Made by a program: the position numbers and the translations under genes. From positions 131,820 to 195,819 of the forward strand of contig BEXV01000342.1 of assembly GCA_003118195.1 (NCBI GenBank): DNA of 64,000 nucleotides, read 5' to 3'. The notes below the pieces were generated by a model that was not told the origin of the DNA, ran no database searches, and worked only from the letters and a program-made list of their open reading frames with translations. Positions 1-64,000 of this stretch are shown here, in pieces. Position 1 is the stretch's first letter; each line of letters opens with the position of its first letter. Origin of the DNA: Hemicentrotus pulcherrimus (lineage: Eukaryota > Echinodermata > Echinoidea > Camarodonta > Strongylocentrotidae).

Positions 1-299
1 TTGGTATATACCCCTACAATGTAATTACAGGGATGATTTCAATGTCTGTTTCTCTCTTTACATGGTCCATACTGTTCAAGCATCACACATTTACCTTGTA
101 GTTGGTTTGTGATGGTAAGGAAAAAATTGCAAGCGAGCGAGCAAAAAAATTGGATTTGTGAGGTCGCAGTGAAAAAAAATTACTTCTTATAAAGAAGAAA
201 AAAAAACAATCCTGATGGGGTTTTAAGCACAATCTAATCATGAACTTTAAATATGAGCGAGCGTAGCGAGCCAGATTTGGGTGAAATAAAAGAAAAAAA
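1..299. other. Spacer with short dispersed-repeat pieces
   Basis: No gene is visible. Two stretches (about 130-150 and 250-270) share the motif GAGCGAGC followed by CGAGC-type words, which looks like a shared repeat fragment. A-rich runs flank them. Confidence 0.3.
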
Positions 300-645
300 A
301 TCCTCTTAATCCCCTTGAATTAGGAGCACTTTTTATGGGGAAAGGAAAAGGGGGCACACATCCAAAGGGGAAAACGACACTTTTTTTAAATGAAAAAGAA
401 CACATGTCAAAGTAAAAAGGGGAATTCCTAGAGGTGAAAATGAGGCACTCCTTGCACTTAATAAGGGGCACTCACCAGAGATGAAAATAGGCACTTATGA
501 CAACGGAAAAGTGCAATTTTCAGAAGAAAATGGCACTAATCAGAAATGAAAAGGGGCTCTTATTACAGAGTTAAAGGGAGCACCTCTCAAATTTTAATAA
601 GGGCATGCACTCATCGGAGATGAAAAGGGGCACGTATAAGAAAAA
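300..645. repeat. Degenerate purine-rich tandem repeat
   Basis: Words of the type GATGAAAAGGGGCAC recur every 25-40 bases (for example near 351, 465, 492, 554 and 628) with much divergence. This looks like an old minisatellite. No coding potential is apparent beyond chance frames. Confidence 0.4.
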
Positions 646-1179
646 AACAAATCTCACGCACACATTATGCAAAAGAGGTGAGTAATTGCGTCCTGCAGGA
701 CACAACACAAATTCCAGGTCGGTTTCCGGAAGCTGGAGAAGAATCCTTTTCGCATCGTATACTGATTTTGATTTTAATGATTTACACATCTATCCATTCT
801 GTCCATATAATAACAGTAACAACCCACCTGTGACACTAATAAATGATGTGCATGAGATTAATTCTGCGCACCTCTACAACTGAATGCAGTGTTTTTACCC
901 AGATTATGGCGATAAAAATGTGTAATTTTCTGAATAACTTAGGCTTTTACGACCACTTTTACAGAACTGATTTAATGAATCCGCAAACTGCCAAATTCGG
1001 AAGCTTTGCAGACATACTTCACGATGCCTCCGTGTTTTTACTTTTCGCATTTGCTATTTTTTCGTGCTTTTTTCCTTAATTACGTTTGCGAAGTTTGCCG
1101 GGGCCTTGCCCTTGGTTGGTCTCCTTCTATTTCTCTTTAAATTACTTTTTAAAATTAAGAGGGGGAGGTGGGCTCGAGC
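646..1179. other. Spacer, nothing recognised
   Basis: Short open frames here have no recognisable protein features. No RNA gene or repeat was identified. Confidence 0.4.
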
Positions 1180-1570
1180 CCCGCCATAACGCGGATCCAG
1201 TACACTGTGTAAAAGCATGATGATTTGACAGATGGGCCTGAAGCTAACCGAGTCCTGAAATACTTTTGAACGTTGGTTGTAACTTGTACACCCTAGTGTA
1301 GAGAGATCGTCGGCATTTTGTTTCTATCATAATAATTATATAGGCCTAAAACACGAATTAGGGCTAGTTTTAACCTGAAAACGACCCAAAGCTCGGCGCA
1401 TGTCCAGCTGAACCGCGAAAGCTAGGCCTATATACGAATACGTGAGGGCCCTAGGTCCACTCTTAACTCGTGTATTAGCCCTTCTTTCTTCCCTTTTCCT
1501 TTCCTTTCCTTTCCTTTCCTTTCCTTTTTTTTCTTTCCTTTTTTTACCCCGTGGATCCGCGCCTGGCGGG
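1180..1570. mobile_element. Possible small non-autonomous element with terminal inverted repeats
   Basis: The left end (1180-1199) begins CCCGCC and ends GCGGATCCA. The right end (1552-1570), read on the other strand, begins CCCGCC and ends GCGGATCCA as well. The two 19-20-base ends differ by only a few bases and enclose about 350 bp without coding sequence. This would fit a MITE-like element, but no clear target-site duplication was seen and the match could be accidental. Confidence 0.35.
1493..1543. repeat. (TTTCC)n microsatellite
   Basis: Six or more consecutive TTTCC units followed by an impure T-rich tract. It lies inside the putative inverted-repeat element, near its right end. Confidence 0.85.
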
Positions 1571-1984
1571 ATTGATATCAGTTCAATTCACTGAGTAACA
1601 TTTACTTTATTTTCTTCCTTTTTCCTCATATTAGCAAAAGAGTAATTGATCATTTTGAAGAGCACGGTGACGCATTGAATAAGCTGTTATTTGTAGTGAA
1701 TTATTTGCTGTAATTGGCAGCATTAGATTAATAATTTAAGGAAAGTTGTTATTCTCAATCTTGACGCCATGACTGTTGTTTTGAACACGGTCAGAGGTTG
1801 AAAGACATTGAGGATATCTTCAATTCAAATATTAACTCATCCAGTAAACATGATTTTTTTTAAAGCATAAAAACAACAACATGCGTACCGTATAATAGGG
1901 GCCATTTAGAAGCAACTATGCCTAAGTAGATAATGCAAAGCATAATAATTTCCTGCGTAGTAATACTTTGTATAATTATGATCC

Positions 1985-2245
1985 GATATGAATTAGGAAT
2001 AGGAAGGGGGGGGGGTGAATTGTAATAGGAATTAGGAATAGGGCATATAGGAATTGAATTTGGGAAAAGGTCTGAAAAATATGAATAAGAATAGCAAAAC
2101 GAATAGAAAAGGAATCGGAATAATAATAGTAATATGATTTGGAATAACAATAGCAATACTAACAGCCCAGAATATGAATAGGAACAGGAACAGGATAATG
2201 AATAGGATCAGGAACAAGAACAGAAATCGAATAGGAACAGGAATA

Positions 2246-2286
<41 letters not shown>
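1985..2286. repeat. Imperfect GAATAG/GGAATA repeat followed by (TA)n
   Basis: From about 1990 to 2246 the strand is dominated by GAATAG, GGAATA and GAACAG words, ending in an alternating TA tract (about 2247-2286). Open frames across it (Ile/Leu/Phe-rich on the minus strand) are low-complexity artefacts. Confidence 0.7.
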
Positions 2287-2289
<3 letters not shown>

Positions 2290-2818
2290 ATCAGTACGCT
2301 CTAGAGACTGTAGACTGTAGATTATGAACGGCCTCATTATAACAAAAGTATATGTTAACTGTTCGACGCTGACGGTCAACTGGCCAACCCAGGCCATGCA
2401 GTAAAGATTCGAACCACCATTTTCCATAAATTACATGCGCTTCCTCCTCATCAGCATCTAATAATGCATCAGCTTTAAAACAGTGCTTAAATAGCATTTC
2501 GAAATTATATACAATACGTGAATGATACAAACCACTGTTGACGTAGATGTTCTTATATTTAAGTTATTTGCGTTGTCATGGTTCAATTTGGACGAGCGGA
2601 TGTGGTACCTTTTAATCTTTTTAGCAACCGCATTTCGTTAACAGATATACATTATCAATCTGATTCATGCAGTCACCTTCGTTGCTAATAAACTTAAAAT
2701 AAATGATATGGTATTCCGATCCAAACAAATTGACTGAAATAGAGAGATTGACATTAATCTTTGTACATTTTTTTAGCTTTCACTCTCACACATGTATACA
2801 ATCGGACGAATGCACATC

Positions 2819-3076
2819 AAGTCTGGCTTTTCTAATAGAGTCATGAACCCATAATTTTAACTATGTCATCAAGTCTGGCTTTTCTAATAGAGTCATGAAC
2901 CCATAATTTTAACTACGTCATCAAGTCTGGCTTTTCTAATAGCTTCATGAACCCATAGTTTTAACTATGTCATCAAGTCTGGCTTTTCTAATAGCTTCAT
3001 GAACCCATAGTTTTAACTATGTCATCAAGTTTGGCTTTTCTAATAGATTCATGAACCCATAGTTTTAACTTCGTCA
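2819..3076. repeat. 52-bp tandem repeat, five copies
   Basis: The word GTCTGGCTTTTC or GTTTGGCTTTTC starts at 2821, 2873, 2925, 2977 and 3029, an exact 52-base period. Copies differ at a few positions only (for example AGAGTCATG versus AGCTTCATG), so the array is fairly young. No coding frame crosses it. Confidence 0.95.
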
Positions 3077-4714
3077 ATTAAGCTACTCATTTAGCAGACA
3101 AGTAGCCTTGTACTATTTCTTGATCAGTTTTTGATTGCACCTGTGATGTATACATTTTATTATCCTTCTTAACTTTGTTCAGGCAATTCAAGGTTTATTT
3201 GATATTTCTTGTATGACAATTTGTACCTTTTGTTATGTTACTGAGCCAAATGTAGTAAATAAATGTGCCGCCTATAGTTTTTTTTTGTTGATAAAACTTA
3301 TTTTTAAGAAATTTATGTCATATTGCGATATTGAAGATTCTTCGATATTCTATTTGTTTTCGTTTCTTCTCCTTTTTAAAAGTTTGAAAGCAGCATTTCA
3401 TTGTTTTAATTCCACATTATGAAATAGAACCAAATCTCCATAGCTGCGTGTTTGGCCGCTGAGCATGCTAACTCTATGCTATGGTGAATTCATAAAGTCA
3501 TAACGTGCAATGTACATTGGAATTCAAAATGAAAATACAGCATGAATATACAAATCTGGCAGATGAGTGCGAGCCTTTAAGTTTTTCTGGATGTTTACAA
3601 GAATTCGTGCGTAACAATTGTGATAATGGGTCGGAGGTAAAGATTGATCACCTTGTAACCGGCCCATTCTCTTTAAAATTAATCAATCTATTATATGTTA
3701 CCATGGTAACTGTTTCGATAGGTTGAATAAATTTCATATAATTTATTCCGCGTAAATTAATCTGAAACGACCATTAAACAAATCACATACTAAAACATCT
3801 GCGGTAATGTGCCTAACAAGAATGATTGTACTCTCCCATGCACATGCAGTCATAAACATCATGAACATGTTGAAAGTTTTAATAATACTAGCTCAAATTC
3901 TTTGAAGTTCAACGATGACTATGTCGCCAATAACACAGTCATCATTTGTGATGGTGTCTCGGACGTATAAAGACAGTATCGTTTCAAAATCACTGGAATC
4001 GTCAACGTAAGTATAAGTCTTGATATTAGATTACCCATCAGCAGAGCAGGAAATGGTGGTAGGACTGGAAGGACTATAAAGAGTAGTGATTATATATTCC
4101 TCTGTACGAGTGCATCATTTTTCTGGAAATCAGTATTCGACGACCAATATAATACCCTAAACTTATTGTATTGTATAGAGCCTTTAATCTGTAACACAGA
4201 GTAGGACCTAAATTGAAATAATGTTTTTTTCCCGGAATGGGAATATGGTCTAAGTATCTGTGTGTGACAAGTTCTTTTAGAATGAAAACTTGATGAAACA
4301 ACTAAGAAGAATGGAAATAAGAAGGAGAGAAGAAGAGGAGAAACAGGAGACGAAGTGTAAGGGAAAAATTAAATTAAGAAACAAGAACTAAAAATGATCA
4401 AATACGACAGCGAAGAATGAGAGGGAAATAGATGAAGAAGAGAGAGGTTGAGGAAAAATGAGAAAAAATATAATAACGAAACACACAAACTAAACAAATT
4501 AGGAAAAAAGCTTAAGAAGAAACAGTTCGGAGAATAACTGTTAATTTGTTTGCATTATTCTTTCATCCGGCTAACATTAAAAATTATTAAGAAATTTTGT
4601 TTCCTTCCATACAACTGCGATATGTATTTCATCTCAAGAATGCTTTTATACAAGTTGTCATTTAACCCGACGTGATTTATTAATATTATTTATAATCATC
4701 ACGCCATTATTTAT
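3077..4714. other. Spacer; purine-rich tract near its end
   Basis: No gene recognised. The stretch about 4310-4530 is strongly GA-rich on the plus strand. The remainder is AT-rich with short frames lacking domain features. It forms the upstream side of the GPCR gene and may hold an upstream exon or promoter that cannot be pinned down. Confidence 0.35.
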
Positions 4715-7582
4715 ATGTGCTGTTATTTAGTTGATGTAAACAACCACGCAACAATTGTTTTCCCAGTGCTATACAATAACATTCTTCCCTCTTGTATTAC
4801 TCCAAAACTTGAACCCCACAGCCTTGTCATGATCATACTGGCATCGATATGCCTTAACTCGACAACCATCTTCGTCATCCTGCGCACGCGCAGTCTGTGG
4901 CAGACTGGCCACAATCTTTTGATTATGAATCTATGCGTGGCTGATCTTGGTGTGGTCTTTTCAGTGATGTCTTTCTCTCTCCTCTCCATTTTTGATGAAG
5001 GAAACTTCCTGATCTCGCATCCAATGATTTGTAAGGTAATAAAGCCACCACCACAAACAAAGCACTATCCAAAAAGATTCCTGATCAAAGGCTTTATCAC
5101 TTTAACACCAACATAATAACGTCATCATTATTGAGTAATTGCCAAAGTCGAATACGTTAGCAATTTTGTTACGCCATTCGTGCTTGAAGACTTATAAATG
5201 AAATTTTATTAACGAATTGATATAGATAAAGAAAGATTCTGTTTTAAAAATCCTACTATATATGTACAGCACCTTTTTAGCAGTCATTGGTTATATACTG
5301 TATGTGACTCTCTTGGACACGCATTTGGACCCTGTGTTCTATAAAATATCTTTAACATGATAATCCTTGAGAGGCATGATTGTCGATGTCTTCTTTAATA
5401 ACCCCAATCTAATTGTGTTTGTGTATCGACTTGGCCACATGATTTTTAAAATTCTTTGATATCTTTCTTAAAAGGGTTATCCAAATTGATAAATCTATTA
5501 CAGTATCTGAACGGATATTTGACAGTCGCCTTTTCCATCACGAATTTCGCGTTGATATTCTGCATCGCCATTGATCGTCTGCTTCTCGTGGTTTTCGCCA
5601 AGCGTTTCCCGCCCAAATGCAGGCGAATTTAAATCATGGTTGCTCTATCCTGGCTATTTGGGCTGTCAATCGCCTCTTTCAGAGCTTCTGTAGTGGTCAG
5701 TGGATTCGACTTCAAGCCATCAAGTAAGAACTGTGTTGCTCCTCTGGCAGGGAATGTATTTTTGATAGTCAGCGCAGGCGTTCTGGGACCAATATTCGTA
5801 GTGATATATGCGTCTATGACGTTCTACATATGGAGAAGCGATCAACGTCTACGAAGACACACATTGGTCAAGTCGAAGTGGGCTTCGAAGTCGATGGCAT
5901 CGATGGATAAGGACACACCCGAAGCAATGCAGCTCGACGTCCAGGTTAGCTAATTTATCCTAGTATATGAGTGGGTCCGGGGTCGTATGCTCCAAATAAC
6001 ACCACCAACACACGCACTTCACACACAGTCACTAGCAGCATCTTCCCATACACACATAAAATACGAACGTGTTTTAGACCCTAACCAAAGGGCAATATGC
6101 ATGATTTGTTTTGTAAAAGCTAGTCAGGAGAAATTCCAATACTCCATTTTTTTTGGAAAAGCCCAAATTTAGAGCTCCTTATTACTTTTATCAACACTCT
6201 CAAATCTTTTTAGGCCACCTCCATTGCATGATGCGATCTAAACAGTACTGGACTTTAACGTCGGTCTTTCGCGACGAACCTGGAACCCGCCTACATGTAC
6301 CGCTTTCTTGAATCACGACAACCATTATTACTTTCACTCCTACGACTTTGTTTAACTTGCTTATGTTATTGATTATAACAATTAGACGTAAAACATATCA
6401 ATCATAATCTATGTTTGGCCTATACACAAAGATTGAACTGGTCAAGGAACTATTGACTGACAATTTCCCGAAGCCTATGATTTGTTTTCCAGTGCTGCTA
6501 AATGTAAAGAAACACCCAATCATGGTCCCCCTCACCCCAATCGATATCTTTAGGTGTGAAATATACCTGGCATTAAATATCGTCAAAGAGAATACTTACA
6601 AACAATACAATGTGTGGTCTCAGGGTGTACAGGCACGATCTATTAAGTTCAGATCATGTATAAAGTAGGGAACTAAAGGCACACGTTTTGTCTTTCTCTT
6701 GTCTCAAAAGGGTTCCGCTTCCCAAACGAGTTCACTTGTACCACCAGAGAGAAACGAGGAGACATTATCTCCCGTCGTCCAGGAAACGGTTTTCTCAAAT
6801 CAGTTAGAGAAGCATGAAGACGATGAGGGTGATACTAAAGGCAGTTTGCCTAAGGGAGGAACATCAGAGATGAAATATATGCCAAAAGGCCGAATGCACA
6901 TTCACCAGGCTCACAGGCGGGTCGCTAAAATGGGTAGGCCATGATAAAGTGACGTATTAAGATCAATCAATCCAAATCAATGTAAGCCACGAGTTTCTCT
7001 CTCTTTAATTTTTACTTGCTTGTTTGGAATAACATACATCAGTGACGATGATAAGATGTCTACATGATAGTATGACATGAGGAACTACAATGTTATTAAT
7101 TGACCTTAAATTTTTTATTGTATATAGACATGTTACAATTATTAGTATATTCATGCATATTGGACAGGATTGATGCTGATAAATGTGTTGGAGCAAATTA
7201 GCTAAATTTCTTTAGTCCTATATATGACATTTTCGGCACAATGGTTTTATAACGATGTAATGAGCTAGGTGATTTTTTCCTTGATGATAATAATGGGGTT
7301 TAATGTTGTTTTAATCTCTTTTCGTAAGGTGTAATCCTCATCTCAGTCTCTACATTATGTTGGACTCCGTACTTCATGTACCACGCAGACTGGTCATGGG
7401 TTCCCAAAGCCCACTGGTTTCGCGTCTTCGCTATGTGGCTGGCTTACTGTCACACTCTTACCGATCCACTCGTTTATGCCTTCATGAACAGACGAGTCAG
7501 AGCCGAGATGACACGAATGGTGAAACGGGCAAAAAGACAGCTTCTCAGCAAATGCAGGCATTATTACTTTTTCCATGGCTAG
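4715..7582 (+). CDS. Class A (rhodopsin-type) GPCR, four exons, with one in-frame stop codon
   Basis: Seven-transmembrane receptor of unknown ligand. Exons read as about 4715-5035, 5504-5944, 6711-6933 and 7329-7582, with GT-AG introns and matching phases (0, 0, 1). Exon 1 carries TM1 and TM2 with the LCVADL signature, and ends at the TM3 cysteine (PMICK). Exon 2 carries TM3 to TM5; the DRY box is replaced by IDRL. Exon 3 is a charged third intracellular loop. Exon 4 has the TM6 CWTP motif and TM7 DPLVY, a variant of NPxxY, then a basic C-terminus. The joined frame contains TAA at 5630-5632, just after the second intracellular loop, so the gene is either a pseudogene, a null allele or carries a base error. 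The start at 4715 is the first ATG of the exon 1 frame; an upstream exon is possible. No family below class A is recognised. Confidence 0.7.
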
Positions 7583-9395
7583 CTGCAATGAATTCTTGGG
7601 GGGGGGGGGCTGGGATGATATGTTTTGCTCATGTTTTCCTGAGAGTTAAATTAAACTGGATGTCGAGTTTAAAAGCTTGGTCGAAACCTTAAAACATGGA
7701 CTTCTAAACACGTCTCTGATATCAGCCGATGTCTTTTAGTCCGACGTCCTGCACCGGTCTAAATGAAATAATGGCATACGGACCTTTAGAAGCAAACCTA
7801 TACTTCAAATGGTGATTATAAATTGACCTTCAGTCTTAAATTAGGCCTACACTTTACACGTTACTGTAGTCTCCCAGCTTGTCGTGGGAAAGCTTGACAA
7901 TGCTTTTAACTATCAAAATATAGTTACAGATTAGGCTTATACATGTCTTTAATTTTGTTTGTACGTATACACCAAGCGTCTTACTAAATTGTTTTCTTAC
8001 ACGTTTTTAAATGCTGATGCAGTGAAAAAGGGCATAGTTTTCATCTTACGAGGAAAAAAAATAATTTAATATTGCAATAAAAGCGATTCATATTCTTTAA
8101 AACTCGTTTCATATTGAAAAAAACATATTTAGTTATCCATTTAGGGATGCGATGCCAAGTGTATGAACAATTTGACACTGTGCCAAGTGACACTCGAGTT
8201 TTACCTTTGTATAAATTATAGACAATAGTTTTATTAGTCATAGTGGGTCTCAAGTTCAGCATAACTAGATATTGATCAATCAGTAAATAGGGATTAATGA
8301 GCGTGATCTTTAAAAACAAACATGTTGATAAGCAACGTTATTTGATATTTTGTCTTTTTATTTACTAATCATCTATCAAACGAATGCTGAGGTTCGTGTG
8401 GCAAATCAAAGTTGACCTCCCTTCACTACCACACAAGTTATTGAATATAATCATGAGGCAAGTCGATTACTAAAGTTTAGTTTATTCGGGAATCTTCATA
8501 GATTCGATATTCATTTTGAATATTCAGTACTCAGTTGTACAATATATTACGACGAAGAATTAAGTATTTGTTTCATATTAAGTGGTAAAATTATAATACA
8601 AACAAATTTAGTTATGGAAATAATGATTACAGAAATAGATAGGGGTTGTAGTTTGCATGAACATTCTAACACAATTGATAATTTATCTAAGCCAACAAAA
8701 GCATTAAACCAACAATCTTAAATCACCTTAATCTGTTGTTGAAATATTTTCATATATGCAGTGTGTTACACTTTTGTTGAAGTATACTAACCAAACCGCG
8801 TACAGCGAGTGTCACTGAATGACCGCGATAAGTTCTATTTCAGTGGCGGGACAGTAAGATATTCGTGAACCGTGATATCCTATTTCGAAGTTTGTCACTT
8901 GTACATGCAATAAGTTATTCACAAATATTTTTCTGATGTATTAATATTTTTATCCATCCATCAAAATGACAACGGCAATGATTTACAAGAGACTGCGATC
9001 TTCGAAATTCATTATTTGCTGTTTCTGTTATCGATCAAACCAACTGACCTTTAAGTTAAACCTTCACCGTCACGGTGTACACCTCTGGTAATATCTTATG
9101 TAACAAAACATCAACAAACAATGTTTATGAGAGTTATATCAGATTATTATACGTCTTTTTTCTCTTATTTATTTATCGGATGTATTGCCATAGTTTTGAA
9201 TTTCATCTTATGATTTTTAACTATGTATAATCACTGCGAAAGATTTTAAAAAATGCATAAACAGTTTGAAATAAATGTTTTAAACGTTTCACGCATAAAG
9301 CACCAGGACGCTTAGTTAATACACAAGTCGAATTAAATTTAAAAGGTTAATAAATAAGAATCAGTGACCAATTATATTTCATTAATGGTGACTTA
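7583..9395. other. Spacer, nothing recognised
   Basis: AT-rich sequence between the convergent GPCR and glycosyltransferase genes. It should contain the 3' UTRs of both. A run of ten Gs (about 7599-7609) lies just after the GPCR stop codon. No repeat or RNA gene was recognised. Confidence 0.4.
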
Positions 9396-10838
9396 TCACG
9401 TTTTATATAAATGTTCTCTATACCCATACATGACTACTCTGTCTTTTGTGAAAAGGACCCATCTATTTATGGCTTTCCATAGCTTTACCATGCTATTGTC
9501 TGGTATAAACTTGTGAATATGAAAGTTTCTGTGGCGGGGATTCTCACTTCTATAGTGCACAAGACGTATTTCAGTCTGTGGATCCAATGTAACGCTGTCC
9601 CCACCGAGTTTCATGGCGTGGATCTTGAAGTAATGCACCCACTGCGGGCGGATGAAACACTTTTCGCGACCACGCCCCTCTCTAGTTGGTTCAGGGCTCC
9701 GCCATGGGTTTCTCTCGATGACCGATTTTCCCGACATGATCTCTTTGCCGACGTTCGACGACGGGCGCGAAAAGAACCAGTTCCGAACGCGGACGATGCC
9801 GATGGATGGTGGTAACGTTTGCTCAAACTCGTGCAGGAAATCAACCAGTCTGGTCTCGGTCTCGAACAACGGCTGCATGAATTCATCGACGTCAATTTTC
9901 AGAATCCAATTCGTGTCGTGACGATGTCGCCAAAGGCAGTCGTTTTCGTGAGCGATTTGAACCTCAAGGTAGGTTTTGGTCGGCGTGAAGGTATGCGACC
10001 AGGGGATGACAGTAACGAAACCGAGACTGATAAAGCGATCAAGAACACCGAGTAGTGTCCCATCTTTAGAATTATCGTAAACGTACACATGGTCGATCCC
10101 CATATAGCGGTAGTACAGCAACCAATCTTCAAAGTACTCATCGACGTTATTCACCATGGTACAGATGGCAAGGTAGTGGACTTTATTCCAACCAGCCTTA
10201 CAGAGCGGAACGTCAAGGTAACTTTGAAATAGAGTTGAATTTTCCAAGAGATTCACGTGAAACCTATCTGGAAGGTTATGGGGTAAGAAGGAGGTATAAT
10301 AAATATCAGGGATTGGGCAAGTCATGACGAAAACATACTGAGGTTGTGCACCCATGCTACGATCATCGATAATTACTGGATCTACCAACGATACATTACT
10401 GTCTGGAAATTCGCAAAAAAATGTCTCGTTGATCCATGTCTCATTCTGGAAAAGAGTGCCAATGAAAACTACGTTTCTGTCAACGACGTCGACGAAAGCG
10501 GAATTGATTGTCGGCATGCCCTCGCATTGAATTCGATCCTTGAAGAAGCATCCATCTCCAAGTGCCCGATGGGTGATCACCTCAATCTTCGCTTTGCAGG
10601 AAGACGGAGGTTGGTTTTTCACTCTAGGCAGAGTCCGGCCGACCAATTGCTTCAGCTGCAGATCAGAATTATGAACGAATCCAATACTCGACAGAGATTT
10701 GTCTTGTATCATGAATGACAAGGATCCAATTAAATAGATGATGGTTATCACTACAGCGAGGAAGGGCCAAAACCTCCTTTGACACGGTAAGGTTCTTCCA
10801 ATGCGGAGTGCACCTGAACGAGCAGCTCTAGAGAGCAT
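9396..10838 (-). CDS. Glycosyltransferase family 92 (DUF23) protein, type II Golgi membrane enzyme
   Basis: Single-exon gene, 480 residues. Residues about 23-43 form a hydrophobic signal anchor after a short basic N-terminus, the layout of a type II Golgi glycosyltransferase. The catalytic domain starts near residue 220 (YLAICTMVNN), continues with the DHVYVYDNS strand-turn typical of GT92, and has the metal-binding DxD as DVDEF at residues 316-320. A late HYR motif (428-430) also fits the family. GT92 enzymes add sugars, in known animal members galactose, to glycan cores; the substrate here cannot be told from sequence. N-glycosylation sites occur at NET and NVS in the stem. Length is normal and no disruption is seen. 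The start is the first ATG before the anchor. It converges with the GPCR and is unrelated to the Ig family. Confidence 0.9.
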   Translation of the reverse strand: MLSRAARSGALRIGRTLPCQRRFWPFLAVVITIIYLIGSLSFMIQDKSLSSIGFVHNSDLQLKQLVGRTLPRVKNQPPSSCKAKIEVITHRALGDGCFFKDRIQCEGMPTINSAFVDVVDRNVVFIGTLFQNETWINETFFCEFPDSNVSLVDPVIIDDRSMGAQPQYVFVMTCPIPDIYYTSFLPHNLPDRFHVNLLENSTLFQSYLDVPLCKAGWNKVHYLAICTMVNNVDEYFEDWLLYYRYMGIDHVYVYDNSKDGTLLGVLDRFISLGFVTVIPWSHTFTPTKTYLEVQIAHENDCLWRHRHDTNWILKIDVDEFMQPLFETETRLVDFLHEFEQTLPPSIGIVRVRNWFFSRPSSNVGKEIMSGKSVIERNPWRSPEPTREGRGREKCFIRPQWVHYFKIHAMKLGGDSVTLDPQTEIRLVHYRSENPRHRNFHIHKFIPDNSMVKLWKAINRWVLFTKDRVVMYGYREHLYKT

Positions 10839-12898
10839 TGTTTATCTTTTTGTATATGTTTCTGCTGTGTCCTAGACAGAAAATGTAACATTGGTTTTCT
10901 TAGCCTTCTGTGAAATTTGCAGAGTGCATAATTTAAGATGTATTATATTATGGCTCAGCTGCACGAGATAATATTGGGTGTGCCATTTACTTTATCATGT
11001 GTATCTATCTTTTCACAATCTTTTGATGTCCTGAAGCAACGTCGCTCGAAGCACTTTCTAATTTCCTTTACAGATTTGAAAACAGTCAAGACGTACAAAA
11101 AGCTGTTTCTTTTCTCCTGGGTTCCTCCTTTCAGGATTCTTAAAGTAAACTTTGTCAGAACTTTTTCACAAAATCTCCTTATTTAAAGCCATGATATGAA
11201 GTCAAATTATATTGTTGGGACGATAACACCGTCACCTCAAGAATTACAACACGGGCACGTGAAGAAAACAGATCTGCTGAACAAAATGATTTCTGTTTCA
11301 GGTGTCTCACAGTTTTTCTCAAGTATATTCCCGAACCTCTTTGAAGTTTTGGTGTCTTTGAGAAGGCCGAATCCACGTTAACATGGTGTTCTTTGGAAGG
11401 AATGGTTTTCATCTTAGTCTTGCACCATGCATGGAAGCAATCTCTCCAGTCTCGCTTGGTTCAAATTCCCCCGAATCTCGTTACGCGCCCTGGTGCGGAT
11501 AAAAAGAATAGGGAAAGTTATAACCAGTGAGAATTTATGATATTATTAACATGAAAATGTTTGAAATCAAGGAACATGCCAAGAATTTTATCAATAGCTA
11601 TAAGGAAGCGCTGGTTTGCTCCCCTCGTTGCGAGTTTTGATAGAACGTGGAGAACTTTATTACAAATGAGAATCATTATTAATCATTGATTAAGGGTAAC
11701 ACGATTATCCATATAATTAATTTATCATATTTTACACGATTGAAATGGAATAAGCAAACCAGGATGAGCTAGATAATTCATAACGAGCATGATACTCAAT
11801 GTATCATTTCTAATATGCATGCATATTTATAACAAATCATCTTTAGTCCATAACAAGGGTATGTAATGTTGCTAATTTTCTCCTGATATCATTCACAACT
11901 GTTTAAAACATTTTGATGTATAAGCCTAACAATATTAGGAGCATTCTCTGTGTCAAGAGTACAAATGTTTATTCGCCGATAACGTTAACACGTATTTTTC
12001 CAGCTATTGTTCAAGTAGAGATTGAAGAACAATTGCAAAATCGATAACATACCGGCATCACCATGATTACAATTTTCGTGCAGATTGATAAATGAAACCA
12101 CTGAAAACAGAAGCCTATATACAGACTACATTTATCATCTAATAGCTGTATGTTTGTGAATGGAATATCATAGAAGCGTGCATGAGAATAATTCGTAGTT
12201 AGAAATTCGTATTAAACTACACATATTTGGGCACTATATTTCTAGTAATAAGTAGGCCATTGATCATCTAAATGATGTGCAATTAAACATTATTCCTTCT
12301 CTTATGGGTAAATGTGTTTTTTAATTTCTAAAATTGCATCATATATTTCGCCAGAATATTACCAGATATGAGTGGGTTCTTCCCTGTATAATTAAGCTCC
12401 AGGGGAATCTGGTCTAAGTATCAGAAATTTGGCGTATATATAGTGCAAGAATGATGCTTTATATGATTACAAATAAATAGTAGACCTATATTTCCAAATA
12501 CGATTTTAAGGAAAGTCTCCTTTTCTTTTTCGATACATGCGGGAGAGGGTCAATATACATTATGTCCTACTTGAAAACACTAAAATGTTATCTAACATAG
12601 CCTCGAATTTTTTGTTCAATATTAACTAGTGTAGAAGAAGATGTCACACATAGTTGGTCCCACATGATCATAGTCCCACATAATGTTAAATTTTGAGCAA
12701 TGAGTAACTTAAACCGCATCGTAATCAGAACATTGTAATCAGAGCATGGTTCTCGTGTCATGTTGAAGGACATCTTCTCCTTTTCGAGCATGTCTAGAAG
12801 AGCTTAAGATGTCCCAAGGAAAACTAATTAATGACACAATACACGTGATACATGCACTTACATTAAAAGTTCTTCTGTAAAATATAGTTGATAATTAC
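10839..12898. other. Spacer, nothing firm
   Basis: AT-rich. Short frames on both strands lack features. It lies downstream (minus strand) of the orphan exon at 12899-13105, so further exons of that gene could sit here, but none was convincing. Confidence 0.35.
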
Positions 12899-13105
12899 CT
12901 TGTTTGTCTGAACCGTCGCCTACGCTTTTTCAATCTTGTCGCGTTTACATTGCGAAAGTGAAACCCTTCTTCATCAATCAGGCCAGCCTGACACTTTGAG
13001 AAAATAGCTTTGCAGAAAAGAGTTGCAATACTGTGCCTGCCCTCCAATGGCGGATATTCAGCAACTACCTGACACGTTCGACGTATACTTCGGTCTGCGA
13101 CAACG
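12899..13105 (-). CDS. Orphan internal exon of an unrecognised spliced gene
   Basis: On the minus strand a pyrimidine-bearing acceptor (TACATCTTTGCAG) is followed by 207 open bases and a good donor (ACAAG/GTAATT). Length is a multiple of three, so the exon is phase-symmetric. The product begins VVADRSIRRTCQ, has a middle segment AIFSKCQAGLIDEEGFHFR and ends in a strongly basic run (KKRRRRFRQT). I do not recognise the family. Codon content and the clean splice borders make it better than a chance frame, but no partner exon was found within the window. Confidence 0.4.
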
Positions 13106-16100
13106 CTGCAAAGATGTATAATAATATTCACGATTTTCAGACGAGAATGAGTGTTTATTTGCTCGAGTGTACTTTAAGCGACCTTTAGCACAATTGGGCA
13201 ATGTGCATATACTCATACCAGGAACAAGGAACAAAAAGAGACTGTTGTCTAGTAGGGTCTTTGGTGCTTAGTCTTACGTAATATCAAAAGGGATTTGGAG
13301 GCGAACAATACGAGAGTAAAAGCTCAAACGCAGACAATCTCGATGGCTTTAAATATTCTGTTAGGCTGGTCCCATTTTATTCTGTGAATACTTAGGGATG
13401 TGAATTAAGGTTCAATAACATAACATTACAACAAATAAAGATATTCCGGCTATCCTGAGCTTGGTATCCTTAACCCTATTGCTATTTGTTGATCTTCATA
13501 TAAATGTTACAGTACAAAACAAAAAAAAAAACTCTAAAAGGATCCAAGATTTTTAATCCGAGGGTTTTAAACATTTGCTTTTCTCAGGATGTGCAAACCG
13601 TCAACTTCCTATGCCGTGGGCGTGGTAGAGTGCAGGAGGGGGGGGGGGGGNGGGGGGTGCCTGCGGAAAAACAACATAATTTGACAATTCGAGAAAAAGA
13701 GCTAAGTAATAGAAGTAATTAAGATCTCTCCTGAATATGCATGCATTTGGAACACCAATACCCGGCCGAAAAAACGAGATAATTCGCTAATTCAAAGAAA
13801 TGATTCCGCTGTGGTTGTAAGGTAAACCATTTCTACTACCTATGTATTTCATGATACTTGGGATCAATTGATTTAAATTGAATTGTCAATAAGGGAATTA
13901 AACAACGTGATTTGAACAAGCGACTTCTATTCCTACTTTTCGTAAAAAATAGTGAACAATCCTGAAAAGAGTACAATTGATAATGTTTTACTGGAATTAC
14001 TTTCAACTTTATATGCATAAAACAATTCATTTCGAAGCACTGTATTAACGTCGCCATGATGATGATATTAGACAGTTTAAATCAAAACAAATCTTCAGGG
14101 ATACACTCTCATCATTACATAAATTGCACCATCGCATGTTCGAGATTCACAATGGTATCAAATCGTTTGAAATCTTGTACCAAAAATCGGGATTTTCTCC
14201 CCCAATCAAAAATATTGTATCGAGACATTAATGTTTTAATTGATTTGAGAATAAAAGTACCCGAGCAAACAATGGCATAGCTTAAACAAAATTTCAGATG
14301 TATTTATGCCTTTACCACATACTTCTGTAGACCCTGTATCATCCAACATAGCAACAAATTTTACAAAGTTTGCTTCTAATAGGTAACGCAATACATTGTC
14401 TCACCGGGTCTGGCGGTAAAAACGACTTTAGATTAGAATAATATAGCGAGCCGTCAAGGTAACAATTGTGAGACGATGTAATCTCTGCCTTTTCATTCTT
14501 TGTTTGCATTTACATGTATATATTGTCTCTAGATGTGATTTTGTCCATTTTAATCAATTCAAATAACCTACAAAATTATTTGTTGAAAGTTGCCTTCAAA
14601 TGATTATATTCTCTCTCTTTCCGTCTTTATCTCTGCACTAAATAATATATATGTGACATATTCTCCGTTTAAAGATATATTTCTCCTTTGTCATATTTGT
14701 TTTGCACATGTGTGCTTTGATCATTTTATCTTTAAATGGATTGGATGCCCCTTAAGTCTTATATTTCAATATAATTATATTTAATAGTGTTATAGGATTA
14801 TTTTTTTAATAAAATGTACAAAACATTAAGAATTTTATAGTTGTAGTTTTATTTGAGATTCGTAGGCCTTTCATCTTAAGAGGAAGTATATTTCAGAAAT
14901 AATATATCATCCTTATATATTACGAAACTAAAACATAATCCAAACACTAGAAATCATCATTATAAATCATCTCACACATATCATACTCAACGACTCATAT
15001 ATCCTTCATTGTTGTTCTGTTTTTGTGTTCATGGACTTTCTATGAAAAATAAAGACTTGATGAAAGTGGAATAGAAACTAGAGTATAATTAAATTAAAGG
15101 AGAGCGATTGACAAGTGGCTTGGTTGTGAAACGTGTCTCTTTATTAATGATTGATTAGTTTTGTTACATTCTTTATAGTGAAGATTAAACATACTTATCA
15201 TCATTATGATTCATTCAAAATGTATTATCATAAGTTACTCAAGTTAAGCATGTGATACAATAATATATAGAGTTAGGAAAAAGGGAAATTATGAAAATGC
15301 AATGATAAAAAGCCTGACTTAGCCAGTCAAAGAAATGTTATTCCTTCTCTCGACATAAAGAAAATAATCAAACAAATATATATATGAAAATAATAATGTC
15401 TCACTTTAAAAAATGCCTTCACACCACAAACCGGAGTATTATTTTTTTTGGTAAATATTTAAACAAAAAATAAAGTATCATCATAAGCAACACATGTTAT
15501 TAAGCTAATTATGTGATGTAAAATGATACATGTCTCAATAGAAATACAATCTGTAAAGATTAAACACCAGAAAACATATTCTAGTTGAACACGAGTATAA
15601 TAACCTTTATGTTGCTAAGCTTACGTGAATTACATACAAGCAGTGACGAGTAGAACATAATTTTATTCCATATATATATATATTTATATATACCAAATCA
15701 TGAGCCACTCTGTCTTTAAACATGAAAATGATGTTTTTTCCCCAATATATTGAGAGATTCTCAATATTTAGATGAAATGGAAGGATTAAGAACACTTTTT
15801 ATTTGCATGTGTGTATAACCACCATGTTAGAACTGTGCCTATAATACTCGAATCAAGCAATACGATTAGATACATTGTTTCAATATCAATTTGACCAAGA
15901 ACAAAATAATCGATTTAGTACATATATGAAAATGAGAGAAAATAAGAGAAAACTTGGGAAAGAAAGTTTGTTTACGTCTGCTTCAAACATAATGCCTCAT
16001 TCAACGATAGATTTCCTCAAAACTTTAACATTCTAATCACATTAATTCACTGACATATATACGTTTAATTTGTAACATGCATACTGTTGTGGTGCAATTC

Positions 16101-16939
16101 ATTTAAACAGAAATCTCTTCTCCTACAGTTAATTTAATGACCTGCTATTTGATTCGTTATCATATCAATTAACATGTCTAAGCATAATATAATATGCTAT
16201 AACTCCAAGGGACATATAAATGATACAGGTATGATTTTCTGTGTTGGTTTCAACATTTTTCAAAAGGTTATAGATAGCTGGTTAAGTGAATTTTACATTA
16301 ACTAGAAATTGTGCAAATCTGATACTTGTGATTTTTCATGAACTTTGTAGCTCATGAATTAATACATTATAAATCATGAAAATTCTTAATCATTTCAAAG
16401 GTTTTAACGAAAATTGAAAGAAGAATTACATGGTCATGACGAACGGGAACAAGTTCATCGTTACACATATGATTCTTTCAATTATAAGTGTATAAATATC
16501 ATTTTATTCTAGTCATTGCATTCTTAGGCTATGTCTTTGCGATTATAGGTTGGTTATCATTGATAAACAAGTGTAGATCTACCTATAAAATCAATGCTTA
16601 AAATTCGCGAATTATACCATTTCATTATAGAAAAAGATTATTTGAACGAACACACAATTTTTTTTCTTGAAAATGATAGACAAGTGTACTTATCATATTT
16701 ACAATATATCTTTAGAGCATACACCGATTATATTATGTTTTAGAGCACAACACGTTATGTATTCTTCATGGGTATATAATTATGTGAAAGATTAAAAAGG
16801 GAGCAAAAATGATACATAACTACACATAAAAAGATTTACAGGCTTGTGAAAACATGTTTTAACATATTCCTATCTTTGCATCATTATATACACGGAATCT
16901 TCTCTAAGATTCATATACTTTCATTTCTTACACGATCTT
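13106..16939. other. Long AT-rich spacer
   Basis: No gene recognised in about 3.8 kb. Contents noticed: a G homopolymer at about 13637-13657 with one undetermined base at 13651, a short TA tract near 15670-15690, and otherwise unique-looking AT-rich sequence. The last 50 bases are the 3' flank of IgTR-1. Confidence 0.4.
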
Positions 16940-18298
16940 TTATTCACGTTTCCTTACGTCATATTCATCGGCATTTCTGTACGAAAACACGAATGCAATA
17001 ATGCTAACACCATGGGCTATCGTTGATAAGGCTAGCACAGTTAAGAGCATCGTTTCCATGGAAATGGGTTCCAATCGAGAGTCCATGTCCATATCAGTCG
17101 CATTCGTCGCTTCATTCACGACGCAATTTGACGAGGGGTCATTTTCTTGAGTCACAGAATCGTCAGTTGGCGATGTCAGCTCGGTCTTTGTAATATTCAC
17201 AATGAGGGTTTCGCATCGTAGTTCGTCCGTCGAATCGTTTGGTTGTTTCAGATCGCTATCGGATACGGAAAGGAATGACACGCGATATTGGTGGTCTGGT
17301 AAATTTAATTGACCGATGCTATGCACTAGTATATTTGAGGAATCATCCTCTTCACCGCAAAGGAAAACGATGTTCCCAAAAGTCATGGTATAAGGTTCCG
17401 TATAATTGACAGGTTGCAAATCGCAACTGTTATTATACCACCACGTTAAGGAAAAATTATCGTTTGGGGCGCAACAATTAAATGTTACATGTTGACTTTC
17501 GAGCACACCATCTTGAATCGTATGTTGTTTTACAGGAGGAAAAGAACACGTTTTATTGCGACGTCGCCTCGTGTGCGAAATCAAGCATTCGGCTGGCATG
17601 ATTCTCTCGTCAAAAATAAATTCGGGATCGACGTTAACACTGAATTTGTTGGTTAATGTAAAATAACTAGCAATATTCATCTCAGGAGCATAATATTCAT
17701 ACAGCACCTGATTACCTGCTTTAAGTTGTGCTTGATCCCCAACGTTCACCTGCAGCCATTGGCAAGACATCTGTAATTTTCCGCGCCCTCTGTCAAGGAT
17801 TGTAGAACAGGTGGGAGGTATAACCTCGATGGTTAAATTCAAAATTAAAACCGTGCAAATGAAACGTGCACCCTCGGTTATTTTAACGATGTGCGTGCCC
17901 GAATCGTTCTCTTCAACGAACGCAATACCCAACTCGAACTCGGTGTCGGAGGATAGTTGAGTTAACGTATACCGGTCAGGTTTGAACAATGTGTCGCTGC
18001 TGATGCATTCCAGAGAACGATTGCATTCTGTCATCCAAGCCCCATCTTTAGTCCATGCCAATGAATGGGTGCTGACCAGGGCATCTTTCAGACTAAATCG
18101 CATTGAAATATTCCGACCAGTCACTGCTGATATTGCTCTTGCTTGAAGCCCATCACACCAGAACGGATCAACGTCAGACAGAGCCAGGTGATATAGAACT
18201 TGCAGAACCGCAAACATACACCCTCCTTTAGGCAATGGAGAAAACGAAACATAATGAACATTAAACATGTTTTCAAGATAATGACGGAAATGGGTCAT
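16940..18298 (-). CDS. IgTR-1: Ig-like transmembrane receptor with almost no cytoplasmic tail
   Basis: Single exon, 452 codons, no disruptions. The hydrophobic signal core (CMFAVLQVLYHLALS) sits at about residues 27-41; M11 or M28 may be the real start, giving a normal signal peptide. The ectodomain follows the family plan: FWCDG near the mature N-terminus, ENDSGTHIV in Ig-1, CQWLQVNVGDQ in Ig-2, then TFNCC and LTWWYN in Ig-3. A Ser/Thr/Asp-rich stalk precedes one membrane segment at about 412-437 that contains a histidine. Only 14 residues follow, without the tyrosine motifs of the other members. The stop codon overlaps an AATAAA. It may be a decoy, an adapter-coupled receptor, or a gene that lost its 3' part. 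It belongs with IgTR-6, -7 and -8 (type C, FWC start), its stalk being closest to IgTR-7. Confidence 0.8.
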   Translation of the reverse strand: MTHFRHYLENMFNVHYVSFSPLPKGGCMFAVLQVLYHLALSDVDPFWCDGLQARAISAVTGRNISMRFSLKDALVSTHSLAWTKDGAWMTECNRSLECISSDTLFKPDRYTLTQLSSDTEFELGIAFVEENDSGTHIVKITEGARFICTVLILNLTIEVIPPTCSTILDRGRGKLQMSCQWLQVNVGDQAQLKAGNQVLYEYYAPEMNIASYFTLTNKFSVNVDPEFIFDERIMPAECLISHTRRRRNKTCSFPPVKQHTIQDGVLESQHVTFNCCAPNDNFSLTWWYNNSCDLQPVNYTEPYTMTFGNIVFLCGEEDDSSNILVHSIGQLNLPDHQYRVSFLSVSDSDLKQPNDSTDELRCETLIVNITKTELTSPTDDSVTQENDPSSNCVVNEATNATDMDMDSRLEPISMETMLLTVLALSTIAHGVSIIAFVFSYRNADEYDVRKRE

Positions 18299-18588
18299 AC
18301 ATACTTTGCTTTTGAGACCCGCAAGTGATTATGAAAATGTTATCAATAACTTCACTTATGATTTCATACAAAACTTTTCTTCAGCACTTTCACATCCTCG
18401 CATACAAGAGCTTTCACACACTTAAACAAATACATGCACAGACTTAATTTTTAACACATTACACACAAACACGCACAGCGTGCTCTTGGGGTTCGTTTAT
18501 GCTTGATTTTAAAGGTAGAATGAGCGATTTGAAACGCTCATCGTAAATGCTCATCGTAATCGCAGTTCCACGATGTACTGTTTATGCT
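18299..18588. other. 5' flank of IgTR-1
   Basis: Presumed promoter and leader region of IgTR-1. No clear TATA box with the spacing seen in type-A genes was found. Confidence 0.3.
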
Positions 18589-18671
18589 CACTTCTCTGGC
18601 TCCTCCTCTGGCTCCTCCCGGCATGATTCTGGCTCAGAGCCAGAATCATGCCTGGAGGAGCCAGAGAAGTG
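18589..18671. repeat. Near-perfect palindrome (hairpin)
   Basis: The right arm (18637-18671, from GAGCCAGAATC to AGAAGTG) is the reverse complement of the left arm starting at 18589, around a single central base (18636). The left arm holds a 12-base extra copy of TCTGGCTCCTCC, so the arms differ by that duplication. A cruciform or foldback transposon remnant are possible explanations. Confidence 0.8.
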
Positions 18672-19752
18672 CAGTGCAAACATGCACTGTGCATACTATG
18701 TTGACCCAATTTAAACGCGTTTTCAAGTGATTGTGCGTTTATGCTTCCCCATAATCGCCGGTCCAAAACGCAACTTTTTGTGAGCTTACGATTACGATTG
18801 CCGCTTTCGGTGATTCTACAAAAATGAGAAAGGACGCAACCGTGTTTTGAACTAAACGCGTAACAGATGCCTGATTCTGGCCAGAAAAAAATGAGCATTA
18901 ATGTACCCTTGGTTGCCTTTCCTGTAACTATGTTTTAGAAATTTCCAAATTGTGAATGATTTTTTTTTTCCTAACGCAATTTTGACCGAGGTTTGAGAAA
19001 TGTTCGAAGCAAGTACTATACAGTAGAAGAATATAATTCTAAATTTAAGTCAAGGAATATTAGTGATCGAATGTAGGACGACGCAAACTCCATGCATCTT
19101 CAAGCTTATCCCGACTTCAGCCTATTTCATGGTAAGACTACTAGTTTGAATAGGAACTTTGAGACCGTGATCAAAAAATTTTCACTTCTCTATAATAAGA
19201 TCATCTAAAACTTGGTTCCATAAAAACTACCCACCATATATTTAAAGGGATCGGAAAGTCGCTGATCGTGGTGGTTTCGAGCTCGGCCCGGCTCGAGCAG
19301 TAATCGGGATTCCCCATATATAATCGATACGTGGAGCTTTGGTTTGTACATAATTCCCTATGCAGCTCGCATTCACACGAAGAATAACGAACATGAAAGC
19401 AACCCACCCCACCCTCAACGCTAATTTTTCGCTTCTTCAAAATGATCGCTCCGCATTTGCGTGCAATATAGGACAAGCGAATGACATTCAACACGCATGG
19501 ATTTCAAGCAGGCCATCCCTTTAATATACCAAACTATCATACGTTTCGTTCCGATCGTGACCATGGTAGAGAACATATTAAAACGTTTGCTTGGATTTAT
19601 CTTATGAAAGAAGTTGACAACAAACTATTTCCAACACAGTAGATCCGCTCACACATAACAATTAGTGCGAATTGAATCGCAATGCAAAGATCGAATCGAT
19701 TTTGTATATATATTTTATATATATACGTATATATATTATATATATATATACG

Positions 19753-19783
<31 letters not shown>

Positions 19784-20227
19784 TTGGAGGGGGCAACCAT
19801 TCAGACACAGGGAGAAGTCTCACTCGACGGCAAGAACCGTCGAACCGCATTTTTGGAACACGCCCGCTTGGAATCCTTCAGGGATTAAATAAATCGAATG
19901 TTGATTCTCAATACCATTCATACACACAGAGCCCGGCAAACTATCGCAATTATTTTGAAAAAACAAACAAAACAAAAGCAAAGCAAAACAGAACGATGCA
20001 AAACTCGGCTTTTAAATCTCACTTGTGTATGTAGGTGTGAACTCCCCTAAAGTTGAGTGCAGGGGCCACGGACCACTTGCCTCAACAAGCAGGTAGTTCA
20101 ATTTAGATGCTGAAGGTTATTGGTCAAGCGTCTAGTTTCCTTTCTTCCGACAACAATATACAACTAATTAACACAAGTTTAATACCAGAAGAAAACTAAC
20201 GATTAGTATATTCATTAGCCGCTCGCG
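18672..20227. other. Spacer with a TA microsatellite
   Basis: No gene recognised. An interrupted alternating TA tract lies at about 19705-19775, followed by a T run. The rest has no recognisable feature. Confidence 0.4.
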
Positions 20228-20307
20228 TCTTAATTTTTTCGTACCGCAGCGACCCAGAGTGAGCTCTCGAAGGAAACCTGGGCTCGCTGTGGTACGAAAA
20301 AATAAGA
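20228..20307. repeat. Inverted repeat, 29-base arms
   Basis: Left arm 20228-20256 and right arm 20279-20307 are reverse complements apart from about two mismatches and one indel, each containing a TTTTTTCGTACC core. The loop is 22 bases. This looks like a transposon terminal structure or foldback remnant. Confidence 0.7.
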
Positions 20308-21927
20308 TGCTAGCCGCGCACCCCAAAGTAGTCCACTGCCTGGACTGTTCACTATACATGATCCGTGCTCGCTCACACACTAGTACACCATAATATACAC
20401 GCACGGACACACAGCCTGAGTTTTTTTCGGGGAAGGTGAATTCGTGGGGAAGGTGAATTCGTGGGGAGTACGCATATCATACACGCGCGCGCATTTGGGA
20501 AAGGGCGAAAGATTAAAACGACCATCAGCTGGTCTAACCCCAAAGCCGCCTGACCTTAATGGAACGCCTGGGGCTTGCGAGAGCGGCCGAAGTGTAGTTG
20601 AAACTTGCTATTTTGGTCTTCTCTAAAGCAAAAAGAGACGACTTTGTTGCTGGATTGCTTTGTTTTTTTTCCAACAAAAGTACAAAAACAGTGCCATATA
20701 ATTTTTAATATTTTAATTTTTGAAAGGTTACCAAATGAATCCCGGGCACCCCAATGCTGGAAAGAAACGCACTTTTTAAAAATAGAAAATAACACTTTTT
20801 TCATGCACAAATTGTCGTTCTATGCACGCAAGTCAGATTCAGCGGATGATACAACATTTCCACATGGCGGAGTAGCGCTATATACACAGAATCTTTATAT
20901 AATTAAAGTTACGTCCGACTTCCACACTGAAGGCGCTGAAGATTTATTTATTGAAATATTAAATGATTAAACCCAAAACAAAAGAACCCCCTAATCACAG
21001 TGTAGATATATATATATATATATATTTAAAAATTTATTCATTTATTTATTAATTTTTAAATTTTTTTTTTAGGGGGGGGGGCACTTTTGATAAATTTCTT
21101 GATACTGTTTCCCTAGAAAATGGAGAAGTTTATATAATTGGCGATTTTAACATTTATCTATTGAATTATGAAAATTACCAATATAGCGAATTTTATATTA
21201 GTAGTACCCTTCAATCTTATGCATTTAATTCTCATATTGATAAACCGACAAGATTTTCATGTATTTCTCAACAGACATTTTATTTTCGAAAGTAGCTCAT
21301 AATAATTAAAAAAAAATGGTCTGTTGTATTACGATAAATCTGACCATTTACTTATATCTATTATTTCTGAAGTTCACTTTGCTAAATAATTACTAAAAAT
21401 AATCATGCAATTTATAGAAAGCATACTAAACAACTATTGAATCATTAGCCTTTGATTAAGCCCAAGCAGAATGGATCGATGTATTAAATGTATCTAATGT
21501 GTAGCATATGAAAAATATCCACATACTGCATTAATATTTTGAAAATAAAAGAGTTTAAAAAGGCCAAACAATCATGGATTACTAAGGGAATTTTTCATTC
21601 CATAGTCGCTTGTAAAAAGTTGTAGGGAAGCCCTTACTAGTCAATATACCGATGAGCAGGAGAATTAACCTCTCGACTATGAAGCATTATCATGACATAG
21701 AGAGTACAGCAACGTTGCATTTGATATTAAAAACAAGCATTGCTGTAGTCTAAATAATATCGTCTTGCAAGTACAAAAAAGAGATCCTACTTCGCCATAT
21801 TAACGATGTCGTCTGCTGCCCATGGAAGCTGCCATTTTCTCGAAATTTCCCTTTACAACTTCCGGGTCGTGACGTATCGCGAGGAGAACTGATGAAGCGC
21901 GGCAATATGCCTTTAAGTGCGCGTTAT

Positions 21928-22044
21928 ATGCAACACCAGAAAACATGGGTTGGTTGTAATAATAATTGTTCCTCGAAAACCAAGGGAAAATCGTTTCATC
22001 GGTTTCCAGACACACTCAATCGCAATAAAATATTCAAACTATAG
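21928..22044 (+). pseudogene. THAP-type zinc finger fragment
   Basis: A 38-codon frame starts at ATG 21928 and reads MQHQKTWVGC, then a second cysteine three residues on, then KSFHRFPDTLNRN. Two close N-terminal cysteines followed by FHRFP are the hallmark of the THAP C2CH zinc finger, which binds DNA in P-element-like transposases and cellular THAP proteins. The frame ends at once after this segment, so only the first half of the domain is present. It sits inside the block that interrupts the old LINE. It could be a first exon or a transposon scrap; the latter seems likelier. Confidence 0.55.
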
Positions 22045-22119
22045 ATAGTGGCTCTGATGGTGGAAAAAATGGGACCTGCAGTGATACATTTAAAGAGACA
22101 GATTACCAAGTTCACATAA

Positions 22120-22239
22120 GAGCGAAATTGATGGAATCAAAGGCACAGTGGATGCAGCTCCGTTGATTGTTGTCAATAGACAGGTACTGAAATCTCGCCA
22201 GTCAACAGTAAAGAGGATAGTTGAGATTGAGGCAAAAGA
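22120..22239 (+). other. Exon-like open stretch beside the THAP fragment
   Basis: An AG-bounded open frame (EIDGIKGTVDAAPL to VKRIVEIEAKE) ends in a consensus donor, AAAGAG/GTATGT. It might be an exon of the same inserted element as the THAP fragment. The product is not recognised. Confidence 0.25.
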
Positions 22240-24000
22240 GGTATGTCATTTATATCGTAATATTTAATGTCCCATTTAAGTGCAATATTATTCCAAATTG
22301 TGGTAGTTTTGACGAAACTGTGTTTTCATCACGCGTGCTCGAGCTCGCTGCAGCGTGAGTGTAATATCTATTTTATTTACAGCAAATTCCGTGCGATACG
22401 TCACAGAACGAGCCGTGCGCAAACACAATGGCGACGTTCTGAAAATTCTCAGAGCTGCGAAAGAAGGATTCTAAAAAAGAGTTACGTCATCCCTTTCGTC
22501 AAAGGTACGATGTGTTATATTTTTTTTTTCAAGATAATGTTTTAAATGGCCTACAAACTAAAATTAACACGTAGTTTGAGGCTAATTTGCCTTTTAGAAG
22601 TATAACTAAATAATATAGAAATCAACATACACCTCTTCTACAATTATCCAATAAGTTATATTATTCTAACGACATAGAAAGTAAGCTAACAATTATTCAT
22701 TATCATGGAAAACTGTCAATGAATGGCGAGAAATATACAGAAAGTAATACAATCTTTTTTAAATATTAAAGAGCAACAAATTACTGATCCGATTAAAATT
22801 TCTAACGCTTTTGATGATTATTATATAGATATAGGCTCTAGTTTAGCAGCTAACACTGATTCATATGGTACTATGAACTACAGTAAGACCTTGAATTCCC
22901 ATGTGAAAAATTCCTTCTTTTTTTGTTTTTTGTTGTTACTCTAACCTATGATTAATTATTAATGTGGTTCAACACCTTTATTTTACCAATTCTAGTAGCC
23001 ATGATATTATAAGTGTTCGCTTATTGAAGAAGAAGAAAAAAATCTTTAATATTGTAACCCCATAATTTTTCCATTTCATCGGGTAAATGCTCTAATTCCC
23101 TTAAAATCGCTAAAGTGATTCCTATTTTATAAAAAGGATGATTCCTCAGTACTAAGTAATAATAGGCCAATATTATTAGAACCAAATTTTTCTAAAATTC
23201 TTGAAAAATAATATATCAAACACTTATATGCCTTCTTACAAAATATTTGTTTTTATTAATTCCTAACCAGATCGGTTTTAGAAATGGTCAATCTGCCGAT
23301 TATGCAATTTTAACTAAGTATGATAATATAATTGAGGCCTTTGCGAACAGTCAACATGTTATTGGAGTATTTATGGACTTGTCAAAAGCTTTTGATACGA
23401 TTGATCATAAAACATTAATTCATAATTTACAGTACAATGGCGTAAGAGGTCAAGCTGTATATATTGTTGGTTAACTAATTATTTACAAGACATACAACTA
23501 TACGTATCTTTCCAAAGTCATTACTAGAACAAATTAGGGGTACCGCAAGGATCTGTTTTGGGTAACTTGTTATTTATTATTTACGGAAATGACATTTTTT
23601 AATCCTCTCCACTCTTAAATTGTATTATCTTCGCTGATGATACGAGTACTTTTTATTCCCACAAAAACTTCGAAACGCTCATAACGCAGTTAAATTGTGA
23701 GATAATGACAATTTCTAAGTGGTTTAAATCTAATAGATTATATACAAATATAAATAAACAAATAATATTTATTTTGAAAAGACTAACGTTATGATATAAT
23801 GAATTGTATAATTGAGATTGACGGCTTTCCTCTCATTGGAAAACAATCCTTAATAATTTTATGAGTCACTATTGGCTCTTATTTAAATTGAAATGAGCAA
23901 AAAGGTTATATACAGACATCATAGTGAGGGAATATTGAAATACCGTATAAGTTTAAAAAAATATCTTTCTCAAAGATCTATGATTATGTAATAACATTCT

Positions 24001-24508
24001 CTAATTTTATCACGTGTGTTATATTTTAATATTGTATTGGTCAATTGTAGTATAACAAGAATTAAATCCTTACTTTAGCTTCAAAAACATAAAAACACAT
24101 TAAAAATGCAAGATATTCACAATTTTCAGACGATTTTTTTGGTATAATATTCACATTATCAACTCCCATCCCTATTTCACAGTATCTAAAGTTTAAACTC
24201 AAAACATTCACACGTATCCCATTCGTCGTTATTTTAGCCACAAAGTCGGTATACATCATGAACCAGATGTTCAATAAGGCTTTGTTCATCCCTCTTTTCT
24301 TTTAAAGCATCTCTTTCAAAAACTCTTATATCGAAAGAAATAATATAATCAATTCCAACATGCAATAGGCAATTATTGATACCTCAATTTGTTTGTTTGT
24401 TGCTATTTCGTATTCTATTTCGAACTCTTTGATTTCTTTATTGAAAAGGGCTACATTTGTTTCTACTCCACCATACAACACAGAGCTACGTGCACATCCA
24501 CCATTCGC
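24001..24508. other. Spacer, nothing recognised
   Basis: AT-rich tail of the old LINE region. No gene or further repeat recognised. Confidence 0.3.
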
Positions 24509-24595
24509 TACACACACACACACACACACACACATACACAGCAGACACAGACAGACACAGACAGACATACACACACTACACTTACACAATACACT
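24509..24595. repeat. (CA)n microsatellite, impure
   Basis: An uninterrupted ACACAC tract at about 24509-24533 is followed by CAGACA and CACA variants to about 24595. His/Thr-rich and Cys/Val-rich frames over it are artefacts. Confidence 0.9.
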
Positions 24596-25169
24596 CAAAG
24601 AGATCGTATGAACAAATTATATGTAAAATTTTACCTCATTTTTTTTAGGCCACCACCCTTGTCTTGCATCGCTTATGATTGCGGTCTCCTGGACTTTTTT
24701 TCCACAGATAGTTCTGATAATACTCTAAATTTATAATATAAATATTAAGTTTGAAATTATGAGTAAATAAAATGCTGACATGAAGTACTTATTGTTTGTA
24801 TATTTTGAAATATACCTTACGTTTATATGTTCTTTGTTGTTCAGTTATTTAATTGGAAACATGCAGAAATCGAATAAAATTACAAGTCAAATCAGTCTTT
24901 GTCTTACTGAAACCACTTAGACGCATCGCTCCATTAATTCAAAGACTAAACGTTGCCCTCCATGTTCATTTCTCTCAGTGGTTTCTTGCCACATGTTGTC
25001 ACACATCTCCCCAGAATCCAAATAATATTTTCCAGTTCATGGTCTACACCTCTAACCATTTTGCAATCCCTCTTCTCATGCAAAACGTTCCCAGGTATTT
25101 CACCCTTTGCCAGGTACAGACCTTCGAAATACAATTTGCCCTTTATGTACGACTGCCTTTTGTAACCCT
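24596..25169. other. Spacer, nothing recognised
   Basis: No gene, RNA or firm repeat identified between the CA repeat and the first segmental duplication. Confidence 0.35.
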
Positions 25170-25680
25170 TAGGCTGCCAAAACTTTGCTCACTCTTTCGA
25201 GAGGAAACGCCGTTTAGTTGTACACTCGTCCAGAGTACCGTGAATCAGTAAAGGCGTGTTTAATACTGCGCATGCGTTGCAAAACCAAGTTCCTATTGGC
25301 TGGAAGGCCAGGAAACGGTTACACCCACTCTGTAACTATGGATTCAGTTGGACAGGGACTCAATTGAAGGATATGAAACTAAACAATTCATTTGTTATTT
25401 GTATTATAAGTGGAATAATGAGTTGTCGTGATTAAATGCTCAATCGGTTGTTAAATGTGAATGTAATAAAACCGAAATTTTTTCTTAAAATCTTACTGAT
25501 ATACATTTTCACTCATGTCTCATATTGTTCTTAGTATCATATTAAAATCTTTGTAGCAGATCGCAATGTTCAGCAACAGAATGGAATTGTAAAAATAACA
25601 GACGGTCTAAATTATGCTATCGTGATTTTATTAAGAATTCGGTTCGTGTGAAAGGTGACAAATAAATTGTGTCGATTATA

Positions 25681-26190
25681 AAATTCAATTCAATTCAATT
25701 TATTTCTACTTTAATTTTTTTTACAAATCTATAACACATACATATAAGTAATAGTGGCGGGATCATGAAAAACACTAATTGGCTAGTTGAAAATGACCCC
25801 TTAACAAGTATACACATAACACATTGTATTTCGTAAGAAAATATCAAAAATCATAAGAGGAAAAACATAAAATCAAATAAAAAAAATGATAAGGAAGAAA
25901 ATAAATGAAATATAAACAAAACATTCATCGTTTATGAGTTCAGGAGGTAATCTGTTTAACAGTCTAACCATTCTTGGGATTAGTTGGGATGTCATTCTAA
26001 ATAATTCTGAGTCGTTGATAGTCGATTTAAAATATATCATACAACATGTTAATCGCATTTTCTTATCGAGGAATTTAAATTTGATGTAGGTTGTTTTATC
26101 ATTATCATTGTAATAGTGGCCATCTAATATGACATTCTGTATTGTCTGGTATAATTTATGATTGAAAAATAGTACTGCCGACAAACTCTA
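25681..26190 (-). mobile_element. LINE 3' end inserted in the 3' flank of IgTR-2
   Basis: On the plus strand the segment starts with repeated AATTC units (ATTCAATTCAATTCAATTT), which on the minus strand is the ATTGA-type tail also seen at the LINE end near 47830. The minus-strand frame contains LIPRMVRLLNRLPPEL, like the C-terminal PR-x-W-N-x-LP block of many LINE ORF2 proteins. The sister units lack this segment at the same place. Confidence 0.5.
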
Positions 26191-26536
26191 AATTCAAAAC
26201 AATTCAAAAGAATATTAATATTCTCACTACCTCTTCCAACAGATTAGCCAGTTCTTAAACTGTGAGCAGAGTGGCATTTCGTTCAATTAAGAAACAAACA
26301 TGAATTGATATTATACACAGAATAATGTCAACAAGTACGAAGCTTTTGGTAGGGTACGCCTGAATAATTTACATACATCGCAATATAAGAATAATTCAAA
26401 GAATAGGAATTGAAAGGTACACGATGTGAATGTTCACATACATTCTCATTACTATGTTTCATCAATGGTGTTTTAATATTGGAATTTACTGACACTTAAG
26501 GCGCTGGATGAACATTTTCCTAAGTCTACTAAGTTT

Positions 26537-27198
26537 NNNNNNNNNNNNNNNNNNNNNNNNNNNNNNNNNNNNNNNNNNNNNNNNNNNNNNNNNNNNNNNN
26601 NNNNNNNNNNNNNNNNNNNNNNNNNNNNNNNNNNNNNNNNNNNNNNNNNNNNNNNNNNNNNNNNNNNNNNNNNNNNNNNNNNNNNNNNNNNNNNNNNNNN
26701 NNNNNNNNNNNNNNNNNNNNNNNNNNNNNNNNNNNNNNNNNNNNNNNNNNNNNNNNNNNNNNNNNNNNNNNNNNNNNNNNNNNNNNNNNNNNNNNNNNNN
26801 NNNNNNNNNNNNNNNNNNNNNNNNNNNNNNNNNNNNNNNNNNNNNNNNNNNNNNNNNNNNNNNNNNNNNNNNNNNNNNNNNNNNNNNNNNNNNNNNNNNN
26901 NNNNNNNNNNNNNNNNNNNNNNNNNNNNNNNNNNNNNNNNNNNNNNNNNNNNNNNNNNNNNNNNNNNNNNNNNNNNNNNNNNNNNNNNNNNNNNNNNNNN
27001 NNNNNNNNNNNNNNNNNNNNNNNNNNNNNNNNNNNNNNNNNNNNNNNNNNNNNNNNNNNNNNNNNNNNNNNNNNNNNNNNNNNNNNNNNNNNNNNNNNNN
27101 NNNNNNNNNNNNNNNNNNNNNNNNNNNNNNNNNNNNNNNNNNNNNNNNNNNNNNNNNNNNNNNNNNNNNNNNNNNNNNNNNNNNNNNNNNNNNNNNNN
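26537..27198. other. Assembly gap, 662 Ns
   Basis: The gap removes the distal tail of IgTR-2. The 50 bases to its left (26486-26536) resemble the 3' flank just below the stop of IgTR-3 (32690-32730), so the stop codon of IgTR-2 lies inside the gap. Confidence 0.95.
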
Positions 27199-28780
27199 TG
27201 TACTGTTCGAAAGAAAGATCTTTTCTCTCATGGCTCTTTGTATTATGAGTAATGCATTTGTTGTCTACTGCCTCAGACTCGCCCTTCAAGGAGAAGTTTG
27301 GAAGTCCTTTCTCAATTTCCTCACAAGAACGCATTATAGCATCACTCGTACAGTGTTGCTCCACGGCTAAGGTGTCGGTCGGTACATCATTCCTGGGCCG
27401 AGGCCGCGGTAAAGAAATGTTGGTCAATAAAAGATTTTCTGTAGCATCATCACCATCTATTGTACTTGAAATAGTTCCAACATTACGTGTTAGCTTTACA
27501 CGACGCCGGTAAAAACCTCGAATATTCATGAAACACATACAACTTCCCAACGAAAATGCTATTGTTGATACTACGGTCAACGAAACTATAAGTGATGTAG
27601 ACGTATTTTGACTTTTGTTCGTGGTTGAATCTTTTAGCATCACAATACTCGTAGTGACTTGGTTTGGATTTGTCTCTTCTGAAGTCGTTGATTCGGAACA
27701 ATTTCTTTTAACATTGACAAGGATACTTCGACATGGTTTGTCATTTGTTGAGTTGCTGAACGAATTTCTGTCTGAAACCGATATGGTATAAAAACTACCC
27801 ATTCCTGAATTCACACTTATGCCATAGAGTAGTATTGAGTTTGATATATTTTCCTCTCCCCCACAGATAAAAAGAAAGTGATCGAGACCAGTTATAAATA
27901 TGTCTTTCGTGAAATTGATGGGCATTAATTCATTATTCACTTTGTACCGCCATGTAAAGAAAATGTTTTTGTTCGCTGTGCAACATTGAAAAGTGACATT
28001 ATCAGTTTTGCCATTTTGAATCGTGTATCGTTTTATAGGCGGGAACTTGCAAGTTTTTCCATCATCTCGTTTGTGATTCAAAATAACACATTTGTCTGGT
28101 AATGTTCTTCCATCAAATATGTCGCGGGGATCAATGTAAACACTGAATATGTTGGTGAGATTGAATCGACCGTCAACGTTTATGTTTAGAGTGTTATGGG
28201 CATACATCACATAGTTTCCCCCATCTACAAGTTGTGCTTGCTCCTCTTCTATTACCTGCAGCCATTGACATGTCATCTGAATTTTCCTTTTTTCCTTGTT
28301 GAATATAGTCAAACAAGTAGGTTCTATAAATTCAACAGTCAAATTCAGTATCAAAACTGTACAGAGGATCTGTGCACCATTATACACTGAGATTACATGT
28401 TTTCCCGTATCATTAATTTCGACGAAAGAAATTAATAAAGTAAGAGTGCCATTAGTATCCTCAATCAAATCATAACGCGTGACATCAAAAGAAACGTTTC
28501 CTACATTGAACTCCAGAGTGCAATTGTGTCGCTTTTCCCATGTTGACTCTCCCTTGGTCCATAAAAGTGATTGAGTATTTAGAAGTTGAGTCTGGAGAAG
28601 AGGTATCATCAGCGAAACATTTTGTCCATTCACCACATGAATTGATTTACTCAGGTCCTGTAGTTCATGGCCATTGCACCCCAATACATGATCCTCACAA
28701 AATGAAGATTGGTAAAAAGATTGCAAAAGCAGAAAGAAAAATGACGCCTGTCTGAATTCGAGGAAGCCTGTCAGAGACAT
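26537..28780 (-). CDS. IgTR-2: type-A Ig-like receptor, tail cut by gap
   Basis: Start taken at 28780 (MSLTGFLEFRQ), where sister genes begin; an in-frame ATG at 28831 would add 17 residues before the signal peptide. The signal core is FFFLLLQSFYQSSFCE. Ig-1 has HNCTLEF and NDTGKHVISVY; Ig-2 has CQWLQVIEEEQAQL and ends at KCVILNHKR; Ig-3 runs from CKFPPIKRYTIQN through VTFQCC to FICGGEE. The stalk (NPNQVTTSIVM) precedes the membrane segment (STSLIVSLTVVSTIAFSLG) and a basic stop-transfer FYRRRVK. The visible tail keeps ATENLLLTNIS, QHCTSDAIMRSCEEI and HERKDLSFEQ, matching IgTR-3. The tyrosine-motif part is in the N run. No disruption is seen before the gap. Closest relatives are IgTR-3 and IgTR-4. 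Confidence 0.8.
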
Positions 28781-28893
28781 TGTACCGGATTTAATGGAAA
28801 CGCTGTTTAATGAAATGCAGCCAGCAGGCATGAAGTCAAAAGAGAGAACAAGTGTAGAAGGAATGACGAAATTCTGATATGAAGCCAGCTAGA

Positions 28894-28918
28894 TTTGTTT
28901 ATATGTAGACTGGCGTCA
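28894..28918 (-). promoter_or_regulatory. Promoter of IgTR-2: TATA box with TGACGCCA element
   Basis: On the minus strand TGACGCCA (28918-28911) is followed after six bases by ATATAAACAAA (28904-28894). The same pair at the same spacing lies before IgTR-3 and IgTR-4. TGACG is the core of ATF/CREB-type sites. Predicted transcription start is roughly 25-30 bases downstream. Confidence 0.6.
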
Positions 28919-29318
28919 CGTCGATATGCCTCTCAATAGCTTTATCAATTCCATCTAGATCTTCATGAAATATGAGGAAGTGAGAGTGATTAATTAGTTT
29001 GACTGGCGAGGTCTCATTAATAACGTCCTGTCCTCTAGTTATGAATATTAATTATCTTTAGTCTTTATAACGATTCCTTCTAACTGATACCATACCACTT
29101 TTCGAACAAACCCACATAACAAACTAAGGACTCGCTTTCGTCAAGTGTAAAGTGTCAGTCTAAAGTGAATACAGTACGCCCTTCAATCAAAATTAAAAAA
29201 GACAGATTAATTATCTTGATTGATATGTGACTAGTACTTGTAATAAGAGCCCTCCCATGCTGAAACAAAAACTTCAGGTATCTCGAAGGCTGAGTATTGT
29301 GCAGCCGTGATTCATAAT

Positions 29319-30287
29319 TTACTGCGTTATTGCTTTAAAGAAAACAAATTTGTCCATGCTATGCACAATCACATTTGAGTTATTATCCTCTTCTCCGTAA
29401 AAGAAAACGATGTGATGAATATTAGACAAAGTAATATTTTGTGTAAATTCGTGAGGTAGCGCTTCTCCATCATCACTGTACCACCACGTAGCAGAACTAT
29501 GCTCACTTGGGACGCAACGATTAAATACATACTGATCTGTTTGTTTGTTCCCAATCGTATGTTGCACCACTGATGAAAAATGACACGTCTTGTTAACATT
29601 TTCATGTCTATGAAAGACTAAACACTCGAAGGAAAACTCATCCCCCGTCAGTAAGTTTTCAATTGTCACATAACGCTAAACGTGTTTATTTCCCTGTAGA
29701 CACAACCTAAGTTGCTTATTCCAGTCTCCTCCTTGGATAATACCCCTTTTCTGGCTACAATCTCTGTGTAGTCTCCTTTGTCAACCTGCATCCAGCGACA
29801 AGTCATCTCTACCTTACCCATCGATTTGGAAAGAAAAGTAGTGCACACGGGTTGTGTGTTCTAAATTTTTAAAGTCAAACGAAAAGCAAGACAAACTGAT
29901 CGAAACTCGTCGTAAATGTCAAAGGTGTGAGTCCCTGAATCATTTTCTTCTTCGATTTCTATAGATTATTTCAAACGTGTTGTTATCGATTCCTTTAAAC
30001 AATTTATAACGTCCATTGCTGATATTGCGAATGAAATCATGACTGGAACTTTGATATATCCCGATTAAAACATTCCCATCTTTCACCCACTGAAGATATT
30101 GCGTCTCTTGCAACGTCTGTGTGACGCGAAATGTAAAGGAAACATTTTGGTCATTAATTCCGTTGAAAGTCTTATACTTGTACTCACAAATGTTTTCCGT
30201 AGAAAAAAACTGCTGATAGAAAACTTGGAGAATGAGAAAAAGGAGAAAATAGTTCATGGTGAGGATAAGATCCTTTTTCGACAACAT
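29319..30287 (-). pseudogene. psi-B: truncated type-B receptor pseudogene
   Basis: Begins MLSKKDLILTM at 30287, the same start as IgTR-5 (MLSKKDFILTM), with a signal core YFLLFLILQVFYQQ. The Ig-1 region matches IgTR-5 up to NTFEIIY, where a frameshift follows near 29940-29960. Ig-2 continues in other frames (MGKVEMTCRWMQVDKGDY, then a further shift near 29666), and Ig-3 is recognisable (KTCHFSSVVQHTIGNKQT, ATWWYSDDGE). It stops after IVHSMDKFVF, where family similarity ends, so stalk, membrane segment and tail are missing. At least two frameshifts plus the 3' truncation make it dead as a receptor. It marks the right half of an A-plus-B dimer. Confidence 0.85.
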
Positions 30288-30904
30288 TCTCAATGTTCAG
30301 TTATTTGGCCTGCAAAAAATAGGAACTCAGATGTGCATCTACGCCAACTCACCTCAATCCTGAAAATATAGAGCTGAGATTCTCGCCATATGAAGACGTC
30401 CACAATGTACCAATTTTCTTTTGGAAGTTATTTTAAGAGTATGAAGCTGTTTTCAGCAAATTTTAACGTATCACCCAATCCCAGCTCGACAATCCAATTA
30501 CAAGTGACCGTTTTCATTTCGAGTAGTTAATTGTGATTGACAGATCTGTTGGAGGCGTACACAGGAGCAAACAACCACTTAAATAGGTTTTGAAATTATG
30601 CTCAATGTCTTCTAAATGGTGTTTAGATTTAAAATACCTTCGGTTTCAGTTGTAATAGTCTTGTGTGTAAGGTTTAGGTCAGAGACATGGCATAAGGTGA
30701 TTAGGCCTAATGTAGAATATAACTGGTTTCAGATCAACAATAGGCTGTAAGTTTTGTGCCTTTCCTATTTAATAAAAAACTTGGTATCGAGTATGTTTGC
30801 TTGATTTTCCGACTGATGTCAAGTGAGTTCCAAATTGAGTGGATAGTGGACATCGGATTACCACGTGACCTACTATACACTGATCCAAACAGACCTATTA
30901 TATA

Positions 30905-31440
30905 GACCATGCTTTAATTTTTCGCATGCAGCAGCCAAATTATGGAATAAGCTTCCCTCATCACTTCGCTGTATTCCAACATACTCTGCTTTTAAAACTC
31001 GTCTAAAGACTTACCTATTTCATCTGTAACCCGGTATTTCCTTAAGTTGTATAATTTTATTTTACTAAATCTATTGATATGTTATTTGTATATACATTTG
31101 AAATTAATTAATTATCACATTTTGGGATCATTGGCTGCCTGTGTGGGGCCTGTTGGCCTTAGATGCTAGAGCTTCTGTGAATAATGTGCTGACTGGGCTA
31201 GTCCCTTAAATCGTCAGTGAATGGAGCAGCTGGAGGGCACCGGGCCCCAACAGGCGGAGCTGAGGATTAAAATGGGTTATAACAAAATATCGCAAAAAAT
31301 ATTGCAAAATTATTTACTTTACTTGTATCAAAGAGAACCGTTGCTGAGCTAGCGCCATGGGCGTCCATGAACGGTGTGTGCGCTCTATAAGTTTACACTA
31401 TTATCATTATTATTATATCATTATTACTAGTCATTAAGAC
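30905..31440 (+). mobile_element. 5'-truncated LINE (CR1/L2-like) 3' end
   Basis: The plus strand encodes HAAAKLWNKLPSSLR and FKTRLKTYLFHL then stop at about 31028, the usual C-terminus of CR1/L2-type ORF2 proteins. A GC-richer 3' UTR follows with GCGCTCTATAAGT and a terminal TTATTATTA-type tail, like the 3' end of the LINE at 44.5 kb. It interrupts the 5' flank of psi-B compared with the same flank of IgTR-5. Confidence 0.75.
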
Positions 31441-31629
31441 GTATTTAGTTCCATCTTGTGTCGGTTTGGTATCGGTATCGTTAGTGTGACTGAGGTATTA
31501 GACACACCCATTATGTATAGTCTCTCAATCATTCAATTAATTCACGTTCCCAGGGGTACTATCCTCCATCAGGTAAAACCATTCGAAATGAATTTGTTTC
31601 CTTTATTCTCCACTTTGGGTGCGATTACA
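31441..31629. other. Continuation of type-B 5' flank
   Basis: GTGTGACTGAGGTATTAGAC near 31480 matches 44090-44110 upstream of IgTR-5, so this is duplicated flank rather than unique spacer. Confidence 0.55.
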
Positions 31630-32928
31630 CTTTAACCCTTATACTGCCAAAATGCTGCCCACTCTCTCACGAGGAAATGCCATGTAGATGTACTCTCGTC
31701 CGCTAGAGAGTCAACCGTGGCGTGTGATTGCGCAGGCGTCGCAAAGCCAAGTTCCTATTGGGTGAAAGGCCTAACAACGGTTACACCCACTCTGTAACCA
31801 GGGAGAGAGTGTGGGATGGACTCAAACGACGGACATAAAACTAGAGATTCAATTTGTTTTTATATTACAAGTGGCTTAAAGAGCTTTCATTTAATTGAAA
31901 TACTTTATTGGTTGCTGGGTGTGAATAAAAAAAAAACAAGATTTTCTTAATCACTTACCACTGTACAATTTGCCTAATGTCTATTTTTGTACTCTGTGTA
32001 TTGGTTTACCAAAATTGTAGATATATCGGGAAACTTTAGTTAACATAATCCGTCTTACCCTATTATTCTTTTCTTAAAACTATGATTAATGTCTTTCATA
32101 GCAGGTTATTAAGCAACATAAATAAATGGAAATTATAACACTCGGTGCAAGCTATCGACTGTGATTTTATATAGAATTCAGATTCATGATTGGTGCCAAA
32201 TGAATTGTGTCGATTACTTAATATATTATGCATTAAGTTCTTGCCTTCTTATCAAACAATTTCGATTTGACACTACTTCAGTTTTATTTCTTGTACACCA
32301 GCAATAGTTTAGACATGTTACTCAGACCATATCAAGATATTGGTTATACATTCATAAAAGTGGCATAAAATATTTCATTTATATATTGTCTGGTATACCT
32401 TTAGACTGGAACGTAGAAACACCGATACACTATGGATTCAATTAATTTCAAAACAAAATTAATTTTCTCCCTGTCTTTCTCCACATTTTAAACAGTATTA
32501 AATCGTTTGCGGAATTGAATTGTGTATAATTGAGACACATCAAAATATCAATATCAAACATGGAATAAGGTTAAGAAGTACTGAGCTTTGGTGGGCTTCG
32601 CCTGAAAACTATACAAACACGCACTGTTATCACAATTTAAAGAAAAATAATTGAAAGGTTCAGGAGGTGAATTTCGAAATATATTAATGATACTTTAGGC
32701 GCTGGTTGAACATTCTCGTAAGTCTAAAAATGAATAAAATATAAATCACTGCAATGTTTCATAATCTTGTGAAAAATACACTTTTATTGATTTTGCGGAA
32801 GGCATTTTCCAAAACTTTTCAGTAGGAAAAAAATAGATAGACAGATAGGAAGAGGCAAAGATATTGACTTATCAGTTTTACTTCGGATCCATTGATACTT
32901 GTATAAAGTTTTAAATATCGGAGTTAAC

Positions 32929-35045
32929 TCAGAATGATGAGTGCCCCGATTCATTCATATACAGTATACCATCACAGTTCATTTCATCAGTGGGGATCGC
33001 GACGCTGTTACTATAAATCTGACTGTTATTCATGCCTTGATGCGAAGCGGTCCTATAGAAGTCATCACCAGGAACTCTCGGATCATCATAATCCGATTCC
33101 AAAGCAGCAGTTCTCTTGGTTTTTCGACTCATATCGGGTTTTGCGTAGAGCTCGTCAACATTTTTTGTGGGACCAGACCTGTTTGCCATCGAATCGTGCC
33201 TTCCATCTTTTCGTTCTACCGCACACGGTCTCTTATCCCTAATGACATTGTACAGATTGGAGCAATCTGTTTGTCCATCACTTGGGTGAGGTGACGACCG
33301 GAAGGACATCGGGGATACTATCCCGGTGTTGGAAGGATTATCTTTGACATCATCCAAAGAACAGTATGTACTGTCTTGAAACGGTGCGCTTGGGACGACT
33401 ACAGTAGGTCTTGCGCCTCCAATCTGAATGCTATCTGCAGTACATGTGGAATCGCACCCGATCTCGCGCAGGGTCTGTTCGAAAGAAAGATCTTTTCCCT
33501 CATATTTGTTTTTAGTATAAGTAATGCATTTGTTGTCCACTGCTTCAGAATCGCCATGGAAGGAAAAGCTTGGAAGTCCACTCTGAATTTCCTGACAAGA
33601 ACGCATGATAGCACTGCCCGTAGGATGTTGCTCTCTGACTGAAGTTTCAGTTGGTATATCATTCCTGGGCCGAGCAGAAGAAATATTGGTCAGTTCAAGA
33701 GATTCCGTAGCTTCATCACCAGCCGCAGTGCTTGAAATAATTCCAAAATGTCGCGATGGTTGAACGCGACGCCAGTAAAAACCGCGAATGATAACGAAGC
33801 ACATACATATTGTCAAAGAAAATGCTATTGCTGATACTACGGTTAACGGAACAGTAAGTGATTTAGACGTATTTTGGATTTCTTTTGTGGTTAAATCTGT
33901 AAGCATAAGATCATTCGAAGTGACTTGGGTTGGATTTGTTTTTTCTGAAAGGGTTGATTTGGAAATACTTCTTATAACATTGACATGGAGAGTCTGACAT
34001 GATTTGTTATCTGTTGAGTTGGTTAGCGGATTTCTGTCTGAAACCCATGTGGTATAAATGTTGTTTCCGAAGTCCAAACTTCCAACGCCATAGATTAGTG
34101 ACGGGTATGAGTTATTCTTCTCTTCAGCACAAACATATAGGATGCGTTCGGAAGCAAGTATGAAATTTTCTTCCATGAAATGTAGGGATATGAAATCGCC
34201 ATCAGCTTTGTACCACCATGTTAAGTAAAAGCTTTTGTTTGCTGTGCAACATTGAGATGTTTCATTCTTGGATTTGAAATCTTGAATCGTGTATCGTTCT
34301 ACAGGTGGAAAATTGCAAGTTTTTTCCTCATATCGTTCGGATGTGAAATGACACATTTGACCGGCAAGGTTCTTCCATCAAATATGTCTCGGGGATCGAT
34401 GTAAACACTGAATTTGTTTGTAAGATTGAGTCGACCGTCAAAATTCATGTTAAGAGTCTCTTGGGCATAGAGCACCTGATCTCTCGCATCTTCAAGATGT
34501 ACTTGTTCCTCTTCTATCACCTGCAGCCATTGGCAAGTCATCTGTAATTTGTTCCTATCATTGTCAAAAAAAGTCAAACAAGTGGGCTCTAAAGATTCAA
34601 CGATCAAATTTAGTATCACTACTGTACAAAGGATCTGTGTACCTTTATGTATTGAGATGACATGTTTCCCCATATCATTACTTTCGACGAAAGAAATGAA
34701 TAGAGTGAATGTGCCATTAGTATCCTCAATCAAATCATAACGTGTGACATCAAAAGAAACGTTTCCTCCAGTGAACTCCAGAGTGCAATTGTGTCGCTTT
34801 TCCCATTTTGAATCTTCCTTGGTCCAAACTAGTGATTGAGTACTTTGTATTGGGGCATGGAGAGGAGGTAACATCAGTGAAAAATTCCGTCCGTTTACTA
34901 CGTGAATTGATTTACTCAGCTCCGGTAGTCCATACATATTGCATCTTAATCCATGATCCTCACTAAATGAGCCTTGGTAATGAGATTGCAAAAGCAGAAA
35001 TAACCATAGCGCCTTTTTAAAATCGGGGAAGCCTGTTAGAGACAT
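32929..35045 (-). pseudogene. IgTR-3: type-A receptor with one single-base deletion
   Basis: Two frames join into one gene. Codons from ATG 35045 (MSLTGFPDFKK) give the signal peptide, Ig-1 and Ig-2; the second frame gives Ig-3 from EKTCNFPPVERYTIQ, stalk, membrane segment (SLTVPLTVVSAIAFSLTICM) and the full tail. The shift lies in 34317-34355: from Cys to Cys IgTR-2 has 39 bases and IgTR-3 has 38. A run of six A (coding strand) is a likely spot, so an assembly error is possible. The tail is the reference set: STYCSLDDV, LYNVI, LYAKPDMSRKT, ESDYDDP, DDFYRT, QIYSNS and a final ILYMNES. YxxL/ITIM-like, YxxP (Crk) and YxN (Grb2) readings are by consensus only. If the deletion is real the product stops after Ig-2 and would be secreted. 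Confidence 0.8.
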
Positions 35046-35119
35046 CGTACCGAATTTGTTGTAAACGCTTCAATGCAAAACTCTGATGTTTCACGAATAG
35101 TAGGTAGCAGACATGAAGT

Positions 35120-35120
<1 letters not shown>

Positions 35121-35151
<31 letters not shown>
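35121..35151. repeat. (GA)n microsatellite in the leader of IgTR-3
   Basis: About fifteen GA units on the plus strand (CT on the transcribed sense). It lies between the TATA box and the ATG of IgTR-3, where sister genes have only a short AGAGAGAACA, so the expansion is specific to this copy. Confidence 0.95.
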
Positions 35152-35155
<4 letters not shown>

Positions 35156-35214
35156 TGTAGAAGGAATAACGAAATTCTGGTGATATGTGTGTCAATAAAA
35201 TGAATCCAGCTAGG

Positions 35215-35239
35215 TTTGCTTATATGTAGACTGGCGTCA
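35215..35239 (-). promoter_or_regulatory. Promoter of IgTR-3: TATA box with TGACGCCA element
   Basis: TGACGCCA (35239-35232) and ATATAAGCAAA (35225-35215) with the same six-base spacer as in IgTR-2 and IgTR-4. Upstream of this block the sequence switches to the start of unit C, so this copy has lost the original distal promoter. Confidence 0.6.
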
Positions 35240-36882
35240 CATGGCGTGTGATTGCACAGGGGTCGCAAAGCCAAGTTCCTATTGGTTGAAAGGCCTAGAA
35301 ACGGTAACACCCACTCTGTAACCAGGGAGGCAATTTGGGATGGACTCAAACGATGGACATGAAACTAGAGATTCAATTCGTTTTCACATTTAAGTGGTTT
35401 AAAGGTAAAGACCAGTTATGGTCATGTGATTGCATTGTGAAAGAAACGTTGTGGAATCGATCAGAAAAGGTTGATCATCTAGCATCTAGCATCTGCAAGG
35501 TTCTGGAATCATCAAAATGAAAAGAAATTTGGCCCATTCTTCGTAAAGTTACAAGCAATATACATAGAGAGATGGATATGGGACTACCCTATATTTCTCA
35601 CAGACCATGAGAGAAACAAATTTACCAAATATATGAATTAGTAGGCGATTTCCTGGCAATTTTGTTATCATCATGTATTAGTCAAAACATATTCTTTCAC
35701 ATGATTGGTAATGAAAGCTTCCATTTCATTTTTTGAAATTGGGGCGTTTCCAATACTGGTCTTTACCTTTTAGAGCTTTCTTTATTGAAATGCTTCGTTG
35801 GATGCCGGGTGTGAATAAAACAAAACCAAGATTTCTTAATCACTAACCACTGTACGATTTGCCCAATGTCTCTTAATGTACTCCGTGTATTGGTTTAAAT
35901 AAAGACAATATATCTGAAACTTTTTTTTTTTTACATAATCTGTATTCTTCTCTTAAAACTAAAGCTTAATGTCTTTCATACCAGGTTGCTAAGGAACATA
36001 AATAAAAAGGTAATTATAACAACCAGAGCAAACCATGCAACGATGATTTTACTTAGGATTCAGAAACATGATTGTGACAAATAAATTGTGTCGATTACAG
36101 ACTATATTATACAACAAGTTCCTGAGTTCTTATCAAACAATTTCGATTTGACACTACTTCAGTTTTACTTCTTGTACACCAGCAATGGTTTAGACATGTT
36201 ACCCATGCCATATCAAGATATTGGTTACACAATCATAATAGTGACATCACATATGTCATTTTTTAATTGTCTGGTATACCTTTTGAATGGAACATAGTAA
36301 CATCGACTCACTACGAATTCAATTAAATTCAAAACAAGATTAAATTTCTCCCTGTCTTTCTTTACATTTTACTGTAATTAATAGGCTGCAGAATGGAATT
36401 TTGTACAATTGAGAAACATAAACATATAAATATCAAACATGGAATAAGGTTGAGAAGTACTGAGCTATGATGGGCTTCGCCTGAATGCTATACATACACT
36501 CAATATTAGCATAATGTAAAGCAAATTAATTGGAAGGTACAGGGGGTGAATGTTTACACACCTGCTCAATACTTAGTTTAATAAATTAATGGTGTTTTAA
36601 TGTTGGATTTTACTGATACTTAAGGCGCTGGGTAAACATTCTCGTAAGTCTAAAAAATGAATAAAATTTAAATCACTGCAACATTTTACATTCTTGTGAA
36701 GAATAAGTATACTCTTATCATTTTTGTGAAAGTCATCTTTCAAATCAATAACAAGATAGATATGGACATATCGACTGATCGGTATTACTTCGGATTCATT
36801 GATACTTTTATAAAGTTTTAAATATCGCAATAATGATTGACCCGATTCATTAATATACAGTATACCATCACAGTTCATTTTA

Positions 36883-38913
36883 TCAGTGGGGATCGCTATA
36901 AATCTGACTCATGCTTAGATGCGAGGCGGTCCTGTAGAAGTCGTCACCAGGAACCCTTGGATCGTCATAATCCGATTCCAAAGCAACAGTTCTCTTGGTT
37001 TTTCGACTCAAATCGGGTTTGGCGTAGAGCTCGTCAATATTTCTTGTCGGACCTGACCTGTTTGCCATCGAATCGTGCCCTCGATCCTTTCGTTCTTCCG
37101 ATAATGCACACTGTCTCTTATCCCTAATGACATTGTACGGAGCTGAATGATCTCTTTGTCCATCACACGACGATTGAAAGGTCACTGAGGATTCTATACC
37201 GGTGTTGGAAGGAGTGTCTTTGACATCATTCAAAGAACAATATGTACTGTCTTGGAACGGTGCACCTGGGACGACTACAGTAGGTGGTGCGCCTCCAATT
37301 TGAATGCTATCTGCAATACCTGTAGAACAGCGCTCTGTCTTGTGTAGACGCTGGTCTAAATTCCAATTCTTCACCTCATTATGCTCATGATTGTCTCTAA
37401 TATGAGCAATGGATCTGTTGTCCATTTGTCCAATTTCTCCTTGAACGTAGCTGTGAGGTCCATGTTGACTTTCCTGACACGCATGTATAATAGCATTACC
37501 CGTTCCATGCTGCTCCTCAACTATGGTGTCACGTGGTACGTCTCTCCTGGGTTGAGACCGTGCAGAGAAAATATTGATCAGTTCAAGAGATTCCGTAGCG
37601 TCATCACCGGCCGCTGGGCTGGAATTGATTTCAACATTGAGTTTTTGCTTCATGCGACGCCGGTAAAAACCTCGAATATTGATGAAGCACATACGAATTG
37701 TCAACGAAAATGCTATTACTGATACTATGGTCAAAGGAATGATCAGTGAAGTTGACTTATTTGAATCTGTTGGCGTCATATAACTCGTATTGACCTGAGT
37801 TGGGTGTGTTTCTTCCGAAATCATTAACAAGGAAGTATTTCTTGAAACATTCACACTGATAGTTTGACATTGCTCGCCATCTGTTGAGTTGCTTGAAGGA
37901 TTTTTAACTGAAACCGATGCCGTATAAAAACCGCATTTTCCCACATCCAAACTTCCCATGCTATAGAGTAGCATTGAGTTTGATCTCTTGTTCTCTTCCC
38001 CGCAGAGAAAAAGAATGCATTCGGGACCAGTTATCGACATGTCTTCCGTAAAATTGATAGGTATAATATCATCATCAACTTTGTTGCACCATGTAAAGGA
38101 AATGTTTTGTTTTTCTGTGCAACATTTAAAAGTTACATTCTCGGTTTTGTCATTTTGAATCGTGTGATGCTTTAAAGACGGGAACTTGCAATTTTTTTCC
38201 AAATTTCGTTTGTGATTCAAAATAACACATTTATCTGGAAGTTTTCTTTCATCAAATATGTCTTCGGGATCAACATCAACGCTGAATTTGTTGGTGAGAT
38301 TGAATCGACCGTCAACGTTTATTTTTAGATTCTCATGGGCAAAAATTATACGATTTCTCGCGTCTACAAGTTGTGCTTGCTCCCCTTCTATCACCTGTAC
38401 CCATTGACAAGTCATTTGTATTTTGTTCCTTTCCTTGTCGAACATAGCCAAACAATTGGGCTCTATAGATTCAACGGTCAAATTCAGTATCAAAACTGTA
38501 CATAGGGTCCGTGCACCATCATATACCGAGATGACATGTTTCCCCATATCATTACCCTCGACGTAAGAAATGAATAGAGTGAATGTGCCATTAGTATCCT
38601 CAAACAAATCATAACGTGTGACATCAAAAGAAACATTTCCTCCAGTGAACTCCAAAGTGCAATTGTGTCGCTTTTCCCACCTTGACTCTCCCTTGATCCA
38701 CACCAGTGAATGAGTACTTTGTATTGTAGTCTGGAGATAGGGTAACATCAGCGAAAAATTTCGTCCGTTCAACACGTGAAGTGATTTCTCCGGGCCCAGT
38801 TGTCCATTACAACCCCATCTAATAAACTCACAAAATGAGGATTGGTAAAAAGATTGCAGAAGAAGAAAAAACCATAGGGTCTTTCTGAAGTCGGGGAAGA
38901 CAGTCCTAGACAT
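36883..38913 (-). CDS. IgTR-4: type-A Ig-like receptor, frame-shifted only at the extreme C-terminus
   Basis: 676 codons in one exon. Signal peptide 1 to about 29; Ig-1 about 30-145 (HNCTLEF, NDMGKHVISVY); Ig-2 about 150-236 (MTCQWVQV to KCVILNHKR); Ig-3 about 240-350 (CKFPSLKHHTIQN, VTFKCC, LFLCGEE); Ser/Thr stalk; membrane segment about 388-410 followed by FYRRRMK. Tail motifs: STYCSL with Y558, PYNVI with Y593, LYAKP with Y630, SDYDDP with Y649, DDFYRT with Y660. After QIYS an 11-base deletion relative to IgTR-3 shifts the frame and ends the protein at DPH; the lost ILYIN motif is still readable in the next frame at 36836-36878. Ligand and signalling partners are unknown; an immune or self-recognition receptor is inferred from architecture and clustering. 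Confidence 0.9.
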   Translation of the reverse strand: MSRTVFPDFRKTLWFFLLLQSFYQSSFCEFIRWGCNGQLGPEKSLHVLNGRNFSLMLPYLQTTIQSTHSLVWIKGESRWEKRHNCTLEFTGGNVSFDVTRYDLFEDTNGTFTLFISYVEGNDMGKHVISVYDGARTLCTVLILNLTVESIEPNCLAMFDKERNKIQMTCQWVQVIEGEQAQLVDARNRIIFAHENLKINVDGRFNLTNKFSVDVDPEDIFDERKLPDKCVILNHKRNLEKNCKFPSLKHHTIQNDKTENVTFKCCTEKQNISFTWCNKVDDDIIPINFTEDMSITGPECILFLCGEENKRSNSMLLYSMGSLDVGKCGFYTASVSVKNPSSNSTDGEQCQTISVNVSRNTSLLMISEETHPTQVNTSYMTPTDSNKSTSLIIPLTIVSVIAFSLTIRMCFINIRGFYRRRMKQKLNVEINSSPAAGDDATESLELINIFSARSQPRRDVPRDTIVEEQHGTGNAIIHACQESQHGPHSYVQGEIGQMDNRSIAHIRDNHEHNEVKNWNLDQRLHKTERCSTGIADSIQIGGAPPTVVVPGAPFQDSTYCSLNDVKDTPSNTGIESSVTFQSSCDGQRDHSAPYNVIRDKRQCALSEERKDRGHDSMANRSGPTRNIDELYAKPDLSRKTKRTVALESDYDDPRVPGDDFYRTASHLSMSQIYSDPH

Positions 38914-39054
38914 AACGAAATTATTGTAAACGATGCAATCGCAAAAAAATCTGATGGTTAATGATCAGCAGTTAGCAGGCATTAAAGCAATAGAGAGAAC
39001 AAGCTAGTGTAGAAGGAATAATGAAATCCTAGTGCTACGTGCTTTTCAGCTACA

Positions 39055-39079
39055 TTTGTTTATATTCCGACTGGCGTCA
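39055..39079 (-). promoter_or_regulatory. Promoter of IgTR-4: TATA box with TGACGCCA element
   Basis: TGACGCCA (39079-39072) and ATATAAACAAA (39065-39055), about 145 bases before the ATG. Predicted leader is roughly 110-120 bases. Spacing is identical in all three type-A genes. Confidence 0.65.
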
Positions 39080-39540
39080 TGTCGAAATGCCTCATAAAAA
39101 GCTATTTCCATTCCATCAAAAATCTTTGTGAAATATGAAGAAGCGAGAGTGATTAATTACAGCATTTTGATTGGCTGTACCAACGCAATCACAAGCGATA
39201 AATTATTGTTGCAACCCAGTATATATTGAAACGCATTATGTGAAGGCGGGGTCTCATTAATAATGTATCTTCCTTTAGTTATGATCATTAAATGTCTTGA
39301 GTTTTTCCTATTATTACATCTCACTGATTTAACCACTTATCCATCATACCCAATTTGAAAGTACGGAATCGGTTTCCTAAAGCGTAAATTGTTAGTCTAA
39401 ATTCAGACAGTATCTCTTTCAATGATAATCAACAAAATCGAACAGAAACAAAGATTAATCATTTATCTCGATTGATAATTAATCAGTACTTGTTATAAGT
39501 ACCCTCCTATGCTGAAACCAAAACGTCAGATATCTATAAT

Positions 39541-40919
39541 CAACTATCTTTTATCTATGAAAATGAAAATATTTAATCGAATGCAATCTTTTATATTCAG
39601 CTTGTTTTACATGTTTAACCATCAAACAATTTCTTACCAAATCATTCTGATAATTTTATCATTTCCGTACGGATAAATAGTAAGGCATTTAAGACAAAAA
39701 CAAATCGTATGAAAAATATTTATTTTGCTCGGACATGGAATTCGCTAAAATTAGGATCAATTATATGCCAGGGTATAATTTTCACTACACATGATACAGA
39801 GACCAAGAAAATTGTATTTGTATTCCCCCTTCATCTTATAAAATGAACATGCATGGAATATATGTCTAGGTATTACTAGTAGATGTAATACAAAAGTATG
39901 AATAAAGGGAATAGATACAGGATACGATATCATAATTTTAATATTACAAAGCATAAACTATGATCATATAAATATCTGACATTGTCAGATGAACGAAAGT
40001 TTTTAGATTGAATTCGTTAAAGACTTTCGAGTTTTTTTTAAATCACGAACGATTCCCACACTGACCACATTATTACAAAGCGACGTATATATATATATAT
40101 AATATAATTTTTCCCTATCTTTTGAACTCCTGGAGGATTCTCAAGTGGAACCTACTAAGATTCTTGACGGAAGTAACACCCGACAGTTAATGCACTATAC
40201 AGAACTAATAAGAAAGTGTACATTCATTTTCGCCGTCATCCTGATAGAATGAATAAAAACAAAGAAATAGTTAATTAATGTCAAGTTCGCCCCAAATCCA
40301 GGCACCAAGATACAAAAGTATTTGCCCTCATTGTTATCTATACTATTTTCACGAAATAGTTTAAAGGTTTAAAGGCCAAACAATTAATAGTTAAATTCTA
40401 ACGGCATTTTAAAGATATTACCAATTTAGAAATTCCCTCAAAACAAAAGGGCTTGAAAACTTTTGAAATTCACAATGGTGGCTTTACACTGTTGATCTTC
40501 TCTTGAATTGTTAAAATGTCTTGTGTCTGCAACACGTACCAACAATATTTAACTTTCGTATTGTGGGTGTTTCCGTAGATCAACAGTTTCAATATTATGG
40601 ATAATAACCATTGAAGGGTCTTACTCCGCATTGCAGAGGAAGAAGCAGAAGAAAAACATTTATCCACGTAGCCCTTCACTGTCATTGATTATCTCGGCTA
40701 CCAGAAAAAAAAATCACATAGTTTACAAAGCGTCTTCTACAGGGAATTCATGATTAAGATTGAGAATACTCGCACTGTTACCGTAGAAAGGACCAACGAG
40801 GATATTTGAGTCTACATCATTTTCTGCAACACGATTTGTTTGATTCGTTGCTATCCTCAGATTCCCCAGTCGTCATCCACAGGAGCTCTACCACCTTGGC
40901 CTTGCTGCTTGGTAACACC
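39541..40919. other. 3' flank of IgTR-5, possibly with a decayed tail end
   Basis: Mostly unrecognised AT-rich spacer. At about 40735-40875 the minus strand has another frame reading NRVAENDVDSNILVG, FYGNSAS, then stop, in a style like the distal tails of IgTR-3 and IgTR-6. It could be the former C-terminus of IgTR-5, separated by a frameshift. A short TA tract lies at 40087-40100. Confidence 0.35.
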
Positions 40920-42893
40920 TCAGGATGCTGCAGAGTGATGGATCTTCCTGGTCTTTCGGCTCATGTCAGGTTTGGCGTAAAGAACCTCCACGTCTACCAT
41001 CGGTTTGACCGATACATGAGTTAGTGTAACAGGTGATAGAAACCCTTCACTAATACTTGATGGACTCTTAGAATTCTTTTGGCCACTGAATCGGAGGGTC
41101 TGTTGCATGGGTGTCGATGGTGACGGCAGATCTTCCATCTCAGTTTTAGAGGTGGCGCCATCGACATCATCCAGAGAACTATACGTGATTTCCAGAGATG
41201 GCTCACTTCCAACGACTGTACTTGGAGCGTGTGTCTTGAGACTCACTTCGTCATTGTGAGTAGTTCCTCCCAAGTGTTCGTTGATGCGTCCAGACGTCCC
41301 AAGAAGTTCTGCAGAGGCAGAGTTAACATGGCTACAGTTGTTTGTGAGATGTGAAGTAGAGTTGCCCTCGTTCTTTACCATTGACTGAGAGGCAGGAAGG
41401 CTTGACTCACTGCGCCGACCGGAATGCAAGGAATCAAACTGCGGATCTTCAATAAGTGACCTGCCTACTGGTGGCTGATTTGATACAGCACCATGGGGTA
41501 GAGAAGCTTCATCGGGTTGAGTTGTAGGGGTAAAAATACTCTCCATTTCCATGGATTCCGTGTTATCGTCACCTACTGCAGTCAATAAACTTCCTCGAAG
41601 ACCCAAGGTCCTATATTTTTCTCGAAATATGCCATACAGTTTTGTAAAACAAATACCGATAATAAATCCAAGTGCCGTTGCTACTCCAAGCACTGGGACC
41701 CAAAGATTTGTTTTACCGTCGAATATATATTTCATTGAATATGTTCCTTGTGTTGTTGACAATTTTGTAAACGAAGTACTGGGCCTACTAGAAGTAGAAG
41801 TAGAAATCGTTGTTAAAGCTGATACGAAGACGGTCAGAGTGAGATTGTTGCATTCCAGATTATCTTGTGAATGTGCTTGCCATAGCTTATTGTTGCTAGC
41901 TGATTCCGCAAGAAACGAAACGTGGCTATACCGGTAGTCCAATAAATTTAATATGTCCATGCTATGTAGGATTACATTTGAGTTATCATCCTTTTCACCG
42001 TAAAGGAAGAATATATGATTAATGTTAGACAATGTATAATTTTGTGTAAATTCTAGAGGTAGCACTTCTCCATCAACACTGTACCACCACGTAGGGGATA
42101 TTGTCTCACTTGGGATGCAACGCTCAAATACGAACTGCTCGGTTTGTTTGTTCCGAATAGCGTGTTGCATCATGGATGGAAAATCACATGTCTTATTCAC
42201 ATTGAAGTGTCCATGAAAAACTAAGCATTTGAAGGGCAATTCATTTCCAGCCAGTAAATTTTCCATTGTCACATAAACGCTGAAGGTATTAGTTATTTCC
42301 TTGTAGATATTACCCAAATAATTCCTTCCAGTCTCCTCCCTTGATACTACACTTTCTCTAGATACAATCTCTGCGTAGTCTCCTTTATCAACCTGGATCC
42401 ATCGACAAGACAACTCTACCTTAACCGTTGTATGGTAAAGAAGAGCAATACACTTAGGGTCCGTGTTAAAAATTCTTAAGTTCAAATTGAACGCTGTACA
42501 AACTGATTGAAACCCGTCGTAAATGTTAATGATGTGAGTTCCTGAATCCTTTTCTTGTGCGAATTTTATAGACATTACAAACGTGTTGTCTTCGAACCCT
42601 TCAACCAACGTATGAAGTTCGTTACTCACATTGCTTATGAAGCCATGACTGGAACTGTGGTATATTCCAATTAAAACATTTCGATCGGTTGTCCACCGAA
42701 GATCTTGCGTTTTTAGCAATGACTGTGCGACACGAAATGTAACGGAAACGCTTTGTTCGTTTATTCCGTAGAAATTTTGATATTGGTAATTCACACAAAC
42801 CTCCGTAGAAACAGGCTGCTGGCAGAAATCTTGCAGAATGAAAAGAAGTAGAAATGGTTTCATGGTTAGAATAAAGTCCTTTTTAGACAACAT
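40920..42893 (-). CDS. IgTR-5: type-B Ig-like receptor with ITIM-like and YAKP motifs
   Basis: Intact single exon, 657 codons, ATG at 42893 (MLSKKDFILTM); the signal core is FLLLFILQDFCQQ. Three Ig-like domains: about 30-140 (KDSGTHIINIY), about 147-225 (LSCRWIQVDKGDY to FKCLVFHG), about 235-345 (CDFPSMMQHAI, TWWYSVDGE, FFLYGEK). A Ser/Thr-rich, probably O-glycosylated stalk (about 360-385) leads to a membrane segment at about 397-419. The tail shares GDDNTESMEME with type A (GDDATESLEL). Y571 in LEITYSSLDDV fits the ITIM consensus exactly (I-x-Y-x-x-L), and Y639 lies in LYAKPDMSRKT. The protein ends 18 residues after that tyrosine, lacking YDDP and YxN motifs. Its paralogue is psi-B. Confidence 0.9.
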   Translation of the reverse strand: MLSKKDFILTMKPFLLLFILQDFCQQPVSTEVCVNYQYQNFYGINEQSVSVTFRVAQSLLKTQDLRWTTDRNVLIGIYHSSSHGFISNVSNELHTLVEGFEDNTFVMSIKFAQEKDSGTHIINIYDGFQSVCTAFNLNLRIFNTDPKCIALLYHTTVKVELSCRWIQVDKGDYAEIVSRESVVSREETGRNYLGNIYKEITNTFSVYVTMENLLAGNELPFKCLVFHGHFNVNKTCDFPSMMQHAIRNKQTEQFVFERCIPSETISPTWWYSVDGEVLPLEFTQNYTLSNINHIFFLYGEKDDNSNVILHSMDILNLLDYRYSHVSFLAESASNNKLWQAHSQDNLECNNLTLTVFVSALTTISTSTSSRPSTSFTKLSTTQGTYSMKYIFDGKTNLWVPVLGVATALGFIIGICFTKLYGIFREKYRTLGLRGSLLTAVGDDNTESMEMESIFTPTTQPDEASLPHGAVSNQPPVGRSLIEDPQFDSLHSGRRSESSLPASQSMVKNEGNSTSHLTNNCSHVNSASAELLGTSGRINEHLGGTTHNDEVSLKTHAPSTVVGSEPSLEITYSSLDDVDGATSKTEMEDLPSPSTPMQQTLRFSGQKNSKSPSSISEGFLSPVTLTHVSVKPMVDVEVLYAKPDMSRKTRKIHHSAAS

Positions 42894-43540
42894 GCTTGAT
42901 GTTTAGGCTTGCAAACTTGCAAAGGCAACTCAGATGTAAAATCACACCAACTCACGACAATCCTGAAAGTGTAGAACAGAGATACTCGACACGAAGACGT
43001 CTATATATTATGTGCTGGAAGTTACCTTAAGAGCTTGGAACTGTTTACACCAGCCTACAACACATCGTCCAATCACAGCTTGGCAATTGTCTGCTCTTAT
43101 GCTAAGGTCGTGAAGAAAAGCCAATTCAGGTCTTTTCATATCATAAAATCATTTGTCTTACTTTCTTTTTTCATATTATATATAGAAAAAGAATAACTAT
43201 GGTTTCAGTTGTAACGCTGTTGAGGAAATGTGTCAGATTTTGATCTTTAATGGGCAATTAGGCCAAATTATAAGTTAATTAACCAGCCAGTCACAAGTTA
43301 CGAATTTCTTTTATTATATAAATATCATTGAAAGATCATATGCTTGAGGCGTGAAGGCTAACAAACAAATCAATTAGGTTTTGAAATGACCCAGCGTCTT
43401 GATTTCGTTTTTACAAAATGAATTAAATAAGTTTAGCTTCAGTGGCAATACTCTTTACATGTCGGGTTTAGATCTTTCATGGCTATCATTTCGATTACAG
43501 TTATGTGGCTTTCATATTTCTGTACCTCGTACGGGATATG
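42894..43540. other. 5' flank of IgTR-5
   Basis: Near 43000-43015 the minus strand has TAATATATAGACGTC, a possible TATA box next to a GACGTC core; psi-B keeps GACGTC at about 30394-30399. Further upstream (43340-43500) the sequence parallels the psi-B flank at 30540-30700. No other gene seen. Confidence 0.45.
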
Positions 43541-43638
43541 CTCGCTATTCATAAGGACAGGTATTTATAAATGCTATTCATTTAGTCCCGCGTTATGGAT
43601 GGCGGTCCTTATGAATGGCGGTCCTTATGAATAGCGAG
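43541..43638. mobile_element. Small inverted-repeat element, copy 1
   Basis: Ends are CTCGCTATTCATAAG and its reverse complement CTTATGAATAGCGAG, enclosing about 70 bp with GTCCCGCGTTATGGATGGCG. The interior also repeats TCCTTATGAATGGCGG. No coding capacity. Confidence 0.75.
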
Positions 43639-43673
43639 GTAGATTGTGTCTGGTTTGCTTGTTATTTGTTAGA

Positions 43674-43759
43674 CTCGCTATTCATAAAATAGCGCTATTT
43701 ATGTTGCCCCGCGTTATGGATAGCGATCCTAATGAATCATTATCCTTATGAATAGCGAG
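43674..43759. mobile_element. Small inverted-repeat element, copy 2
   Basis: Same ends (CTCGCTATTCATAA and TTATGAATAGCGAG) and a similar interior (CCCGCGTTATGGATAGCG) as the copy 35 bases to its left, in the same orientation. The pair suggests tandem amplification of a MITE or satellite-like unit. Confidence 0.75.
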
Positions 43760-44493
43760 CTTTACCGCTTTCTATCGCGTATTTTCGCTTAAATACACTA
43801 GTAATCAATTTATTAATTGAGTTCTAGATTGAGTGGATCACTCTTGATATCTCACTTTAGTTTTGTTTTGTTTTTAAATTCGTGTAAAAACCCTATAAAG
43901 ATTGTGAAAATCGTTTTATAAGAACACGGCTGGATTGTGCTACTACTTGTAGGGATCAATTTAATCGACCTTTCTTCCTTGATCTCCACCCAAGCCCGAC
44001 AATGACCCAAACCGACCGACTCCTGACCATTAGGTGGCGTTTTGTAATTCTCTGTTTCATCTGCTATTGGTGTAGTATCTGTCTTGACAGTGTGACTGAG
44101 ATATTAGACACACCCCTTATTCATATTATCTGTCAATCATTTTATACATGTAAAACATAATTTTACAACTTACATGATCGACCTTTCAAATGATGTTGAA
44201 ATGTGATCAATGATCAATTTATTTATCATCATTCATTTTCAGTTTCATTTATTTCCACAGATTCATAAACAGACATTATAAACTACAATTATATATTAAA
44301 GCATTAAAACGAAAGATGAATCCGCAGAGGGGTGATAAAAAACCACGGAGGTTTATCGGGAATCATCCCATGCTTAAAAGTACAAAATTAAAATACAATA
44401 ATAATATTGAAAAAGGAACACATACAAATTATATAGGTCTATATGTAAATATTATAAGCTAATCTAAATGTGGGGTGCGTAGAAGCGGGGTGG
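43760..44493. other. Continuation of type-B 5' flank
   Basis: GTGTGACTGAGATATTAGAC near 44090 matches the psi-B flank near 31480. Beyond about 44160 no feature is recognised up to the LINE. Confidence 0.45.
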
Positions 44494-46262
44494 AGGTATA
44501 ATAATAATAATACATAGAATTTGTATAGCGCACTTTCCATCTTAATTAGATGCTCAAGGCGCTTCAGAGCAAATTAAAAAATTTACAAATTTAAACTTTA
44601 CAGGTAAATATGGTTGTCTAACAAAAAGCACCACTTACAGATATACACAATTATATGTTTATCTGTCAAAAAGCATCATTATACAGGTGTGTCTTCAGGT
44701 TGCCCTTGAAAGAGGTTACTGATGTCTGGGTTTTCAAACTCTGTGGAAGAGAATTCCACAGGGTCGGCCCTGCATGAGCAAAGGCCCGTTCCCCCCATGA
44801 TTTCCTTGAAACCGGAACTTGCAAAAGACCAGAATTTGAGGATCTTAAGGTTCGTGAGGGTTGGTAGTTGTGAATCAAAGATTTGTTGTAACTGGGGGAA
44901 GTTCCATTGACAATATGAAAGACCAAAAGAAGTATTTTAAAGACAAGGCGTTCTTTCAGGGGCAACCAGTGAAGACTTTTCAAAACAGGGGTGATGTGGC
45001 TGCGCTTGCCGGATAAAGTTACAATGCGCGCAGCTGCATTTTGTAACTTCTGCAGTTTCCCAATTTGAGAGTCTGCTAAGTTGTATAGGAGACCATTACC
45101 AAAATCCAGCCGCGAAGAAATAAGTGAATGCACCAGTTTCTCTGTAGCAGAGCGAGTGAGATATTTTCTTATAAATCCTATGTTGCGCAATTGATAGCGA
45201 ACTGAACTGCAAATGCTTGTAATCTGTTTGGACATGGACATATGGGAGTCAAAAATAACACCAAGATTGCGACATGATTTTGACAAGGGAATGTTATTGC
45301 CTGAGATGGAAATAGAATCAATGTCTAATTTGCTAAGTTGAGATTTCGAGCCAAAAAGCAAAAACTCACATTTACTTTGGTTCAAAAGTAATGAGTTTGA
45401 CTTCAACCAAGTGTCAATGTCCATTATGCACCTTTCCAGATTACGAATAGCTTGTGTGGCACTAGTTTGATTAGGTGAAAAGGAAACATAAATCTGAATA
45501 TCGTCTGCATATAAATGATAGTGGACGGAGTGACGTTCGAAAATATCTTGGAGCCCTGTTAAATAAATAGAGAACAAAGTTGGCCCTCCAACAGAGCCCT
45601 GCGGGACACCGCAGACCAATGGCCGAGATGAGGAGGTAACTCCATTTAGAATGACTGACTGTGAATGGAAGGAAAGATAAGATTTCAGCCATTGTAGAGC
45701 CTTGCCCTGAACACCTAAACTAGTCAGAGTATTTATGAGTAAAGTGTGGTCTACGGTATCGAATGCGGCCGATAGATCGAGGAGTACCATTGCTGTGACT
45801 AATCCACTGTCCATTTTCTGTAAAATAAAACTAGAAACATTAGTGAGGAGTGTCTCAACACTGTGATGAGGTCGGTAGGCAGACTGAAACCGGTCAAGTA
45901 AATCATGTTCTAACAAATAGTCTGTAAGTCTTGAAAAGACAACCCTCTCTAGAATCTTAAGCAGAAAAGGAAGATTACTAACGGGACGGTAATTTTTCAA
46001 TGATTCACAATCCAGAGATGGTTTTTTCAACAAAGGACGAATAAGAGCCAATTTCAAAGCTGATGGGACAGTGGCTTCATCTATGCTTCTATTAATTATC
46101 TCAGAAATAATTGGAGCAAAAGTAAGCGCACAATCCTTTAAAAGATTTGTAGGAATAGGATCTAAAGGACAAGATTTTGGAGGCAGTTTACGAAGAAGTT
46201 GAAGGATCTCATCCGTAGAGGTAGGCTGAAAAGCATCCAACGTGGAATACAATGCATAAAGG
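44494..46262 (-). mobile_element. 5'-truncated LINE (CR1/L2-like) with intact RT reading frame
   Basis: The minus-strand frame 46252-44666 runs 528 codons without a stop. It shows KNYRPVSNLPFLLKILE, the palm motif LDLSAAFDTVDH, GVPQGSV, and the catalytic HLYADDIQIY, then the C-terminal LWNSLPQSLK and FKGNLKTHLYNDAF. The endonuclease is absent, so the copy was truncated at its 5' end during insertion near 46260. The 3' UTR ends in a (TTA)n-like tail (ATAATAATAATA on plus, about 44498-44512). An uninterrupted frame suggests recent arrival. The reverse transcriptase would copy LINE RNA at a nicked target, but this copy alone cannot transpose. Confidence 0.9.
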
Positions 46263-46799
46263 GAATAAATGATATCAAAAGAAAGAGAAAAATAGTGAGA
46301 AACACCATAGACCTACATACTAAGTTTAAAGTGACTCGGTAACTTGGTGAAAGTTGATGACAAAATTGCTTAATTTTTGTATAAAATGTTACTTATTATA
46401 TTGTTTCTACTGTACTAACCCTCTGACATGCAAAACATCCTGAAACACTCTCAAACCACGAAGATATCTATCGTTTTCTTTGAAGGCGACACTGTGCAAC
46501 ACCCTCTAACAGTGATTGACAGTACATTCTCCAAACCATTTTTGAACTTTCTCAACTGCTTTTCCATGAAAAAAAATACATAAACAGGCTATTAAGAATC
46601 TGTCAACACTTAAATGTCTGAAATGGTTTGTAGAGCAAATTTATTTCTTTGTGACGATTTACATTCACCTAAAATGTAATTAAATTGTACTAACATAGTT
46701 GGGAGAACTAAGGGATCGATCGGTTTTTTATAACAAATTATCTTTAAATATGGAAAAATAAATTTATATATCGTTCTATGTTACTTGATAATACTAAAA
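46263..46799. other. Spacer between two LINE copies
   Basis: No gene or repeat recognised. It probably includes upstream decayed RT sequence of the neighbouring plus-strand LINE remnant. Confidence 0.3.
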
Positions 46800-47838
46800 G
46801 AAATAAAATATAATTATTGGATATAAAAATGAATGATCAAGTTATAAAGCGTGTAAGTCACACAAAATTCTTAGGCGTCTTGATTGATGAAAAACTTACA
46901 TGGAATAACCATATAACAGATGTAACAGACAAAGTATCAAAAAATGTTGTTGTCATCCGCAAACTTAGCAATTTCTTCCCTCAACGTATTCTTATTACTT
47001 TGTATAATACCTTAGTCTTGCCTTTTTAAAAATCTTATTGTAATGTAGTGTGGGTAAACACATATCCAACAAAATTACAACCATTGATTTGGGTACAAAA
47101 AAGAGCTCTTTGTATATTTTCATTTTCTTGGAGACAAGCCCATACCAAAGTATTATATGTTAAATCTAATGTTCTTACTGTGTTTGAACTTTCTTACTAC
47201 TGTGCAATATTACTTTTTAAACATAAGCAGAATATGCTCCATAAATCATTATCATCACTGCTCACTTCTAATGCTGCTGTACACGACCATAATACAAGAA
47301 GTAGAAATAAATATCACCTATGTATGTACTGTAATCAAAATTACACACTATTTTCGTTTAGACATCATGCCCCTGTTACCTGGAATAATCTGCCACTAGA
47401 AATAAAATCACTCAACTTAATGTAATGCCTTAAAAAAAACTAAAATCGTGCTTAGTCACAAGTGTCTGAAATGTTGAATTGTTGATTTTACTGCCTTGTA
47501 TTGTCCTGTTGTGGGTTTGTGCGGTAATATGTATTTTTAAAAATAAAATATGTCATATTTTCGTAATTTTTTAATCCTTTACAGTACTTTATTATCTATT
47601 GAATTTTCTATATTATATTGAATGTTCATTGAAACTTATTTTACATTCATCAAGGGTGGTCGTCTCGACAAATCCTCATAGTTTTTTGTGTTCTCATGTT
47701 GTTATCTGATGTATCGCTTTATTGATGTAGCATTTTACCTTATTTTATACTCTTGATCGATTTATACTCTTATTTTGTCATGAACTTATTCTGTTTTGAA
47801 TATTTTATCGGAATTGAATAAACCAAATTGAATTGAAT
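46800..47838 (+). mobile_element. LINE ORF2 C-terminal remnant with 3' tail
   Basis: The plus strand encodes VSHTKFLGVLIDEKLTWNNH, the post-palm block of many LINE RTs, then after one frame break VWVNTYPTKLQPL and a C-terminal HHAPVTWNNLPLEIKS. A 3' UTR ends near 47838 with AAATTGAATTGAATT, matching the tail type at 25681. The family may be the same as the old copy at 20.8-24.0 kb, but that part is lost there. Confidence 0.75.
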
Positions 47839-48799
47839 TCATCAGATCAGTTTTCCCGATTTGTATCATAAATAATGGTCCGTTTTCACTCAAATTGTCA
47901 GATTATCTTTAATTGTACATCTAGCATTGAAGTTAGTACCTTAGCCCCACTATCTCTCATGTGAACAATGTTACCAAGTCCCTTTAAGAGTTGGATGCGA
48001 TGATCATTTGCCAAATGTATATACATTCCTGATTTACTATATCAGTTTTAACTTTTAAATGTTCCTGTAGAAATTAAAACTAACACAAATAAATCAAACG
48101 GTCACTTGCCCTCCCCAGACTGTCCATGTTTTCTCTATTGACCGATACATGCTGCAGCGAAAAATTTCTCTCCTCCTGTTGAACTACTGATCTATCTGTG
48201 AGCATGGACTGATGAATAAGTTAAATTATCAAATTAAGTATCTTTATATATTTTTTAAAATGAATTAACGTATTAGATGTACATTGTGTTTACCTTTTTT
48301 GTTAATGTTGTGTAGGTGCTATGTATTTCAGTTTTGATTATTTCTTTAATTTGAGTATATATAAAGACTGAAATATTTCATTGAAATGTTATTTCTTTTA
48401 GAAACACGTCTATAAAATTAATCAACTTTGACCAGTCCCTCCATTAATCGTCATGCGTACTTTATATGAAACCTCTAGGCCCCATCTATGAAATTATTTC
48501 GCTTTAATTACAGTAATATCATAACACAGTCATGAATGTCGATACAATCTGAAATTTATATTTACCTCTACGCCTCTCACGTCACACCTCGACCCTCTCC
48601 ATTCTCTTTCTTTCAACTTGTTTAAATTGAACACCAGATTGATTTCGTCAGAATTTTCTTTTTTCTTTATTATTATTATTATTTTTTTTTTTTTTAATTA
48701 TTATTGATTTCTCCCTATTTTTTGTTCCGAGGATAACTCAAGATCAATTTAGTCATTTCCTTTAATGTTGGCACAGGCATAGGGTATTGTCATAAGACG
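47839..48799. other. Spacer, nothing recognised
   Basis: AT-rich; a T-rich tract with TTATTATTATTA lies at about 48665-48700. No gene recognised. Confidence 0.35.
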
Positions 48800-49620
48800 T
48801 GACAGAAACATTTTCAAGGTCATCAGGTCATCGTGACGTCATCCAGGCGCCATTTTGTGAAATCATATTATCAATCGTATCTTCATGATGCGTCATCAAA
48901 GGTTTTTTTCATATTCATATTTCATTTACTTCAGGTCAAGGGTCAATAGGTCATGTCATTATAGGTCACATAAAGATCATGACGCATGCCTACGAGCGCG
49001 TCAAAATTTAAAAATGCTCATAATCACTTAACTGTCAAATGAGAATACGAATTAGGCCATTTTAAGCATCTCGCAAAAAATGCGCACACGCCCATACGCG
49101 CGCGTTTACGCGTGTCCTGGCATTTTGCAATATAGTATCGCCGAATTTTCTCCGTCATATAATGCGCACTTTTTTCCAATCATTTTAATACCTTGATCCC
49201 CATTTTCTGACCAGTAGTAACCCAATGAGCGTCCGTTTAAGATACATGTCCATGCGCGTGAGCAAAAACATGCCTATACAAGATGCGTAGTAAACCCAAT
49301 TTTTTTCTACATATTTTGATAGAGTATGAGTCGGAAATATGATTTCATGTCTCATTTGACCCTCAATTAACTCATGACGTCATCATAATGGCCTCCAAAC
49401 TCAAAAGTTCAATTTGCATATTATGATGTCAGCATATTTTTGGAAAATTGATTGTATCTCTTTAAATATTGATTGATTTTCTTCTAACTGTTGATATGTT
49501 TTAGCTGAGAAAATTTTCTACAAACATAGTTCCCACGATTTTTCATTTTGACAAAGACATCACGGCGTAGTTTTGATATTAAAGGCGCCATGTCAATTTT
49601 TCACATTTTGCATGTATTCT
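48800..49620. repeat. Probable dispersed repeat rich in AGGTCA half-sites and TGACGTCA palindromes
   Basis: AGGTCA-type words occur at about 48818, 48825, 48933, 48940 (as GGGTCA), 48948 and 48963; perfect TGACGTCA palindromes at 48834-48841 and 49375-49382. Base composition and CpG content (CGCGCGTTTACGCG near 49100) differ from the flanks, suggesting an inserted element. Whether it regulates anything is unknown. Confidence 0.4.
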
Positions 49621-51234
49621 CTTCTCAAATCTGGATTCTGCATTCCTGTCTTTTTCGAGCAATATCATCATCATGATCATCATTGTTAACATGTCTATAT
49701 AACTTCTTCCTTTATCTATATAGTAAATATTCGAATCTATCATAAGAAGTGAAGACAGACCACCTAATTTGTCCCCATCCCGAATTAAATTTCAAGTTTT
49801 TATTTTACTATTTGTCTATTGCTTTTTCATCAACAATGCTCAGTTTAATGTTGCCATTTTCTTCGTTATGTCTCTTTCTCTCCTTTTCTGTTTGTCCTTA
49901 CATGTATCTTCCTCCGTATATATCAATCACCCCTGTTTCTGTTAATGCATATAACTGTTTCTGTTTGTAGGGGTTTCAGCTTTCTTATCATTTTTTTTTT
50001 TTAGCTCTTGTTTCAACTTTCTGGCCTGTACTTTTATTTACCCGATTATGAACACTCCGGTAATACCATCACCTTTGCATGGAGACTGACAGTCTCAAAC
50101 AGTTCACATCATGACACGCTTGGTGTATTGGAAGGGCCTTCACATTCAAATATATTTTTAGTACGGTGCTATGAAAATGTTATGTAACACCACCATAATC
50201 ATCATCATTATCACATGGTAAACTCACACAAGTCGTTTATTTAAAATTCAATGATTTCACCCATTAAATAGAGAGCAAAGGAATTATACACGAAATTGAT
50301 TACAAAAAATAGATAAACCATACAAATATATATAAAAAAAGCAGCACTTTTTGCCACATTAAGAGACAGAAAAGATATCGAACCCGTCAAGTGACGTTTT
50401 AAACACATTATAACCTAACTCATGTGCTATTTAACAGGGTAGGATGGACGTGAGATGTTTATCCTTTATTGTAATACGGTAGAAGTACACCCTATTGTGT
50501 TTCATATGTACTCTTTAATAAATGTAATTTGAATTTCTAGTAGTAACTTAGTCATGGAACAGCATATTTGGAGAGATACTAATTTAATTCAAGACGCGAA
50601 CACAGCGGAATATAAAGACGCAGAGATAACAACATATTAATTTGAACATTATCAAATTATAAATTGGCGGTTCATTTTCATTTCGGATGATATTTACAAG
50701 AGTAATTGTATATAAAGTTATGCGATTTCAGGTTAATATTTACAACTTTATATCCAATTGACTGAGTTTTGAGTAATGAGTGCATCATCAGATTACTCTA
50801 AAGACTCTGACTACTGACCTAGCTAGGTCCCAAACTCAGTTTTCACGTTTGCAAGACAATCGTCGATTCACAGGGCTTAGCCATTTATATATAGATACAA
50901 ACGTCATGTAATGAAACCAAAAGTTCATTATTTATTCCATGAGTTCTTCCTGAGACTATATACACACCATTATTAATATTATTATTTTGGTAGAAATTAA
51001 GACACATCGTTTTTATTATAACCATGGGAACAATTAATTGACCTTTATCATGACTATAAATGAGGAAGTAATAAAACAAATCTCATTACTAAACCAGGAG
51101 TTTCGAAAGGTTATTTATCGGTAATTATGTGTATTTTAGCCATTTATCTTTACATGGACACTTTCTTTTTGTCCTTGGTCATATTGATGCCAAATACATT
51201 GACTCCCTCAATCACCGCATATATAAAAATATAT
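49621..51234. other. Spacer, nothing recognised
   Basis: AT-rich sequence with no recognised gene, RNA or repeat. Confidence 0.35.
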
Positions 51235-51610
51235 ATGCAAATGCCTTCAAATTGCATGGTTATTGCTCTTATTCTTATCTATGAAATTTTAATGCCCTGT
51301 TAGAACCTAAAATTGCAATGAATGTAATTTTAGACCCAAAATGTGTGAAATTTAGCCAATACGAGCATTCCAATTCAGCTCCACTTAAACAAAAAATGTT
51401 GACCGTTTTTTTTCAAAATACCTAATATTTGTGGTGGTACACATTACTTAGAAATCGTTATATTTCAGCCGTCTCTGAACTGATTTTGACCAAGCAAAGA
51501 TGATTTTGTCATTAAATATTACGTTATTTCAAAATTAATACTCAGTATTTCATTATCTCACAAAAATTATTTTGTGTAGCGCCCTCTGCAATAGAACTCA
51601 AATCTCCCTT
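51235..51610 (+). repeat. Dispersed repeat, copy 1
   Basis: GCAAATGCCTTCAAATTGCATGG and, later, AAATCGTTATATTTCAGCCG recur in the same order and orientation at 63556-64000. It is non-coding. The two copies are diverged by substitutions and a roughly 150-base insertion in copy 2. Confidence 0.85.
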
Positions 51611-52617
51611 TAACCTTAGCCTAGTTGTGAACTTAACTACCAGCATAGCAAGTTTTTACGATTATAGGTACTCATCAATATCGGATTGTACTATGATGGG
51701 AGGTAACGCTAAAATTTTGAGAGAATATTGTACAATCTTTATTAAGCAGATGTTTCTGCATTTATTAATGAATCAAATATGAAACATTCAAATAACAATA
51801 ACAGTATATAATATAATTGATTTATATAAAAAGTGGCAACTTAAATACAGACAAATTAAAATGCTTAATTGAAAGCTTGAAAGTATGAAGGTAAGTACAA
51901 ATGATTAAGATAAATGCAGAGGCCAACAATGATAAGCAAGAATGATTGAGTCGATAGCAGCCGTTTACTACCACAGTCATTATTCATAACCATGATAATG
52001 TTTGCAGGTAAAGTATTAGAAATATGACGAAATTGTGCAGATAGGGATAATATTTCAAAGTATTGTTACACACGCTCACACACGCATTTTCACACTCACA
52101 CAAACACACACAGACGTTCGCACACACACACACACACTCACATTAGGGCCTATTATGTAGGGTGATCTGTCTCAGCACACACTACACCTGAAAAGCATAA
52201 TGTAACAATCGAATGAAAGCCTTCACTATGAAGCAATTGATATTTTAATGAAGTAACTACATAGATATAAAGATATATTTCATTTATATTGTGTTTTCTT
52301 ATATTACTTGTACAGAGTTTTGTGATTTTGTTCAGCTAAACGTTTGAGAGTAAAAACTATGTTACACAATTTCCCACTAACATTGTAAATACAACAAAGG
52401 CATAACTATATTTAAATTTCAAACTATTTCGCTATCATTTAGACCGTTTGTCCTTATGTTAATACTCAATATCTAGTTCAAGAAAAGCTGTACGAAAAAG
52501 CTACTCGAAGTGTCATTTTTTTTCTACAGAGAATTTTGTTATAATTATAAGTAATGTATTTTAGTAGATAGATAAGGTTAAAAATGACACACACAATGAC
52601 AAAGAACAATAATTCCT
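51611..52617. other. Spacer with (CA)n tract; 3' flank of IgTR-6
   Basis: An impure CACA/CACTCACA tract lies at about 52070-52142. Nothing else recognised before the stop codon of IgTR-6. Confidence 0.5.
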
Positions 52618-54771
52618 TCAGGAGAAAGAATGAGCGGGTGCGTTAATATACAGTTCTTCACGATCCGACAATTCGTCAGTGGGATTAGCAATCATGTTAC
52701 CAAAGAAGTCAGTATGGTTTAGGACCAGGGGTTCTGAGCCATGTTCTGGAACGAAAGTGTCTTGGCCGGAGTTGCGACCGAGGTAGCTACCGGGGTCGGT
52801 ACCTGGAGGCCTGGGGTCGTCATAATCTGACTCCAAAGAGGTCATTTTGTTAGTCTTTCGGCTCATGTCCGGTTTGGTGTACAAGGCATCTACATCTGAG
52901 TCTACTCCTGAAACTCTCGCCAGCATGCTCGTCAATGCATTTTGTTGCGATCTGCCTGATTTAAATGAAGAAGACGTCGTTGAAACTCCCATATCGAAGT
53001 GATCCTTGGAGGATGGATGGGGACATGGGAAGGACGATGCATGTAAAGGCTGGCATTTCTTCGAGATATCTTTAGAAGTGCCTTTGAAATCGTCAACTGA
53101 ACAATACGCAGTGTCCAGGTAAAGCCCACTAACAAGATCATGTCCTATATGCTTATCAAGGTTTGTGTCAAAGCCAGTGGAGGTGCGTCCGATGGCACCC
53201 TTAAGATCTTCCCTATTCAAAGTGTAATTAGTAGAGCGAGGAGTAAAACAACTGCTCTCAGGCTCTCTACGTTTGCGCTGTGAATGTAGGCTTGGGGATC
53301 CACTCTGGAGGTTGGACACGGGAGCCTTTCTGACTTGATTTTGTTTGTGCCATCCCTGACTTATTGAACCCTGAAGAACAGTAGCTCCTCGAAGTTCAGA
53401 ATCCCGACAACTTTGAAGGTCTTGTAACTGTAAGTTTCCCATGTCTTCAGACTGTGTTCCAGTATCACCAATTGCTGCCGTGGAATCAGGTTGCATCACA
53501 TCATTTATCTCTTTTCCAAAGTGGTATCGATATTTTCTTGAAACAATGTAGTAACAGTTGACAGAGCCAGTTGCAAGGCAGAATATTATAGAAAGCACTA
53601 ACACTATCCAAACCCAGATCGAGACTTTATTTGCAATGGTATTATTCACGTTGGAAGCTTTTGACGTCACAGTAGTCATCGTGTTCAATTCTCGATTTTC
53701 ATCCGGATGTTGTAAATTTTTCGTAACGTTTGTAACCTCAAAAAATATGTTCTCACACTTTAAATAATCATCAGAATTGTTACTTCCTTCTGTTCGGCCT
53801 AATGCTGACAGCGAAATGTTGTACTGTTTACCTTCTGCAAGATTAACATTTCCAATGCTATGCAATAACACTGTGTTGTTTCCACTCTGTACACCGCAGA
53901 AGAGATAAAAGTGACGTCCCACATGGGTAAGGGATAACTTGTCAGTAAGAATGAGTGGAAGCAAATTGCTACCATTATTGGACCAAAACTTGATAACGTC
54001 GGCTTCTTCTGTGGTGCAACATTCAAACTCAGAACACAGAGTTTGGTTTCGTATTGGAAGAAATGTGCACGTCTTATTGATAGATATTTTGCTATTAGAA
54101 ATAAGACACATGCTCGGCACAACTCGATTATAATGTACGTTTTCAAGAGGAAGGTAAACGCTGAATTTTTTGGTTGAATTGAAATCGCCATCAATATTCA
54201 TTTCGGTAGTCTCATACTCATATACAACCTGATTTCCTGCCAAAAGTTGTACTTGATCCCCTAAGTTGACCTGCACCCATTCACAAGACATCTGTACTCT
54301 TCAGATTTCTCGGTCAAAGTGGGTTGAACAGATTGGGGCTGTCCCTTAAATGGTTAAATTAAAAATTGCAATGGCGCAAAGCGATTGTTTCCCAAAATTG
54401 ATTTTAACGACGTACTTTCCTGAATCACTCAATTCAGTGAATGCAATAAACAAGTCGATAACATCCTTTCCCGACTCTTTTGTCAATTTATAACGTTCTC
54501 GATTAGCAGATGTGTTGTCAATATTGTCCAATAGCCGATTATCAAGTGTTATCCATTTTGCCCACACCAATGATTGATTCTCAGTTAATGGATCATTCAG
54601 AGCAAATCTCATAGACAAATTTCGTCCATTGAATGCTTCAAATGCTGCTCTCTGCTTGTCGCCACACCAGAATAAATCACCCTCACAAAATGTCAATCGG
54701 AAGACAGCTTGAAAAATGATAAGAACTAGTGGAGAGATTTTAAATTTCAGCGGGAAACGATTTTGAGGCAT
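52618..54771 (-). pseudogene. IgTR-6: type-C receptor with two in-frame stop codons and a complete tail
   Basis: Start taken at ATG 54771 (MPQNRFPLKFK); the upstream codon of the open frame is GTG. Signal core PLVLIIFQAVFRLTFCE, mature FWCGDKQ, Ig-1 to FNLTI. There TAA (54346-54348) and TGA (54310-54312) interrupt the same frame across a stretch still reading GTAPICSTHFDREI, clearly coding by homology with IgTR-7. The frame then stays open for 557 codons: SCEWVQVNLGDQ, Ig-3 (FECCTTEE), stalk, membrane segment (WVWIVLVLSIIFCLATGSV) and the fullest tail of the type-C group, with AYCSVDDF, LYTKPDMSRKT, ESDYDDP and a final EELYINAP. Recent nonsense mutation, allelic null or programmed readthrough are the options; the first two are likelier. 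Confidence 0.8.
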
Positions 54772-56124
54772 GATAGACGATACCACAAATCTTAGCTTAA
54801 TATAGATACGCTGGCCTTATAGCACCAAGTCTTCAGCACAGTTATCACAAGAGGTTCGCGATTATACCAAATGGAGTTTGGAAGATCGTTATCCGACGAA
54901 TAGATTTGGAACTAAAGCGGAGTGTGGAGATCAAGAAAATGAACCGTGTATGCTTATATTTCTGCGTATTTGAACGAATGGAAACGAAGCATACAAATAG
55001 TTTTTAATATCTATCGATATCATCGATGCTTGATACGCGATATGATCAGAAAAGCAATTGACTGAAGGAAATGGAGGCTCTGCTATGGTTTATAATGCCT
55101 CTTGTTTATAATAGGGCGGAGCCAGTGAAATTAATGACTATGTTCTTGTGAGAGTGCTTACATCCTTTCAGACAATTATGGTGATCAAATTTCCTGCCCG
55201 TCTTTCCTTTAGATACTTAAAACAAAGGAGGTGGTTTTGTTAATGGCGGAGTTATGAATATATATAAAGGTCATTTGCTGGATTTCTTTAGTTTTGGCCT
55301 CAAAGACAAACTTAGCATCCTTCCCACAATATAAAGTCTTATCTTTGAAATGAATGAAGACATAGGGAATGAAACTAGAAGTTATAATGATTAATTTGAC
55401 AAGTACTAATAAATCATTTCCCGAGTGTTCTCATCTTATGTAAAGGAATTTAACATCGTGAGGAAAATTAATCGTCCTTTCAATGACAGAAGAGGATCAT
55501 TTACGATAACGTCCGACATACTTCGAGCTGAGAATGGTCTTTCCAGGAAATTATCTTTTCATCACGACTTGCATTTGATACTTCATATTTAACGATTAAG
55601 GAGATTGTTAAAGCGTTAAAAATAACCACCATAACTCCTTTCTTTTAAGCCGATATCTCACGGTACGATTTATGTAACGCACATCTGTGGAATAATAAAC
55701 AATTTGATTAAGGCAGCGAGATTGAATATTCTTATCCAGGATTCCTAATTAATTATCATATGCTAAAACAAAAAGTTAAGTTTGCTAATGTGTTTGCTTG
55801 TGTAGTACATTCAATGGTGGAACAGTTGCATGAAGCAGATTACCGCGTCTGTTACCGACAAAGTTTGTTACTGGCTATATCATATGACCTAATATTAAAA
55901 TCAATATATCCTATGTCTTTATATATCACAGGTTAAAATATTTCATCAGCTTCACACGCCATTGACGCTGAAGACCATAGTGTGCATGTAAATGCAGACA
56001 TTAATTATAAATATTATTTTTTTACATCATATTACTTCTATTGTTATAATTACAACATCTGTATCCATCATCTGTTTGAAATATCTATTTGTGAAAAAGA
56101 GACTACTAAACCAAATATATATGT
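54772..56124. other. Spacer between IgTR-6 and IgTR-7
   Basis: 5' flank of IgTR-6 (a CTATAAGG on the minus strand at about 54815-54822 might be its TATA box) and 3' flank of IgTR-7. No gene, RNA or repeat recognised. Confidence 0.4.
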
Positions 56125-58149
56125 TTACTCAAATAGTAAAAACAGACGTCTTAGAATTTTCTCGATTGATAAAATGAGTGGACAGATGTGTTCAGGTATA
56201 AAATCATCATCATCTTTAGATGAAGCAACGGCATTTGCTGCGCTGTTGCTGTAAATGTGATCACTATTAAGGAGAGATGTGTCATCTATACCTCCAGCTA
56301 GAAACAGAATGTCAGGACAAAGATCCTTTTCAACATGGTCAACACCCAAACAAGGAACCCTTGCACGATCAGTAAGACTCTTGTCTAATTCAGGGACTGA
56401 TTCAAAAGACGGATTTTGGATGCCACCTAGCTTCTTGGTCTTCCGGCTCATGACAGGTTTGGCGTACAATGTTTCCACATCTGATGTTGGCCATGTTACG
56501 TTGTCCATTGATAAGTTATTATTTTTTATCTCCGTCTTCACGCATGAAAAAGGTGATTTATCGGCACTAGTTCTCTCATCAAGAGCAGTGCCCTTGTTAC
56601 CAGATGTTTGAATGATCAATGTGGGCTTCTTCCTTATATACACATCCGCGTCGGAGAGGGAGTTCTGGCGGACTGTCCTGTTGTTCGGGATAAAATATCC
56701 GATGCCTACGTGGAGGAGATTTGTGAACTGCGATACTGCCGTGCTCAGGATCTATCAAATTCTCCGAAGTGCGAAACGATAAGGTCGCTGTGTCATCTGA
56801 CACTCCATCATCTACCAATTGAATTGCGTTCATGCTATTTCCATGCGATCGCCCTCTTTCGACTCGATATTGATACCTGATTAAAAATCGTTTGTAACAT
56901 ATGCTGAAGCAGATTCCGAGGCAGATAACTATGCTGAACCGCAACGCAATTGCGATGTTACCCACAGGTAAATTAAGGGTTGTTTTGTTTCCTCGCCAAC
57001 GTCCATATCAGTCGTACTCATCACTTTACTCACGATACAATTTGACGAGGAGTCATTATCTTTAGATTTCAGAAATGTAGAAGGAGCTTTTGTTTCAAAG
57101 CCTTTCTCATTTGATGAAGCATTCACTGATACATTTTCACAATATACGATGATGATGGAGCTGTTTTCCCCTTCAGAAAATTTGCATTTAACATCTTGTA
57201 TTTGTTCATTGACACTGTCTTCTCAATGATGTGTTTCGTTCCCACCAAGAAGGACAATTTGCTTGATGTTTACCAAAGAAATTTCGTTAGAATAATTGAA
57301 TGAGAGTAGATTACCACCAGTATCGTACCAACATGATGCTACTTTTAAGTCTTTGACCTTGCAACGGTCAAAAAAAGCACTTTGAGGTTGTTCTTTTCCA
57401 ATAAAAATTCGTTGTATTGTAGGGAATGTACATGTTCCGTTGGTGAACCCTTCGTCATTTGATAAAGCACACCTACTCGGCATGATCTCTTCGTTAAATA
57501 TGTTTTCTAGAGCAACGTATGCAATAAATGTATTTGATGAATCAAGATCACCCTTGTTGTTCATCCGAAGCGTTTCATATTCATATAGCACCTGATTTCC
57601 TGCCATGAGTTGTGCTCGATCCCCTTTGTTCACCTGCAACCACTGGCATGCCATTTGTAATTTGCCGCTATGTCTATTGAAAAGCGTAGAACAAATAGGT
57701 GCTGTACCTTCAATGGTTAAATTCAGGATAACAATGGTACACAGTGATTGTGAATCCTGGTAAATTTTGACGACGTGCTGTCCCGAATCGTTTTGCTCAG
57801 TAAACGCAATGGTCATCTCGAACAGGGTCCCGTTGATCTGACTCAACGTATAACGACTATTATCAATAGACGCGGAGGTAATGCATTCCAGAGTACGATT
57901 CTGTAGTTTTTCACAAACTAACTTTCCCCTTGTCCACACAATCGACTGAGGTTTACCAATTGTCTGTCTCAGGTTAAACCTGAGAGAAATATTATGTCCA
58001 TTAACCTTATGCCTTGAATATTCCTGTTGCTGGTTACACCATAAAATATCATCTTGAGTAAAAGTCAGTTGGATGAAACATTGAAAAATAAAAAAGACCA
58101 CCAATAATGTGTGTTTAACAGCGATGCTTCGTCGAGACATGGCGATCAT
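56125..58149 (-). pseudogene. IgTR-7: type-C receptor pseudogene
   Basis: ATG 58149 (MIAMSRRSIAVK) opens 308 codons: signal core LLVVFFIFQCFIQLTF, DILWCNQ, Ig-1 with NDSGQHVVKIY, Ig-2 with CQWLQVNKGDRAQL, and Ig-3 to LLGGNETHH. TGA at 57223-57225 then breaks the frame, which reopens immediately (EDSVNEQIQDVKCKF, and a stalk like that of IgTR-1: DNDSSSNCIVSK, TTDMDV). Frameshifts near 56930-56990 and 56600-56640 separate the membrane segment (IAIALRFSIVICLGICFSIC) and the tail, which still has ETLYAKPVMSRKTKK and HIYSNSAAN. The ITIM-like motif is not seen. With several lesions this is a pseudogene; a truncated secreted two-to-three-Ig product is conceivable. Confidence 0.8.
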
Positions 58150-59288
58150 TTTGAAGAATTGTCATGCTGTTTAATAGTAAACGCTGTTAATTGAAGTTGT
58201 TGTTATAGAAGTTGTGGTATAAAGTTCCATTCACACAAAAATAATTCAGAACGACTCAATGATGGAGCTGGTGTTCCACGTTTCAGGTTGTAATGTGATA
58301 AGAGCGATGTAAAAGCCTATGTTTGATTATCATGGTCGGTTTGGAATGATGAAAGCAGAGACAACATACTCGCGTAAAAGAGGAGGGGCTTCACGAAATC
58401 TTCTACTATGACCGTCCTCCTAAATCACAATGGCCAAACCTAGAACTGGCGATAGCCAATGGATGAAGGACAAAGACGAACAGTGTCACTCATAAGCCAA
58501 CGAAGGGAATGACCTCCTAAGATGATGAGCCGTTGTTTAGAAAATGAACCCTACACAATATTTCCCTGATCGTGTTGGTGAGTGAAAGTGCTAATACTTT
58601 TCCCCTTTTTTGTTCATCTTTGAGAGAAGTCACTATGGAGAAACTAAAAACTATTGTCTAAAGTTGCTCTCATTTGACTCACTAGCCTGCCTTTTTTTCA
58701 AACTATGTTTTAATGGAGGTTAATTTTCTGTCTTCTTTACAACCAGATGTGAATTGTTACTTTCTAACCTGAACCTATAAGGCTTGCCATTAAAGAGTGA
58801 GGTTTCGAGAACAATCAAAACAATAGGAGCATCTTTAAAATCGTGCAAATCAGCCTAAATTACTTTCGGTTTACAATTAGCATGAAAATATACCCAATTC
58901 GCATATGGTACGCATCCTCGTAAGACAACAAATTCTTTCTCTATTCGACTAAATTGTAACTTATACCAATAAAACAAATATCTACTTAAATTTTCTAGAA
59001 TTAAACAGGGGCTTAAAAATATTTTATTAGAGTAATTCAGGAAGAAAGTCAACATGCTCGACATAACTACTTTAACCCTTATGATACATATTTCCAACAT
59101 TTTAATCATGATGTATAACCTAATTAGATTAGTAAACTAAAAAATTGGTAAAAATAGATGAGTTAAATGTAATTAACAAAAAGAGTATTAATACGAGGTA
59201 ACCCCAATATAACAGGCAAATTTAATGAATGTGAAACTTTCTTTATTAATCTGTGCCATCACTAAATGCCTTAATGGTATGTTCGAAT
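58150..59288. other. Spacer between IgTR-7 and IgTR-8
   Basis: 5' flank of IgTR-7 and presumed 3' flank or tail end of IgTR-8 up to the gap. No independent feature recognised. Confidence 0.35.
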
Positions 59289-60208
59289 NNNNNNNNNNNN
59301 NNNNNNNNNNNNNNNNNNNNNNNNNNNNNNNNNNNNNNNNNNNNNNNNNNNNNNNNNNNNNNNNNNNNNNNNNNNNNNNNNNNNNNNNNNNNNNNNNNNN
59401 NNNNNNNNNNNNNNNNNNNNNNNNNNNNNNNNNNNNNNNNNNNNNNNNNNNNNNNNNNNNNNNNNNNNNNNNNNNNNNNNNNNNNNNNNNNNNNNNNNNN
59501 NNNNNNNNNNNNNNNNNNNNNNNNNNNNNNNNNNNNNNNNNNNNNNNNNNNNNNNNNNNNNNNNNNNNNNNNNNNNNNNNNNNNNNNNNNNNNNNNNNNN
59601 NNNNNNNNNNNNNNNNNNNNNNNNNNNNNNNNNNNNNNNNNNNNNNNNNNNNNNNNNNNNNNNNNNNNNNNNNNNNNNNNNNNNNNNNNNNNNNNNNNNN
59701 NNNNNNNNNNNNNNNNNNNNNNNNNNNNNNNNNNNNNNNNNNNNNNNNNNNNNNNNNNNNNNNNNNNNNNNNNNNNNNNNNNNNNNNNNNNNNNNNNNNN
59801 NNNNNNNNNNNNNNNNNNNNNNNNNNNNNNNNNNNNNNNNNNNNNNNNNNNNNNNNNNNNNNNNNNNNNNNNNNNNNNNNNNNNNNNNNNNNNNNNNNNN
59901 NNNNNNNNNNNNNNNNNNNNNNNNNNNNNNNNNNNNNNNNNNNNNNNNNNNNNNNNNNNNNNNNNNNNNNNNNNNNNNNNNNNNNNNNNNNNNNNNNNNN
60001 NNNNNNNNNNNNNNNNNNNNNNNNNNNNNNNNNNNNNNNNNNNNNNNNNNNNNNNNNNNNNNNNNNNNNNNNNNNNNNNNNNNNNNNNNNNNNNNNNNNN
60101 NNNNNNNNNNNNNNNNNNNNNNNNNNNNNNNNNNNNNNNNNNNNNNNNNNNNNNNNNNNNNNNNNNNNNNNNNNNNNNNNNNNNNNNNNNNNNNNNNNNN
60201 NNNNNNNN
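59289..60208. other. Assembly gap, 920 Ns
   Basis: The gap removes the cytoplasmic tail of IgTR-8. Open frames spanning it are artefacts of N translation. Confidence 0.95.
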
Positions 60209-61504
60209 CCTGGAATAACATTTCGTAATGCAAGAACCTGCGACGCACCCAAACGCAAGCGCTGCTATTGTAGCCACTGGTAATATATAGATAGATAGGT
60301 ATTTTTCCATTATACCGCATTCTTTACTTTGAGAAGTTATGCTTGGTACCGCCCTAGTCGTCTGAGTGTGGTCAAATATTTGGTCGATCACACTTTTTGT
60401 AGAGATTCCCTTCTGATTGTTTAACGTCGAATCAAGTCTTGTAAAATTCACCGTGATGACTTCACATTGCTCATCTTCTCTTGAATTGTTATGGAGAAGT
60501 TGTGGGTCTGCAATATGTAGCAATAACGTTGAACGTTCGTGTTTGGTGTGTTTTCTAACATTCAAACTTGTCATGTTAATGATAGTAATCTCTGACGGTG
60601 CTTCGTTTGAACCGCAGAGGAAAACGAGGATACAATCAGCGTCTCCTACATTGAAATTTTGGTTAGAATCGACAGATAATTCATTGCCATCGCCGTCGTA
60701 TACTAGTAGGATGGGTCTGCTTGGCTTGGCGACGCAACATTCAAATTCCACATTTTCACCAAGGGTATTCTCAATAGGGTGAGGTGTGACCACAGGGAAT
60801 TCACACACTTCTTTCGCTCTTCCTTTCCTGAGAGAAACAATACACTTCTTAGATACCGTAACTTCCCCAAGTATCTTATCAAGACCAACGTATACGCTGA
60901 ATTAATGCGTCAAATTAAAGGAACCGTTGAAATTCAGTTCAGGAATCTCATGTTCATACAAGATTTCGTTGTCTACTTCAAAGTGTACTCGATCCCCTTC
61001 GTTTATTTGCAGCCATTCACAAGACATCTGTAATTTTCTGCTTTCATTGTTGAGTTGTGTTAAACATATCGGTTCTGGAGTTTTGACGGTTAAATTGAGC
61101 ACGAGAGCTAGGCAGAGTGGCTGGCTACCTTGATTAACTGTGACAACATGATGTCCTGAATCATTCTGCTCCGTGTATCCAATAAACAAATCAAAAGTAA
61201 TGTTGCTGATTTCAGTCAATCTGTAAAGGCCATCTTCAGAATCTCCGTAACCGTCGTATTCTAAAGGTTGATCGAGTGGTTTTACCCAAGCCGTTCTCCA
61301 CATCAACGTTTGAACGTGTAGCAATGGATTTTCCAAATAAAATATTATGGAAATATTCTGTCCGCTCCAAACGTCCATCACTTCTTCTTGCACGTTGCCA
61401 CACCAAAATATTTTGTCATCAGACAAGGTGACGTGGAAAATAATAGGCAAAATAAGAAACGACAAAAACATTCTCCAGGCAAAATATAAATGTTGAGTAT
61501 ACAT
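60209..61504 (-). pseudogene. IgTR-8: type-C receptor with one in-frame stop, tail lost in gap
   Basis: Start at ATG 61504 (MYTQHLYFAWRM); signal core MFLSFLILPIIFHVTLS, mature KIFWCGN. Ig-1 has NDSGHHVVTVN, Ig-2 has MSCEWLQINEGDRVHF. At NLTH the frame meets TAA (60902-60904) where relatives have K of TNKFSVYV, then continues in the same frame (FSVYVGLDKILGE, CEFPVVTPHPIEN, VEFECC, LVFLCGS), so a single nonsense change is the only lesion seen. The membrane segment (YILPVATIAALAFGCVAGS) ends at KCYSR, directly before the Ns. Full tail status is unknown. If the stop is real the product would be a two-Ig secreted fragment. Confidence 0.75.
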
Positions 61505-62683
61505 TTTGAAAGAGTCCACAGTCAATAATGTCGATATCAAACTCTTTATTGTAATAAATGTTAATCCGGGTTCATAAGCCTTCTAGGTATTGGTCTACGC
61601 ATAAGAAGTACGAGTTGTGTAAATCACCGCAATAACAACATAGGAGAGGATCGAGGTTCAATGATATATGCAAGTCCTATCATTTAAGTAGAGAGTAGCG
61701 TAGAAAATTCTTGTCGCACTTACCCATGTTAAAATTTTAGGAAAAAACGGAATATAGAAACAATGAGGTACACACCTGTTAATTAATTGATTGATTGAAG
61801 TTATTGATGGGAACGAGGCACCGTACTATCAAGACGACAGGTAGATGGAAAACTAGCGAATCGAATGATAAGGTTTCTTAGGGCGGAGCCTCGTGAAAGT
61901 CATAAGTGGTTTTGTTCTCTACGACCGCCTTCCCAACTCTCACAGGGTATCCCATTTTATCATTGGTCAATGAAACCAGAACTATCCGGATATCATTTAA
62001 GGGATAGATGAAGTCACGCCTAAAGAATTACAGAAAATGCGTTTCCTTGAATGTGTATTATTTACTTGTGACACCGCATTCAAGTTATCTGATGACCGTC
62101 TATAAATTTTATTACTGTGAGAACGGAGGTGATATCAGATCCAGCTTCCCCCTATTAGTATATTTCTATACATTACAGAATCTCGTTATTTATTTGCATT
62201 TTCAGAAAAAATATTTCGAACGAGTAAGCTCGTTATCATGGTATCTGACAAAATTAATGGGGGATTTGATTTAAAAAAGGAGAGTGGTATTTTGTGTGTG
62301 TGTCCAGTCAAAGACAATTGAGCATCGTCCACAATTGGAAGACTAGTGATTACACGACTTCTATAGAATCTAATCCAATAATCATGCCCGAAGAGTTATA
62401 CTTCCTAACGATTTAAAGTAATTTCTTTCCTCATTATCATCACAAAATATCAAGATCTCATAATGCATTTTGTTTTTCCAACAGTTTCGTTAAATTTATC
62501 TCAAATTTACTGTTGCAGACGAATGTAATTTGTTGGAATGATATTCAGTATTTATTCTTCAAATTATTCTTCAAAATACTGCCTACATTCTATTCGGTAA
62601 AAAATATCTGCTGCACAAGTGTATAATGCATTACTTAGACCCCGTGCAAACATGCAATAGACGAGAAATAATATCTTGAGTTT
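61505..62683. other. 5' flank of IgTR-8 and spacer
   Basis: No further receptor copy is visible, so IgTR-8 is the last member in the window. No clear TATA box or repeat recognised. Confidence 0.35.
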
Positions 62684-62917
62684 CTAGGTGCTTGTATCAT
62701 GTAGTTGTCTTCCTGCTTGGAACTCTGTCCACAGCTGATTCAGATGTTCGCCATCTGCGGCGAGATTTAAAGAGACCGTTTTTATTTGTTCGCACATCAG
62801 GGTTACAAATCTTCCACACTGATTGGTCACAAATTTCCATGCACCAATCATCTTTCTCGTAAATTCCATCACAAAACCAAAACTTTTCAAATATATTTCA
62901 TTATTTTGAACTGTCAC
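62684..62917 (-). other. Unrecognised open frame, possible exon or repeat fragment
   Basis: 77 codons starting with a non-ATG codon (GTG), ending with a stop after GRQLHDTST. Composition (KMIGAWKFVTNQCGRFVTLM, AADGEHLNQLWTEF) looks more protein-like than neighbouring chance frames, but no family is recognised and no convincing acceptor precedes it. Confidence 0.2.
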
Positions 62918-63554
62918 TCTTCAGCTGGTTTTCTTTAAGTTCTTTTTCTTTCCCTTTAGCTGCGATCGAATGATAAGTAAAACGAGTTTTGAGCTTTCTC
63001 TGTTCAAATTGTAAGAAAATGATTTATATATTCTTTTGTACATTCTGCAGACGGATAATTAATAAAGACATGAAAGGATGCTCTTCCACTAAGAAAAAAA
63101 TGCTTTAATTCTAATTCCGAAAAAGATTTCACCTATATAAAGTAATTGTATAATCGTGAACATATTGAGAAGCAGCACATAAAAATTAACGTTGCTTTGG
63201 TAATATATAAGAGATCAATGGGAATAAAACTCATCAACAAGGTGATGAAACCACGGAAATATATGTACTATACATATACATGAATATCGTTTCCATGTGC
63301 TTCCTCATTATCAGTTACATAACTTAATTTTTATGATGGTGACCTGGCATTCGGTATAAACACAGATCAGAAGTGTATTAAAATATACAATTTTTTGTAA
63401 CCCTCAAATCTCAGAAATATTGATATAGGAGGCATCCTTTAAACCTGTTTCATTTGTTTATATGTGTGAACAGGACAATCGAATGAGTACCAAACGACCT
63501 TTACATCTTAGGCAGCACATCATTTAAAGGGATAGTTGAGTTCTGTTTTCAGAT
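62918..63554. other. Spacer, nothing recognised
   Basis: AT-rich sequence without recognisable features. Confidence 0.35.
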
Positions 63555-64000
63555 CGCAAATGCCTTCAAAGTGCATGGTTATTGCTTTCATTCTTATCTA
63601 TGACATTTAGAGTGCTCTTTTAGAACCTAACATTGCTATGAAAGTAATTTTAGACCCCAAAGTGTGTGAAATTAAGAGTCTTTTAAAAAAAACACGGTGA
63701 ACGTTAATTAATTATTTCATTAAAAATAACAATACATGAGCCGGCTAATTTTGGGTAATATAAGCAACACAAAAATGCCAACATATGCATAGGCTGTAAT
63801 ACGACGTAAAAGGAGATATTTTGTTTTTTTCAACGCTTTTTTCCATTTTGTCAAAATATCTAATATTGTTGTGGTATACAAGTATTAGAAATCGTTATAT
63901 TTCAGCCGTCTCTGAAACGATTTTTATCAAACAAAGATGATTTTGTCATTTAAATATCATGTTCTTTCAAATTTGACACTCAGTTTTTCATTAACTCACA
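63555..64000 (+). repeat. Dispersed repeat, copy 2, running off the window
   Basis: Matches 51235-51610 in the same orientation (GCAAATGCCTTCAAAGTGC, then AAATCGTTATATTTCAGCCG and GATGATTTTGTCATT). A segment at about 63695-63845 is absent from copy 1. The element continues past 64000. Confidence 0.85.

Follow-up and report, generated by a model that had tools for sequence, protein, structure and literature searches.

A tandem family of single-exon type-I receptors with long- and short-tailed forms, a probable paired-receptor system, in a sea urchin genome

The analysed stretch of DNA, 64 kb long and hereafter called the window, carries part of a tandem family of single-exon genes encoding type-I receptors, whose long- and short-tailed forms probably work as a paired-receptor system. 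The architecture read from the DNA comprises two classes, which share their ectodomains and whose coding sequences are under constraint. Among invertebrates, echinoderms stand close to the vertebrates, and a clustered family that combines conserved, putative docking tails with a sister class lacking them provides proteins for asking whether paired inhibitory/activating logic is older than the vertebrates or evolved a second time. Moreover, the single-exon genes can be cloned directly from genomic DNA.

Family loci in the window

Searches of all six frames of the window with tblastn and with profiles revealed nine family loci where the preliminary description had placed them; each lies on the minus strand. 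Many of the locus-to-locus tblastn comparisons yielded E-values below 1e-40, which excludes chance relatedness. Wherever a copy is unbroken, the leader, three cysteine-bearing domains (D1-D3), stalk and membrane helix are read without an intron, which confirms the single-exon layout proposed earlier. The following features were identified:

60209..61504, minus strand: L1; leader, D1, D2, D3, stalk and helix; one in-frame stop in D2 (60902-60904); tail expected in N run 59289-60208
56128..58149, minus strand: L2; open across D1, D2 and part of D3, then decayed; relic tail with LYAKPVMSRKT at 56469
52618..54771, minus strand: L3; long-tailed; interrupted by two in-frame stops between D1 and D2; tail complete (TAYCSV, LYTKPDMSRKT, SDYDDP, LYIN)
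40920..42893, minus strand: L4; open 657-aa frame; tail stops shortly past LYAKPDMSRKT
40441..40620, minus strand: D3-only relic adjoining L4 downstream (tblastn and profile search)
36883..38913, minus strand: L5; open frame of 676 aa; a frameshift affects the final ~25 residues, and another frame carries the family-type end to about 36834
38464..38823, minus strand: L5 D1; predicted V-type Ig domain lacking the B-F cysteines; carries a Cys close to each end, a Trp and DMGKH
38176..38463, minus strand: L5 D2; about 96 aa; four family Cys; fold not recognised by profile search
37828..38175, minus strand: L5 D3; about 116 aa; fold not recognised by profile search
37696..37752, minus strand: L5 membrane helix of the long-tail type (hydropathy)
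37231..37245, minus strand: L5 tail motif Y1, TYCSL (profile search and tail alignment)
37015..37029, minus strand: L5 tail motif Y2, LYAKP(DLSRKT) (profile search and tail alignment)
36958..36975, minus strand: L5 tail motif Y3, SDYDDP (profile search and tail alignment)
32929..35045, minus strand: L6; long-tailed; single frameshift at the D2/D3 hinge (overlap 34299-34377); tail complete to LYMNESGHSSF
29322..30296, minus strand: L7; L4-type pseudogene; several frameshifts; nothing found past D3
27199..28780, minus strand: L8; frame stays open across the helix and runs into the Ns at 26537-27198; no tail motif seen
16940..18217, minus strand: L9; open 425-aa frame; short-tailed class
16943..17059, minus strand: L9 short-tail module METMLLTVLALSTIAHGVSIIAFVFSYRNADEYDVRKRE (comparison of short forms)

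Coding is broken in L1, L2, L3, L6 and L7, the tail end is lost in L4 and L5, and the N runs cover the tails of L1 and L8. The ectodomain frame is unbroken only in L4, L5, L8 and L9; the short-tailed L9 is open throughout, and no complete long-tailed copy was demonstrated among the window loci. The ordered tyrosine tail ascribed earlier to most copies with a surviving tail was recovered in L3, L5 and L6; L4 keeps part of it and L2 a relic. Within a large receptor array, the window covers a stretch that has largely decayed, the partly decayed end of a cluster.

A TATA-like sequence, ATATAA(A/G)C, was seen by eye upstream of L5, L6 and L8; a stricter pattern search gave no match. Rfam yielded no match at the gathering threshold, and no related locus was found in viral contigs with P0001 as the query.

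The family across the assembly

The analysis of the assembly (414 Mb) revealed 42 family loci on ten contigs, a count obtained by applying a grouping rule to the ten contigs fetched, in which some loci may be haplotype copies. D1, D2, D3 and the Y2 motif lie in one open frame in 17 of the 42 loci, 14 of which also have a start Met and hydrophobic leader; two of the 17 are located in the window (L4 and L5, both with damaged tail ends). Contig C3221 matches the window at 90% in two regions, one around L4 and the other around L7-L8, separated by an L5-type gene. The close copy of L4 on this contig (C3221:122007-124136) contains a frame of 710 aa, in which the tail is longer and the start Met was not seen. 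The distant paralogue C865 was considered as an intron-bearing founder and rejected: its leader and the rest of D1 were found in the same frame upstream, before one stop, and it looks intronless as well. On the mitochondrial contig, AAA occurs at conserved Asn sites of COX1, which is the echinoderm reading.

Pooled dN/dS values were below 1 in all six regions, with D1 the lowest (D1 0.42, helix 0.43, D2 0.57, tail 0.58, D3 0.65, stalk 0.89), and gave no sign of whole-domain diversifying selection or an arms race in any of the six. Among L5, L6 and L8, D3 is near neutral (0.77-0.96). These values bear on the view that the array is decaying, has no present function and carries its motifs as leftovers, which we consider very improbable. 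The state of the window copies described above would agree with such decay, as would an allele-like pair of which one copy is open (C2870:22751) and the other split by two in-frame stops (C342:267604-268926). It is opposed by the 17 loci open from D1 to Y2, by the pooled ratios, and by the L9 protein, which is kept at 90% identity across its whole length in a relative, P0008. The functionless-array reading is therefore largely refuted for the family, and stands for most of the window copies.

Tyrosine motifs of the long tail

The tail alignment revealed a fixed order of motifs in the long forms: an ITIM-like site, LYAKPDMSRKT, SDYDDP and LYxN. The invariant tail columns among L3, L4 and L6 were more clustered than in any of 10000 shuffles, the blocks having been picked after inspection. 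Judged by their motifs, the ordered tyrosines would be of the SH2-docking type. The best preserved is Y2, with the tyrosine in 21/21 rows and its Pro in 20/21. The first site, Y1, is YxxM in one clade and ITIM-like elsewhere, and has its tyrosine in 19 of the 20 rows counted (L3 Y1 was left out). By motif only, these 20 rows comprise 5 YxxM sites, 1 ITSM and 1 without Tyr, the rest being near-ITIM apart from strict ITIMs; strict ITIM spacing and flanks were found in only 8 of the 20, which counts against a paired-receptor system.

The ectodomain

In the preliminary description all three domains were regarded as Ig-like, which holds for D1, while D2 and D3 gave no significant match. A D1 profile, built from 24 family sequences from the whole genome, matched 146 PDB sequences at E<=1 (best E 9.3e-6), and the best 60 of the 146 are all Ig-domain proteins by name. 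Pfam V-set was matched in 10/24 members (best 4.4e-5), with all listed V-set scores below the curated 26 bits; a few unrelated Pfam families also matched D1 weakly. On this profile evidence D1 is a V-type immunoglobulin domain, and the only one of the three that is demonstrably Ig. The D2 profile found a single chance match in PDB, and the only match of the D3 profile was an antibody V domain (E 0.96). Pfam gave no consistent family for either; comparison of the three profiles with one another revealed no relation.

The canonical B-F disulphide cysteines are lost in D1: Cys is absent from the F stretch in 24/24 rows and present near strand B in 1/24, and is found instead in the A region (22/22 rows reaching there) and the G region (24/24). 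The C-strand Trp and the Asp and Gly of D-x-G are present in all 24 rows. The earlier observation of His in place of the Tyr of DxGxY was borne out in 23/24 rows; Tyr is kept in L3 (outside the 24 rows), C2870:22751 and C865.

A V-type D1 without the canonical disulphide is also typical of the vertebrate SLAM/CD2 family (2B4, CD48, CD84). That the urchin proteins are true members of this family (V-set without disulphide, ITSM tail), which would then reach back to echinoderms, is extremely unlikely. The D1 profile did match 2B4 (E 3e-4), CD48 (0.0067) and SLAMF5 (0.073) in PDB, Pfam Receptor_2B4 was found in 5/24 members, and D2 carries four Cys (present in 27, 27, 27 and 26 of 27 rows). However, Myomesin outscores these proteins and other V/I domains score similarly, as expected if the missing cysteines drive the score. 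Furthermore, there are three cysteine-bearing domains, not two, and the ITSM pattern T-x-Y-x-x-V occurs in only one of the 20 Y1 rows, plus L3.

The short-tailed class and module exchange

The loss of the tail assumed for L9 in the preliminary description is refuted. Its short tail defines a conserved class with its own helix and with relatives, and decay from a long-tailed gene was rejected as an explanation of L9. The open members in the assembly are L9, C2547:54403-55773 and C2870:22751-24148, and further proteins of the class from outside the assembly are P0008, P0009 and P0012. Their membrane helix, STIAHGVSIIAFVFSYR, is almost constant (19-23 of 27 residues identical), and the ectodomains are only 28-36% identical; between pairs of five deep long-type helices, 6-12 of 26-32 residues are identical. 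Conversely, L1 and P0009 share 292/386 ectodomain residues and 9/23 in the helix. The short helix carries His in STIAHGVSII, or Asn in the GMSII variant, with Lys/Arg absent, and the short tail has no tyrosine docking motif of its own.

Short and long forms are intermixed within ectodomain clades in a D1+D2 tree of 36 rows, in which the "long" label of L1, L8, C2036 and C3926:14073 is taken from the helix or early tail. On this tree the short label must change 5 times, and well supported branches force at least 3 of these changes; a single change sufficed in 0/200 bootstrap trees. As few changes were needed in 185/500 label shuffles, and therefore tail type is distributed without any regard to the tree. 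In the C2870:22751 clade, short-long ectodomain pairs show 73-77% identity (pS 0.20-0.23) and pairs within a tail type 76% (pS 0.17-0.18). Between L9 and C2870:22751, pS is 0.39 in the helix module (28 codons) and 0.75 in the ectodomain; this roughly halved silent divergence indicates that the module was probably spread by recombination. Thus receptors that differ in helix and tail carry closely alike ectodomains, as in paired receptors.

The short module, which starts near ...ACTCAG/GG..., was also found downstream of four long-tailed loci. At three of these places D3-like relics lie in frames that are broken or differ; the C2547 chimaera is the fourth. Inspection of the DNA for an alternative last exon favoured recombination relics over an exon.

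Proposed function

Vertebrate immune cells balance "go" and "stop" signals by means of long-tailed and tail-poor receptors. In the paired-receptor system that we propose, the ligand, phosphorylation, sign of the signal and cell type are inferred. The V-type D1 would bind a cell-surface or microbial ligand; in the long form phosphorylation of the ordered tail tyrosines would let SH2 proteins dock at the ITIM-like/YxxM, YxxP and YxN sites, and SHP/PI3K, Crk/Nck and Grb2-type partners may then restrain or tune the cell. The short form might compete for the ligand, or signal through an adaptor held by its helix. Lys/Arg is usual in the helices of activating vertebrate partner receptors, and the His (or Asn) of the short helix argues against this model. 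So do the many broken copies, most of all in the window, and the dN/dS values (below 1 in every region, D3 near neutral among L5, L6 and L8).

Searches of the open-access literature revealed no receptor family behind the echinoderm graft response. Echinoids are solitary, which speaks against another possible, if doubtful, function, namely homophilic adhesion or allorecognition in the style of Hydractinia Alr and Botryllus FcoR. In that case D1 would bind an identical or sister protein on an adjacent cell, identity would come from polymorphism and the tail would report contact. Such a role is consistent with the combination of V-type Ig, long ITIM-type tail and clustered, copy-variable array, as in FcoR and Alr (excerpts of PMC12065747 and PMC11999971), with the existence of blocks about 10% divergent (C3221 versus the window), and with the graft responses of echinoderms, described for sea urchins and sea stars (excerpts of PMC2248247). 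However, D1 is the most constrained region rather than the most diversified. From the original likening to immune or allorecognition arrays there remain the multi-contig tandem array, its many open members and ordered tail motifs of putative SH2-docking type, but not the L9 tail loss or the three Ig domains; the sequence, Pfam and PDB searches made gave no match to a described single-copy adhesion receptor.

Returning to the paired-receptor system, we tentatively suggest, as a bolder and less likely extension, that an echinoderm independently built activating/inhibitory-type Ig receptors from intronless genes, a His-bearing helix module being recombined onto different V-type ectodomains, and that the array may supply the molecular basis, so far missing, of self/non-self (allograft) recognition by coelomocytes.

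Comparison with known systems

The FcoR family of Botryllus schlosseri is a cluster of 53 loci for type-I Ig receptors with a V-type domain, whose long tails carry ITIM, hemITAM or core tyrosine motifs (excerpts of PMC12065747). The urchin family likewise is large, clustered and type-I, with a V-type domain and long tyrosine-motif tail. In contrast, FcoR proteins, as described there, combine a sushi domain with two C2 domains, and alternative splicing switches the motifs of some, whereas the urchin genes are single-exon, add YxxP and YxN sites to the tail and include separate short-tailed genes; no sushi domain was matched in Pfam at E<=10 in seven family pieces of the window, some of them partial.

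The Alr family of Hydractinia (41 genes) has V-set-like domains, with ITIM/ITAM on candidate genes (excerpts of PMC11999971 and PMC12065747). By description, it resembles the urchin family as a multigene Ig family with a V-set-like domain and ITIM-type motifs, but is cnidarian and combines V-set and I-set domains; these excerpts do not mention single-exon genes.

CEACAM1/CEACAM3, Siglec-11/-16 and CD300A/C combine alike ectodomains with different signalling ends, and the Siglec-11/-16 ectodomains are kept alike by gene conversion (excerpts of PMC5112662, PMC5701461 and PMC12447643). The urchin forms are similar in layout. They differ in that the short form has no ITAM and only His, not Lys/Arg, in its helix, and in that, of all tail elements, a YxxP site is conserved best.

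With SLAM/CD2 proteins the urchin receptors share the V-type D1 lacking the canonical disulphide and, in one clade, an ITSM-like site, but they have three domains, a single exon and other tail motifs. This similarity may reflect convergence.

Organization of the array

All nine same-strand family loci of the preliminary description (L1-L9) were recovered, on the minus strand, and are read in the order L1 (61504) to L9 (18217). Translated and six-frame profile searches found no other family locus in the window beyond these nine and one relic. In the list below, D1, D2 and D3 are the three cysteine-bearing ectodomain domains, which are followed by stalk, membrane helix and tail.

Family loci and neighbouring features of the window
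L1: single in-frame stop in D2; tail concealed by an N run
L2: decay from within D3 onward; tail relic left
L3: frame interrupted by two stops between D1 and D2; complete tail
L4: open frame; truncated tail
L5: open frame; last residues frameshifted
L6: frame shifted once, at the D2/D3 hinge (~34300-34370); complete tail
L7: multiple frameshifts
L8: open up to an N run
L9: open frame, short tail
40441-40620, minus strand: D3-only relic
2815-3070: 52-bp tandem repeat, 4.9 copies, 96% matches
4676-7579, plus strand: rhodopsin-class GPCR split into pieces, with non-coding sequence between them (7tm_1 match below cut-off in 2 of 3 pieces scanned)
9396-10841, minus strand: single-exon GT92 glycosyltransferase (Pfam E 9.4e-24)
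23205-23471, plus strand: reverse transcriptase (RVT_1) fragment, inside or beside the array
44666-46312, minus strand: retrotransposon reverse transcriptase (RVT_1), long open copy within the array

The GPCR pieces are probably exons, and thus genes adjoining the array do contain introns. The loss of frame at the D2/D3 hinge of L6 is also found in P0006, a relative from another source; a shared null allele, recurrent slippage and sequencing error are the alternatives for this common defect.

Distribution of the family in the assembly

The window corresponds to C342:131820-195819. Searches of the whole assembly (414,278,638 bases, 4189 contigs) yielded 57 matches to the family protein P0001 and 50 to P0008. 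By our grouping rule these correspond to 42 family loci on ten contigs (C877 lies outside this set), i.e. the nine of the window and 33 elsewhere, the distant paralogue on C865 being counted among the latter. D1, D2, D3 and the second tail motif occur within a single open frame in 17 of the 42; 14 of these 17 have a start methionine and a hydrophobic leader, two have a stop just upstream, and the upstream end of the remaining one lies outside the sequence examined. Because high-identity blocks are shared between contigs (C2547/C4161, 92-94%; C2870/end of C342, 93%; C3221/window, 90%), some of the 42 loci may be haplotypes.

The region of L015 and L016 (C3221:121484-133201) matches the surroundings of L4 and L7-L8 at ~90%, with order kept and an open L5-type gene in between; this block is either a haplotype or a segmental duplicate of the window. 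L021 (C2870:22751-24148) and L014 (C342:267604-268926) form an allele-like pair with 99.4% identity across the 3' 505 bases. One member is open and the other is broken by two in-frame stops, which suggests polymorphic null alleles.

Fourteen proteins from other sources are also family members. Thirteen of them reached 61-83% identity in their best match to the ten fetched contigs, while P0008 was 90% identical to L9; the 14 proteins are likely to stem from another species.

With regard to the host genome, the TIR search of the assembly gave 36 matches, 24 of them within stop-free open frames of at least 892 aa, which are predicted to be single-exon TLR-like genes; such genes are present in sea urchins. 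The mitochondrial contig C4061 (15,675 bases) carries AAA at conserved COX1 Asn sites (FPRMNN, TDRNINTT) and AAG at all four conserved Lys sites examined, a usage that corresponds to the echinoderm code, identical to the flatworm code for these codons. The order of its genes, as judged by eye from reading frames and tRNAs (most genes on a single strand, a tRNA cluster preceding ND1), corresponds to the arrangement in sea urchins and sea cucumbers. The host is accordingly an echinoderm and probably an echinoid.

Ectodomain folds

Profile similarity identifies D1 as a V-type Ig domain. A D1 profile from eight window sequences gave 47 PDB matches at E<=10, and 44 of them are Ig-domain proteins by name; a profile from 24 genome-wide sequences matched 146 at E<=1 (best E 9.3e-6), and the best 60 of these 146 are all Ig-domain proteins. 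In the genome-wide alignment, Cys was found in none of 24 rows in the F stretch and in one of 24 near strand B, but in all 22 rows reaching the A region and in 24 of 24 near strand G; a bridge would thus link the A-region and G-region cysteines. At the Tyr corner, 23 of 24 rows have His. The ancestral Tyr may be preserved in L027 (C865:13078-14907, minus strand), an intronless-looking distant paralogue with DSGEYY, IYNTV, LYAKP and SDYEEL and one in-frame stop in D1.

D2 contains four cysteines (present in 27, 27, 27 and 26 of 27 rows) and a C-x-W. Neither D2 nor D3 gave a significant match in PDB and Pfam profile comparisons, and pairwise profile comparison of D1, D2 and D3 revealed no relation to one another. 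Of the three Ig-like domains proposed initially, the designation therefore stands for D1, with its V-type PDB matches, i.e. for one domain of three.

Motifs of the long tail

The long tails carry four ordered tyrosine motifs: Y1 (e.g. TYCSL), Y2 (LYAKPDMSRKT), Y3 (SDYDDP) and LYxN. They were aligned in 21 rows, which include near-copies, two foreign proteins, C865 and a partial L3 row. In Y2 the tyrosine is present in 21/21 rows, Lys in 19/21, Pro in 20/21 and Asp in 20/21; the tyrosines of Y1 and Y3 are present in 19/20 and 16/20 aligned rows, respectively. The last tyrosine is found in all 15 rows extending that far. Six rows end before it (the damaged L4 and L5, C865 and the open genes C342:256034, C2870:30308 and C2547:47226), and since three of these are open genes, the fourth motif is not shared by all members. 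The L3 and L6 tails are identical at 34 of 50 positions in the four motif blocks and at 42 of 222 in the remainder.

The residue at +3 of Y1 (n=20) is Leu in nine rows, Val in five, Ile in one and Met in five; eight sites are strict ITIMs, one is an ITSM and five are YxxM. All five Met-type rows belong to the L1 clade of the D1+D2 tree. Judged by established SH2 preferences, Y1 is presumably ITIM/ITSM-like, or PI3K-like with Met, and we take LYAKP and YDDP to be putative Crk/Nck-like sites and LYxN a putative Grb2-like site.

Short-tailed members and probable module exchange

Short-tailed members are L9, C2547:54403-55773 and C2870:22751-24148, and elsewhere P0008, P0009 and P0012. They terminate 2 to 11 residues past the helix (L/V)STIAHGVSIIAFVFSYR, which shows small changes among copies. 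A short-tail module was also detected at C877:98131-98301 (minus strand); P0001 and P0008 match nothing else on this contig.

The short and long classes are not two branches. Short forms with different ectodomains (28-36% identity) share 19-23 of 27 module residues; among five deep long-type helices only 6-12 of 26-32 residues are identical. On the D1+D2 tree, whose 36 rows comprise six short, 25 long and five unlabelled members and in which the long branches of the L4 clade call for caution, the short label requires five changes, at least three of them forced by well supported branches; a single change is enough in none of 200 bootstrap trees. As few changes as with the real labels sufficed in 185 of 500 label shuffles, and tail type therefore does not track the tree. 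P0009 and L1 have 292 of 386 ectodomain residues in common and 9 of 23 in the helix. Within the C2870:22751 clade, short versus long ectodomains show 73-77% identity and a silent-site divergence (pS) of 0.20-0.23; the within-type values are 76% and 0.17-0.18.

Between L9 and C2870:22751, pS over the 28 codons of the helix module is 0.39, compared with 0.75 over 365 ectodomain codons. Because of this lower value, the module looks younger than the ectodomains carrying it and has probably been spread by recombination, which is well supported by these comparisons. At C2870:15051-16334 and C2547:49447-49827 the short module comes after a helix of the L3 type; the two loci are 87% identical and may derive from one event. 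Counting the C2547 piece, four long-tailed loci have module copies or relics just downstream.

Selection

Pooled over 26 non-independent pairs from five clades, dN/dS was lowest in D1 (0.42) and the helix (0.43), followed by D2 (0.57), the tail (0.58), D3 (0.65) and the stalk (0.89); the helix and stalk values include short-long pairs, which raised dN there. D3 is near neutral among L5, L6 and L8 (0.77-0.96). These ratios indicate that protein function has been maintained. An overall excess of amino-acid change was seen in none of the six regions, which speaks against a pathogen-driven or polymorphic recognition role, except perhaps one restricted to a few sites.

Proposed function and relation to known receptors

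At the sequence level, the comparisons demonstrate a cell-surface architecture, two classes, shared ectodomains and constraint on the motifs; exchange of the module is well supported. In the proposed mechanism D1 would bind a ligand, a Src-type kinase would phosphorylate the long tail, and SH2 partners would determine a cellular threshold or the cell's movement. Short-tailed receptors would compete, or couple to an adaptor through their helix.

Searches of an open-access paper library listed no earlier report of the family; a mention in a subscription sea urchin gene survey is possible. The family is built like paired Ig receptors, yet every named family tested has defining features that are not seen here. 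In Botryllus allorecognition, according to a review (PMC12065747), there are ITIM/hemITAM receptors together with homologues of most proteins of the ITAM/ITIM pathway and, on this account, pathways of the ITAM/ITIM type therefore exist outside vertebrates.
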